NCBI GenBank assembly: GCA_019925095.2
Contig: CM034392.1
Coordinates: 7,452,887 to 7,516,886 of the forward strand
Length of the DNA stretch: 64,000 bases
Reading direction: 5' to 3'
Source: Dendrolimus kikuchii
Taxonomy: Eukaryota; Arthropoda; Insecta; Lepidoptera; Lasiocampidae
The notes beneath the pieces are model-generated. The model was not told where the DNA came from. It did not search any database and was given only the letters and a program-made list of their open reading frames with translations. Shown here piece after piece: positions 1 to 64,000 of this stretch (position 1 is its first letter; each line of letters begins with the position of its first letter). The translations under genes and the position numbers were made by a program.

Positions 1-496
1 CCCACCCCTTGTTACACTTTGTTTCACTTCTACTGCGTGTGAACTGCACACACACACATTTTTTTAAAATTAATTTAATGATAAACTAAAGTATTAACTA
101 AAAACTTTTCAAATCGTGGTAGCCTTTTGGCTACGTGCTCATAGGAGCACGTAGCCTCAGGAGTATATACTCACAATATGGCTAGATGCAATCTGGTAAG
201 CCATCCGGTTAACCACAAGTGGAAAGATGTATGTAAAACTAATTTCTATAGCCACTGCCCTGCAATTGCCCCCAAATCAAACAGCTTCGGTTACTTAAAG
301 CGCTATGGCTTCATCATCGGTCAACCGCACGGTTGCTACACACATTGTGCGGTTTTGTTTGTGGCCCTTTTTATCAACCGCCTATTGCGGTTGCAATTTC
401 GGCTGGTGGTTAGGCTAGCCGCATATTCAACTCTATCCTGCGGGCCGTTGTCTAAAACCCGTCAATGATGTAATAACCGTACGGTTATATTAATCG
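1..496. other. No gene seen; contains a perfect hairpin
   Basis: No coding region is convincing here; the 96-codon open frame at 178-468 has no recognisable domain. A perfect 12-bp inverted repeat (129-140 and 145-156, loop of 4) has arms GGCTACGTGCTC and its complement. Positions 301-440 are richer in GC and repeat CAACCG/CGGTTG words, which suggests an old repeat fragment. Confidence 0.4.
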
Positions 497-966
497 ATTT
501 TTGAGGTGGCTTTTTTATAAGAGTAATAATAATAATAATAATCCCGCAGGGGGGCTTTGTGGCGAAGCCTTAGGTGAGTAGCGACACCTCGTACCTGACT
601 CCGGGGGCCAAGGCAAGGCCCCCGCCTCCGTGCTTGCCTTAGCCAGCCGGCACGGAGTGGAGATCGCTAGAGCTAAGACTCAAGCTCCAGGGGTGGAAGT
701 GATAAATGGCCTAACGTCGGAAGTAGCTTCGGTGAACCTGCAGCCCACCTCTCTACACCCCTTAGCCACTCACACCCATGTTGCCCCTGTCTTTATGGCA
801 TTTTTTGGGGCCCATGCAGGGAGTGGCGAGTCACCGTCTGCCCATTTTTCCATGTTCCCTGAACATTGCGACGGGCAGACGCCATAGTTCTCATATTCCC
901 AGACCCCTAGTACGAGTTTTTGAGGTGGCTTTTTTATAAGAGTAATAATAATAATAATAATAATCG
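497..966 (+). repeat. Dispersed repeat with (TAA)n tail, duplicated tail unit
   Basis: The segment 'ttttgaggtggcttttttata' followed by (TAA)n occurs at about 501-544 and again at about 920-963, bracketing roughly 420 bp. The body (720-910) contains words such as GGGGCCCATGCAGGGAGTGG that recur at 12285-12306 and, on the minus strand, near 59610-59640. This fits a LINE 3' region ending in a microsatellite tail and present as two consecutive tails. The small open frames inside it recur with the repeat and are not host genes. Confidence 0.65.
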
Positions 967-984
967 GCAGACAAACACACACAT

Positions 985-1193
985 TGTATATCCCCAAATT
1001 AAGCAAGTTATGCTTGTGTTATGGATAATATACAACGGAATACCTCTGGGGCCGATCCCAGACACCCAGACCATAGTAAATAACGGAGAAAATACGTTTC
1101 CGAAATTTACTATACCAGGAATCGAACCGGGAGCCTCTGCGTTGCAGTGAGGTAGGCCGGCAAAGGCTTAGCCCGCTCAACCACAGAGGCCGT
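985..1193 (-). repeat. tRNA-derived SINE, copy 1
   Basis: Read on the minus strand it begins GGCCTCTGTGGTTGAGCGGG, which has an RNA polymerase III A-box pattern. About 40 bp on comes a B-box, GGTTCGATTCC (from plus-strand GGAATCGAACCGGGA near 1119-1133). The downstream body matches the plus-strand words 'ctctggggccgatcc' and 'cccagaccat' that recur in a second copy at 22905-23160. The tRNA-like head plus an unrelated body marks a SINE, not a functional tRNA. Confidence 0.75.
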
Positions 1194-1195
1194 CG

Positions 1196-1243
1196 AGTAG
1201 AGTACTAGAGTACTACTCTACTAGAGTACTAGTAGAGTACTAG
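1196..1243. repeat. Short palindromic cluster of TAGAGTACTA units
   Basis: The 10-mer TAGAGTACTA and its variants occur in direct and inverted order with almost no spacer, making a locally self-complementary block between the SINE and a Helitron-like end. Confidence 0.5.
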
Positions 1244-1345
1244 GATAGGCCCGCGACTTCGGCTACGCTTGACTTGAAATTCCCGCTGGATTCCTGAGAC
1301 ACAATATATCATAGTATTTAAAACAGAATGTAAGTGAAATTGTGC
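1240..1345 (-). mobile_element. Helitron-like 3' end fragment
   Basis: Starts CTAG followed by 'gcccgcgacttcg' and 'cttgacttgaaattcc', the reverse of an end that recurs at 29614 (minus) and 34200-34247 (plus). Only the terminal part is recognisable and the 5' limit is not visible. Confidence 0.55.
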
Positions 1346-1440
1346 CGGAATAATTATTGATTATCAAATGCGATTTGATTTGAAACTTTCAATTAAAGTC
1401 AATTATAAATAGGAAAACTTATAATCTTAAAACAATTTAC

Positions 1441-3857
1441 CTCTACTTCTAACTGAAAGCCGTGTAGGGACTGCGATGTAGCAGGTTGTAGAAACGTTCC
1501 GAAAGGCGATGTCGTAAATTCCACTAACAATTCGGGTCCGCTGGATATCGCTTCGGGAACGGGCACGCCACCCCCGCAAAATCTCAAAATAACAGGGTCC
1601 CTTGTTGTATAGCCGTCGTAAACCGTCACATAGTCCTGAACTTCGTCACATTGTTGCCAAAATTTCAATTCTCGACCATTGTTCTCCCTCTGTTGTTGGG
1701 CGGGGTACAATGCTTTCTGGCTCCTGATCGAAACTAGTTGCCCATTGGGTTGTCTCACTACAATGAGGGCGTGTTTCCCTTGAGGCACTTCGTGTTGTCG
1801 CACCGCATAGTAGCAAGTTAAATTTCTAGGGTAAACGCCGGGGAAATTCGGCGATTGTAATCGGCAGCTTTTACGATCGCAATCACTGAAAATCCGGGAG
1901 CAATAAGTTCCGGAGATCAAATCCCCCAGGTAATACTCGGGCGTTTTTGTCGGCCTCCCCACGTTCGTGTCCTCGCCGCGTGATATGTTTACAGGGAAGG
2001 GTATTGGCCTCAGTTTGAAAAAGGGGCGCTCTGAAATGAAAAAAATGTTATTACTCTAAGCTTGGCTCAGACAGTTTGTTCTTCGTGAAAAGTTATTTTG
2101 TGCCTTAACCCTTGACGTAAGGTATGCGATAAATCACACTGCCAATTCAATTAGTCGCCAAGCTATACAGATAGGAAAAACAGGGAATTCTGTTAACAAT
2201 TGGAAACAAATTCGAGATCCCTTCATTTGACGTCAACAACGTCACTATACTTAGTTTGAACTATATATTGATAAATAATTTAAATAATTTTTTCTTACCA
2301 AAAGTTTACAATATGGTGTTCAGTTGATATAATCTCTATATATATATATAAATCAATTGCTGTTCGTTAGTCTCGCTAAAATACGAGAATGGCTGGACTG
2401 ATTTGGCTAATTTTGGTTTTGAATTATTTATGGAAGACCAGGGAAAGTTTCAAAGGTGAGTAGGTAAATATGAAAAAAATGCTTTGAATATAGTAAAAAC
2501 AACAATTTTGCTTTCCCTTAAAAACTATTCCTACCTGTCAAAGATTTGATGTTCATCCCGTCGTTTAGAAATCAATTAAATTTAAAAGTCGTTCAGAAAT
2601 GAAATTAAATTTCAAAGTGAAGTTTAAAAAAAAAATTGGTTTTGAATGTCAAACGTTTGATGTTCGTTCCAGTTAAGTTTTAACCACATTATTACTAAAG
2701 TTGAAACATTCTGCAATTATCATTCATATTTTTTATTTATTGATTCTGAGGCGGTACGAAGTTTGCCGGGTCAGCTAGTTATGTAAATATTAAGAAGTTG
2801 TTGATACAAAAAATTTATTCAATTTTAGATTAAGAAAAGTCTTGTTGGAGTATTTTCACTTTCGCAGTACTAAATACGGAACAAAAATTATTTTTATTGT
2901 TTTACTCACATTTTTGTAGCTTAGCATTGGTAAATTTACATTGCTTGTATGGTCTGTATCAAATTATTATCAATAGTTAGGTAAATGAATTGATAGTAAG
3001 GCTATCTGTTACAAATGTTGTATAGCCTGCGGCCGACGTAATGCTATACGCAGGCGATGAATGCTTAAGTCAATATTAGACGGTTAATTTCTTTCTTTCA
3101 TTTGAATGACTCAACCAAAGTGTTTCATGTATATAAACAAATAAAATTGAAGTGCCTGTTTGTAATGTCAAAATAAAAATGTGAAAAAACCAGGGGGCTA
3201 ATTCGGACCAGGAGATTCCGAAATTTTTATAATTTTTGTCTGTCTGTCTGGATGTCCCAGCTAATCTCTGAAATGGCTACACCGATTTTGACGGGACTTT
3301 CATTGGCAGATAGCTGATGTTATAAGGAGTAACTTAGGCTATTTTTTTGGATCCTGCAAATTAAGGTCTACGCGGACGAAGTCACTGGCACAGCTAGTAT
3401 AAACATAAATTTGAAGAATTTATTGTTATCGTCGTGTCTTTTCACCTGCCTATTAACCAAGCCAAATTGATTCTATTTGGTTGATTCGTTTAATATCAGC
3501 ATTAGACGCCTGCTACAGCGTCACGCCGTACGCAGCGTAAGTCGTTTAAACTGAAATACATTTACCTGAAGGAGGGGTTCCACCATATCGTACTGTAGCA
3601 TATTCTCTTCTCAACACTTTATATGCTATACGAAAATCGAAATTATAGTTGTTCTGCTCTTTTGATAGATGCAATAATCTTATTATAAGTGTTATAGATT
3701 TCGTTTCGCTGTAATATATCGACGGACCCCAGGATGTTCCACACCATGAGCCGCCGACTTGTGGACGACTCGCTTCCTGGATCTGCATGTAGCCATCAGG
3801 GCAGCCGTCTTCGGTGAACGATGTAAACCGGCCGAGTGTAAAGCTGTCGAAGAGTAC
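1441..3857 (-). CDS. CUB-domain protein, partial (two exons)
   Basis: Two exons read on the minus strand. The first, 3857-3566 (292 nt), starts in phase 0 after a TTTTCAG acceptor and ends in phase 1 before GTAAAT. The second, 2030-1441 (590 nt), follows a TTTCATTTCAG acceptor and starts with the two bases needed to complete that codon; it ends in phase 0 before GTAAAT. The first encodes the second half of a CUB domain (FDSFTLGRF, a Cys-Pro pair, GSWCGTSW, then FDFRIAYKVL). The second encodes a linker and a complete CUB domain (CRLQSPNFPGVYPRNLTCYY at its start; YVTVYDGY, FCGGG and ELLVEFTT later) with Cys residues at typical positions. CUB domains are extracellular beta-sandwich modules for protein or ligand binding. 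Multi-CUB receptor-accessory proteins of the SOL-1/Neto type are a possible family, but I cannot confirm this. The first exon, signal peptide and C-terminus are not visible, and the gene is unrelated to the lectins. Confidence 0.8.
2333..2778 (+). mobile_element. Helitron-like non-autonomous element
   Basis: Begins TC after an A, ends CTAG before a T, and ends in 'gccgggtcagctag'. These fit the Helitron A|TC...CTRR|T insertion rule, with no terminal inverted repeats or target duplication. An opposite-strand copy lies at 18711-19085. It sits in the intron between the two CUB exons. No coding capacity. Confidence 0.65.
3141..3397 (+). mobile_element. Helitron-like element, copy 1 of a two-copy family
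   Basis: Shares 'gtttgtaatgtcaaaataaa', 'gtctgtctgtctggatg' and 'gatgttataaggagta' with the copy at 63699-63961. Both end in an '...cagctag' terminus after a 'gacgaagtc' box. Non-coding, and also inside the CUB intron. Confidence 0.65.
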
Positions 3858-6590
3858 CTGAAAATTGAAAAAATATATGACATAAATTTATGGGAGCTGC
3901 ATACGTCTCGTCATTGCAGTGAGATTTTTTTTTATTGGTCTTGACTTTATGTTGATGGTCCGAAGATCTCACAACTTTATCGGGGTTTTCTCTCTTTTCT
4001 CTATATCACTCGCACATCACCCGTCCCGGTCCCACATTGTGCTATATATTGTACTAACTGTACGACTTGTTAATAATTGTACTTAAGTTTATCGTTTCCA
4101 AAATAAATTAGTTCAATTCAGTTTACATCAGCAATCGATAGTGTATACTACTCTCTGCCATCTGAAGTATCATTTAACTTCTATTTCTCGCTCATATCAA
4201 ATACATGCTTAAATGAAAGACTAAACGGCATATACAATATTTACATTATAAAATTAAGAGATCATTGTTTGTCTCCGAGTGCACAATTAGGATTATATCA
4301 AACTCAAAACATAATTTAGTAACTTTATTTCTGAGAACTTTAAATTTTTTAGATCTCTTTATTATATAGAAATATTATTTTGGTGTCTCTTAATCTTAGG
4401 TCGTATAAATATACCTTTATGCAATAAATCTAGGTACTTACTGTACAGTTATATAAGTACACCACATTTCAGGAAAACGACTTCACAAAAAATAAATTAG
4501 AATAAATACGTTTTTATGACTTAACAAAGTTATTTGATCATCTTTATAGTGTATGAAAATTGAAGGCGTGTATAAATATTACCCATGTGGTATTAATTTT
4601 TAGTCATTATCTTGCTTGAATTTACAGTAACACCATTTATCTTTAAGTTTAATGTAAGCCTAACTACCGCACTCGGAATCGGAAACAGTCCGCTAACTTT
4701 AGAAAATGAAGAATGAATGACTAGTTTTATTTTAAGACTGTATTTCACGCCAGACAGTAGCCAAGTAAAGAATAATTTATGTCCATTTCTTAGAATAACT
4801 TTAAGTTAAGTAAAATTCAATGATTTTAACACATTTTAGACTGACAGTCCACCTGGTGGGAAGTGGGTTACTTTTTAAATTAATTTTTAATAAGGCTCTC
4901 GAGCGTAGCAGTGGGTCCTTTAACTTAAAAATATTCTACTAATATTATACACGCTAAAGTTTGTTCTTACAATAATAATGTATGTATGTATGTTTGTTAC
5001 TCTTTCACGCCAAAACTACTGAATGGATTTTGATGAAACTTTACAATAATATAGCTTACACATCAGAATAACACATGGCTACAATTTATAAAGATATAGT
5101 GTGAATTATCCAAAATATTACGGTTTTCCATCACCACGTGGGTGAAACTATGGGTGCAGCTAGTGTCAAATAATCAGTTCTAAAAAGTTTAACCATAAAA
5201 TAACACAAAAAGTTTAAAATCATATTTATCCGATCTTGTTAGAAGTTTTAAAATATGAAATTGACAAATTAGTCGGTCGACAAAGTACATTAATATAATA
5301 AAAGAAATCAGTCTAACAATGAGAAATATAATTTAAAATATCAATCGACAATCAATTTAAAACTGTGTCATAACTGTTGAAATATGAAAAACATAATTTT
5401 TTCTTGCAGACAAAGGATATTTTCCTCTGAATCAATTATGTGCTATTTATGAGCGTGTAATTAAAACGGAAGGATTTATTGTTTTCAGACGCTTTAAATT
5501 AATTACAGATTTGTGCTGAAAAATGAATATTTTTTGTTGATTTATAACGATATGGTTTTCAAAGAGTATGTCTAATTGTTAATTAGACCGGCCTTGCAAT
5601 TTAATTGGTTCTAGAACTTGTAGGAATCAGAATTGCCATGCGGGGCCCTAAAGGGACTAAAGCGGCCGTTTTTGGAGAATCTCTTATGGCCGATTCCTTA
5701 CCCTCCCTATCTTAGTATTTATTCACTCGCCTTACCGTCGGTTGAATTTTGAAATTACTTGTACGGAGCCTATGTCAAATTTTAACCATTAGTAAGACAA
5801 ATGCAATACCTTACAGGGTATAGGAACCCACCGTTAGTTAAATTAATACGTATCTAGATATACTGGTAGCTGTCACAAGTAGCACAAAGACACAGTATTT
5901 ATTATTTATACAAGGATTTATATTTAAATCGGCATTTTTATTACAAAAATGCAATTCTTAGAAGTTGCTGCAAATAAAAATATGAAGATTGCACAAGAAA
6001 AATCAGATAAGAGGCCGAGAAATACATCCAATCAATGACAAAAGCCAATTGGACAGAGCTCTTTGTTGAAGAGAATAAATTGACCGCAGAGGAGATTCCT
6101 TCTCGACACTTTATCCTCAGTGGAGAGCAGAGATGCAATTTGCAGCCGCAAATTGCGTTTTCCGCGTTGCCTAGTTTTATTCCGGTCAACTACCCTTGAG
6201 AGTTGTGATGCGGAACTCGGTATGTCTTGCAATCGAAACTTTTGTTACTGAATATTAATGCTGGTGAAGACTTTAAATTATTGTATCTCAAGTGTAGACA
6301 CTGTTTTTATTTTTTAGAGCTACCAACGAGTCTTGTGGTGATACATGGGTTTATATTATATTATAATTTCTTAACCTAAGTGTAGGTTTAGTATAGGCTG
6401 CCACCTCATGCTTAGAAAATATATTGATTTTTTAAAATCTGATTATGTTTAAAAGTAGTACATTTGGATGGTTGTGCGTGTTAATTGTTTATTAAAGGAA
6501 AAATAAACAACTTTCATTTTCAACATCGCAGCTGTCATTTTAGCCCAGGTAATTCAAAATCAGAGTATATATACAATAGAATAAATTTAT
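3858..6590. other. AT-rich interval, no gene seen
   Basis: Presumably the intron or upstream region of the CUB gene. A Helitron-like remnant at about 4943-5163 ends 'gggtgcagctag' and contains 'tctttcacgccaaaactact', a phrase common in lepidopteran Helitron-like repeats. Positions 5580-5730 are more GC-rich and may be a LINE scrap. Two overlapping minus-strand open frames at 5941-6232 have no recognisable domain and no matched splice sites, so I do not call them. Confidence 0.4.
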
Positions 6591-7060
6591 TTACAGAGAC
6601 AAGACATTTTTCGCACAGTTACGGTTAGAGAAAAAAGTCTCGGGTTCACCAGACAATAGTCTTTTACTCCACACACAAAGCGGGATGAGAGTACGACGCC
6701 TAGCCCCCCCCCCCCCCCCCCCACTTGCACGCTCGTCCAGGTCCACGCCGGACCACAGAGCAAGTATGCCACCGGGGAGGTCATCGACGTCACACCCCTT
6801 CCGCTTTGTCTCTGTCAGACATAAGGCATCCAGGCTTCTCTCATTCATTATATCAATCATTTCGTCCATCTTATCTTTCATTCCACCTCTCACATTCCAT
6901 GTGCCTATACGGCACTCTGCTCCTCTCGACCCATCGCCCATATTGCGTAGACCACCTGCTGCTGTGGTGCTGACTCCCAAATTTACGGCACGTAACTCGC
7001 TTCTGGATCTCCTCTTAAACTACGATAAACTCCTCCTTCAATCAACTGCCTTCTAAACTC
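6591..7060 (-). mobile_element. RTE-type LINE endonuclease fragment
   Basis: The minus-strand frame (6980-6591) encodes IGTWNVRG and then LDALCLTETK, the first two motifs of an apurinic-type (APE) endonuclease, whose catalytic Asn and Glu are present. This is the N-terminal part of a non-LTR retrotransposon protein. A run of 19 C on the plus strand (6704-6722) translates as a Gly stretch, and the frame after it no longer matches an endonuclease. It is a dead fragment. Confidence 0.7.
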
Positions 7061-7841
7061 ATCACTGTCTTCTATTAAACTTCTCTTCCAACTCTTTCGT
7101 ATCGCACTTGTCGCTTTGCTGTCTAGAACTGAACTAATCGGTATCCCTTTGTAAACATCTATCTAACTCTGTCTTTTCCTTCCTGAACCTTCTATTCTAG
7201 AATATCAATCTCTACCTATCCCTTTCTAAAATCTATCCGTCTTTATCTTCTCCTTCCAGAATCTTCTAGCTTTTTCTAAAAGTCCTAAGACCGGCTTACG
7301 CTGCCAGAAAGTTCTATCCTCGGTCGACACAGTATAATATTACGCTTACATCAAGTTAAATAGGTACGTAAGTGTAATAGATTATTAAATGTTATATTCT
7401 AGTAACATGTCAAAGTTTAAAATTTCAGCGAATTCATTGTAAACATCCAAATATTGACGCCCATCATCGAAATATGTATGAACAAAGTATTGGAAAACAG
7501 CAAGTGAACCACGTAATATACCATTGGTCAAAACAAATATAAAAACACCTCAAATATAATGTAATAACGGAACTGTCTACTGAAATGAAATACGATCCGA
7601 CATGGGATACCGAAAACGTGCGACATGTTCCTTCATATTCGCTTCTTTCGGGCAGAAAATACAATTTTGTACCGCCCGGAATACTTTACGGGCCTTTGAT
7701 GAAATTTAAATGTGCTGCGTCTAACTGAGGAACACGTTGTGGCATTCCAATTCCACTCGACTCGAGGCTTCTATGAAGGAAATGGAACTAGAAATATGTC
7801 TACGTAAGACAAGCTGCAGTTAGTACTTTTGTTGTAATTAA
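7061..7841. other. No gene seen
   Basis: Contains the T/C-rich continuation of the LINE fragment (to about 7330) and unannotated AT-rich sequence. The minus-strand frame at 7464-7664 has no domain or splice support. Confidence 0.3.
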
Positions 7842-8830
7842 TATTAGAAAGAAGAAAGAAAATCATTTTATTTAGGACAAATTACATTAAACTAATTATT
7901 ACATAAAAAACTAAATTAAAAATAAACAAACTTGTCCTAAAAGAGGCATGTCTCAGTACAATGCTGGTCTGTTAAAAACACCGCTGATCTTCCCCTGAGC
8001 CCTTAAGGTATTATTACGGCAAACATTACATTATTACGAAGCATAAAAAAAACTAGAATTGAAATCAATAATGCACAAGTAAGTAACGGCATATATAAGA
8101 CTAGCTGATGCCCGCGACTTCGTCCGCGTGGTGCGGTTTTTTAACTATCCCACGGGAACGCTTTCATTTTTGGGATCAAAAGTATCCTATATGTTGACCA
8201 GGGATATAAGCTATCACCATACAAAATTTCATTTAAATCGGTCCAGTCGTTTCGGAGATTAGCCGCTACAAACAGACAGACAAACAGAGAAACAAAAAAA
8301 TAAAAAAATTCTAAATTAGTTCTATTTCACTTTTTACACCCGCTGACTCGGTTTTTAGCATTTTTTTTTCATTGTACAGAAATTTCACCTTTACAGTTTT
8401 ATTATATGTATAGATAAATATAGATAGGAAAACTAATGACCATAACTAAAAAGTCCAACCTAGTGCTTATACATATTATATATAAAAATACAAACATTTT
8501 AAAAATAAAACGAAAAATCTATTACCACATCAAATACCACTTGTATCGTGTCTAAAGTCGCGCTGTGAGAGTAGTTCTAAACTCATTAAGATTTTGCTGA
8601 TTTCTAATATGCGGTGGAATATGGTTCCAGCACCTTGTCAATGCGTAACGAAAGCTACCTCGAAAGCCGGCTGTGTTGTGGCGCTCAAAAGCGAGTTGTA
8701 TTGCACATGTCCAGAACGGATCATTCTATGGCTTGATAGCCAGAAGAGTTTCTCATACAAGTAACATGGGGTTTTGTATTTAATGACTGCGAAGAGAAGA
8801 CACGTATTATGTACCATTTACTATTTTTTG
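7842..8830 (-). mobile_element. LINE 3' fragment split by a Helitron-like insertion
   Basis: On the minus strand 8560-8720 encodes a LINE reverse-transcriptase C-terminal segment (AFERHNTAGFRGSFRYALTR followed by WNHIPPHIRN). The 3' part continues to about 7842. The Helitron-like element at 8101-8414 interrupts it, so the LINE is older. Confidence 0.55.
8101..8414 (-). mobile_element. Helitron-like element nested in a LINE fragment
   Basis: On the minus strand it ends in a 'cgcgg...gacgaagtcgcgg' box and CTAG, with T following, and starts TC after A (plus-strand GA at 8413-8414). Both boundaries satisfy the Helitron rule. Non-coding. Confidence 0.65.
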
Positions 8831-8975
8831 TTTTTAAATCGCCTCCTCCTCTGTCATTGTCTAAGACAGAGGTTCTTTTAGTCTTTTTCTTTTGTTTTCT
8901 TTTTTAGGGATAAATTGAGGCGCCTTAATTTTCTTTTTCTTTTAAATCAAACGTATATACTCTATACAGTTTTGA

Positions 8976-9630
8976 TCTAATATATAAAATTCTCGTGTCA
9001 CAGTTTTCGTTGCCATACTCCTCCGAAACGGCTTGACCGATTTTGATGAAATTTTTTGTGCTTATCCGGTATCTATGAGAATCGGCCAACATCTATTTTT
9101 CATCCCCCTAAATGTTAGGGGTAGTCCACCCCTAAATTTTTTATTTTATTTTTTAGACAAAATTTTTAATTTCTATTTTTTTATGATACAACATACAAAA
9201 ATACATACAATCCTCAATTTTCACCCTTCTACGATCAACCCCTATTTTTTATTTGTTAATTATAAACTTCAATTTTTTTGGCAAGATTTTTAATCTTATT
9301 TTGTCATGACTTAGAATAAAAAAAATATATTAGATCAGTTATCCCCGCTAGATGTCTACCGTTGTCACCTCTCATCCAGCAAACATCACGGAGTAGGGTT
9401 GAGTGGGTTCCCGGATGGTTTAGATTCACAATTAGAACCGGCAGGTGGCGCTGAGATCAGGTTCTGGAATCCTCCTAATCACCTGGAGCGATTTTGGTGA
9501 TTTTGTTTTTGTGTGTTTGAGTGGGTACCCGGATGGTTTAGATTCGCAATTAGAACCGGTAGGTGGCTCTGGGATCGGGTTCTAGAATTTTATTTTTTAA
9601 AAGCAGGACAACGTCTGCCGGGGCCGCTAG
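8976..9630 (+). mobile_element. Helitron-like element, first of a head-to-tail pair
   Basis: Begins TCTAATATATAAAATTCTCG after an A and ends 'ggcaggacaacgtctgcc' (a short 3' hairpin) then GGGGCCGCTAG. It abuts the next copy with no intervening base. Inside, 'ccgatggtttagattcgcaa' words repeat (9400 and 9530). No transposase gene is present. Confidence 0.75.
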
Positions 9631-10197
9631 TCTAATATATAAAATTCTCGTGTCACAGTGTTAGTTACCATACTCCTCCGAAACGGTTTGACCGATTTTT
9701 ATGAAATTTTATATGCATATTCAGTAGGTCTGAGAATCGGCTACTATCTATTTTTCATACCCCTAAGTGATAAGGGTTGTCCGTCCACCCCTAACATTTT
9801 TTGAATTTTTTTTGTTAATTTTTTTTATTTTTTTAGGATACAGCATTAAAAATACATACAACCCTAAATTTTCACCCCCCTACGATCAACCCCTATTTTT
9901 ATTTGTTAATTATAAACTTTAATTTTTTGGCAAGATTTTTAATCCTATTTTGTCATGACTTAGAATAAAAAAAATATATTACTCTTTTAGATTCACAATT
10001 AGAACCGGTAGGTGGCGCGGAGATCGGGTTCTGAAATCCTCCTAATCACCTGGAGCGATTTTGGTGATTTTGTTTTTGTGTGTTTGAGTGGGTACCCGGA
10101 TGGTTTAGATTCGCAATTAGAACCGGTACGTGGCTCTAGGATCGGGTTGTAGAATTTTATTTTTTAAAGGCAGGACAACGTCTGCCGGGGCCGCTAG
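9631..10197 (+). mobile_element. Helitron-like element, second of a head-to-tail pair
   Basis: Starts with the same TCTAATATATAAAATTCTCG as the preceding copy and ends with the same hairpin and CTAG, followed by T. It is about 90 bp shorter than its neighbour, mainly from loss in the middle. Confidence 0.75.
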
Positions 10198-10963
10198 TAA
10201 TAACAATATATATTTTTACATTTTTGAAAATACCCAAAGTGTACATTTATTTACTTGACTATAATCTACAACGACGAGCTAATTTATTTCTTATTTTAAT
10301 GCCTATTTTATTGCTATCCTATATTTATTACAATTAAGAATCTAGCCATTTGCTATTCAGTGCTTAATGTTGATGGACAGTACAACCCTTGTAGGCAGTG
10401 CCGGCTGTGACACTTCTAAATTTTTTACATTGCCTATAGGCGTAGTATATAATTATAAAATTATGTGATATGACAGAACAGATTAAACCTCTTACCTGGT
10501 AAGGCGTTCTGTCACAGTATATATCGGCTATAATTATGTGACATGTGTTTTACTTTATACGCCTTTAGAGACACTTTTGTGTAGAGTAAAATATAAAAGC
10601 TTTTAAAATAAAGGTAAAAACTTGGATGTCGACAGGCGTACTGTCATACCATTACCATGAGTTTAACGCTTGAGGGCGTTTCTGTCCATCATCGCGTTGA
10701 GGCACGATTACATTACCGTGTTTACTAGCAAGGTACTAATTGGAGTATTTACTATCTACTTTCTACTAGTAAGCTTGTCGCGTATAATTATATTCAAATA
10801 CTGCATTTTTAATTGCAAACTTGCCAAACAAGCACACGGCCCACCTAATTGGAAAGTGGTTACCGTCGCCTTTGTGAAATGATGTTTTTTTTTGTGAAAC
10901 AAGCTCTACGAACCCTTATTTCGTACCTTTTTTTAAAAAATAGATTTAATTTTATAAAGTATT
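10198..10963. other. AT-rich interval, no gene seen
   Basis: The 70-codon frame at 10670-10882 has no domain. 'ggcccacctaattggaaagtggttaccgtcgcc' near 10838 resembles the dispersed A-tailed repeat family found elsewhere here. Confidence 0.3.
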
Positions 10964-10973
10964 GAATTGTACA

Positions 10974-11336
10974 CATACATACATACATACATACATAACT
11001 TCACGCCAGTTCCCTTGCGGGGTAGGCACGAACAACAGAGCGCCATTTAGGCCCATTCTTACACACCTCACTTGCTTCTTTGACATTCATAACTCTTGTC
11101 ATGCACATTCGTCTGTTCTTAAGGCTCCTGACATCACCCTCCGCTAGTACACGATCAATTTGATCATGGAAGGTGTGTCGTGGCCTTCCACGACTTCTGC
11201 ATCCATCCACTTTTGCATTGTATATCTGTTTAGTCATTCTTTCATCATGCATTCTTTCCAAATGCCCGAACCACCGGAGCATTCCTTTCCTTACCTTCAC
11301 CCCGACACTCTCTTTCAGACCAACTCTCATACTCTA
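10974..11336 (-). mobile_element. 5'-truncated RTE-type LINE insertion with TSD
   Basis: The minus strand encodes the C-terminal tail of an RTE-like reverse transcriptase (MLRWFGHLERMHDERMTKQI ... ending in ARELA and a stop) followed by an (ATGT)n tail. The flanks carry the same 10-bp duplication GAATTGTACA at 10964-10973 and 11337-11346. Related insertions lie at 23002, 33315, 50842 and 60710. Confidence 0.85.
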
Positions 11337-11346
11337 GAATTGTACA

Positions 11347-12680
11347 CGCTATATTATATTTATGTTGTTGTGTATGACATCTTATTTTAAATTTGTTAGT
11401 GTGTGTGTTTTTTTAAGTCAAAACCGGTGTCGCCGATAAGGGTTTGGTCAGAGGCAAAACACTACACTTTTTGTCACTTTACTGAATTTACACTATTATA
11501 AAAAAATCGTTATTGTCTAATACCTTCTTTTTCTACTGGATTACAAATATTTTACATGTTAACGATACAAGATTCTTATATATTAATAGACTGTAAATAT
11601 ATACAGGTATTCAAATTGGACAAGTACATTAACAAAATGCCCGTAAAACTTCAAACTAAAATTTTGTTGCGATTCGTTTTGCTACTTGTCCGTTGCCACT
11701 CATTTTTCCACTCCGTGTCCGTTGGAGTTTCACTTCTACTATGTGTCCCAGCATACATTTCTTAAAGGTTATAAAGCTTAATTATAAGTTAATATTCGTG
11801 CGTGTGAGCGTGGGTGCATGTGTATTTTTTAATGACGCCCAGCGAAGTAAGCATGGGTTAGCTAGTCTTCTAATAAATTCACCCAGTATAATCATATTCA
11901 CTAGCTAAGTAAGGGATAATTATAACGTACCGACATCGATGAAACTTGCCCATAAAGATAATCGATGTTCGAAACTCGCTAATCAGCTTTGGAAAAGCGT
12001 GGCGGGTTCTGTTTCCCCTTAATAATGAGGAGGCCTGAGCCTAGTAGTGGGACTTTTATGGGTTGATATTATCATATACATATCATATGCAAATGTCCAT
12101 AGGTGATGGTAACCGCTTTCCATCAAGTGGGCTGTCTGCCTGTCTGTTGCTCTTCTGAAATAAAGAGATATATAATGACAATAATAATAGTAATATTCAG
12201 TGAACCTGCAGCCGACTTCTTCAACCCCCTTCCTTACTCGAGTCATATCCATGTTGCCCCTCGCCAATCTTGTTTGGCATTTTTTTGGGGCCCATGCAGG
12301 GAGTGGTGAGTCACCATCGCCCATTTTATTCATGTTCCCCAAACATTGCAATGGGCAGACGCTATAGTCCCTAGATCCACTAACAGTTCATCCCAATAGC
12401 CCGGTACCTTTTGTTCTTATTTCCTACAATAGTCCTACATTGACCGGGGCTTGTCCTTGGGTGCATTTTTGTACGATGTAGTGTGACGGCCAGTGGTTTC
12501 GAGCTGACCGACATCTATTCTTCAAATGAGAGACTCGTTTAAGATATAACTTTATATTCTCTATGAAGATACTTTTACAGGAGATGTACTCTACTCGCGG
12601 GTCGATACAATAATGAATTCTATTGTTTTGGGAGTCGTTCCTCGATTTTAGATTGAAATAAATTTTATTTCTTAATATAT
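11347..12680. other. Repeat-rich interval without a gene
   Basis: 11790-11905 resembles Helitron-end sequence ('ggttagctagtc'). 11985-12060 carries 'gaggaggcctgagcctagtagtggga', a phrase common in lepidopteran LINE/SINE repeats. 12090-12165 is a fragment of the A-tailed repeat ('aaatgtccataggtgatggtaaccgctttcc'). 12195-12490 is the second copy of the GCCCATGCAGGGAGTGG repeat also seen at 547 and 59440. Confidence 0.55.
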
Positions 12681-13189
12681 TGTTTCGAGTTGTGAGACTC
12701 GAATTAAAATGCCGTTGGAATTATTGTAGAGTTTATTAGAACTATATAAACACGTATAACACAGGGACAAATATAACTGAACACAACAAATCCAAACGTA
12801 ATGCAGAAGGTCGTAATTCAATAAAACGCGCAAAGTCCGTCACTATTAGTTTCCCGATTGTACACACGTCACGCCTTGATCGTAGTTGTCGATGAACTGC
12901 CCCCCTCCCTCAATCAGGCCATCTTTTTATACTGCACAAATGCAATGTGCCCGCCCGGCAACGTGGACCGAATTTCCTAGAATCAGCTTGTACTTTAAAA
13001 TCCGTAACACCTGGCTAATGATTACAATAGAACAATAGGCTGTTCTGTAGAAACTTATGCCAATAAATAAGTAAACAAAAGAAGACGACCATAAAAGAAT
13101 TACAATAAGGTCAAATGCCGACGGGTAATAAATGTGCTTCTACAAATCTGTACGTGGAATTTGTCTTTGTCGGCGCCTAGGTTGTAACA
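12681..13189 (+). mobile_element. Solo LTR, copy 1
   Basis: About 509 bp running from TGTTTCGAGTTG to GGTTGTAACA, bracketed by a 4-bp duplication ATAT (12677-12680 and 13190-13193). It is similar along its length to 16040-16485 and 38459-39010. TG...CA ends, no internal region and a 4-bp duplication fit a Ty3/gypsy-type solo LTR left by recombination. I cannot name the parent element. Confidence 0.75.
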
Positions 13190-13854
13190 ATATTATAAAG
13201 AAGAAGAAGAAGGCACGCCACATTTACATTAAATTTGTCACGGGGCTTCTACGTGTTGGCCTTCTCATAGCCCCACGCAAACCCTCCAAAAGTCTGGTTA
13301 ATTTTTATGGTCCGTGGTTTGCAGAGACATACAATATGACAATAGTAATATTATTATTATTATTGTCATTATTATTCATATAAAGGAGGCAAACAAATAT
13401 ATTTAGAATAAAGGCGAGTCAACAGGGAAGTTCAATATTTGGTACCAAGATAATATTGTAACAAACATAATACACTAATTAGTAGAACTGTAGATAACTT
13501 GGCACGGTAATTAATATTATATTGCCTCAGTTGTTATTGTATATATGGAAAATTTATGTACGAAATTAGACTGATTAGGACAATTATGAGCGCTGTTGTG
13601 GCCAATTAGGTGTTTTCCTTGTTATGAAGTTTTGAAGTTATATATTTTTAAACACTCAAATAACACATTTACGAAGCCTGTAGATTGTTCGAAAGTTAAA
13701 GCATTACACACCATACAATGGAATGTGCGGTAAAATAGTTATTCTTACCTAAGTATATATTTATGCATACTCCGTTATATAGCGCCGTGTGTATTCTTTT
13801 TTATTTCCATTAAAAATATATTATTTATTTTCATTAAAAATAAATTTTTATCCG

Positions 13855-14170
13855 TGCAGGAACGGAGAAAGAATACAATTTCCTGCGGCCCGGCGGCCTG
13901 TCGTAAGAGGCGACTAAACAACCCACAGCTAGGTGGTAGAGTATTTATTTGCTCGACTGGATGGCAACCACCCCTAGTCTAGAGTATGCCGCCATAACAA
14001 CCTTGTGTTGTGTTCCGGCATTAGTGACCAGGTTCCAGTCTCCTTTAAGAGAGCAGCAGCGCATTTGTAGCACCTTTGGTGTTGCAAATGTCCATAGGCG
14101 ATGGTAACCGCTTTCTACCAAGTGGGCCGTCTGCCTGTCTGCTGAACTCCTGCAATAAAAAATAAAAAAA
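13855..14170 (+). repeat. A-tailed dispersed repeat (family S), longest copy
   Basis: Runs from 'ggaacggagaaagaata' through 'cctgtcgtaagaggcgacta', 'agagcagcagcgcatttgta' and 'ccgtctgcctgtctgctga' to an A-rich tail. Full or partial copies lie near 12095, 21440 (minus), 26857, 43387, 52145 (minus), 60580, 61095 (minus) and 62445. It behaves like a retroposed LINE 3' end or SINE. Confidence 0.75.
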
Positions 14171-14869
14171 ATATATATAAGAATTCCACCAAGAAGTTTT
14201 ACATTACGAGAATAAATAATCTGAATGATTAAACCTCCTTGTAAGCGATTTTGATCGATACATATATGTATCGTACTAAAGAGAAAATGAGACGAAAGAT
14301 GTAGTTCTAATTTTCACCACGTATACGTTAGAAACGTCAAAGATTATTTAATGAAAGAATAATTATGTTTCATTACCTATCATACTATTTTCTCTCAATT
14401 GTGTTAAAAAACAGAAATTGGTTTTTACAAACTCGTGACCATGGTAAGCACTCGATTTCGTCTCGGGCTTACAATCGTCTACTCGTTTGTAAAGATCAAA
14501 TTACCGCACTAGTATCACAAATAAGTATTATTAAGGCACCTGGTGCCACAATGGTCGAAAGTGGGGTGCAAACGAAATAGCTTTCCGTTGGTATTTACTG
14601 ATTAATAATTTACCAAATAAAAAACATAAATCTTCCCGATACAAGACGAAACATGATTTTTTCGTAATTTTTCTGCAGTTATTACAATTTAAGAAAAAAA
14701 TCACTAAGCCACCTCCAAATTATTGTCATGAAACCATTTTACTACTTCAATCAAAACAGAATAAAAAATATCTACATCTCTATAAAAAAGAGGTAAATAA
14801 TTTAGTTTTATTGATTTTTTAAATACTACTTTATTTTCTTCACAATAAAATAGTAATGCATATGAAAAA
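14171..14869. other. No gene seen
   Basis: AT-rich sequence. The frames at 14365-14580 and on the minus strand at 14704-14988 have no domain, and the latter overlaps the neighbouring LINE remnant. Confidence 0.3.
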
Positions 14870-15195
14870 GACCGCGTCCATTGAATTCCTACTATCGCCC
14901 GAAAAATCAGTACAGAAAAATCCTCAAGGACGTTGGCGTTGTTACAAGCCTTAACTTCAAGAAGTTTTACCATCGGATAACCAGACACACCGGGTTACGC
15001 CACCGTTACATGTTGGAAACACTCCCAGTTAGGACCAAGCGCTTCGCTTTATCTGTTATGGTGCGCACTTTTGAAGAATGGAATAATTTACAGGAGTCTG
15101 TTTTTCCTAACAAATATAATGTAGGGTTCTTCAATTCACGACTGAATAGGTATCTTCTAGGTAAGCGTGCTACATCCTCAACATAAGGCGAGACA
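14870..15195 (+). mobile_element. LINE reverse-transcriptase C-terminal fragment
   Basis: An open frame of about 100 codons encodes RHRYMLETLPVRTKRFALSV, then a WNNL-containing segment and FFNSRLNRYLLGKRA. This matches the conserved C-terminal tail of a lepidopteran LINE protein. It lacks a start codon in context and any upstream domain, so it is a 5'-truncated copy. Confidence 0.7.
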
Positions 15196-16039
15196 GCGGT
15201 CAAACACGAGCCTACACGGACATAAAAGAACGTACCATGCTGTCACAATATTGGACTAAAAATCAAATACTAGTCGAGACTAGTCAGTATTTTTGAGAAA
15301 GTTTCTTACTATTTTCACTTATAACTATTGTTTATAGGCTTTATAATTATAAATAGTTAAAATACAAATACATTACAATAAAAACCATAAAAAGTGCAAA
15401 TGTATGATGACAATATTAATATTTGTTACAATTTTTTTCTGTATTATTAGTTTAATCTACTAAATAAATGTGAAAATAAGTTTCCTATATTAAAATAAAA
15501 TTATTTCTTAAATCACTGAAGGAACTGACACCTAAGGAAACAGGCTAAAGTCGGTTTAGGTGCTAGTGCCCGAATGCTCCTAAAACAACCTAATTTTAAG
15601 CCAAAAAAGTGTATCTACCTATTTAATCCTATTTCAAGACGTCTTTAAGTTAAAAGATAACTTATATCCTACTCCTGGATACAATATATTTCCCAAATTT
15701 CATCAAGTTCTGTTAAACCTTAATCGTGAAAAGTTAATAGAGTTGCTTTCACAATAATTATGTATTAGTACTACTATTTTAGTAGTAATGGCATGGATAA
15801 GTAATCATCGTAAATATCAAAAACTTCAATCAACCCAAAAGCATATAGAGCAGGATGTACACACATCAATACTGCCGATATCCTTCAGATCCGAAAGTAA
15901 TAAACGTGATTGCGATAGAGGAAGCGGAGTTCAAACTCATTACAGTGGGTAGCGCAAATCGGAAATCCTTTATTGTTTTGGATCATTCGTACTGATGTCT
16001 ATAGGTATTAAAATTAAAATAGTAGTAGGTAATACATAT
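15196..16039. other. AT-rich interval, no gene seen
   Basis: No open frame with a recognisable product and no clear repeat boundary. Confidence 0.3.
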
Positions 16040-16485
16040 CGTTACGAATTGCAGGACTCGAATTAAAATGCTGTTGGAATTATTATAGAATTTATTAGAC
16101 CTATACAAACACGTATTACACAGGTACAAATATAACCATACACAACCAGTCCAAACGTAATGCACGATTCAATCATACGCGCAAAATCCGTCACTAACAT
16201 CTTGCTTCGCTTATGGCTATCGCTAGACTGCCTCATTCCTCCATTGGGGCATTGCTTTATACTGTACAAATACAATATGTCTGCTCGACCGCGTGGACTG
16301 AATTTCTTAGAATGACACCTGGCTAATAACTACCATAAAAGATTACAATACACAATGGGCTGTTTTTCTAATCACAAATTTTAAACACAAAGTAAACATA
16401 AGAAGTTCAAATGCCGCAAATGTAATAAAACGTCTACAGGTATGCAGGTGTGAATTTGTCTTTTGTCGGCGCTCAGGTCGTAACA
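16040..16485 (+). mobile_element. Solo LTR, copy 2
   Basis: Runs from cGTTACGAATTGC (first T changed to C) to GGTCGTAACA and is flanked by ATAT at 16036-16039 and 16486-16489. It is about 446 bp, shorter than copy 1 by internal deletions. Confidence 0.7.
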
Positions 16486-16589
16486 ATATTTTCTATTGAA
16501 TTGATCTTGAGACAAGCAGTTTTTTAAGCAATAAAATAAATGAGTAGAATTAAACGAAGTTACAAACTCCACTTCAATTATAATTAAGA

Positions 16590-16835
16590 TTGTCCATGTT
16601 TAGGATTCCATGGCCATTTAGGCAAACAAGGAACCTTGTTACGGAAAGACGTACTGACGGTGAATGAACGTCCCACAGCTGGGCTCGGGTTTCCTAAATT
16701 TTAGTGGGGGAACGGACAGCATACCCGCCACGCTTGGCCAAAGCGGCTTGGCGGATTTGACACATGGATTATCGTGCTGTGCGGGTTTCACCATAATGTA
16801 TTCCTTCGCCATCAGCACTTAGTAATTGAAACAAA
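16590..16835. repeat. Degenerate LINE/SINE fragment
   Basis: Contains 'gtcccacagctgggctcggg', 'cgccacgcttggccaaagcg' and 'gtgcgggtttcaccataatg' in the order seen in a common lepidopteran dispersed repeat. Too diverged to set boundaries. Confidence 0.45.
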
Positions 16836-17907
16836 GAGTGGGGTATAAATATACGGCACCTTGATTTCAAGTATTTGCAGGGCTGGAAGGAGGTGGAGGG
16901 GTAGGATAGGGATGAATACTTACCCCTTCTGCAATCCCTATGTCAAGAAAATGTATACATAGTTCTTGAGATATTAATGTTTTTATAAATATAACCCCAC
17001 TTATGTTTTTCACTAATATTGCACTTACATCATAGGTCCAAAGTTGAAAAATCCAATCAAAATCCAATAGTCAACATAAAAAGATTCATAGTCCAAAAAC
17101 ACAACAAAGTTGTTGAAAAATGAAATAAAACACAACCAAGCAATTCACGTAAGTAGCAAAAACAAAAAACATGAAAAACATAGATAATACTTATATATTT
17201 TTATGAAGTTTATGTTTAAGTTTAGTTAATGTTTAACAAAGTCCCTATATAAATAAGTCTATATCTATTTGCTATAAAGAATTTCTACATAGAAATTTGT
17301 AGGAAAATATTTGACGCCACCCATGGCCAGAAAACACACGTACATACCTTATATAGCTCAACTAGTTATACACACTTTAACATACTTTAGTACGTTCCCG
17401 GGGTGATAACGCTATGTAAATAATTCCCCTTTCAAGTAGGGTAGGGCGGGGCTAGTAGCGCACTTTTTCTCTTAATCTGTGATAGCTTTTAAACGAGACG
17501 CCAGAACAGTTTATAACGTATCTTAATAAATAGGTATTTTAATGCTACTTTACAGTGTCCGGAAAAATTAATTTCTAATCATTAAGGTTTAAGACACTGT
17601 CGCGTTGTATATATGAAGAATGTCAGATATGATCAACTTACTCCATTGGTTGGGTAAGTTGAGCATAGCTTTGCAGTAAACCAGCTAAACATGGCCACAT
17701 TTACTACGTTCAATACTTGACAGAAGAACTTTTCTAGAGACAGTTTTCTACTTTTTTCATATATTCAAATATAATTGATACAGAATTCCTTGACGATAGA
17801 TTTTATGTTGTTTTCTTCGTTCATAACAGCCTTTGTTGCATTATTTAACTGGGGCATAAAAACGCAAACTCATATATTAATTCCTTTATATGTTTATATC
17901 TCATTCG
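16836..17907. other. AT-rich interval, no gene seen
   Basis: No supported gene. A 66-codon minus-strand frame (16867-17067) and a plus-strand frame from 17775 have no domain. Confidence 0.3.
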
Positions 17908-17952
17908 CTACGCTACGTTTGCCGAGACTACGTCTCGGCAAACGTAGCGTAG
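17908..17952. repeat. Perfect 20-bp inverted repeat, 5-bp loop
   Basis: The arms are 17908-17927 and 17933-17952, and the loop CTACG is itself a word from the arm (CTACGCTACG...). It sits exactly at the left edge of a LINE tail, so it may mark a fold-back event at insertion. Confidence 0.8.
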
Positions 17953-18105
17953 GATGCCCGCCAGACCGGTGGACTGACGACTGTGCAAGATCGCCGGCAG
18001 GGGCTGGATGAGGAAGCCGGGAGACCGGGATATGTGGCGCGTACTTGGGTACGCCTACGTCCAGCAGTGGATAGAGATTAGTTGAAGAAGAAGAAGAAGA
18101 AGATG
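17933..18105 (+). mobile_element. LINE 3' fragment with (GAA)n tail
   Basis: 'ccgccagaccggtggactgacgac' and 'gtacgcctacgtccagcagtgga' correspond to the C-terminal RPPxRWTDD ... YVQQW coding end of a lepidopteran LINE, followed by a stop and (GAA)n. It is severely 5'-truncated and the frame is broken. Confidence 0.65.
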
Positions 18106-18710
18106 TTATCTCAAAATGAAAGAAAAACATATCAATTTGTTTCACTTTCAAGCCACGAGATTAGTTGAATAACTCAACTAGCCCCTGCCAAAATAGCTAT
18201 AATAAAATATTTATATGATTTTTTATATAATAAATATTGTACATTTATAAAAGTTAACATTGACTTCATCAAATATGGTCGAAATTTGACGTGTATAGAA
18301 TAATTTGAAACCGAAACAATTTTACTTTTTTGTTGCAAAACAAACAATCCATCTGTGTTTGTAATTGAATTGATAAGTCAGCGTGGACAGTTGTCTGATG
18401 AATCCTTTTCTTAGGGCCGCATCTTTTTGCTATTTGATAAATTTGTATAGGGTGTATAATTTCCGAAATATTTCGATTGCCCAACTTACCCTTATGCTCA
18501 ACAAACCCCTCTCTACCCTACATTAGTACGTTCACAGACAGGAACAAGCTGCGCGGTTGGCTGTACAGCAAACATTCTGTAATGAGGGTCCTTAATTACA
18601 GCAGTGCAGGATTAAATGATGGGAAGTTTTGCAAAACACGTTTAACGAAAATTGGTTTGCATAAGATTTGTAAAGCATTTTTGAGATATTGCTCAATCTT
18701 TTATTAAATA

Positions 18711-19085
18711 CTAGCTTACCCGGCAAACTTCGCACCGTCTCAGAATCAATAAATAAAAAACGTTGATTTCTGAACGACGGGTCGAACATCAAACGTTTGA
18801 CATTCAAAGCCTAAAAAATAAAAAATACCTTCACTTTTAAATTTAATTGATTTCTAAAGGACGGGACGAACATCAAATGTTTGACAGATAGGAATAGTTT
18901 CTAAGGGAAAGTGAGATGGTTATTTTTACTATATTCCAAGTATTTTTTTTTAATTTACTAACTTTTTAAACCTTCCCTGGACTTCCACAAATAATTCGAA
19001 ACCAAAATTAGCCAAATCAGTCCAGCCGTTCTCGAGTTTTAGCGAGACTAACGAACAGCAATTGATTTTTATTTATATGGATAGA
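18711..19085 (-). mobile_element. Helitron-like element, inverted copy of 2333-2778
   Basis: On the minus strand it starts TC after A and ends in 'gccgggtaagctag' followed by T. It shares 'caattgctgttcgttagtctcg' and 'ccattctcg/gaacggctgg' words with the copy in the CUB intron. Confidence 0.65.
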
Positions 19086-20869
19086 TTTACAATTAACATT
19101 TATATACACATTAAAAAGAACTTAAAATTAATATCTATATAATCTATACTTAATAATGTGGCGTAATATTAACGCGAGCGAGGCTGCGGGCAAGAGTAAT
19201 AAATATATACACCTTAAAAAAGTTTAACAAAAACATTGAACATTTGTCTTCACTGTTATGGACTTCACACACTTAACCGATTTCTTACGCATATAAAAAG
19301 CAATTTAAGCAAGTTGCTTAGCTTTTAAGGAAAATATATACTCTTATAGCATTTACTCTATATATAGGTGTATTATATTTGTTGACTGCATTGTTGCAAA
19401 TAACATTCCTTGCGTTATCAAATGAAACAAACAGGATGTGGTTAATTAGTCAATATTTTTTATTAATCAAGTACAATCGTTATTTCACGTTTAGTTAGGG
19501 GAACTCTTGATATCACAGTGGTCAAGTGCGAGTTAGTCTAGCGAATGAAGGATCCATGCGAATCCTTATATAGGCGACGTCATAAATCATTCCGTATATC
19601 CCAGCATCGGCATTACCTTTGTGGGAAACAACTTTCTTAGAAACAAAACAATTTTGAAATCGTCAGCAGTGACGTGAAAATTAGTTTCCAGAATTTAATT
19701 TATGACGTCCCCCGTAATGTCCTACATTATCTAATATTTTCGAGAAATTCAATAATATTTGTTTAAAATAAAATAATCTTTTGTGAGAACAATATTTGCT
19801 TGTAGGCAAACGGACCACTTGGTGGTAGCTTACCCTCGCCCATGGATATAGAAAGAAGAAAGAAAAACTTATATACAAAGCATATTTTGAGAATTTGTAC
19901 GCCGCATTTTCAGCAAACAAGGTTTGCACTCAGCGTATTGCTGTGTCGGAATAATATCCGATACAACGCTGATTTTCAGTTGAAACCTTCCTTTTGGCGT
20001 AAGACCGAAACGCCCCAATTTTGTTAATTAAATAATAATTAATAAAACTAGTTCTACTTATATAATATTTAATTAGTAAGACAAATAAATAAATTGTAAT
20101 AAAAACCAACAATAAATACGTTACTTCAAAATTAAAATAAATACTCGTGTAACAACTTGTATCGCATCATTTATTCAAATACAATTCGCTAGAGTGCTTG
20201 CCGAGTATTCCCACATTCCGTGTGCCACGTCACTGACATGAGGCAACAAATGACATTTTACTTCATAACTTATAATATATTGAATGTGTTATTTTACTGT
20301 AAAGATATGAAAGGTGTAATATATTTTATTTTCCCACTGTATATATTATATAGGCTGTGCACAAGACTGACTGCAACACTAACGGAGCCGAGGCGTTGCC
20401 TACGTCGTTGAAACTTTAAGCATCTGTTTACGCCCTTTTTTAAGAGCCCCACGTGTTTAGGAAGTGCGGATGAACTCTCAATCGCCGAAGAGTGGTGCGA
20501 TAATAGAATGGCGACGGAGACACCAAATTAAATTTGACCATTTGAGTCAAAGAAAGATGTACCTGACGTCTACCATTGCTACTGTACATATTTTAGAAAT
20601 TAGTTACGTATTTTATCCGCATACTCAGTTTTTAAATTTAGGAGGGAACAATTTATTACATTATAGACAGGGGTCGCATCTTCCAAGTGGGGGTCAGGTT
20701 CCGCCCAGAACAATTCGTGCAAAGCTTCCGCAAAATTTTTGAGTGTATTTCCATGCTTCACATTATAAAGGAATCTTAATATGCCCTTCGTATTTAATTT
20801 TATGTTAGGCGTCCATTTTACAAAGATCTCTTGCTTGCTTAATTATTATATATTATAACGTAAAAACAA
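19086..20869. other. No gene seen upstream of lectin A
   Basis: AT-rich. 'cttgtaggcaaacggaccacttggtggtagcttaccctcgccc' (19799-19842) is a scrap of dispersed repeat. Open frames at 19681-20742 have no recognisable domains. No further lectin exon is present upstream of 21014. Confidence 0.35.
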
Positions 20870-20924
20870 GGAAAGCGATTTTAAAAATCAATTACGGTTT
20901 GATAAATAGACCCATATATAAAAG
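20870..20924 (+). promoter_or_regulatory. Core promoter of lectin A
   Basis: TATAAAAG at 20917-20924 lies 90 bp before the start codon. GGAAAGCGA at 20870-20878 precedes it by 47 bp. The same two-part layout is found before copies B, C, D and the broken copy. Confidence 0.65.
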
Positions 20925-21013
20925 ATGAAAAATTACTGATTTTCATTCATTCATGCTTGATTGCATTGCATTCATTCCAAGCATTCGTAATTAAAACACT
21001 TAAATATATTAAT

Positions 21014-24000
21014 ATGGTTAAAATAATTAGTACACTACTAATAATTATATATACTTCAATACTCTCTGGTAGGTGATATTACAAAGTTTTAAGATTCGAT
21101 TATTTATAGTGTTGTTATATCTTATTTTTTATTACGTAATTGTTACAAAACTGTAATAAATATTAAGTATTAGCTTGCACAAGTTCCATACTGAATGCTG
21201 TGAAACAATCAAACTAATTATATTTCATTTTGGGCCAATTTTTCAATCACCAGGTAAGCAGGTAAGTAAGTTATTCATAGAATAAAATAAAACATGGGAA
21301 AATTAAAAATGTTGCATGAATAAAATAGTTGAATTGCTTCACTTTTAAATACAGCAAGGTTATAATTTATTCCACTGATAACTTTTACCTGATGATTGAA
21401 AAATAGGAGTATTATTATCTAGGTTGCAATACCTACATATTTAAGAATATTGTATTTTTTTTTTATTGCATGAGTTATTTGCAACACTTAAGCCTACAAA
21501 TGCGCTGTTGCTTTCTTAAGGGAGACTGGAATCTGTCCACTAAGGCCAGAACACAACTCAAGGTTGTTATGGCGGCATACTCTAGACCAGGGGTGGTAGC
21601 CATCCAGTCGAGCAAATACCCTACCACCTGGCTGTGGGTTGTTTTGCCGCCTCTTACGACAGGCCACCCGGCCGCAGGAAATTATATTCTTTCTCCGTTC
21701 CTGCACGGTTGAAAATCATAAACACTTTGACAGAACTTGAATAAAAAAAAAATTAAAGTGATATTTTCCTTCCATAGTCGTTAAACGCGCTATTATCCCC
21801 TGTCGATTTTTTTCAATGCATGGTGGAAAATTCTGGTAAAATTTAAAGTGGTAAGACTTATAAATATATTCAACAATAATTCGTTTTGGAGTATTTTCAA
21901 ATAAATATATTTTTTTAGGGTTCTGTAATCAAGTAACAAAAATAATGGATGTTCATCACCATTACTAAGCTCTTCACTGTATGTGACGGCTTATCTCAGA
22001 CGTCTGCCGTTTTCATTTTCGAACTTCTTTTGCTTCTTTTTTATATTTAAGTACGTTTTCCATTGTATATTCCTCATTATATATTAAACATATTTATCTA
22101 TTGTAATATATGTTAATATAAAATGCTTGTCACATATAATGTTAAAAAATATATTTATTTAGATTATTTTGCATATAGGTATATATATTACTATTATATT
22201 TATATATGTATTAAACTTATATATTAGTGTAATTATTTGTATTTAAATTGTACAGTCCTATCTTTTTTCTGCTCCAGCTACATCGCTAGATTAGTTAAAA
22301 AAATTATTTTAAGCTGGGTTGCCTGGAAGACATCGCTTTTAGCGATAAGGCCGCCAGTTGTTTTGCCAAGAAGTATTGTAATTAGAAATTTTGTCTTTGT
22401 ATTTATTTGTTTTGGTGAACAATAAAGTGTTATCTATCTATTCCATTTATTTTTGTGTTTATTTCCATTCGTTTTTATTGTAGTTCAAAATAAATATTTG
22501 TCCTTTATTTTTATCATTTTTTTTATTTTAAATTAAACAAAAATATCCATCTACAATTATAGGCTCTTTGAGGCTGATCGGAAAGAACGAACGACGAAAG
22601 GCGTTTAAGAATAAAGCCTTTGACACGTATTGGGCGTTGTTTTACTGTAATACGAGCTTGACTATCACTATATCTTAATCTTAAGCGATGTTTGTGCCAA
22701 AATAGTTTTTTTTTGTCGCAAATAATATTATAAATTATTATTTTGTTTAAACCCTTTAACCTCTTGGTTCTAGAATTAATCCCATAATAATCAACAATTT
22801 AAAAAAATCAAATTGAATTGAAAACATAACTGTTCAATCATGTGTTTTATCATTAGTAACAAAATAAATAGATAATAAATAATGGGCTGACAAGTACAGA
22901 TATTGTATAATCACAAGCTAAGCAAGTTAAGTATGTGTTATGAGTAATATACAACGAACCACTCTGGGGCCGATCCATTAACCCAGACCATCGTAAATAA
23001 CTACCCCGCAAGGGAACTGGCGTGAAGTTATGTATGTATGTATGTATGTATGTATGTATGTATGTATGTATCGTAAATAACGAATATTTCATTTCCGACA
23101 TTTACCATGCCAGGTATCAAACGTTGGTAAAGGCTTAGCCACCTTAACCACAGAAGCCGCTAAATATTCTACATAGGTACAAAATAAATGACGCTTACGC
23201 TGATGTAAAATGAACTAAATATGCATTCTTATTAAAAAAAACAGCAAATGAGTACTAGTTTTAAGATGCACGATTATTTCAGAATGCCGACAGTTTCGAT
23301 TTGACTACAAATATTACCGAGAAATAGACGGCTACCTAAAGTACAATATAGTTCCTGCCTCATGGCATGATGCAAGACTTCGATGCCTCTATGAAGGTAA
23401 CTATCCGCTAAGTTTTGCTATCAAGAAGCTTTAATACTATCAAATTTAAACGTTGTAATGTCCCACGCCTAGGAATATGATGTATGATGACATCCAGAGA
23501 GCCATCTTGAGACCAAGGCCAAGAGCAACTGCTTAGAATTTATGAAAATGTCTTGTGCTAAGCTCAAGTAAGACCATATAATAACATGAAGTACTTACTG
23601 TACAGACCTGTGACCAGGACTCTGGCATAATCCTCTGGCTCGATGTATAATGTAATTCAGTTTGTATTATCAGGGATCGAATACACACAGACTGTCTTGC
23701 CTTATAGAAATACAGCGCTGTGCTTTTTATCGTCCGTATACTGGAAAGTAATCAAACATAGTAGTACCTTCGTCTCATTTCTAACACCACTCTTCTCGTT
23801 ATTGGCTGGGCTTTCATTTGTTGTATTGGTGTACAATAAAGAGTTATTGATTGAATAATTTCCTTCAGCCGCTCCGCTCTATAACCAGACTTTCTTAACA
23901 ACATAATTATTTCTTGCGTTCATTATGGGTTGGGAATGATCTTCCAGCCGAGGTTTTCGCACCGCATTACGATATGGGAGTTTAAAGTTTCCAAAACCTA

Positions 24001-26325
24001 TTCTGTATATTTTTTCAAGACCCGCAGCACATTGGTAACACCTATAGTTCTGCAAAAATACATAGTCAACGGTAACCACTTTTAATACGGGTATCAGCTT
24101 GTTTGCCGTACTATATGTAAAAAAAAAATGGTGCCAGACTAACAGAACAACAAATCAGTAGGTACCTTCCGAAAAATCAGAATTAGTCTTTTACTGTAGT
24201 TGTATATACTGAGTACCATGTAAATTGGAGGAAAGTGGCCTTTGGGAAATGATATGGAAGCTAAGGACGCAATCGAGATTTGGAAAACTATTAATTAAAA
24301 TATATTTTGACCGTTAACAATCAAATTAATTTCAGGCGCGGAGTTAGCTTCCCCAATAAATACTAACATGTTGAAAGCATTGAGAGAGATTTGGACTCAC
24401 GGCCAAGGTCCATGTTCCACTTTATGGACTGGTGTGCATGCCACTTTCTCCAAGGGAGATTATTTTTCAGTTGGAGGTTTGTTTAGCTTTATTAATCTTA
24501 AGATTTTTAAACATATATTAATATACAATTACTCTTCGCCAATAATAACTAATGACTCTAAGAAGCTAGTATAGAAGATCAATGTCTGCAATAGGATGTA
24601 AAATAGTTTTATTTTTAAATCTAATGAGAAATATTGCATTTAATACTGAATTGGTTGTCGAAGTATTAGACTAAATTTCTATTAAATGATAATATTGAAG
24701 TACATTGTTTATCAAAACCTTTTCAATTCTTTACTACTACCATGGAAAAACAATATACTTTCTTCCATGCTCCTAGTAAAAAACGGTGCTTTAGGAGGGT
24801 TCGTAAAGTTTTCTACTTAGCAATAATTAATTAATTACTCATTATTTATTTGTATTTAACCAAAAAATCCGGCATATTTTTAACTAAACAAAATTCTGTT
24901 TACATGTTCACATCGATATTAGTTCTTTAGTTTTCGAACAGTTGGCGTTAGTAGTAACAGTCCAATTGATATTAGACATGTCTTATTGGTTTTATAATTA
25001 TCGAAAGATAGCGTTAGGAGTGCAATGAAATTCTAATTAATAAAAATTGTTAATCTTCTATTTTTTTAATGTGTATAAAATAACCTTTTTTAAGATAGAT
25101 AACACATGTAGAAATAGATGGAAATCACTATGTAAAAGTCCAATTAATGTGAAATTGCAATAGTTTCTCAGTACAGTGTACCACAAAAATGCATAGGTTT
25201 TGGGATAGTGTAGGGCTCGCTTCGATCGCTCTAATAATAAGGTATATTTTAAATAGAGCAGCCGTCACAAATAAGTGTATATGGAAGATATCTTTTTAGA
25301 CATTATTGGGTAAATCTTATGAACTAGAGTTACAGATTCTTAACTTTCCATTACAGGAGTTCCGTTAGCCAGAATGCCCATAAAATGGTCAACAAATGAA
25401 CCTGATAACTTCCAAAATGTTGAAGATTGTCTGGTTTTGCTCACAAACGGAACTGTGGCTGATGTACCTTGCTATGATTCTTTCTCTTATGCCTGCTTTA
25501 GGAAAAAGACTAGCGTGGTAACTGCTTGTGGAACGATTGATCCTGGTGAGTTCATGAATCTTTCTCGAATTTTGACAGGATTACATTTGTTAACAAATTC
25601 TAATAAAAACAAAATACTCATATTAATCAACAATGCCTTCACCGTGACAAAAATATTGTTCATTATATTTAACCGATGTTATTGTTGTATTTTTTTGTTT
25701 AAAATAGAATATACCTTGGACTCAAGAACTGCAAGCTGCTACAAATTCCACAGCGCAGGACTTATTTGGAGTCGTGCGTTCATGACGTGTGCAGCAGAAG
25801 GTGGCCATTTGGCTGTTATCGATACAGTTGGAGAACATCTAGTACTCAAGGATATATTTGCAAAACATCCTCCAAATACACTCTTTAATGCCAAGGATCG
25901 GGACATCGCTTTCATTGGTTTCAGTGATTGGGGTAAAAAAGGCACATGGACAACAATTCATGGTTAGTTGAGTAGTTTATTATTATACTACATACATGTG
26001 TTATAGTTCATTTATACAATTTTAATTTATTTTGATTCTAGACCAGCTGACGTTTACCTAAAGTTTTTTTCACTCCGTTAAATGTTTATTTATTTACGTT
26101 AGGTATACAAACTATAATATTGTTACAGGTAGTAAAATCGAAGATATGATCGCTGCATCTAAAGGAAGATGGGCTGATGGACAGCCTGATAACGCTTTTC
26201 GAGACGGTGAAGGGGAAAGTTGTGGAGGTATATTCCGAAACGGCCTGTATGATGATCTTTGGTGTAATTCACCAAATGTATTTATTTGTGAGAAGAGCCC
26301 AGACAGTTTACTCGAGCTTGACTAG
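21014..26325 (+). CDS. Dual-CRD C-type lectin, copy A (immulectin-like)
   Basis: Exons: 21014-21068, 23283-23396, 24336-24476, 25357-25545, 25708-25962 and 26129-26325. All introns are GT-AG and phase 1, giving 316 aa. Exon 1 is a signal peptide (MVKIISTLLIIIYTSILSG). Exons 2-4 encode CRD1 (WHDARLRC in exon 2, LWTGVHATFSKGDYFS in exon 3, EPD at residues 118-120, DVPC, YACF). Exons 5-6 encode CRD2 (GGHLAVID, GTWTTIHG, QPD at 270-272, GLYDDLWC, FICEKSPDSLLELD). QPD normally favours galactose-type ligands; EPD in CRD1 is intermediate. The product is expected in haemolymph, recognising microbial glycans. A differs from its paralogues in having NVEDC where they have NCEDC, so it lacks one otherwise invariant Cys. 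AATAAA lies at 26347-26352. Intron 1 holds a family-S repeat and a SINE. Confidence 0.92.
21440..21712 (-). repeat. Family-S repeat in intron 1 of lectin A
   Basis: Reverse complement of the 13855-14170 repeat, with its tail as a T run at 21456 and its 5' end 'ccgtgcaggaacggagaaag' near 21711. The open frames on both strands here belong to the repeat. Confidence 0.75.
22250..22440 (+). mobile_element. LINE 3' end in intron 1 of lectin A
   Basis: Carries 'ttgcctggaagacatcgctt' and 'agcgataaggccgcc', then 'ggtgaacaataaagtgttatctatcta', the conserved 3' terminus of a lepidopteran LINE. A related piece is at 48600-48690. A different LINE 3' end ('ggtgtacaataaagagttattgattga') lies at about 23790-23856. 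Confidence 0.65.
22905..23160 (-). repeat. tRNA-derived SINE copy 2, split by an RTE tail
   Basis: Matches the SINE at 985-1193, including the reversed A-box region (ggcttagccaccttaaccacagaagcc at the right end). The B-box is decayed. It is interrupted by the LINE insertion at 23002-23069. Confidence 0.7.
23002..23069 (+). mobile_element. Extremely truncated RTE-type LINE insertion
   Basis: Only the last 30-odd bases of the LINE ('ccgcaagggaactggcgtga') plus a (TATG)n tail are present. The perfect 12-bp duplication ATCGTAAATAAC lies at 22990-23001 and 23070-23081. Confidence 0.88.
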
Positions 26326-26856
26326 TTTAGATTGAATTGATTGAATAATAAAAAATAATATTTTTCAATATGTTTTATTTCGCTCACGTGACGACCTTGT
26401 TATATGGGAAAATATAATTATAAGATCTACTTTTGCATTATTAATCATTTATAACGAGCCTAAGATCATATAATTCTATTCACCATTCTGCTTAAGGAAC
26501 GATATGTAACCCTATTGCCTATTTTTTTTTCCTTTCATCCTCTCCATAACAGTTGAAATGAGAACGGTAGGTACCTATTGTATATTTTTCTTCTATAATC
26601 CTCTGACATACGTCGCCTGTAACACCACATTAGTCACACTATCAGTACTATGATAATTTCGTACACACAGTATCCCGTCGAAGAATATCTTGTATCACCG
26701 ATGTTTTGTTATCTTATACCGGACAATGAAAAATCAGTCAACAATAAATGAGCGATTTATTAAAAAACGTGAAAAATTAGCAAACAAACTCTTATTTGGA
26801 TCTGTCTCTTTCTATGTCTTACTATTCATTCGTTTACCTTCTTATTATTGCATAGG

Positions 26857-27056
26857 TCAGCAGACAGGCAGACAGCTCACCTGATGACAAGCGGTTACCA
26901 TCGCCTATAGACATTTGTAACACCACATATGTACATATAACTAATTGCCAGGTGGTAGGGCATTTGCCCGACTGGATGTCTACCACCCCTGGTCTAAAGT
27001 ATGTCGCCATAACGACCGTCTGCCTGTCTGCTGATCTCCTGCAATAAAAAAAAAAT
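26857..27056. repeat. Two family-S fragments in inverted order
   Basis: 26857-26935 is the 3' part on the minus strand ('gcagacaggcagacagctcacc', 'agcggttaccatcgcctata'). 26942-27056 is on the plus strand ('ccaggtggtagggcatttgc' to 'tgatctcctgcaataaaaaa') with its centre missing. Confidence 0.65.
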
Positions 27057-29410
27057 ATGTGCCAGCGAAATGTATTTTCAGTTTTGCTATTTCGACGGTT
27101 TTGTTAGTGACTCGTTGGGTCGGGATATAAGATTGCTGTGTCGAGTTTCTTTTAAATCTGTTCAGTATTTTTCACGTGATCCTCTAACATACAGGAAAAA
27201 ATTCTAATAGTTGCAGTTTCGGAATCTGCTTGTCCGAATTAGCTCCTCTGCTTTATTTATTTTTTCTATAGTACTTGATCAAAATCGACACCTCTAGAGA
27301 TTGATTATATAATAGATAGATAGACTATTGAATTTATGTTTTCAGCGCAATGTTTATTTAAAAAATATATCTATTAAAAATCAGCCCTTTCGCTTGGTCT
27401 ACCCTTTAACATTACTTCACAAAAATTGTTCGTTATAAGCTACACTAGGATTTGAAGTATTATTGGAGTAAGCGTTTTTTTAAAAAAGCAGTTGATTCGA
27501 TTTCTGACAGGGGCAATTGATATTTCAAAAATCTAATGATACCACTTTAGTTTTAGTCAGAATTGACCTCTAGACTCCTTTGAGTGTTTTTCGCCATTTC
27601 GTATAGTTTAGGATTTGGCTCGGCCCACTTGAAAAATTCACCTGTATACTTCAAGTCTATTACTTAAAACTTTACTGAAACTGAGTTATACTATATATAC
27701 TTCGGCTTCTTACCAATACCCTGCCAAGGGGTATTGTTTCAAGAAACGAATTAATAACCCAAGTCGACGTCCGACGTTATCTAACTCCTTACATTACGCG
27801 GAATTTTCCCCCAGCGGCGTAGCGAGAGAAGGTACATATTGATAGCCTCCTTCTGCAATACCTTTATGTCGCAGTAAAAGGAGGGTGAGAGGCAGAGGGA
27901 AGATCATGACCAAGCAGACTCTCCTCTCAGATAGCGTACAGAGATTCGGAAGCACTACGCCTACCTCCTCCTCATAATTTAATGAGACTGAAGAGTCAGG
28001 GAACTTCCCTAGCGAGCCACACCAATGGCTCAAGGTGTACCATAAAGAAGTCCTATTGCGAGGGGCACTTCTTTATGGTCGGTTTGTGTTGAAGCATCAC
28101 GGTAAAATAGCTAGGGCAGATCTAGTGTCAACTTACCAAGATGCGGAGGATGCTGGTGCTAGCAAGTATTTTGACAGCCGGCAAAAAATAACCCGATTAG
28201 TTTTAAATTTACCAAAAATCACAAAAAAATAAAAACCCGAAAACTAAAAAAAAATTACAAGACATACACTGGGGCGATTCAGGTACCCTTTCATTTAAAT
28301 TAACTAAATTTTTCTTTTGAACGTAACAGAGATAAAAGAAGGATTAAGCTTTCGGTGTATGAACTGAACTAGAGACAACTTCGAACATCCGATTTCAAAA
28401 AGATTAAACATTGAATACCCCATTTATTATAAGCACTAACATAAACTATTCATAGAATTATACATATTGATAATAACACAAAGAATATGTGGATGACTAC
28501 ATTGTTTACAAACAAAATTACTAACATAACAATTTGAATTAGAGAATCAAATATAATAACATCATAAAATAATATACCTCGAGGTTATTTTTAATATAAG
28601 TGACAAACAGAAGGGGCCATTGACCAATCAGAATGAATATTACCTTAATTTAAACTTTCTGACGCAGAAAAATGTTGTCTATAAGACAAAAATTAAACCA
28701 AACGAGACTTTGTTCCTGTAATATTAGAATGCATGTCCCCCGAGACGATATCATCTTTTGGCGTAAAATATCCTAATACCATGATGCCCATATCTTATTA
28801 ATCCTTGTTAATTTTCAAGCCCGTGAACTTGACCTGAATGATATGTTTTTTTACTAATTCTGTATACTTAATTGTTTCTGTAGTTAGATGCAGTACATCA
28901 ATAGGGTTTATTCACATCAAACAATCAATCAATCTTTATTTGCTAAACCATAGATAGGTACATGAATAATATTACATAATATAAAGTTTCCAGTATGTTT
29001 TATCATTTATATGACGTGCAAATACTTACATTAACTAAATGTCTTGATGCTAAAACCATACACTAATGTTTCCAAATTAATTTTATAGAAGATGACCATG
29101 CCCTATCAGCTAAAGTCGACAGAGTACTTACAGCAATTTTTCCAATATTAACTGTAGTTCCTTAATCAGTCTGGTCGTAAAACGCCATCTAGTTTCAATT
29201 GAGTATAGCTACTCAATAACAACACCTACAAAACTAACCAAAGAAATTGCTTACTAAAAAAATATCTTGATTATGACACTAGGAAGGGTCTATATTTCTA
29301 CAATCTACGGGTGATAATCCTGGTATATTAACTTAAATTCAATCTAAAATGGATATTCACTGAGATCAATATAAATAATATTTAATAACTCTCTCAAAAT
29401 AAATCGACAC
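27057..29410. other. No gene between lectin A and the broken copy
   Basis: AT-rich sequence with unassigned GC-richer patches (27720-28150). Frames at 27794-28033 (minus) and 28035-28232 (plus) have no recognisable product. Confidence 0.35.
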
Positions 29411-30964
29411 GGAAAACCGCTTACTAAATAGCAATTATGAATTTATTCATATTAAATGAATAAAATTATATAAAAGATGGAATTGAAACTTAATTTTTAT
29501 CCGAAGTTTGTTAGTAATAAAACCTGTAAAAAATTATGGTCATTTTTTTAATCCTTTTCTATTTTGCTAATTTTCTTTTGAACCAACGTGGCAATCTCAG
29601 ACGTTTGTAAGTACTAGGATATGCCCGCGACTTCGTCCACACTTGACTTGAAATTCCTGCGGGATTCCCGGGACACAAAATATCGCAGCATTTAAAAAAA
29701 GAATGTAAGCGATGGTGTTATAGAAACTGGGTTGGAATAAGCTAATTTCTAATTTCTAACAACTCCGCGGAAAAATTCCAGCGGAATTCCCGGGATAAAA
29801 AATATCACACATTTTATTACATTAAATTTGGTATCGATCAGTAAAAAAATAGTAACTTGTCCCAGGGACACCCATCCTTGTCAGTTTGTATCCAGGTGTC
29901 ACGGCAGTTATACCCATGGTTACAGTCCCGTGGCGCCTCATTATGGTACGGAGGGACGCTGGAAGGTTTACTGAATAGTCTGGCGGTTGGTGCTTGCAAG
30001 CTCTATTATGAAGCTTGTCTACAACACCGGCAGCCGGGAGTCCCACATACCCCTTGATGGCCTCCCCTGGAGCATGAAAATATGCGCAAATGCATTCCGC
30101 CAGCGCTAACAAAAAAAGGGGTTTGGTCATCATGAATGCCAATAATTGGTCATCAAATAAACCCGACAGCTATCAAAATTATGAAGATTATCTGATCTTG
30201 AAGTCAGATGAAACAGTAGCAGATGTCTCTTGCCATGAAACTTTCACTTACGTGAGCTTCAAAAGTAAGGCAACAATAGGTGCGCTAACTGATTGGGGAG
30301 CAACTAAGCCTGGTGAGCGATTTATGGATGATTAGAAAGAGATGATGTCTAACTAAATTTAAGCTTGTAACCTCTTAAACCCAAGATAAAGAATAATGTA
30401 ATCCATAAAAAACTAATTCTTTTCCTGTACTTGTATTTCTTCCCAAAACAAAATATACATGGGATAAGACAACTGAAGGCTGTTATAAATTCCATAAGGG
30501 CGAACTTATTTGGAGTCATTGATACTGTTGCAGAACATCTAGTAAGTACTCAAGGCTATACTCGAAAAATATCCCGAAAATACACCTTATAACACCAACT
30601 ATAAACAAAGCACACACGTTAGCTTCAGGGACTGGGGTGAATTAGGCACATAGAAGACTATTCCTGGCTAGTTGAGCAATTGAAATTACTTTTGTCATGT
30701 GCCTACATTTTTACCTGATGGTTTTGCTTCAGTACTTCGTGTACAAAATTCTTAAAATTATATTGTTCTTTTAGGTGACAGACTTAATGACATAATCGCA
30801 GCATCTGAAGGAGGCTGGCAAAGTCCCCGATAATCTCTGTCAAAATGGCATAGCCAAGTTGTGGAAGTAAGTATAAACCGATCGGACTTAATAATGACAT
30901 ATGGTGTAATGTACCATTTGCTTTCGTCTGTGAGAAGAACTCAGATATTTTAAATGCAGATTAA
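29411..30964 (+). pseudogene. Broken dual-CRD lectin copy between A and B
   Basis: A promoter relic (GGAAAACCG at 29411-29419, TATAAAAG at 29469-29476, then GATGGAATTGAAAC) is followed by no exon 1, 2 or 3. Exon 4 homology runs 30134-30312 with the donor kept, but three Cys codons are altered: EDC to EDY, YAC to YVS, and DCG to DWG. Exon 5 homology (about 30453-30669) has lost its AG acceptor, has a deletion of about 40 bp after 'ttatttggagtc', an insertion after 'gaacatctag' and a TGG-to-TAG stop. Exon 6 homology (30775-30964) keeps its acceptor and C-terminal 'FVCEKNSDI' but has a frameshift around the QPD site. The 81-codon open frame at 30090-30335 is only the exon 4 relic. Helitron and other repeat sequence occupies 29614-30100, where the lost exons should be. 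Confidence 0.88.
29614..29842 (-). mobile_element. Helitron-like fragment inside the broken lectin copy
   Basis: Starts CTAGGATATGCCCGCGACTT and matches, in reverse, the right end of the element at 33704-34247, including 'cgggataaaaaatatcacac'. It lies between the pseudogene promoter and exon 4. Confidence 0.6.
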
Positions 30965-31159
30965 TTAGATAAATGTATAGTTAGTTTTATGTAATTTTAA
31001 TTTTTTCTTATACTACAATAATATTAACAAAGAACTATGTATTCCTAATTCTGCTGTTTGTATTGTATTGGGTCTTAAAATACATTGTAAATAATAAATA
31101 TACGGAACTCTCTTACACCATATTGATTTAATTTTGTGTGAGTAATAGTTAATCTATAC

Positions 31160-31224
31160 GAAAAGCCACTATTGAAAAACAGTAATTTATTTATTTATAC
31201 TTCATGAATAAAAGCATATAAAAG
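31160..31224 (+). promoter_or_regulatory. Core promoter of lectin B
   Basis: GAAAAGCCA at 31160-31168 and TATAAAAG at 31217-31224, 57 bp apart start to start, with the start codon at 31280. The intervening 'ttgaaaaacagtaattt' is shared with copies C and D. Confidence 0.7.
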
Positions 31225-31279
31225 AAGGAATTAAATCGATTGAAACATTTATATTCGAAGGTTTCAATAATATTTTAAA

Positions 31280-34200
31280 ATGAAGATGTTAGTAAATTTA
31301 ATAATACTTATAAATTTTGCAAAGTTTTTTGGTAAGTTACTGTTTAAATTTTTATCCTTGTGTAATTTTACTGTCATAATTTTTAAACGAATATAATTCA
31401 TTTGCTTAGAAACAACAAATAAAACAATAAACATCTTGATAACCAAAGAAGGTGGCTAAAGCACCACCCTAAGACTATCTGAATGATTGAAAATTGTTTT
31501 TAGTTAAAAATCAGTACAGCATCCATCTCCACTTCCTTTAAAAGAAAAAGAAAATAGTCTAAATATCAAACCTCTATAAGAGCTGTACAAAGCCCAATCT
31601 TCCTAGGTTCTTAATGTCCATGTGAACCTTAATTCCGAAAACCGTTTTTTAACGAGACGAAATCCACTTACGGACATTTCACCGTGCGAAGATCACGGTG
31701 GGTCGCGAGAAGTCGCTATAATCTCGTAACCCTAGCTCAAGGAAGGAAGAGCGGAGTGTTTTTAGTGAGGGGTTATCCCTGAATGGTGGGGTATACATTA
31801 ATGTGTACAAACAAATATTTAAAAAAAACGCTATACGACAATATAACAAGTCATTCTTGTGATATGTCACACACTTCAATTAAGGACTACATACGATACG
31901 AATACCATATAAATAAGTTATTTCTATACAAAATATCTAATTTAGTACAGTGACTTTATAAAGTAATACAATAAAAGAAAACTTAACTTATTTATATTGT
32001 ATGGTGCCCATAGTCCCTCAAGATTATAAGTAGAATACTGCGCCTAGGTCTATCTTTTACGGGCAAGGTGCCCAGAAGGCTGGCTACGTTTCCTCGTTGG
32101 ATCGCAATACTTGTTGGCAACACCAACATAAAATATTTTATATTGGCAACATTGTAGTTGCATTTTTGTTCCTCTTCCGTTTGGGTTGTAGCCGAAGGCA
32201 GACGCTCTAATATGTAAAGTTTACTATTACAAGTTTTCACCATCTAACAGTGTTTAACTTCCACAAATACATCAACCTGGGTATCCTGGAACCACCACCA
32301 TCAGCGTGCATCACAAATATATATATATTACGGGCGCGACGACCTGCGCGCAATACTGATCCGTTGATCGAGATAGTCACCAGCCCTCTGATCACCTGAC
32401 GATTCTATGAGTCATTTGATAAATTTTGGTAGAGGCTCATGGATTCAAGACCCCATGGTCCAAGCGTTTCCACAGCTAAGGGCACAAATATATAACTCTC
32501 CCTGAGGGTGGCATATTTGCACCGCTTGAGTGATTCCGCTGTTTGGTTTGTGTTTGGTAAATGGGATGCGGCCAATGTGTCCACGCAGGTCGCATCGTAC
32601 ACCAATGGCTTGCTACGTTACCATTAAAATCGGTAATAAATAAATAATTATATAAATTCATTGTCAAATTTGTGTATGTATAGCTGTAATCCGAGACGTC
32701 ATCAGCGTTTATTTCTAATTTTTCATAAGATACTAAAATATGACTATTTCAGAATGCAAGGAGTTTCGATTTGACTACAAATATTATGAAGAAACAGATG
32801 GTTACTTAAAGTACAACGTAATTCCTGCCCCATGGCACGATGCTAGACAACGATGCCTCTTCGAAGGTAAATATCAAAGAAGCTAATCTATACCTAGTAA
32901 AATTTTCGATTACCACTAAACCTACAATGCCTATATTATAAATCTTATAGATAATATTATTCATGAATGGATAATTAAACCAGTTTAAACACATTGTAGT
33001 CCTTATAAGTTAATTATTTATCAGTAGTAAGCAGCGGGTGACAATATACATTGTTTAATCTTATATCATACTCTGAGTAAACGTTATCCAAATGGATGTT
33101 ATTATTATTTGTACTACTTCAGGTGCGGAATTAGCTTCTCCGATAAACCTTAGAATGCTGAAAGTCCTGAAGGAGATTCGGTCACAAAGCAAAGGGCCAG
33201 GTGCAGCGCTATGGACTGGAGTACACGCCACCTTCTCCAAAGGAGATTATTTTTCAATTAGAGGTTTGTCAAAATTTATATTTCACCTTTTAACTCATAT
33301 GAAGTAGAATTATCTGAAAATCTGAAAGAGAGTGTCGGGGTGAAGGTAAGGAAAGGAATGCTCCGGTGGTTCGAGCATGTGGAAAGAATGCATGATGAAA
33401 GAATGACAAAACAGATATACAATGCAAAAGTGGATGGATGGAGAAGTCGTGGAAGGCCACGACACACCTTCCATGATCAAATTGATCGTATACTAGCAGA
33501 AGGTGATGTCAGGAGCCTTAAGAACAGACGAGCGTGCATGACAAGAGCTATGAATGTCAAAGAAGCGAGTGAGGTGTGTAAGAATAAGCTTGATTGGCGC
33601 TCTGTTGTTCGTGCCTACCCCGCAAAGGAACTGGCGTGAAGCTATGTATGTGTAAGTAGAATTATCATTATCAACTGCAATATAATATCTGTTATAATAT
33701 CTATCTATATAATATCATAAAATTCTAAACATGCTGTGTCTGGATATTGTAGCTATTAAAAAACAACTGGAATACACTTAATAAACGGTGGAGAACATGA
33801 TACAATTTTTTTAAGATTTCTTGTCTGTTTGTTTCTTTGTTCGGGATTCACGTAAAAACTAATGGGCCCATTTCGATGAGGTTTCGGCTGATTGACAGCA
33901 AATTCTTAGACTTAAAATTTGCGCTATTTTTTATACTGGGAATCTCGCGAGAATTTTTCTGGGAAGGGTTTAAAATGGCCAGATACAAAAAAAATCGAAT
34001 GCCCATGAGACTTTTTCACTGATCGATATCAAAATTTATGTAATAAAATGTGTGATATTTTTTATCCTGAGAATTCTGCGGAAATTTTCCCGGAAACAGT
34101 TCGAGTGCATAAAAATTAGCTTATTCCAACAAAGTTTTCACTAAAACGATAGCTTACTATAATTGTTAAATGCTGCTGTACTTTGTGTCCTGGGAAATCC

Positions 34201-35329
34201 GCGGGAATAACAAGTCAAGCGTGGACGAAGTCGCGGGCACATCCTAGTATACTAATATAAATACTGCGAATAGGGTCAAAACTAAAGAAAAACGAGAAAA
34301 TAATGATAGATATAAAATTGGATTTATTGAAAAATACTTACTTAAACAAATCATTATGAGTTTCAACTACCTTTTTCCCACTCACAGGGGTTCCATTAGC
34401 CAGAATGCCAATAACTTGGTCATTAAACGAGCCTGATAACTTTGAAAATTGTGAGGATTGCCTGATCTTGACGTCAAATGGAACAGTAGCTGATGTGTCT
34501 TGCCATGACAGTTTCCCTTACGCTTGCTTTAAAAAGAAGACAAGTGCGATAACCGATTGTGGAACAACTGATCCTGGTGAGTTATTTGGCAATGTTTCTA
34601 CAAAGGAGTGACAATATTACTTTTGTTCAAAACATTGAGTTTTACCTCAAATTTTAATTTAGGCCGTCTTAATTCTCGGGCAAAAGACAATATACTTCAT
34701 AATTCAGGAAATAAACTTTTTTCTGTACTAACTTCTTCTCGTCTAACAGAATACACTCTGGACGTAAGAACTGGAAGCTGTTACAAATTTCACAAGGCAG
34801 GACTTATTTGGAGTCAAGCGTTTATGGTATGTGCAGCAGAAGGTGGTCATTTAGCCGTCATCGACACGGTTGGAGAACAGCAAGTCCTCAAAGATGTATT
34901 TGCAAAATATCCACAAAAAACGCTCTATAACACTAAGTATCCAGAGAACGCACACGTTGGTTTTTGTGATTGGGGCGAAATGGGCACATATACGACTATT
35001 CACGGTTAGTTGAGTGATTTAATTAAATTCTATTTAAGTACAAACGATGTTTCCGTAATGGTTTCATTTAAGTACTTTGTTAAAATATTTCTTTTATTAC
35101 GGTTTAAATTCACTAGATTACTTTTCTTTTAGGTGATAGACTTGAAGACTTGATCGCAGCATCTAAAGGAGGCTGGATGGCCTGGCAACCTTATAACTCT
35201 ACTCTGGGTGGCGTAAGCGAGAATTGTGGAAGTATAAATCGAGCCGGCCTTTATGATGACATATGGTGTAATGTACCCGCTGGATTCATTTGTGAGAAAA
35301 GCCCAGATAGTTTGATTGAATTACGTTAA
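31280..35329 (+). CDS. Dual-CRD C-type lectin, copy B (immulectin-like, altered CRD2)
   Basis: Exons: 31280-31331, 32753-32866, 33123-33263, 34388-34576, 34750-35004 and 35133-35329. All introns are phase 1 GT-AG, giving 315 aa. Signal peptide MKMLVNLIILINFAKFFG. CRD1 has WHDARQRC, LWTGVHATFSKGDYFSIRG, EPD at 117-119, NCEDC, a sequon NGT and YACF. CRD2 departs from its paralogues at several positions. QPD is QPY (269-271), so the calcium/sugar-binding Asp is missing. GTWTTIHG is GTYTTIHG, and GFSDW is GFCDW, adding a Cys. No frame break is seen, so it could be a functional divergence or early decay. Its 3' flank (AATAAA at 35344-35349) is alignable with that of copy C. Intron 3 holds an RTE insertion and a Helitron absent from C. 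Confidence 0.92.
31990..32625. repeat. Dispersed repeat in intron 1 of lectin B
   Basis: Shares 'ataagtagaatactg', 'agaaggctggctacg', 'gtccacgcaggtcgcatc' and 'gaatgggatgcgg'-type words, in the same order, with 50607-51405. Family unknown; the open frames in it are incidental. Confidence 0.55.
33315..33653 (+). mobile_element. RTE-type LINE insertion in intron 3 of lectin B
   Basis: Encodes the same RTE C-terminal tail as 10974-11336 (KVRKGMLRWFEHVERMHDER ... YPAKELA, stop) and ends in a short ATGT tail. The 13-bp duplication AAGTAGAATTATC is perfect at 33302-33314 and 33654-33666. Lectin C has the uninterrupted site in its intron 3. Confidence 0.9.
33704..34247 (+). mobile_element. Helitron-like element in intron 3 of lectin B
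   Basis: Starts TCTATATAATATC after A and ends 'gacgaagtcgcgggcacatcctag' before T. The 61-codon frame inside (33837-34022) has no product. It is absent from the matching intron of lectin C. Confidence 0.6.
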
Positions 35330-36300
35330 TGTAAATAACAAAAAATAAAGATAAGGTGGGGAAGTACATCCTCGTTACATATAAGTTGAACTGTGGGCTG
35401 TTATATGTGAACGAGCTAATGAAGATGAACATAGTGGTATATACAGGGGTATCGTGTCTATAACTACTAAGTTATACAGACAGTATGTAATACATAATTA
35501 GTATACAAATATAACATAATTAGTTATACAGATATAGTGTTATTGGTCCAGGGATTGAGGCATATTAGTGAAAAATACGTATGTCTCAAGTTATGGTCTT
35601 ATTTTTTAACTTAAAAAAACAAACTTTAACACAAGGAATAAGATTTCTATAGATATTGAAGTAATAACTTTGAGAATTATGGAATTAAACAATTGTTCTA
35701 CTAACATAGATCTAAGTAAGTATTGTAAATATTAATTGATGTAATATTTAAACTAAAAAACAAATCAATCAATGTGCGCGTATTATTTTTTTCACGAATA
35801 AGAAGTAAAACTTATTTACCACATGCCATATTCATTTTATTTTATATATTAAATAAGAAGATGATACGAAGTTTAATAGCCAAATAGTAAAAGCAGTGGA
35901 CACATTGTCATTTCTATGAAACCCTTCATATTTCAAGGACTGGCATGCTATAGCCGATATTATTAATGAACAAAACAATATAATATATTGTTTTGATCAT
36001 TAATAATAATAATAATGGACTAATAGCGAAGAGCTTTGACCGGCACCTTGAAAGGCTTTCGCTTGGTATCTGGTTGAAGGGTCGGATGCAGAAGGCAGCT
36101 CTGTTGGACACGGCCCGCATTGTAAGGAGATTCCTGTGTCTGGAGCCTTAACCACCGGTAGCCTGGACCCTAGGCCCCACTGCCGGCGAAGATCAGTTTT
36201 TTTTTAATATAAATAAATGTGTATATTTTATAAGAAAAATGTAAAAAGTTTGGAAAATAAAATATATATGTGTATAATAATAATATATATGCTGAATATA

Positions 36301-36381
<81 letters not shown>

Positions 36382-36758
36382 ATATTTTTATCCAACATCT
36401 CTGGCGGTAAAACTTTGTAAGAAAACGTGGCGCTTTTTATTTGTTAACATACTTTACTTCACTGCGTCAATAAAAAAGTTTCATTTCAATGACAGTAATA
36501 TACTAACCAATATAAATTTATAAATATAGCATTTCATTTTCTTCTTGATCATAATCATATTAACCATGGACAAAACGGAAATGATTAAATCTGTGATATT
36601 AACGATCAAAAACTTCTTAATTTTTGTAGTTTTATAAAGGAAGACTTCAAAACTGGGGTTATATATCCTGTAGTTATATTGTAAATAATAAATATACAGA
36701 ACTCTATTACGATATACTTATTCAATTTTGTATGAATAATAATTTTATCAACTGAAAC
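35330..36758. other. B-C intergenic region, duplicated downstream of C
   Basis: 35330-35640 aligns by eye with 40597-40930, with shared words such as 'gctaatgaagatgaacatagtgg' and 'taattagttatacagatatag'. 36010-36190 is a LINE C-terminal fragment on the plus strand (LERLSLGIWLKGRMQKAALL then TARIVRRFLCLEP, stop). 36300-36377 is a (TA)n microsatellite. No gene is otherwise visible. Confidence 0.6.
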
Positions 36759-36823
36759 GGAAAGCCAGTATTAAAAATCAGTATTTAACTTATTATTATT
36801 GGCTGAATAAAAGCATATAAAAG
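36759..36823 (+). promoter_or_regulatory. Core promoter of lectin C
   Basis: GGAAAGCCA at 36759-36767 and TATAAAAG at 36816-36823, again 57 bp apart, with the start codon at 36886. 'gaataaaagcatataaaag' is shared exactly with copies B and D. Confidence 0.72.
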
Positions 36824-36885
36824 ATGGAATTGCAACAATCAGAACATTTATTTGTATTCGAAGTTATATACAATAATATCTTGAA

Positions 36886-39800
36886 ATGAAGACATTAATA
36901 CATTTAATAATAATTATATACTCTGCAAAATATTTCGGTAAGTTGTTGTTTAAATTATACTCTTATTTTTTGTAATTTTCTTGTATCCTATTTTTCAAAT
37001 TAATATTTAATTACAAAATAATTAAAATATTAAATAATTGTGTTAAGCGAATAATTATAACATATTATTATGTATCACCTCAAGACTAAGTGCGTGGCAA
37101 CATGCTATCATATTAGAAGTGACCACATTTTAGTCAATTTGAGATCTAAGTTGTTGATTTAATTTAATTAATAAAATTATTGGAATGTTTGATCTAACAA
37201 CATTAATAAAATTATTAAAATATTTAATTTAATAGCATTAATAAAATTAATAAAAGGGTGAGAAAAAAGTTCTTGACACGACCGAATCCTCCTTGGATCT
37301 TAGTGTTTGCGTCATATTGTGGTTATGCACGTGACCCTGGCTCGTACCGAAAATGATTAATTTTCAAGTCTCTTATGAAAATATGTTAGTTTATCATGGT
37401 ATAAAAGTCCTCTTCAAAAGATTTGCGTTCTTATTTATATTGACCTAGAGCAAGTTTGAAGGCTTCTTTAAGAACCACGAAAGAGGTTAAATTGAAAAAT
37501 AAAAAAAGTATATGAATAAATCCGTAGGTTGATTAATAAAATTTTAAGCATTGTTCAATATTTTGAAAAATCACCAAATTTTATATAATAAATAATTGGT
37601 AAACAAGTTCTCTAACATAACATTAAATTATAAACTAAACTAAACAATAAATTTTATTGAATTTTTCTTTATAATTTTTTCTCTTCATTATTTTCTAGGT
37701 TGAAAATGATATAGAGTTTGGATATTTCAAATCGATGTTTTGATTTTCAAAGCTTGCTCAAAGTTATTTTAATTTTTTAAAGAATTGGTACTACCTGATT
37801 TAACGAAATATCAATTATTTTTAGTCTTGAGTATGACAACTTTAATTAAATAAATTAAAGTAATTTGATATTTTACACACACTAAGAGGTTTTTCAAAAA
37901 TATCTAAAGTATTTACCATATTTTGAAAGTAAAAAACAATTACTCAAAACAGTGACAAGTAAAAAATGTTTCTTTGACGATTTTGGAAAATTTTAGTCTT
38001 GAGCGATCTTCAAATTGTTTTTCGTTGAGCTGCTTTTGAGAGACGTCTTGTAAAACATGATGGATTAGTATATTTTCACAAGCGACGCGAATAGTATTTG
38101 TTTATTTTTGGCCACCTTAATTTGCAATTAAATATAAATAAAAGGGATGTATTAAACCATTCTCATATTATTATAATTATTCAAATGAATACTGTAACAA
38201 ATTTCATGAAAGTCTGTTTATAACTTAATATCACTAATAAATTCGCTTTGATATTTGTGTAGTACTAACTGTAACCCGTATCTTTATCCGTTTTTGTTTC
38301 GAAAATTTCTAAGGATCTAAAATACAACTGTTTCAGAATGCAGGGAGTTTCGATTTGACTACAGATATTACGAAGAAGCAGACGGTTACTTAAAGTACAA
38401 CGCAATTCCTGCCTCATGGCACGATGCTAGACTTCGATGCCTCTATGAAGGTAAATATTGTTATTAGTTTGCGGGACTCGAATTAAAATGCCGTTAGATT
38501 TATTATATAGTTTATTAGAACTATACAAACACGTATAACACAGGTAGAAATATAACCGAACGCAACAAATCCAAACGTAATGCAGAAGGTCGTAATTCAA
38601 TAAAACGCGCAAAGTCCGTAACTATTAGATTCCCGAATGTACATACGTCACGCCTAGATCGTAGTTGTAGCTCAACTGGACCCCTCTATCAATCGGGCCA
38701 TCGTTTTATAATTCACAAATTTCCTAGAATTATCTTGTACTTATAAATCCGCAACACATAGCTGATGATGCTCCTGAGCGACCGTAAACGAGTACAATAG
38801 GACAATGGCCTGTTCTCCACAATAACTAGAAACGTATGCCAATAAACAAGTGAACAAAAGAAGACGATCATAAAAGGAATACACTTAGTTCAAATACCGA
38901 CAGGTAATAAAATGTGCTTTTATTACCTGTCGGTAATAAAAGCACACTAGCTACCTATTACAGATCTGTGCGTGGAATTTGTCTTTCTCGACCTAGTGTA
39001 CGTTGTAACAATATCAAGAAAGCGAATCTATACCTAGTGAAAGGTTCGAATATACAATCCCTATATTATAAACCTTATAGGTAAAATTATTCTTGAATAG
39101 ATAATTAAACCAGTTCAAACACATTGTAGTCCGCATAAGTTAATAATTTGTCAATAGTAAGAAGCGAGTGATAATATACATTGTTTAATCTTATATCATA
39201 CTCTGAGTAAACAACTAAATGCATGCTATTATTATTTGTACTAATTCAGGTGCGGAGCTAGCTTCTCCAATAAACCCTAAAATTCTGAAAGTTCTGAAGG
39301 AAATTCAGCCACAGGGCAAAGGGTCAGGTGCAGCGCTATGGACAGGAGTACACGCCACCTTCTCGAAGGGAGATTATTTTTCAATTAGAGGTTTGTCAAA
39401 ATTTACATTTCGACTTTAACTTTCGAACTCATATACAAATTGAGGTAACTTTGAAAAGGATGTTCTTTGTCTCTGAAGTAGAATCAATATTATCAATTGT
39501 AATATTAATTAGACTGCGTTGCTAATCTAGTTATCATATATACTAACTAATAAAATATTGAGATTACTGTGAAACTAAACAATAATAAAATTATCGATAG
39601 ATGTGAAATTGAATTCACTGAAGAATACTTAGTAAATGTACAAGTCAATGTGACTTTTAACAATCTTTTTCCCAATCACAGGGGTTCCGTTAGCCAGAAT
39701 GCCAATAACTTGGTCATTAAACGAGCCTGACAACTTTCAAAATTGTGAGGATTGTTTGATTTTGATGTCAAATGGAACAGTGGCTGACGTGTCTTGCCAT

Positions 39801-40596
39801 GATACTTACCCTTATACTTGCTTCAAAAAGAAGACAAGTGTAGTAACTGGTTGTGGAACAATTGATCCTGGTGAGTCATTTGTGAATGTCTCTACAAAGG
39901 AGTGATAATATTAGTTTAGTTTAACAACATTGAACTTTACCTCAAATTTAAATTCAGATCATCTTAATTCTTGAATAAAAGGCAATATATTTCCTAATTC
40001 ACGAAAGTAAGTTTTTTCTGTACTAAGCTCTTCTCGTCTAACAGAATACACTCTGGACGTAAGAACTGGAAGCTGTTACAAATTCCACAAGGGAGGACTT
40101 ATTTGGAGTCGAGCTTTTATGACATGTGCAGCAGAAGGTGGTCATTTAGCCGTCATCGACACGGTTGGAGAACAACTAGTTCTCAAGGACGTATTTGCAA
40201 AATATCCCCAAAATACACTATTTAACACTAAGTATCGTGATAGCGCACACGTTGGTTTTAGTGATTGGGGTGAAATAGGCACATGGACGACTATTCACGG
40301 TTAGTTGACTGACTTAATAAAATTATATTTAAGTACAAACGATGTACAAATAATGGTTTTTTTGTTACGGGTTGAATTCATTAGATACTTTTCTTATAGG
40401 TGATAGACTTGAAGACTTGATTGCAGCATCGAAAGGAGGCTGGATCGCCGGACAACCTGATAACTACACTCTGGGTGGCGTAGGCGAGAATTGTGGAAGT
40501 ATAAACCGAGCCGGTCTTTATGATGATATATGGTGTAATGTACCCACCGCATTCATCTGCGAGAAGAGCCCGGATAGTTTGCTTGAATTAGATTAA
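36886..40596 (+). CDS. Dual-CRD C-type lectin, copy C (immulectin-like)
   Basis: Exons: 36886-36937, 38337-38450, 39250-39390, 39682-39870, 40045-40299 and 40400-40596. All introns are phase 1 GT-AG, giving 315 aa. Signal peptide MKTLIHLIIIIYSAKYFG. CRD1 (about residues 18-165) has WHDARLRC, LWTGVHATFSKGDYFS, EPD at 117-119, NCEDC, NGT sequon and DVSC. CRD2 (about 170-310) has GSCYKFH, WSRAFMTC, GGHLAVID, GTWTTIHG, QPD at 269-271, GENCGS, GLYDDIWC and FICEKSPDSLLELD. All expected CRD2 motifs are present, so this is a good reference copy. Likely secreted; glycan recognition in immunity is inferred from the immulectin family. A solo LTR sits 8 bp after exon 2, and the GTAAAT donor remains intact. 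AATAAA at 40611-40616. Confidence 0.95.
38459..39010 (+). mobile_element. Solo LTR, copy 3, in intron 2 of lectin C
   Basis: Runs from TGTTATTAGTTTGCGGG to CGTTGTAACA, flanked by ATAT at 38455-38458 and 39011-39014. It is about 552 bp, the longest of the three, because of a direct/inverted/direct rearrangement at 38895-38946. No internal retrotransposon region remains. Confidence 0.75.
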
Positions 40597-41948
40597 TGTA
40601 AATAACACAAAATAAATATATTATGAATAATTAAGTTGGACTGTGGGGTGAGGCAGGAGGTTTGACTTCGCGCAAGCTATTATATATGAACAAACTAATG
40701 AAGATGAACAAAGTGGTATATACGTACATAGGTTACGTGTCTATAAATAATTAGTTATACAGACAGTATATATTACATAATTTAGTATATAATATACCTA
40801 ACATAATTAGTTATACACATATAGTTTTTTCAGACCAGGCCTTGAGGTATATTTGTGAAAAATACATATGTTTCAAATGATGGTCTTCTTTTTTTACCTT
40901 TAAAAAAGCGAGTTTTTACCACAAAGAATAAGAATTTTATAGATATTGCAGTAAAGACTGAACATTATAGAATTAAGTGATTGCTTTTGTGTTATATTGT
41001 AGCTATTCCACTAACATATATCTAATTATTGTAAATAATAAATAGATGTAACGTCTTATAATTAAATTAATAGTTGTTATTAAAAATTTAATAAATAAAT
41101 AAATTAGTGTTCATGTATTTTTGTTCACGAGTAAGTGAAACTTCTTTATGACATATAGCATTTATTTTATCCTATATATTTTATGTATTAAATAAGTAAC
41201 TGAAATGAGATTTAATAGCCAAATTAGTTCAAGAATTGGCATGCTTGGGGCGATTCTATTAATGATTAAAACAGTATATATAGTATATAATACTTCTATC
41301 AAGCATTTTCTAGAAGTTATACTACACTGTGTATCTACTAATATTGTTTATACTTATGCAGCTCTAGTGGTAAGACGTTGAAAGAAAACGTAAGGCTTTT
41401 TATTTTTATACCATGCTTTTCTTCGCTGCGTCAATAAATAAAAATAGTATATGACATTGATATTAAATTAAATTATTTGACTTCATTATCTTTTGACATA
41501 AAACAAACCTCTAATTTAAGTAAATTTTTGATAGTAACGTCAATAATATTTTAATTATATCTTATATAAGATAATGTAATTAATATTTGCACACCCTATG
41601 GGTAATGACATGTGGACTCATATAATATAATTTAAGACCTGTATACATTTTATGTACCATGTCATATGGAAATAAATGTAATTTAATTTCATATACTAAC
41701 CAATATAAATTTATAATATTATAGAATTTTATTTTCTTCTTAATCACAATTATATTAACCACGGAAAATGATTAAATCTGTGATATTAACGGACAAATTT
41801 TTTTTCACTCATTTCTGTTTTTATATAAGAAGATTTCAAAACTAATTTTTATATATTGGGGAGTTATATAGTAAATAATAAACATACAGAACTCTATTAC
41901 GGTACATGAATTCAATTTTGTATGAATAATAATTTAAACAATTGAAGA
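40597..41948. other. C-D intergenic region, paralogous to B-C intergenic
   Basis: Aligns with the 3' flank of B at its left end and with the promoter approach of C at its right end ('agtaaataataaacatacagaactctattac'). It lacks the LINE fragment and long TA run found in the B-C spacer. No gene seen. Confidence 0.6.
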
Positions 41949-42013
41949 GGAAAGCCAGTATTAAAAAACAGTAATTAATTTATTCTTATTGGATGAATAA
42001 AAGCATATAAAAG
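41949..42013 (+). promoter_or_regulatory. Core promoter of lectin D
   Basis: GGAAAGCCA at 41949-41957 and TATAAAAG at 42006-42013 (57 bp apart), with the start codon at 42078. It is almost identical to the lectin C promoter. Confidence 0.72.
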
Positions 42014-42077
42014 ACGGAATTGAAACAATCAATCAGAGTATTTATTTGTATTCGAAGTTATACAATAATATCTTAAA

Positions 42078-45000
42078 ATGAAGACATTAATATATTTGAT
42101 AACAATTGTATACTCTGCAAGGTATTTTGGTAAGTTGTGTTTGAATTATAACCGTAACCTTTTGTAATTTTTTTGTATCCTAATTCTCAAATTAATATAA
42201 TTTTTTCAAATTCAAAAAACAATAATAATTATAATGTAAAATGCGTAAACGTAATATATAATATGTATATACTCAAGAGTAAGTTCCTGGAAACAAGATA
42301 ACATATTAGAAGAGACATAGTTTTAACTAATTCCAGGTGCAAGTTGTTGAACCGATAGATTTATTTAAGAGTACTACTCGTACATCTTCCTTGGAAGGAG
42401 CAGAATAAGTCTTGACAAGGCTTAATCCTCCTTGATTCTTGGTGTTTGCTTAACATAGCCGTCATGCACATGACCCTGGCTAGAACCGAAATCCTTATTA
42501 ATAATATAAATGCGAAAGTGACTTTGTCTGTCTGTCTGTTTTGTTTTCACGGAAAACTATTGATCCGATTTGGCTGAACCTCAGTATATATATATATATA
42601 TAGTTTCGATACCGAGAATGAACATAGGACACTTTTAATCCCGAAAAATGGGATAGTTTCCGGGATATAAATATATTTGTCTTTTTGTTTGTTAAGCTTT
42701 AACGGAAAAAGTATTGGACCGATTTGGCTGAAATTCGGTATATATGTAATCTACAGTTTACCCCGCGGCATGGCCGCGGGTCAAACTCTGGTTGTTTTAA
42801 TCGAGTTGATTTTGGGGTACGTCTCCTAAATCTTCTAATATATAAAAACCTCGCGTATATTTGTGGTCGAACTCCTCCGAAACGGCTGAACCGATTTTAT
42901 TGTTTTTTTTTTGTATAGTTGGTAGGTATGAGAATAGGACGTAAAGTATTTTTCACTCTTCTATGTTATTTTTATATTTATGGTAGAACAAAGTTTGCCG
43001 GGTCAGCTAGTAAGTTATATATTTTCACAAAATAAAAAAACCGCCATACAGGATGCAAATCACATATTTATACTTCATGCATCTCACATATTTAATTTAG
43101 TTAAAAAATTATAACACCATATTTCATTAAAAACTTTTTATAAATTAATATCACTAATAATTTCGCTTTGATATTTGTGTAGCTGTAACTCGTATCTTCA
43201 TCAGATTTTGTTTTGAAAATTTCTAAAATACGACTATTTCAGAATGCAGGGAGTTTCGATTTGACTACAAATTTTATGAAGAAGCAGATGGTTACTTAAA
43301 GTACAACGCAATTCCTGCCTCATGGCACGATGCTAGACTTCGATGCCTCTATGAAGGTAAATTTAAACGATCTCTACTGCATTACTATCCAGGTGGTAGG
43401 GCATTTGCCCGACTGGACGGTTACCACCTCTGGTCTAATGTATGTCGTCATAACAACCTTAAGTTGTGTTCCGGCATTAGTGACCAGGTTCCAGTTCCCC
43501 TTATGAGAGCAGCAGCGCATTTGTAACACCTTTGGTGTTACAAATATCCATAGGCGATGGTAACCGCTTTCCATCAAATGGGCTGTCTGCCTGTCTGCTG
43601 ATCGCCTGCAATAAAAAAAAATACTTCTATAATATAATACATTCGGTATTTTATGAACTCTTCTCTTATAGGTACCTACAATCTTTTTAAATGGATTATT
43701 AAACCGTTTCGTCGTAATTTATGTTTTTGCAAATCACTTACTAAAGCATCTCCCTTTTATTCCATTGATTTAAGTTTGTAACTTAGCAGAGGGTATGCAC
43801 CGCCTATATTTTTCTGACTTAGTACGCATATTGTTACAATTACCACGTGCTTATTGCCGAAGGAGAAATTAATAGGATACAGGCTATATTTGGGTTCTTA
43901 GTGCATAAAACCCGTCAATCTGCCTTGGACAAGCATGGCGGGTATATTGTTCTTCCCTCCGGAAATAGGAAGTCTAGAGCCAAACGGAGAGATAATGTTA
44001 GTTAACCAGTGTTCGCGCCGCTTAGTTTAAAATCCTGTCCTGTCAAATTATTTCCGTAACTACCCGCTTTTCCTAACCCTGTTGTCCAATCACCTTTTAC
44101 CAGCCGCCATCTTCCTTTTCATTACAACTACCCTTGTCGTACTTACCGCTGTATTGATATTGCTTGTCTTTAGGAGTCAGTCTACTGTCAATTCTCGTCG
44201 CAGTCAATCTGCTGTCGATCCTTGCACGACTACCCGCATATTTTTCCGCCACCAATTGCCTTCAAGGGCAGTTATACTGAACCTGGTGTGTAGATATAAT
44301 ATCGAGGGCCGCAAGAAAGAGACAAGCCAGAAGATTTGCTGCAAGGCTTACGACTTGGTGATCAGCACGCATGGTCAGTGCAGCACAGAGGCATGCTGGT
44401 TAATTTCCCTTCTATCCATACCAGCAATCCTACTACCGCCATTTATACGCGTGCAGTTTCTAGTACTGGCCTTTCTCGTGTCCTTGTGGAACAGGAGAAA
44501 AGGAAATCCCTTGCATGTAATATTCGAGTACGCCCTCTTTGTCTGGCAGCGGTATAACGCGAAATGCGACGTACATATGAGTATTAAAATAGCTAACGTA
44601 CAGGAGTTACTTAGCATGAAGCAGAGAGAGGGCTTGATTGAGTTTGAGCAAAAAGTTTTCGAAAGCGCCGTTAAAAGAAATAGCAGTCAATAAAGGTAAA
44701 TAGGATGAAAAAATTAGAAAGTAGAAAGTTTAGAATAAATTTGGAAAATGTAGTAAGAGAAGATAAAAATGTATTAGAATAAGAAAAGACATGTAAAGTG
44801 TAAGACAAATGTAGTGCATTGTTTTTGTTTAAAAAAGAAAGAAAGAAAGACCCTCTTTTATGACTCAAGAAAGAGAAGGAAGGCGTAAGAAATTTAAAAA
44901 AATAGTGTATATTGTAACTTACTCGTCGACAACCAGTAAGTTACAATATACACGGTACCTACCTATGATCTTTGATCATATGTAAATTATTAGTTGTACT

Positions 45001-45472
45001 CGTAATAATTTAGGCGCGGAGTTAGCCTCTCCAATAAACCCTAAAATGCTGAAAGTTCTGAAGGAGATTCGGCCGCAGGGCAAAGGGCCAAGTGCAGCGC
45101 TATGGACTGGGGTACACGCCACCTTCTCCAAGGGAGATTATTTTTCAGTTGGAGGTTTGTCAAACTTTGCATTTTATATATTAAAATTTTAGATGATAAT
45201 AATTAAATATCTTATACTAATATATAAAGCTGAAGAGTTTGTTTGTATGCTTGAACGCGCTACTCTCAGGAAGTACTGGTTTGATTTGAAAAAAATCTTT
45301 CAGTGTTAGATAGCCCATTTATCGAGGCGAGGAAGGCTATAGGCTATATATCATCACGCGAAAACCAATAGGAGTGGAGTACCAATGAAGAATGTTTTAA
45401 AATCGGGGGTTGTTTTTTAACTTACTTTTCTTTAAACTATTCCACGCGGATGAAGTCGCGGACAGAAGCATA

Positions 45473-45513
<41 letters not shown>

Positions 45514-46968
45514 GTATATGTAAATATATATATATATATATATTATACGTTTACCACTGAACTTCAGGGCAGGACAACGTCTGCTGGGCTCTCTAGTAAT
45601 ATTATATAAATAATAAGATAACCGCCAAAATAAAACGAAATATATCTATTAACTTTAATTCTCTGCCAACCAGCAATTACATCTACTTTGTGCTGATACA
45701 CTGCTTTGTTTATAGATCAATATATATTAAATTAAAGTCACTAAACGGTATTACCTAAATAAGTGACGATATATTTCAATACCGGTATTTTTTAATTCTA
45801 GGGGTTCCATTAGCGAGAATGCCAATAACTTGGTCATTAAACGAGCCGGACAACTTTCAAAATTGTGAGGATTGTCTGATCTTGATGTTAAATGGAACAG
45901 TAGCTGATGTCTCTTGCCAAGAAAGTTTCCCTTACGCTTGCTTTAAAAAGAAGACAAGTGTGGTAACCGGTTGTGGAACAATTGATCCTGGTGAATTATT
46001 TATTAATGTTTCTACAGATGACTGACATCACTATTATTTCACAACTTTGAACTCTAACTCAAATTTACTTGTAATTATAAGTCCCTTAAATTTAACTTGA
46101 GAATATCTTTACCTCAGGGTCATAGATAACATGATATTTCATAATTAACTAAAGTATTTTTTTTATGTACTACAATATAATTATCTCTTCCCTTCCAAAA
46201 CAGGATACACATTGGATGTGAGAACTGGAAGCTGTTATAAATTCCATAGGGGAGGACTTATCTGGAGTCGGGCGTTCATGACATGTGCAGCAGAAGGTGG
46301 TCATTTAGCTGTCATCGACACTGTTGGAGAAGAAATCGTACTCAGGGACATATTTGCAAAATATCCCCAAAATACACTATTTAACACTGTTTATAAAGAC
46401 AGTGCACATATCGGTTTCAGTGACTGGGGCGAAATAGGTACATGGACGACTATTCACGGTTAGTTGAATGATTTAATTTACCTTCAGTCTCTCAATCGTT
46501 TAGGCGTACACAAAGTTTACTTGATGATTTTATTTAAGTACGTCTATCAAAACAACTCATTGACTGGATGATCAGAAGATTGGTTCCTACCTCGGACAAC
46601 CTTTTGAATTATTAGCTATTGATTGCGATTACCTAGGCTCAGTATTCTACTTATAGTTTTAAAGGATTATAGTTAGAATACGACAAGTTTTCTTCATTGT
46701 ACTAGTACGTCTTTAATTAACATATTTTATATTTAATACAAGTTAAAATTTAATAGATACTGTGGTTTTAGGTGATCGACTTGAAGACATGGTTGTAGCA
46801 TCTAAAGGAGCATGGTTTTCTGGACAGCCCGATAACCTCACTTTAAATGGTGTAGGCGAGAATTGTGGAAGTATACGGCGTAACGGTCTTTACGATGACA
46901 TATGGTGTCATAAACCTACTGCATTCATCTGTGAGAAGAGCCCGGACAGTCTACTTGAATTGAACTAA
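42078..46968 (+). CDS. Dual-CRD C-type lectin, copy D (immulectin-like)
   Basis: Exons: 42078-42129, 43243-43356, 45014-45154, 45802-45990, 46204-46458 and 46772-46968. All introns are phase 1 GT-AG (the exon 4 donor is GTGAAT), giving 315 aa. Signal peptide MKTLIYLITIVYSARYFG. CRD1 has WHDARLRC, LWTGVHATFSKGDYFSVGG, EPD at 117-119, NCEDC, NGT sequon and DVSC. CRD2 has GSCYKFH, WSRAFMTC, GTWTTIHG, QPD at 269-271, GENCGS and GLYDDIWC, and ends SPDSLLELN. Closest to copy C. AATAAA at 46982-46987. Introns 1-3 are enlarged by Helitrons, a family-S repeat and an unidentified GC-richer insert. Confidence 0.94.
42500..43010 (+). mobile_element. Helitron-like elements in intron 1 of lectin D
   Basis: The left part (from about 42500) has 'ataaatgcgaaagtgacttt' followed by a repeated 'ccgatttggctga' motif. 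The right part, 42831-43010, starts TC after A and ends 'gccgggtcagctag' before T. They appear to be two adjacent elements of different subfamilies. Confidence 0.6.
43385..43622 (+). repeat. Family-S repeat in intron 2 of lectin D
   Basis: 'ccaggtggtagggcatttgc' to 'ctgatcgcctgcaataaaaaa', same orientation as the gene, starting about 30 bp after exon 2. Confidence 0.75.
43990..44953. other. Unidentified insert in intron 2 of lectin D with long open frame
   Basis: This stretch is richer in GC than the surrounding intron and has no counterpart in introns 2 of B or C. A frame of 203 codons is open at 44082-44693 but has no ATG until 44578, so only 38 residues could start from an ATG. The translated frame has two hydrophobic stretches (about residues 6-30 and 107-136) and a charged C-terminus. 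I recognise no family. A perfect 19-bp inverted repeat with an 11-bp loop (44905-44923, 44935-44953) marks the right edge. An eroded transposon is the simplest explanation. Confidence 0.4.
45210..45596 (+). mobile_element. Helitron-like element in intron 3 of lectin D
   Basis: Starts TC after A and includes 'ctgaagagtttgtttg', 'gatagcccatttatcgagg' and 'ataggctatatatcatcacg'. It ends 'ggcaggacaacgtctgctgg...ctctctag', the same terminal hairpin as the pair at 8976-10197. Interrupted by a (TA)n run at about 45469-45543. Confidence 0.65.
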
Positions 46969-46987
46969 TGTAAATAACATGAATAAA

Positions 46988-48088
46988 GATGTCTGCCCAC
47001 TATTCCATATCATACCATAACCGCGCTAGGAACGTATCTGGCAATAAAATATTATATGTATTGAAAAGTATTAGAAAATGCCCATAGACGGTTCCCTCGC
47101 AAACACCGTTGCGTGCCATGCACGGAGCTTCATTAATTGTTGGCGAGAATATATTGATACGTTCAAGTGGGCATAGTAGGCCGTATTGTATTTCTTACCG
47201 TGCCTGATACGTTCATAGCAGGGTCATGGTATGATCCGGTGTAGTGGGCAGAGACACCTTAAGACAATATCAGAGTATCAAAATATGTTGGAATAAGTTG
47301 CGTTTACATACTCGCGTTGCACATTTATTTTGCCGGTGCCATTATAGATAGGTACTAATAACTCTTTATTGTACACCAATACAAAAATGAACTTGGAAAT
47401 GTTATGGTAGTAGTAGTAGTAGTAAGCATAATATATTTTTTAAGTCTTGTAATCTAATATCAAATAATTATATTAATGGAGAACTATATTTCTCTTTGTT
47501 CAAACTCTTTAGAGCATTAAGGTAGTATGTAAAAAAATATGTGACAAAATATACTGGGACTTTTTAATTTTATTTGGTTTTAATTAACACAACTTCGTCA
47601 TACACAACCCCGTGGACGCTACTTCTAAAGGTTATTAAATATTTATTTTTCATGAAAAAAAGAACTAGTAGCATTGAGGCTCATATTCAAGCACATCGCA
47701 CAGCAATAGCAAGCATATAGTAAGTTGATAATCGCTTATGCTTAATTTGCTGAAGGTATCACGTAGCCTTGTAAGGCCACGTTCATTTAATAAACTTTAA
47801 TGTAACTAGAGCTTAAAAAATGCTGTGGTTTGTACAAATTCTATTTTTAGAGTTCGTAGTCAAATGCTAAAACAGTGGACTTTCGTAACTTCCATGATTT
47901 TTATAGAACTATCGACAAAAGAAAATATACCTAATACTCCTAATACATATGTAACATATTGTATACTACGTAAAGACAAATACCTAAGTATAATCTATAT
48001 CTAAAATTAAATATTGTGTCATTGATCTAACAAGGAGGAAATAAAATATATATAATATTAATTCTTTATTATACCATAAGCAAACATC
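46988..48088. other. D-E intergenic region, no gene seen
   Basis: A minus-strand LINE 3'-end scrap ('taactctttattgtacaccaatacaaaaat') lies at about 47358-47388. The rest is AT-rich and unassigned. Confidence 0.35.
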
Positions 48089-48096
48089 TATATAAA
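48089..48096 (+). promoter_or_regulatory. TATA box of lectin E
   Basis: TATATAAA followed by TAATGGA, 66 bp before the start codon 48162. The GGAAAGCCA element of the other copies is not recognisable upstream. Confidence 0.5.
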
Positions 48097-48161
48097 TAAT
48101 GGACTGTAAATTCTTGAAACATTTGCATCAGAAGCTTCTAATTAAATGAAATGTAATTGAA

Positions 48162-51100
48162 ATGCAGCAATTATTAAGTTTATTAATAGTTATTATACTA
48201 TGTTGTTCAAAATACTCCGGTAAGTCGTTGTAAAGAATTAAAACATTGTATTATACCTATATAAAATATTTTCATTATTTTATCATTTTTGAGATAAGTA
48301 CTTTCCTGTTTTTATCATTAAGTGTATGAATTAATGTACCAATCACTATAGGGCGGATGCCGCCATCCTTTTTTACAAGAGCAAATAAATTAGCACCAAA
48401 TAACGTCGGTACGACTTCGCTTGTCACAGAGCCGACAGCATTAAATTCACCACGTCTGTTAAATCCTTCAAGAGCGTTTCACCTGCGCCTCCGGTAGGAC
48501 CAAAGCAGATCCTTAAGGTGTTGCGGAGTGAGACCATCTTGGCCGCTAGCGGAGCCGCCTTTAAAAGACAACAGACTGGAGAACAATCCTCGGCTCGGTG
48601 ACTAAGTACTTCCCTTACGTTAGGTTGCCTGGAAGATGTCGCTTTTACCGATAAGGCCGACTTTTGTTTTACCAAGTAAATGTTTTATCTATGCTTTTTT
48701 ATAATTTTTATTTTGCACTATTTATCTATATATATATTATTCTTATCCTTATGTGATCTAAGAAAACTGATATATTTTAATTCCTTTCATGTGGGATTTT
48801 TTAAATCTACCACTTAAACATTACAATCTATTCTAAAGAGATTAATATGTATTATATAGGTATATATAACCTAAATAAACTTAAAATATTTATACCAAAA
48901 ATGTGTCCATTGAAATTTTTCCTCATTGTATCTATTAAGGCGAATACACATTTTTTTTAGTTTTTTTGATAATACGTATACTACATTATACAATATATTA
49001 TAATAAATGACTATTATAAAATTCAATGCTGTCAGTATATCATAGATCACCATACAGTATTGGAGTCGGCTTTTGTAGAAGACTTGGTAATACTTCAATA
49101 AAACACTAGGGGCTTACTCTCAAACAACTCTTGTTGTTTGTCTCCAATGTTAAAACGGAATTTACAAAAACAAACAACGGAAGGCGAGGCACGATTTAAG
49201 CCTTAAATTAGACGAATGCATTTCTGTCTTTCAATGTGTATAGAAATAAGACATAATAATTAAAACAAAAAAAGTGTTCCAGGCTTCGCCCTTATGCCAC
49301 GGCCAAGGGTGCATAGCCTGGCCTCCCCGCGGGCCCTGGCAGGCGGTGGCACAACGGCCTTATCCATTGTCGGGGAGCTACTTTTTGTCCCCGGCATCTT
49401 CAGTCAGAGAACCCTTTCCCCAGGGACCCACTTAATAGAAGGTGGTTACCGTCGCCTATAGACGTGTGAACCATCAGGAGTGAAGCCAATGGGATAGAGG
49501 GATCAGACAGGAGAAATGGTGTAAAGCGGATAAGGAAGGGGAATTGAATATAGGACGGGGAAGTTAGGATAAGGCAAGGGGGAAGTTCCCCTTGTTATTG
49601 AAGAGGGTACTTTCCCTCGCAGGGTACTCTAAGTGAGAAAGCCAAGCGTCAGAGTACGACAGATGTCGTGCCTATGAACTAGTTCCCGTGACACCCCATA
49701 AAAGTCCACAGGAGAGGGCTGCAGGTTCAGGTTAATGGGTAGTTTGATGGCCGATATCCCCGTGTCCTTCGCTCGGAAGCCATCGTGAGAATAAGACAGT
49801 TCAAGAGTACCACATGTTCCTCGGTTTAAAGTCTCCGCCAAGGCCCGAGGATGCTGTCACAAGAAAGACATTCCCTTGCGTTAACAAGAAATGGGAGGAG
49901 GGAAATGTGAGCTATCGAAATTCTCACTCATCGTACGAAATACGATTAACTAGAGGCTAAAAACTAACTAACTCCGTTGGCTCAGCGACCGAAAGCGAGT
50001 CTTGGCATCCGAAACGAGAGCACGCCACTTTCCTCTCTCTTGCGCAGTGTCTTGCCAGTTGTGGGCTTGTAGTTCGGTTAGGTGCTGACCTAAGCTGCTA
50101 AGTGGAAGATGTTCCACTTTATCTTCCCAGCGATACTTGGGATGACCAACCGGTCGCCGACCGACTGGTCGCCCCAAGTATGTTACTTACTAAAGCCTAA
50201 CCATTATATTATAAAGACAGAACTTTGGAACTCGTTGTTCTTCCATTCATAAATTATTGTATGCGAGACCGATTCCGCGTTTAATATTTTTCTATGTAAC
50301 GAATATTTTTACCATGGCATTTTCTGACCAGAAATGCGCAATGAGTTTGGGAGATATTTCACAATATTTGTGGTTGATTATTTTCAGAATGCAGGCAGTT
50401 TCGGTTCGATTACAAGTATTTTCAAGATGTGGATGGCTATTTCAAATACAGTGCAGTCCCAGCTACATGGCTTGATGCTAATTTAAGATGCCAATTTGAA
50501 GGTAAGTTGACATTTATTTCTTTTTTTAAATAATAATCACATAAAAATTACAAACTAGGAAACAATAAAGGAAACATAACTTATATTGTATTATACCTAT
50601 AATCCTTTAAGACTATAAGTAGAATACTGAGTCTAGGTAGTCGAAGTCAAAGTTCCTAGAAGGCTGGCTACGGTAACTATGCTGTATCACCATGCTGATC
50701 CGTTGTCCAGGGTAAGAACCAGCTCTCTGTTCACCTGTAGAGTCAATGAGTCGTTTTGACACGTCTATGAGACTCATGGTCTCAAGACTACAGTCAAAAT
50801 ATTTCAACAGTAAACGGCACGATTATATAACTTACATCGAGAATTGGGTATGGAAGAGAGAGCATGAAAGTAGAGTAAACGCGGTCGAGATGCGAGCACT
50901 GCGCAAAATCTGCGGAGTGACGCTCGCGGACCGCGTTCGTAATACCGAAGTAAGAAAGAAAGTTGGTCTGAAAGAGAGTGTTGGGGTGAAGGTAAGGAAA
51001 GGAATGCTCCGGTGGTTCGGGCATGTGGAAAGAATGCATGATGAAAGAATGACTAAACAGATATACAATGCAAAAGTGGATGGATGCAGAAGGTGATGTC

Positions 51101-54100
51101 AGGAGCCTTAAGAACAGACGAGCTTGCATGACAAGAGTTATGAATGTCAAAGAGGCAAGTGAGGTGTTTAAGAATAAGCCTAAATGGCACTCTGTTGTTC
51201 GTGCCTACCCCACAAGGGAACTGGCGTGAAGTTATGTATGTATGTATGTATGTATGTACATCGAGGGTTGTATGTATAATTGCGCCGTTGACGCTGGAGT
51301 GACTCAGCTGTTTCCGCCGCCGAACTGGCTGATCTAGACGTGTTCGATGAATGGGATGCGGTTAACGTGTCCACGCAGGTCGCATCCTATACCAAAGACT
51401 TGCTCAAATATATCCTGTTAAAAAAATTATGTTTTAACGGCTTTAAGCGTAGTATTTTATTCTATTTTTATTATTCCGACGTTTTGACCACTTTTCAGTA
51501 GCCGTGATTACGGAAGATGAAGATGTCATGTATCAATAAGAATTATTAAAGTTTTTATTTAGCCTACCGCGCCAACTTGGTAATTTTAATTATTTAGTTT
51601 TAATATTTACTTTTGGTTATTATTTACTCTATGGAAGCCTAATCTAATTTACCAATGCTTCGCAATATGTTGTGGCTTGAAGAGAAAAAGCAGCACAAGA
51701 AACTCTTCAGCAACATGCCTAGCTCTAATAACTTTATATAATATTAAAATGGGTGAGAGGTAAATTTGGTAATTTATAAAGAAACAATTAAATATTTAAA
51801 AAAAAGTAAAATACCGATCCCCATCTGCAGTGGTGCCAATTATACCTACTTTCAGTAGGTATTCGTTTTAGAAATCTCGCCTACAATTAGACAGACAAAT
51901 CCTTCGGTTTCCGCAAATAAGTCACCAAAACGTAGCCAGTTCACCGACGCTGGTAGGTCCACATCAGGCCGTGTTAAATCCTGATATAACCTAGTGTGCA
52001 ACTCTGCTCTTGTACGTTCATACGATCAGAGATACTCATTACCAACGGCCTCTATTATTATTAAACATTCCAATATTCTTAGCGTATTTTATATTCTTGT
52101 CTGTTGCCAACCAGCCTATCCTGCACGCTTTCTATATATTTTTTTGATGTATAAGTTCAACAGACAGTCAGACGGCCCATATGATGGAAAGCGGTTACCA
52201 TCGCCTATGGATATATGTAACACCAAAGGTGCTAACCAATGTCCTACAGCTCTCTAAAGGGAGATTGAATCCTGGCCACTAATGCCGGAACACAACTCAG
52301 TTGTTATGGTGGCCTACTCTAGACCAGGGGTTTTAGCCATCCAGAAGTACAAATACTCACTTAGCTGTGAGTTATTTTGTCGCTTATTACTTTCTCCGTT
52401 TCTGCACAGATCCTAATAGCAGTTGAATCCTAATATTTCGATAAATTTTAATAGTTATATATTTTTTATTTATTACAATTTTCTGCATTTGTGGATAATT
52501 TCATCTGTGTAAGCATTATATTAAATGAAGATATTGTCATTTTAGGCTCTGAATTAGCGTCCCCAATTAATTCTCTTATGCGCCATGTCATGCAAGAGTT
52601 CAGCAAATCAGATCAAGAAACCAATAAGGCGTTATGGACTGGAATTTCCGCCATATTCTCAAAAGGAGACTATTTTTCAGTTGGAGGTTTGTATTCAGTT
52701 ACAGTCCACATTCACTTGAAAAGGTGACCTGCAATAAATGCTTTGTGCAAAACTTGATTGATGTAAAAGTTATAAGAGGTATTACTAAAATAATATGATA
52801 TTATAATAACTGTTTTTTATTAGATGATCTCTTCGGAATGTCCACGATTTAAAGAAAGTCCTTACTTTTTATATTCTAATTGACGATTGCTTGCTATTCA
52901 ACATTCAAATTTCAATTCGTTCCTTCGGGCTCCGCTTTTAATAATAAAATTTAAGAAACAAAAAAATTACATTAATAAAATCATATCATTTATTTCACAA
53001 AAAAATGTACATATTGTAGCAGGTGGTAGGTGGTTTTTACAGAGATCGACATGTTTTTTGCCTGTTCCGCGCACAAATTTAGCTACAGATGATTAATAAT
53101 GTAGTGGGACACTTACAAGCCAATAGATGGCGCTGTGTAATAATAGAAGTCACAAACGTTACCCAAAACATACAAAGAATGTATACAAATTTTCAACAAT
53201 AAGAGTGGGCCTAGGCCTGCGAGGAACATCATTAGCCTCGCTGAAAGATCTTCCTTTGAGACGGAGGAGGCAAGAGCATTCCGTCTCGCTCTTCCACCCG
53301 CTACGGGGCACCCCCTTCAATAAATTATTTTATATAAGTTATTACTTTCCACACAATCACTATTAATTAAAAAAAAAATATACTAATTATAGTATTACCA
53401 TCGGTTATTAATGTGCGTGCGTTACAAAATAATTAGAGGTCGGGTAATCAGTGAAAAAAGGTTGAAAGATTCTTTTACATTGATACCTACCTACTAATCA
53501 TGTAGAATATGTTGTATTCAAGGTCAAGCTAATAAAAGCATGTTAAAATACTTTCAAAGAACATTGACTTAAAAATAATCCCGTTGGGCGGTTTTTGTGC
53601 TATGATAGTTCACAAAAGGTCGACATGACAATTTTCTAGTGTTGTGACGTCACATACCATATAATCGATATTGATTAGGTGCACAACAAAACTGTGGTCA
53701 AATGCGTCTTATTTATGGAGTTAAAAATAAAGCCATTAACAAATGGACATATTAGAACATATACACGTTAGCTGTCAATATGTAACGTCATTATCATTTA
53801 AACACAATACTGCAGTATTCTAATTATTCTTCCGCTGATTTTCACAATTTACTAATACTTTCCTGTCAATTCTCATGTTTGATAATAGATTTTTTATTAT
53901 TTAACACGTGACCAAGAAATAAGCAAAGTTATTTTCAATACTCAACTACTGTACAAGCAACTTGAGCAAGATCCAGATGGATACGTGGTCGATGCTCTTA
54001 TTCTCCAATACATCGGTTGTTGGTCCAATGGGTGGATGAGGGGCTTCGAGCATGAGCTCTTTACTACGGCTGCAGCTCGGAGGGCAACTACCCTCCAGTA

Positions 54101-57100
54101 TCGGTGAGTGGGAGCCGCCGTAGTGTCGGCGACTCGCCGGGCCAATCAGCGGCTTTCGGTGGTCTTCGCGGGCTTCGCGTTGGCTGTCTTTGGCATCTGA
54201 TGGCCTGTCTGCGGCTTTAGGGGCTTGATTCGCGACTCCTTAACATCGCGGACTCGTGCATAACTATTTAACTAAAGTGGGCGCTGTTCGAATCTGTAGG
54301 GCATCTCCCCTCCGCGCCTCATCTCATATCCCGATTGTTATATCGACATGTCGTACACTATACCTAATTTCAATTAATTACTTTTTAGAGATTCGTAGTC
54401 AAATAACCAAAAGGATGAACGTTAATATCTACGGAAACTTTAGACGTTCGTGTTCCTACATACACAAGCTAGATAGTTACATAGGTGGATAGATAGTAGC
54501 AGTTTATTGCTCACCAAATAAACAATTGTAAAAAAAAATAACAAAACAAAACTGACTTCACTAAAAAGTATTACATTTTGTAAATTTCTTGTTGTTCTAT
54601 TATGTTTTAGGTACTTGGCACCGACTTCTAGATGTTGAAGTCGGTTAAATATTTATTCTTTTGTTTTTAGTGTGAAGTCGGTTTTGTTTTTGTTAAAAAA
54701 AAATAGTTTTTACTTTTTATGTGCGCAAATAATTCAATAGATTTAGAAATAATATATTAAGCACCTGTAGAAATTGTACAAACTGGCACGCGTATACTAA
54801 TTTGCTATCTCACGCTTCAGTGTGATATGCTCTTTAACAATGGTTGCTCTCGATTTCCTTGCGATCCACAGATACAGATCCTAACTTTGTGACTATGGAC
54901 TATGGGATCATCTCACAAGTTAAAAAAACAATTTGAAAATCAGTCCACAATTGACGAAGAAATCGCGAAAACATGCCTACAAATATTTTCCAAGAATATA
55001 GGCGCACAGCGTTCTTTAATAAGGGTAATGCTCGATAGCCCTGGGATCCGCCCTACTCATCAAATCCTGACTTGGTGACCATGGGTCTACCTCTGGAGTA
55101 TACCCTTACGAGTAAAGGAAATAATTTGAAAATTAGTTTACAATTGACGGAGATATCGTGTTACGAAGAATTTGGCTAACAATTTTCGTGAGTTTCTCTA
55201 ATTCCTTGGAATCCACTCATCAGATCCTGACATGATGACGATGGCTCCAATTCGGGAGTATAACCTTTCGATTAAAAGAAAAATTTTGAATATCGATCCA
55301 CAATTGACGGAGAAATCGAGTAACGAACATATAAAAAAAAACCATACACATGAATTGCGAACCTCTTCCTTCTTCAAGTCGGTTAAAAATGTATTAAAAT
55401 ATTGTTTTGGTAAAAACGATAGGCGGCCTTATCATCTCTTCGAGGCAACCTAACTTAATACAAATTAAACTAATTTCGCGATGTAGGTGGTGCCGAGTAT
55501 TAAATAGGATTGAACTTAAATACACATGCTTAAAATACTTTTTTGTAGATTTTTTGATTTGTTAAATTTTTGTGTATTTTTGGATTTCAGGGGTCCCGTT
55601 AGCCAGAATGCCAATAACTTGGGCGAAAAATGAGCCTGACAATTTTCAAAACTGCGAAGATTGTTTAATATTGTTACAAAATGGAACTTTAGCCGATGTC
55701 TCATGCAATGATACTTTTCCCTATGCTTGTTTTCGAAAGAAGACGAGTTTAGTAACTGAATGTGGAACAACCGATCCTGGTAAGCTGACTATTTTTTACT
55801 AATAGTAGACTATATTATGCTATACAGTATATCAAATCATATATTATTGTAACATCAAATTGCGCGTAATTTGAACGCATGCAAAGTTTACCCATTTACT
55901 GATTTGATTGATTGGGGTAAAATAACGAGCGTTTCGAACATTAATTTATGGATGCCTATTAAAAATGTTCATTATTTCCATATTGAATGATATGAATGAA
56001 AAATAGAACATTTTGTTTAAAAACATCCCTTTCCCTTGGTTTGCCGTTTGCCATTCCTTCCAGAAATTGATCCTGATGAGCTACACTATAATTTGGTATA
56101 TATATATATATATATACATATATGAGTTTCAAAATCAGCTGATTTATTCCTTACAAGCACAATTGATTTTTCTAAAATCTAATTACGTCATTTTAGTTTT
56201 CGTAAAAATCGGCCTCGAGACTTCTATTAGGGTTTTTCGCTATTTCGTATAGTTTAGGATTTAACCCTGAAAGCCAGCCCACTTGAATAATTAAAGCAGT
56301 AGACATAATTTTTAACTTAGTGCGAATGTAAAGTTTTCACAGAACTGTCATTTTTGCTCATCTGTTTCCTTTTCAAACACCGTACAAACTGGATGCGAGA
56401 ACTGGAAGCTGTTACAAATTCCATAAGGGACCACGGAGTTGGAGTCGAGCGTTCATGACTTGTGCAGCGGAAGGTGGCTATTTGGCTATAGTCGATGTAG
56501 TTGGAGAACATCTGGTACTCAAGGATATATTTGCTAAAAATCCTTCCAATACACTCTTCGGCTATGCACGAGATAGCGCACATATTGGATTTAGGGATTT
56601 AGATGGCAGAGGCACCTGGACAACGATACACGGTTTGTTGTTTTATTAAATTTACGAAGCAAGCACAGTCTGAGACTTATTTTATGGCCATTTTTGTGCC
56701 GGGTATAGACAAGACAACCGAAGCTAGAGTCCATTCACGCTTAAGGCATGAGACAGGTACATTAGAGGCTTCTGGTATAGGTGAGGCGTCAGCGCGATTC
56801 GGGCGCGGCGCCACTCTTTACATGTTTCATACAAAATTTATAGAAGTTTTGGGGCGTCAAACATAAAACAGCTCTACGCCACTCCATTTGTATATGTCCC
56901 ATGTCCGGCCCCTTCTATATATTTGATATGAAACAGGTAATGAGCGTCGGCACCTAAGCTATACCCGGCGCCACTTATGCATGTACTGCGCCTAAGGCTT
57001 ATAGATAAGGGAGTTCAGCGCTTTTGTCGCCGTGGGGTGCTTTGCGTCCTACTGTGATAATGGATGAGGTGGTCTTGGCCGGCGCCTGTCAAGCTCTATG

Positions 57101-58199
57101 CAGGGCACATAATTGCCATTTCCCGCAGCCCAAGCTATAAACGAATTAAAGTTTTAGTGGCTATTCTATTCCGGCAGTGGTAAAATGCTTCCACCAAGGT
57201 CCAGGAGTAGGTAATAAGTCCGCAAACGAAAACGGAACTCCTCATAAAAAGGGTTAACGATCGGGTTTCATTTGCCATCATTGGCTCTATGTAGGAGTTT
57301 CATCTAAAGGTCAAATGGTTAGGCGTAAGACTCCTAACGTTAACGCTACGTGATAGATTCCCGGTGAATGCTAACCAACGATCGTCTCCCTCCGTTGACC
57401 GTGTGTGTATGCTGTCTGAAACGAGTCATAAAATATACCTTGTCCTATATCTTGACTTATATTGCGCAATGATTATAATTAAATTATTTTTAAGAAAAGA
57501 TTGATAGAGTTCAAATTTTCTTGTTTAATAATAATTGAATTTGTAATGTATGGGCGATATTACGCAATGTTTTTAGCTCGGTTATTCAAAACGATCCAGT
57601 GTGCACAATTAATCAACATTACAGATATAGCCTAAGATTTTCTTTATGTTAGCCCACCTTTTATAGTCATCAAGAATTTATGACAGTAATGAGTGGTCCA
57701 TTAGTGCTCAAAATTTTTAATTAACTGTTTATTTGTTAGCAACATTTTAAAAATTTTAGGCTCAGAATAATAATTTCCACTTGTGAGCTTTTTGGTAACA
57801 TAATCTTTTCTCTTCGCAATTGGTTGGCCACAGACTTATTGAGAATGTTTTGGTTATTATAATGAATTTGGATATAAATTTTAATCATAGCAAAGCTTGC
57901 ACTCCTTCGTATGCTCATTACGCATTACGCGGTGCAAAGTTTTTCATAACGTTATCAATTATAATTTACTTCCCAATGTATAACTGACTACTTTATTTTT
58001 AGGTGATAGAGTCGAAGATTTGATTGCAGCATCTAAAGGAAATTGGTCTAATAATCAACCAGACAGCGTTTCACGCAATGGTGTTATCCAACAATGCGGA
58101 AGTATATTCCGCTCAGGTCTCTTCGATGACAATTTTTGTGATTTACCAACCCCATTTATTTGTGAAAAAAGTCCAGATAGCCTCATAAATTTAGATTAA
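48162..58199 (+). CDS. Dual-CRD C-type lectin, copy E (diverged; exon 5 acceptor lost)
   Basis: Exons: 48162-48219, 50388-50501, 52546-52686, 55591-55779, 56381-56632 and 58003-58199. Would encode 316 aa in frame with phase 1 throughout. Signal peptide MQQLLSLLIVIILCCSKYSG. CRD1 has WLDANLRC, ALWTGISAIFSKGDYFS, EPD at 119-121, NCEDC and NGT. CRD2 has GSCYKFH, WSRAFMTC, GTWTTIHG and QPD at 270-272, but GLFDDNFC in place of GLYDDIWC. Exon 5 is one codon shorter than in the others. By homology exon 5 should follow an AG at 56379-56380, but the bases are AC. Upstream in-frame AGs run into a stop (TAA near 56329). The first in-frame downstream AG (56448-56449) would delete about 23 residues including a CRD2 Cys. 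So E is either a very young pseudogene, uses a rare or shortened splice, or has a base error here. The gene spans 10 kb because introns carry many repeats. Confidence 0.82.
48345..48690. mobile_element. LINE 3' fragment in intron 1 of lectin E
   Basis: Contains 'ttgcctggaagatgtcgctt' and 'accgataaggccgac', like the LINE end at 22250-22440, preceded by a GC-richer segment with an 83-codon minus-strand frame that shows no domain. Confidence 0.5.
49262..49870. repeat. GC-rich LINE-like fragment in intron 1 of lectin E
   Basis: 'ccacggccaagggtgcatag' and 'cctggcctccccgcgggccc' are typical of lepidopteran LINE 3' regions. 49440-49460 matches a family-S phrase ('ggtggttaccgtcgcctatagac'). No intact frame. 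Confidence 0.45.
49965..50180 (-). mobile_element. LINE C-terminal fragment
   Basis: The minus strand encodes GHPKYRWEDKV, WQDTAQERGKWRALVSDAKT and a serine-rich end: the RTE-like '..RPKxRWED ... DRxxWRxLV' tail. No upstream domains. Lies in intron 1 of lectin E. Confidence 0.7.
50607..51405. repeat. Dispersed repeat in intron 2 of lectin E, split by an RTE insertion
   Basis: Its two halves (50607-50841 and 51257-51405) match consecutive parts of the repeat in lectin B intron 1 (31990-32625). The gap between them is exactly the LINE at 50842-51256. Confidence 0.6.
50842..51256 (+). mobile_element. RTE-type LINE insertion in intron 2 of lectin E
   Basis: The longest RTE tail in the window: it adds upstream residues VEMRALRKICGVTLADRVRN before the shared KVRKGMLRWFGHVERMHDER block. 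An internal deletion after KVDGCR removes about 60 bp (the SRGRPRHTFHDQ region). The (ATGT)n tail is followed by TACATCGAG, duplicated at 50833-50841 and 51257-51265. Confidence 0.88.
52140..52425 (-). repeat. Family-S repeat in intron 2 of lectin E
   Basis: Minus-strand copy from 'gcagaaacggagaaagtaata' (52410s) to a T-rich tail near 52140. Diverged from the 13855 copy throughout. Confidence 0.65.
53120..53330 (+). repeat. Repeat fragment in intron 3 of lectin E
   Basis: 'tgagacggaggaggcaagagcattccgtctcg' contains a short inverted repeat (GAGACGGA/TCCGTCTC) and ends 'ggggcacccccttcaataaa'. Resembles a dispersed lepidopteran retroelement; family not assigned. Confidence 0.4.
53940..54340. 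other. GC-rich segment in intron 3 of lectin E
   Basis: Markedly GC-richer than its surroundings, with 'gcgggcttcgcgttggctg' and 'cggactcgtgc'. No open frame with a domain; probably LINE 3' UTR. Confidence 0.3.
54600..55400. repeat. Degenerate tandem repeat with GAAGTCGGTT flanks
   Basis: Three diverged units of roughly 165 bp, at about 54863, 55035 and 55195. Each contains 'gatcct(a/g)ac(t/a)t', 'tgactatgg/tgaccatgg', 'aatttgaaaat' and 'cacaattgacg(g/a)ag'. The word GAAGTCGGTT (or its complement) occurs at both sides (54630-54680 and 55376). Lies in intron 3 of lectin E. Confidence 0.55.
56650..57420. other. GC-richer insert in intron 5 of lectin E
   Basis: Contains 'gggcgcggcgcc', 'cccggcgccact' and other GC-rich words absent from the introns 5 of A-D, which are only 76-313 bp. 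No recognisable coding frame and no clear boundaries. Confidence 0.35.
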
Positions 58200-59439
58200 A
58201 AGACCTGAGAATCCAGGTTCAAGAGTTTTATTCTCAAATTATTTATTTAATTCTTCAATACACTCTACGACGATGGTATCGAGTTGGCTTTTACATCCCC
58301 TTACTTTAAATACAGTTTATTTAATCAGAGAAAATATGTTATTAATGCCTGGAAACTTCTTCCTCATTATCTGTAAACTGCGTTCTCGTAAAATACTGCA
58401 GTTAAAACTAGACTGGAGAAAGAAATGGAGATTACAGTTGAGAATCATCGAACCTTAGTGCAAGCGTCAGCGAAACTTCACATTATAAACTAATAAACAC
58501 ACGTGTCGCAACCGCAGCAACAAGAGATATAACAACTCTATTCAATTATTCGATAGCAATACATTTGAATATATTACCAAGAAGACAAAGAATGGGCCCA
58601 AGCTGGCCCAGTGACCTCCAATCTTCCCTTATAGTCACCCCAAACCTCGCAGTTATTAATTCACTATTTCAAAAGTCTTTATATAATCAACTTTATACAC
58701 ATTTAAACACACAAACAATTTCATAAACATTTCAATCATACACAAATGTATGGACTTACTCAGTTTACTGAAGATCGCAGCGCCTGGCGAATGGTAGAAC
58801 AATTGTGTCTGTCTCGCATCATGCACCATTTAAATACTATAAATTACTTGAAAGTACCCTCAATTAAATGTTCGCAATCTAGAATATCCAGCAAGTTATT
58901 AATGCCTCTTACAAATGCCACCAAAACTTTTAGTAAATATAACAGTATCGTATTCCCTAACAATCTTGTTATTCACTGCAACGGATCAATAATCATCCGC
59001 CTTAAAATAGCTATTGTTCCGTGATATCTAACATATTCTATTAAATTATGACATTATTATACGAGTCATTAATACACCTATAGCTTCATAACATGAATAC
59101 TAAAAATATATATTAGCTGCCATAAATTAAGCATGTCAAAATTTGTGAGATTTGCGTTCGTGGATACTGTTGAAAAAAAGTTTAGATGACTAAAAATAAA
59201 CAAAACTATTGTGTGTATTATACATTATCAAGAACGCAATAATTTACTATACATTGCGGGCGTATTATAAGTAATTATTCTATGCCTTTCACGACCACGG
59301 GCCATGAAAATGGCCCAAATATTTGGAGGGCTTGCGTGGGGCCATGGGAATGCCAACACGTAGAGGCCCCTTGACAAATTATATATAAATGTAGCGTGAC
59401 CCTAACTAGCTATTATCTCTGTCTATACCATATAATAAT
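58200..59439. other. No gene seen after lectin E
   Basis: Open frames at 58273-58458 and 58746-59024 have no recognisable domain. No seventh lectin copy or exon follows lectin E within the window. Confidence 0.4.
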
Positions 59440-59735
59440 GCACCCAAGGACAAGCCCCAGCCAATGTAGGACTATTGTAGGAAATGAGGTCAAAAAGTAC
59501 CGGGCTATTGGGGTGATCTGCTAATGGTACTGGGGGTCTGGGAATATGAGTACTATGGCGTCTGCCCGTCGCAATGTTTGGGGAACATAGAAAATTGGGC
59601 AGACGGTGACTCGCAACTCCCTGCATGGGCCCCTAAAAATGCCACAGGAGACAGGGGCAACATGGGTGTGAGTGGCTAAGGGGTGTAGAGAGGTGGGCTG
59701 CACGTTCACCCCCCCTGCGGGTAATTATTATTAGT
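59440..59735 (-). repeat. Third copy of the GCCCATGCAGGGAGT repeat
   Basis: Reverse orientation relative to 547-963 and 12195-12490. It shares 'cccaaggacaagccccagcc' with 12460 and 'gacggtgactcgcaactccctgcatgggccc' with 800-830, and ends near a TTATTA run. Confidence 0.65.
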
Positions 59736-60575
59736 ATCAAACATACTGAAGAACTCTGAGTATAGATATAACCGAACCGTGAACTCCGCCAATATGGCTT
59801 GGATGGACATGGTGAGCATAATGTCTAGCATAGTGTCCAGAAGTGGAACAAATATGAACCGATATTATTACAATGTTTTAATAGTTGGAAAAATAATTTC
59901 AATTTCTTATACAAAACGTCAATATTAAAGATAAATAAGTAACTAGTGTATAAAATGATATACTATTTGAAGGTAAGTAATAAATCTAGGATCACACGTT
60001 AAACATAACTCCTGCGATGTCACTGGAAAGTAATAAAACCCGTGAAATATTGAAATAAAAATCCATTCCCTGTAATTTCACGGAAGAAATATCGGTAGTG
60101 TGAGGTGACAGGTCCTCTAACTTGTGAGTATATTTCATACTATATATTTCGATAGACTTCTTATCCCAGGGAGACTAACACAGAAGACACAGCCAAGTGA
60201 GGTTCCGTGTAGTGGGTAGTAAAATTGAGAATTTATGACTGTACTGTCATATAAGAACATTTTCTAAAGTTGTGTGTTATTTCCATTATCTGTAAATGCT
60301 CTCCTATAATTTTAAGACACTATTTGGTAAATATACTCAATTACTAGATTTTTACAGTCGAGTGTCAAACGCTAGCAAGGATTTCTTAACTTAACCGGGC
60401 CTTATTATTAACCGTTCATTTATCTTACTGCATTTTTTTAAAATAAGCTCCATACTTTTATCTACAAATTTATACCAACGGTAAGTCAAGTGAACAAAAT
60501 TAAGATAAAGGAACCAGCCATTAACCAGCGCTACGTTATGGGGTATTTAAAAAAAATGTCATAAAATTTCTTCGA
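59736..60575. other. AT-rich interval, no gene seen
   Basis: No supported coding region or clear repeat boundary. Confidence 0.3.
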
Positions 60576-60579
60576 AGCT

Positions 60580-60803
60580 TACAGCGCATTGGTAACACCT
60601 CAGTTGTTACAAATGTCCAGTCGACAGTAACCTCTTTCCATCAGGTGGGTCATCAGGCTGTCTGCTGTATATTAGTAATAAAAAAACCGAATTAACAAAG
60701 TATGAAAAGCAAGTGAGGTGTGTAAGAATAAGCCTAAATGGCGCTCTGTTGTTCGTGCCTACCCCGCAAGGGAACTGGCGTGAAGTTATGTATGTGTATG
60801 TAT
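60580..60803 (+). mobile_element. Family-S fragment followed by an RTE tail insertion
   Basis: 60580-60690 is a family-S 3' part. 60710-60803 is a very short RTE-type LINE tail ('gcaagtgaggtgtgtaagaa' to 'ctggcgtgaagttatg') with an ATGT tail. The duplication GTATGAAAAG lies at 60700-60709 and 60804-60813. Confidence 0.8.
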
Positions 60804-61094
60804 GTATGAAAAGTAATGAAATTTTCATGTATCAATTTAAAATTTCATAAAAATGTATACATTATGAGGCCGTGAAAAAATTACAAATACAAAAAGATAA
60901 ATGGTCTACGGATATTATGTGTATTTTTCAGAATTGAAACAAAAAAAAATAAGCATCATAATTAATAAGATTAAGTTTAAAAAAATAATTTAAATACCAA
61001 AAAATAATTAAGTTATAAATAATTTCAACAAACATCTAACAAATCGCTGCGCGTACGTGCCCAGTAGGCTATCTGCACGGAAATTATCATATTA

Positions 61095-61325
61095 TTTGTT
61101 TTATTGCTGGAGTACAGCAGATAGGCTGACGGCTCAACTGTGACGGAAAGTGCATTTGCAACACTAAAGGTGCTACCAGTCTGCTACCAGACTCGTATAT
61201 GGGACTGAAACCTGGCCATTAATGGTGGAACATAAATCAAAGTTGTTACGGCGGCATGCTCTGGACCAGTAGTAGCCATCCAAACAGGCAAATGGCCTAC
61301 CACCTGGCAATATCTATTTGTATAT
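61095..61325 (-). repeat. Family-S repeat copy
   Basis: Reverse orientation, diverged: 'cagcagataggctgacggctcaac' to 'caggtggtaggccatttgcc' when read on the minus strand. Confidence 0.65.
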
Positions 61326-61445
61326 GGTACAAGTAGTACAAAACGAGTCAACAGAAATAATAACATTTGTTTTTCTAACGCAAGCCGCAGTATTAGTGTT
61401 AAAGGCTTAGACTGTGGCCGAATGAGTCTTATTCAAGTGTTAAAA

Positions 61446-62439
<994 letters not shown>

Positions 62440-62444
62440 GTTTG

Positions 62445-62685
62445 CCAGGTGATAGGGCATTTAGCCGTCTGGGTGGATACCACCTATGGTCTAGGCCACC
62501 TATGCCACTACAACAACTTGAATTGTGTTTCAGCATTAGTCGCCAGGTTCCACACCCCCTTAAGAGAGCAGCAGCGCATTTGTAGCAACTTTAGTGTTTC
62601 AAATGTCCATAGGCGATAGTAACCGCTTTCCATCAGGTGGGCCGTCTGCCAGTCTGCTGATCTCGCGCAATAAAAATATAATAAA
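62445..62685 (+). repeat. Family-S repeat copy
   Basis: 'ccaggtgatagggcatttag' to 'tgctgatctcgcgcaataaaaa'. The 113-codon frame at 62278-62619 runs into this repeat and is not a host gene. Confidence 0.7.
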
Positions 62686-63698
62686 AGTTTCAACGTCCTT
62701 TTATATTTGAATCACGCAAAACTAGTAACAATATATTTAATGGTTGTTATAGAAAAGTTTTCACATAATCAACATGATTTTGACCCATGGTTTTATGTTA
62801 TAATATTTTATATTTGTAGTCTGACACGAATTTCAAGATTACTAAAATGTATATGGCAGCAAAATTTTAAATTTTTTTACCACAAAAAAATAATGTTATG
62901 TTAAAAATATAATGTGATGTTAAATCTTAACAACTCATTTTCTTTTGTGCTTAAAAATCAATAAACTAACCACAGAGTGAAGACAGTATTATCTTATCAT
63001 AAATCTGTCTTCTGTCACGTACCGCACTTTCATTTTTCAACAAGTCCTTATCAGAAAAGAACCTCAAAAAAGCAACGCTGGGGTGCGCTGGCTATTAAGC
63101 GGTATTGTTGCGTAGTCAATGGGCGCAGCACTTGAGAGCGCTTAGCCGCTTCGCCGCGTCAACGCCCTCGACGCGAATCGGCCCCAAGGCTCTATAGGGT
63201 TGCTATGTTACTGGTTAGTGCTATCCTGCGATACTAACGTATAAATATATATTATTAAATTTATAGTTGTAGATATTTGAACATTTTCGATGTAAGTTCG
63301 CTGTATATTCGTAGAATATAGAACGAAGAATGATCTATATATTAATACGTGAAGCAAAAATACAGCAAAAGCTTTGTACCCCTTTTTACGAAAATTGCGC
63401 GGACGGGGGAGTATGAAATTTCGCACACTTATATATAGAGAAGGAGTTCAGAATGCTATTTTTTTTTAAATTATGCATAAAAATTACATTAAATCAATTT
63501 TAAAAAAACATTACACACACTACCATGTATTTGACACACACACGCATATACTTATATACTCTTTTGTTTGTTGTTAAAGACAAATCAACAGTGCAGCCTT
63601 GGCGAAATCTGTGATTATGGAAGTCTTTGACATTAATTATTATGTTTGAATTTCCACCACGGGCGGCCCCTAGTTTTGGGTAATGTACGTCCATACAG
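62686..63698. other. No gene seen
   Basis: AT-rich except 63080-63200, where 'cgccgcgtcaacgccctcgacgcgaatcgg' stands out. No domain-bearing frame. Confidence 0.3.
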
Positions 63699-63961
63699 AT
63701 AAATTGAAGTGTCTGTTTGTAATGTCAAAATAAAAATGTGAAAAATCAGGAGGGATAATTCTGACCAGGAGATGCCTAAAATTGCCATTTTTAAAATTTT
63801 TGTCTGTCTGTCTGGATGTTTCGACTAATCTTTGAAACGGCTGGACCGATTTTGAAGGGACTTCCCCTGGCAGATAGTTGATGTTATAAGGAGTAGATTA
63901 GCGTACTTTTTTAGTGTTCCGTGAAAAAAATCCACCTGGACGAAGTCGCGGGAACAGCTAG
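63699..63961 (+). mobile_element. Helitron-like element, copy 2 of a two-copy family
   Basis: Same start ('aaattgaagtgtctgtttgt') and end ('gacgaagtcgcgggaacagctag', then T) as 3141-3397. About 260 bp, non-coding. Confidence 0.65.
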
Positions 63962-64000
63962 TTTACACCAAGCAAACGGACAGTCTAATCTATTCAGGTA

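Follow-up and report, generated by a model that had tools for sequence, protein, structure and literature searches.

A tandem array of dual-CRD immulectin genes in Dendrolimus kikuchii, with one splice-defective copy and one probable mosaic

Do the C-type lectin genes that lie in a row in the genome of Dendrolimus kikuchii (Lasiocampidae) represent a local expansion of intact immulectin genes, and how have the individual copies changed since? The window analyzed here is a stretch of 64,000 nucleotides (scaffold C6:7452887-7516886), in which the array runs along the plus strand from the ATG of copy A at 21014 to the TAA of copy E at 58199 as five gene models of six exons each. Copies A to D are intact six-exon dual-CRD immulectin genes: all of their splice sites are GT-AG, all five introns are in phase 1, and exons 2 to 6 are equal in length across the four copies. 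Copy A (21014..26325; exons 21014-21068, 23283-23396, 24336-24476, 25357-25545, 25708-25962, and 26129-26325) encodes a protein of 316 aa identical to public P0003 (K1T71_003762). The other three encode 315 aa each: copy B (31280..35329; exons 31280-31331, 32753-32866, 33123-33263, 34388-34576, 34750-35004, and 35133-35329), identical in protein to P0002 (K1T71_003763); copy C (36886..40596; exons 36886-36937, 38337-38450, 39250-39390, 39682-39870, 40045-40299, and 40400-40596), for which no identical public protein was found among the 120 matches listed; and copy D (42078..46968; exons 42078-42129, 43243-43356, 45014-45154, 45802-45990, 46204-46458, and 46772-46968), identical to P0001 (K1T71_003765). 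The initial annotation had described five same-strand genes sharing one six-exon structure, and this holds for A to D and fails for E, where the acceptor of exon 5 reads AC.

Between A and B lies a relic, P (29406..30977, plus strand), delimited with tblastn, blastn, and frame readings. It retains remnants of exons 4, 5, and 6 at 30147-30961 (tblastn), a fragment of the 5' flank that the copies share, a core-promoter remnant, at 29406-29489 (blastn), and an exon-1-like frame starting at an ATG at 29536. The exon 5 and 6 parts carry stops and frame breaks, and exons 2 and 3 were not detected in the relic. The broken copy first suspected in the array is confirmed by the exon remnants and the flank piece. 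No exon match to further array copies was found in the flanks, 20 kb to the left and 30 kb to the right, and none of the four other ORFs scanned, of 18 listed in the window, had a Pfam match; NCBIfam returned nothing useful. The models, the relic, the Lectin_C matches, and the letter-for-letter agreement of A, B, and D with public proteins place a five-gene array far beyond chance.

In a tree of 52 proteins built by a quick method, the five copies formed one clade (SH-aLRT 99) among lepidopteran IMLs, sister to three other D. kikuchii immulectins. The reading of these genes as locally expanded dual-CRD immulectins is upheld by this placement, and the copies did not scatter into unrelated lectin clades. 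The three sister proteins (K1T71_006914, 006915, and 006919; 50-53% identity) are encoded on another scaffold, a public contig of 24,734,651 bases, and perhaps correspond to the matches at 335-544 kb on C12. A search of the species' own genome returned at least 81 matches: 27 in the window (the 25 exons 2-6 of the array and two relic matches), at least 36 on C12, at least 10 on C14, and at least 8 others. The matches elsewhere in the genome suggest two more arrays. Those at 335-544 kb on C12 repeat the exon-by-exon pattern of the array, but their blocks lie on opposite strands, unlike the array. One C14 lectin, whose exons 3-5 share a single open frame of 290 codons, was considered as an intron-less copy and rejected, since its matches lie ~75-100 bp apart with an acceptor AG before exon 5, which indicates short introns.

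Pfam found two Lectin_C stretches in each of A-D (E-values 7.1e-18 to 9.5e-20), and the predicted fold is that of a C-type lectin. Exon 1 encodes a hydrophobic N-terminus, with a helix at residues 2-18 in the structure model. All eight core cysteine columns, four per CRD, hold cysteine in A-E, provided that exon 5 is included in the reading of E. C52, C127, C141, C149, C282, C296, and C304 are conserved in 65/65 aligned rows and C193 in 64/65, the exception being the shortened public model of E. CRD1 has an additional cysteine (C124 of D) that, among the 65 rows, is confined to B, D, and E; C, which is not a row, has it as well. The EPN/QPD and WND motifs are not present in CRD1, which has EPD and VAD in A-D and EPD and LAD in E; homologues are similar here (EPD in 53/65; Ala for the Asn of WND in 60/65). 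With Ala in the position of the Asn of WND, CRD1 may bind calcium and sugars only weakly. CRD2 carries QPD in A, C, D, and E and QPY in B, which is alone in this among the 65 rows, and at the WND position it has YDD in A-D and FDD in E, the Asp being a possible ligand.

Copy E (48162..58199; exons 48162-48219, 50388-50501, 52546-52686, 55591-55779, (56381-56632), and 58003-58199) has AC at 56379..56380 on the plus strand in place of the acceptor AG of exon 5. Alignment with the 14 other exon-5 copies alignable at this boundary revealed an AG in all of them, leaving E as the sole exception among 15. The comparison comprised A-D and 10 loci elsewhere (L003, L005/L042, counted once, L026, L028, L029, L030, L031, L032, L034, and L035), and left out L004, which is unalignable at the boundary, along with two further exon-5-type matches on C14 and one weak match each on C3, C5, and C6. 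No AG in the list for exon starts between 56127 and 56409 yields a stop-free, in-frame exon 5 in copy E; stop-free in-frame AGs occur only within the exon, from 56450 on. The public model, P0004 (K1T71_003766, 287 aa), starts exon 5 at 56468, which removes 29 residues and avoids the defective site. By canonical splicing, copy E is not an intact gene.

We give somewhat less than an even chance to E being a normal gene, with the absent acceptor explained by an error in the assembly, by a private allele, or by splicing that still occurs at a rare non-AG acceptor. Its reading frame would stay open through exons 5 and 6 if exon 5 began at the conserved position, and the AC is still preceded by a pyrimidine-rich stretch; set against this are the AG of every other exon-5 copy compared and the bypassing of the site, at a cost of 29 residues, by a public annotation that the genome paper describes as having RNA-seq among its inputs (PMC8589036). 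Slightly less probable again is that E yields a shortened lectin in which CRD1 works and CRD2 is crippled, either through the in-frame AG at 56468 that the public model uses or by skipping of exon 5, which, at 252 nt between phase-1 introns, could be omitted with the frame preserved. P0004 still has two Lectin_C stretches in Pfam, but the cut loses the two cysteines that correspond to C176 and C193 of D and that are kept in 64/64 other aligned rows.

Copies B, C, and D had been taken as young and A and E as older. B, C, and D are indeed the closest trio, but they are young only relatively, with whole-gene dS values of 0.31 for B-C, 0.44 for B-D, and 0.45 for C-D against a heterozygosity of 1.2% given in the genome paper (PMC8589036). 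The apparent age of D differs by half, its CRD1 being about as distant from B as B is from C and its CRD2 older. B and D differ at 18/148 third positions in CRD1 and at 52/150 in CRD2 (Fisher p 5e-6); B-C differences are even over both halves. In CRD1, C-D (23/148) is close to B-C (24/148), as expected if the CRD1 of D came from the B side. The B-D change point falls at alignment codon 170 (permutation p=0.0002), two codons beyond the exon 4/5 border, which is the CRD1/CRD2 junction. Uncorrected change-point tests of the other pairs gave weak signals for A-C (0.026), C-D (0.021), and D-E (0.014), and values of 0.096-0.53 for the remaining six. A longest-run conversion test, uncorrected for ten pairs, gave p 0.0033 for A-D, 0.013 for C-D, 0.044 for B-D, and 0.19-0.89 for the other seven. 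The A-D run spans codons 52-62 and is a hint of a further exchange.

Judged by third-position and change-point tests, copy D is a probable mosaic, and ectopic gene conversion, with a B-like copy as donor of the exons that encode its CRD1, is supported but not proven. We think it unlikely that the contrast instead reflects faster silent-site change in the CRD2 of D, or chance. CRD1 and CRD2 are alike for A-D (49/148 vs 58/150) and for D-E (70/148 vs 71/149), and so the CRD2 of D is not fast, even though the coding contrast is absent from noncoding B-D blocks (identity 0.775-0.857 on the CRD1 side and 0.793-0.838 on the CRD2 side). The segment trees are also not firmly apart, as AU tests per half did not firmly reject alternative B/C/D groupings (p 0.127-0.276 for CRD1 and 0.067-0.096 for CRD2). 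Building on conversion in D, we tentatively propose, as an idea with rather less than even prospects, that exchange proceeds CRD by CRD: exons 2-4, a phase-1-flanked CRD1 cassette, would pass between neighboring paralogues by gene conversion while CRD2 stayed private to each copy, and E would be a fresh reduction to CRD1 through the loss of one acceptor. If so, old CRD2s would be joined to renewed CRD1s, and new lectin combinations would be made in the germline.

On average, selection across the array is purifying, with pairwise dN/dS of 0.13-0.28, although pairs with E are at near-saturated dS. Diversifying selection, a question raised by the initial annotation, is not shown by these pairwise values, and positive selection was rejected as the driver of the array, with all 10 pairs below 0.3. 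Copy B stands out from C, with 41 replacement and 25 silent changes vs 7 and 24 when D is the outgroup (Fisher p 4e-4), a result that is less clean because D itself is probably mosaic; with A as the outgroup, the counts are 35/24 vs 13/22 (p 0.054). The B-C pair has 202 silent and 743 replacement sites, and the 41/25 ratio, taken per site, therefore remains under one. We read the excess amino-acid change in B as relaxed or altered constraint rather than proven adaptation. The array might cover a wider range of ligands, of which the plainest sign would be the single motif change in B from QPD to QPY. Galactose-type binding by CRD2 is predicted to be lost in B.

We consider it quite likely that this is a tandem immulectin array formed by repeated whole-gene duplication, with one copy decayed, and that its products are secreted immune lectins of the hemolymph. 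A six-exon gene and its promoter would have been duplicated locally and repeatedly, one duplicate decaying later. In the product of an intact copy, exon 1 would supply the leader, exons 2-4 CRD1, and exons 5-6 CRD2; the protein most likely is secreted and circulates in hemolymph. There, both CRDs would bind microbial surface sugars and bridge the microbe to hemocytes and the prophenoloxidase machinery, leading to nodules, encapsulation, and melanin. We infer secretion, ligands, and immune role by analogy with studied lectins. The 500 bp upstream of each of the five genes yielded no kappaB-like site; with 0.13 expected per 500 bp, this is weak counter-evidence to an immune role. A study in H. 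armigera reportedly connects CTLs with microbial homeostasis. That the array instead serves gut-flora control, development, or some other purpose outside immunity is improbable, for although some lepidopteran CTLs have such roles and kappaB-like sites, few of which are expected, are absent, the studied dual-CRD relatives are described as working in hemolymph immunity (PMC10321396).

As an expansion of insect immune genes, the array is of an ordinary kind and leaves the picture of insect immunity unchanged; the possible CRD1 exchange is its best part, and makes the array a small test case for whether insect lectins diversify domain by domain. Checked gene models are now available for an immune-lectin array of a forest pest, drawing attention to the intact copy C, which may be unannotated, and to the splice-defective copy E. 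By title or the start of the abstract, none of the papers listed from one open library dealt with immulectins in tandem arrays or with gene conversion among the lectins of Lepidoptera, and by title neither did those listed for Dendrolimus and C-type lectins; the word lectin is absent from the main text of the D. kikuchii genome paper (PMC8589036).

Several known systems resemble the array in part. Manduca sexta immulectin-2a (P0089) and Mythimna separata IML17, IML18, and IML29 (P0081, P0120, and P0084) are 312-327 aa long and 43-46% identical to copy C, and P0089 and P0081 each have two Lectin_C stretches in Pfam, as the array copies do. The M. separata IMLs are described as a lineage-specific expansion, like the array, and many as microbe-induced (PMC8235521). 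The array is sister in the tree to other D. kikuchii lectins, not to the M. sexta or M. separata immulectins. In Mythimna loreyi, the run PYW08_009533 to 009554 (10 of the 120 homologues listed, all from a single contig of 19.18 Mb) suggests that a similar tandem array exists there, but the M. loreyi rows used in the tree belong to a noctuid clade, unlike the array. The Bombyx mori tree rows P0063 and P0066, named macrophage mannose receptor 1, lie elsewhere in the tree than the array. The model for the function proposed here is provided by B. mori BmLBP and BmMBP, dual-CRD hemolymph C-type lectins that, like MsIML-2, are reported to act in nodules and melanization (PMC10321396).

Modelling of exons and splice sites reproduced the outer limits first proposed for the Dendrolimus kikuchii immulectin array (21014..58199) to the base, and the tandem array is real and well preserved. 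The array lies in a window at C6:7452887-7516886 of the 705.5 Mb genome of this lasiocampid moth, which feeds on pine. Of its copies, one is dead, another has a splice defect and a third is probably mosaic. An exon of a CUB-domain gene (1399-1962, minus strand; Pfam CUB, E 1e-9) lies to the left of the array, and no further copies were found in the 50 kb of flanking sequence examined.

Exon boundaries were set from conserved codons and splice dinucleotides. In each of copies A-D this gave six exons of 52-55, 114, 141, 189, 255 and 197 bases, joined by GT-AG introns that are all phase 1 and encoding proteins of 315-316 aa. Exon 1 encodes a hydrophobic leader, exons 2-4 the first lectin domain (CRD1) and exons 5-6 the second (CRD2). 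Protein searches showed that A, B and D are each identical to one public D. kikuchii protein. Among the best 120 of 195 matches to C, a search that could miss a public model of very different length, there was no identical protein, the closest was D (87%), and the tag K1T71_003764 did not appear; C may be unannotated.

The initial annotation assigned the same six-exon structure to all five copies, and this held for A-D but not for E, the principal correction to that annotation. Exons 1-4 and 6 of E are normal, whereas its exon 5 acceptor is AC instead of AG. That acceptor AG is intact in 14 other copies, namely A-D and 10 loci on scaffolds C6, C12 and C14, a comparison from which one more locus was excluded for an unalignable boundary and outside which some exon-5-type genome matches fall. 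Of the listed AGs that would start the exon at 56127-56409, none gives a stop-free, in-frame exon; AGs that do so are inside exon 5 only, beginning with 56450 and followed by 56468. The public E model (K1T71_003766, 287 aa) starts exon 5 at the latter, and is short of 29 residues, including two cysteines kept in the 64 other rows of our alignment of homologues. As exons 5 and 6 of E have an open reading frame, the missing acceptor reflects either a recent or tolerated loss or an error in the assembly.

The relic that separates A from B retains pieces of exons 4-6 (30147-30961), interrupted by stops and frame breaks; no match to exons 2 and 3 was found. Likeness to the 5' flank of D persists at 29422-29489 (82% identity), and downstream of it an exon-1-like frame opens with ATG at 29536. 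A-D and the relic share sequence around TATAAAAGA in their upstream regions. The relic is most simply read as a duplicate of a whole gene and its promoter that later decayed.

Two repeats were noted in the window. One, of ~500 bp (pieces 82-88% alike), occurs in intron 2 of C (38440-39020) and at two sites at the window left (12673-13193, 16049-16164), and looks like a mobile element. The other, a retroelement-like coding tail (pieces 92-97% alike), occurs in intron 3 of B (33321-33651), intron 2 of E (50967-51241) and elsewhere (10989-11319, minus strand; 60707-60802), with similar sequence in a lectin locus outside the window (L042). This tail may come from a retrotransposon; a Pfam scan of two ORFs gave no matches.

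Synonymous divergence (dS) was 0.31 for B-C, 0.44 for B-D and 0.45 for C-D, ~1 between A and B-D, and 1.6-1.8, near saturation, to E. These values indicate that the array duplicates are many times more divergent than alleles; heterozygosity in this species is reported as 1.2% (PMC8589036).

Divergence was uneven along some pairs. Third-position differences in CRD1 and CRD2, respectively, numbered 18/148 and 52/150 for B-D (p 5e-6), 23/148 and 42/150 for C-D (p 0.011) and 24/148 and 28/150 for B-C; A-D and D-E were even across the two domains. The best B-D change point was alignment codon 170, two codons beyond the exon 4/5 border (p 0.0002, 5000 permutations). Because C-D resembles B-C in CRD1, D looks like the recipient of a CRD1 exchange and a B-like copy the donor. 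D is probably a mosaic. Against such an exchange, the alignable introns lack a clear contrast, AU tests do not firmly separate (B,D) from (B,C) segment trees, and the remaining signals are weak once ten pairs are allowed for. Separately, A and D share an unusually long run of 15 sites at alignment codons 52-62, in the exon 2/3 region (p 0.0033, uncorrected), which may represent a second small exchange.

Pairwise dN/dS was 0.13-0.28 for every pair of A-E. With D as outgroup, B had 41 replacement and 25 silent changes versus 7 and 24 in C (p 4e-4); with A as outgroup the counts were 35 and 24 versus 13 and 22 (p 0.054). B alone among the 65 rows, which include the public E model, has QPY in CRD2 in place of a QPD/EPN-type motif; the W of its GTWTT is altered, and it carries one cysteine missing from the other four copies. 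The cysteine before EDC (C124 of D) was found among the 65 rows only in B, D and E, and also occurs in C; A is without its equivalent and alone has a cysteine at position 82 (D numbering). The CRD1 motif is EPD in 53/65 rows, with Glu in 65/65, and Ala replaces the Asn of WND in 60/65. This non-canonical site characterizes the whole family sample and thus does not set the array apart.

The most likely role of the A-E products, by analogy with relatives that have been studied, is that of pattern-recognition proteins secreted into the hemolymph. BmLBP and BmMBP of Bombyx and IML-2 of Manduca are described as binding microbes and as starting nodule formation or gathering phenoloxidase-activating proteins on microbes (PMC10321396). 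A search of the 500 bp upstream of each of the five genes turned up no kappaB-like site, which says little since only 0.13 are expected per 500 bp.

A protein search of the D. kikuchii genome gave at least 81 immulectin matches. This array accounts for 27 of them, C12 for 36 (335-544 kb, on both strands; at least seven exon-5-type), C14 for 10 (10.97-11.04 Mb; at least four exon-5-type) and other sites for 8, all counts being lower bounds. In the public model K1T71_006915 (P0009), the first ~48 residues resemble a retrotransposon end fused to a lectin and are probably a mispredicted first exon. The word "lectin" is absent from the main text of the genome paper, as far as the accessible portion of that text extends (PMC8589036). 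Lineage-specific immulectin expansions are reported in Mythimna separata (PMC8235521) and Thitarodes xiaojinensis (PMC7379682), and in Mythimna loreyi one run of tags supplies 10 homologues among the best 120 of 195 matches. Given these expansions in other moths and the further groups in D. kikuchii, arrays of this kind look ordinary, and the present one adds to an already known kind of immulectin expansion.
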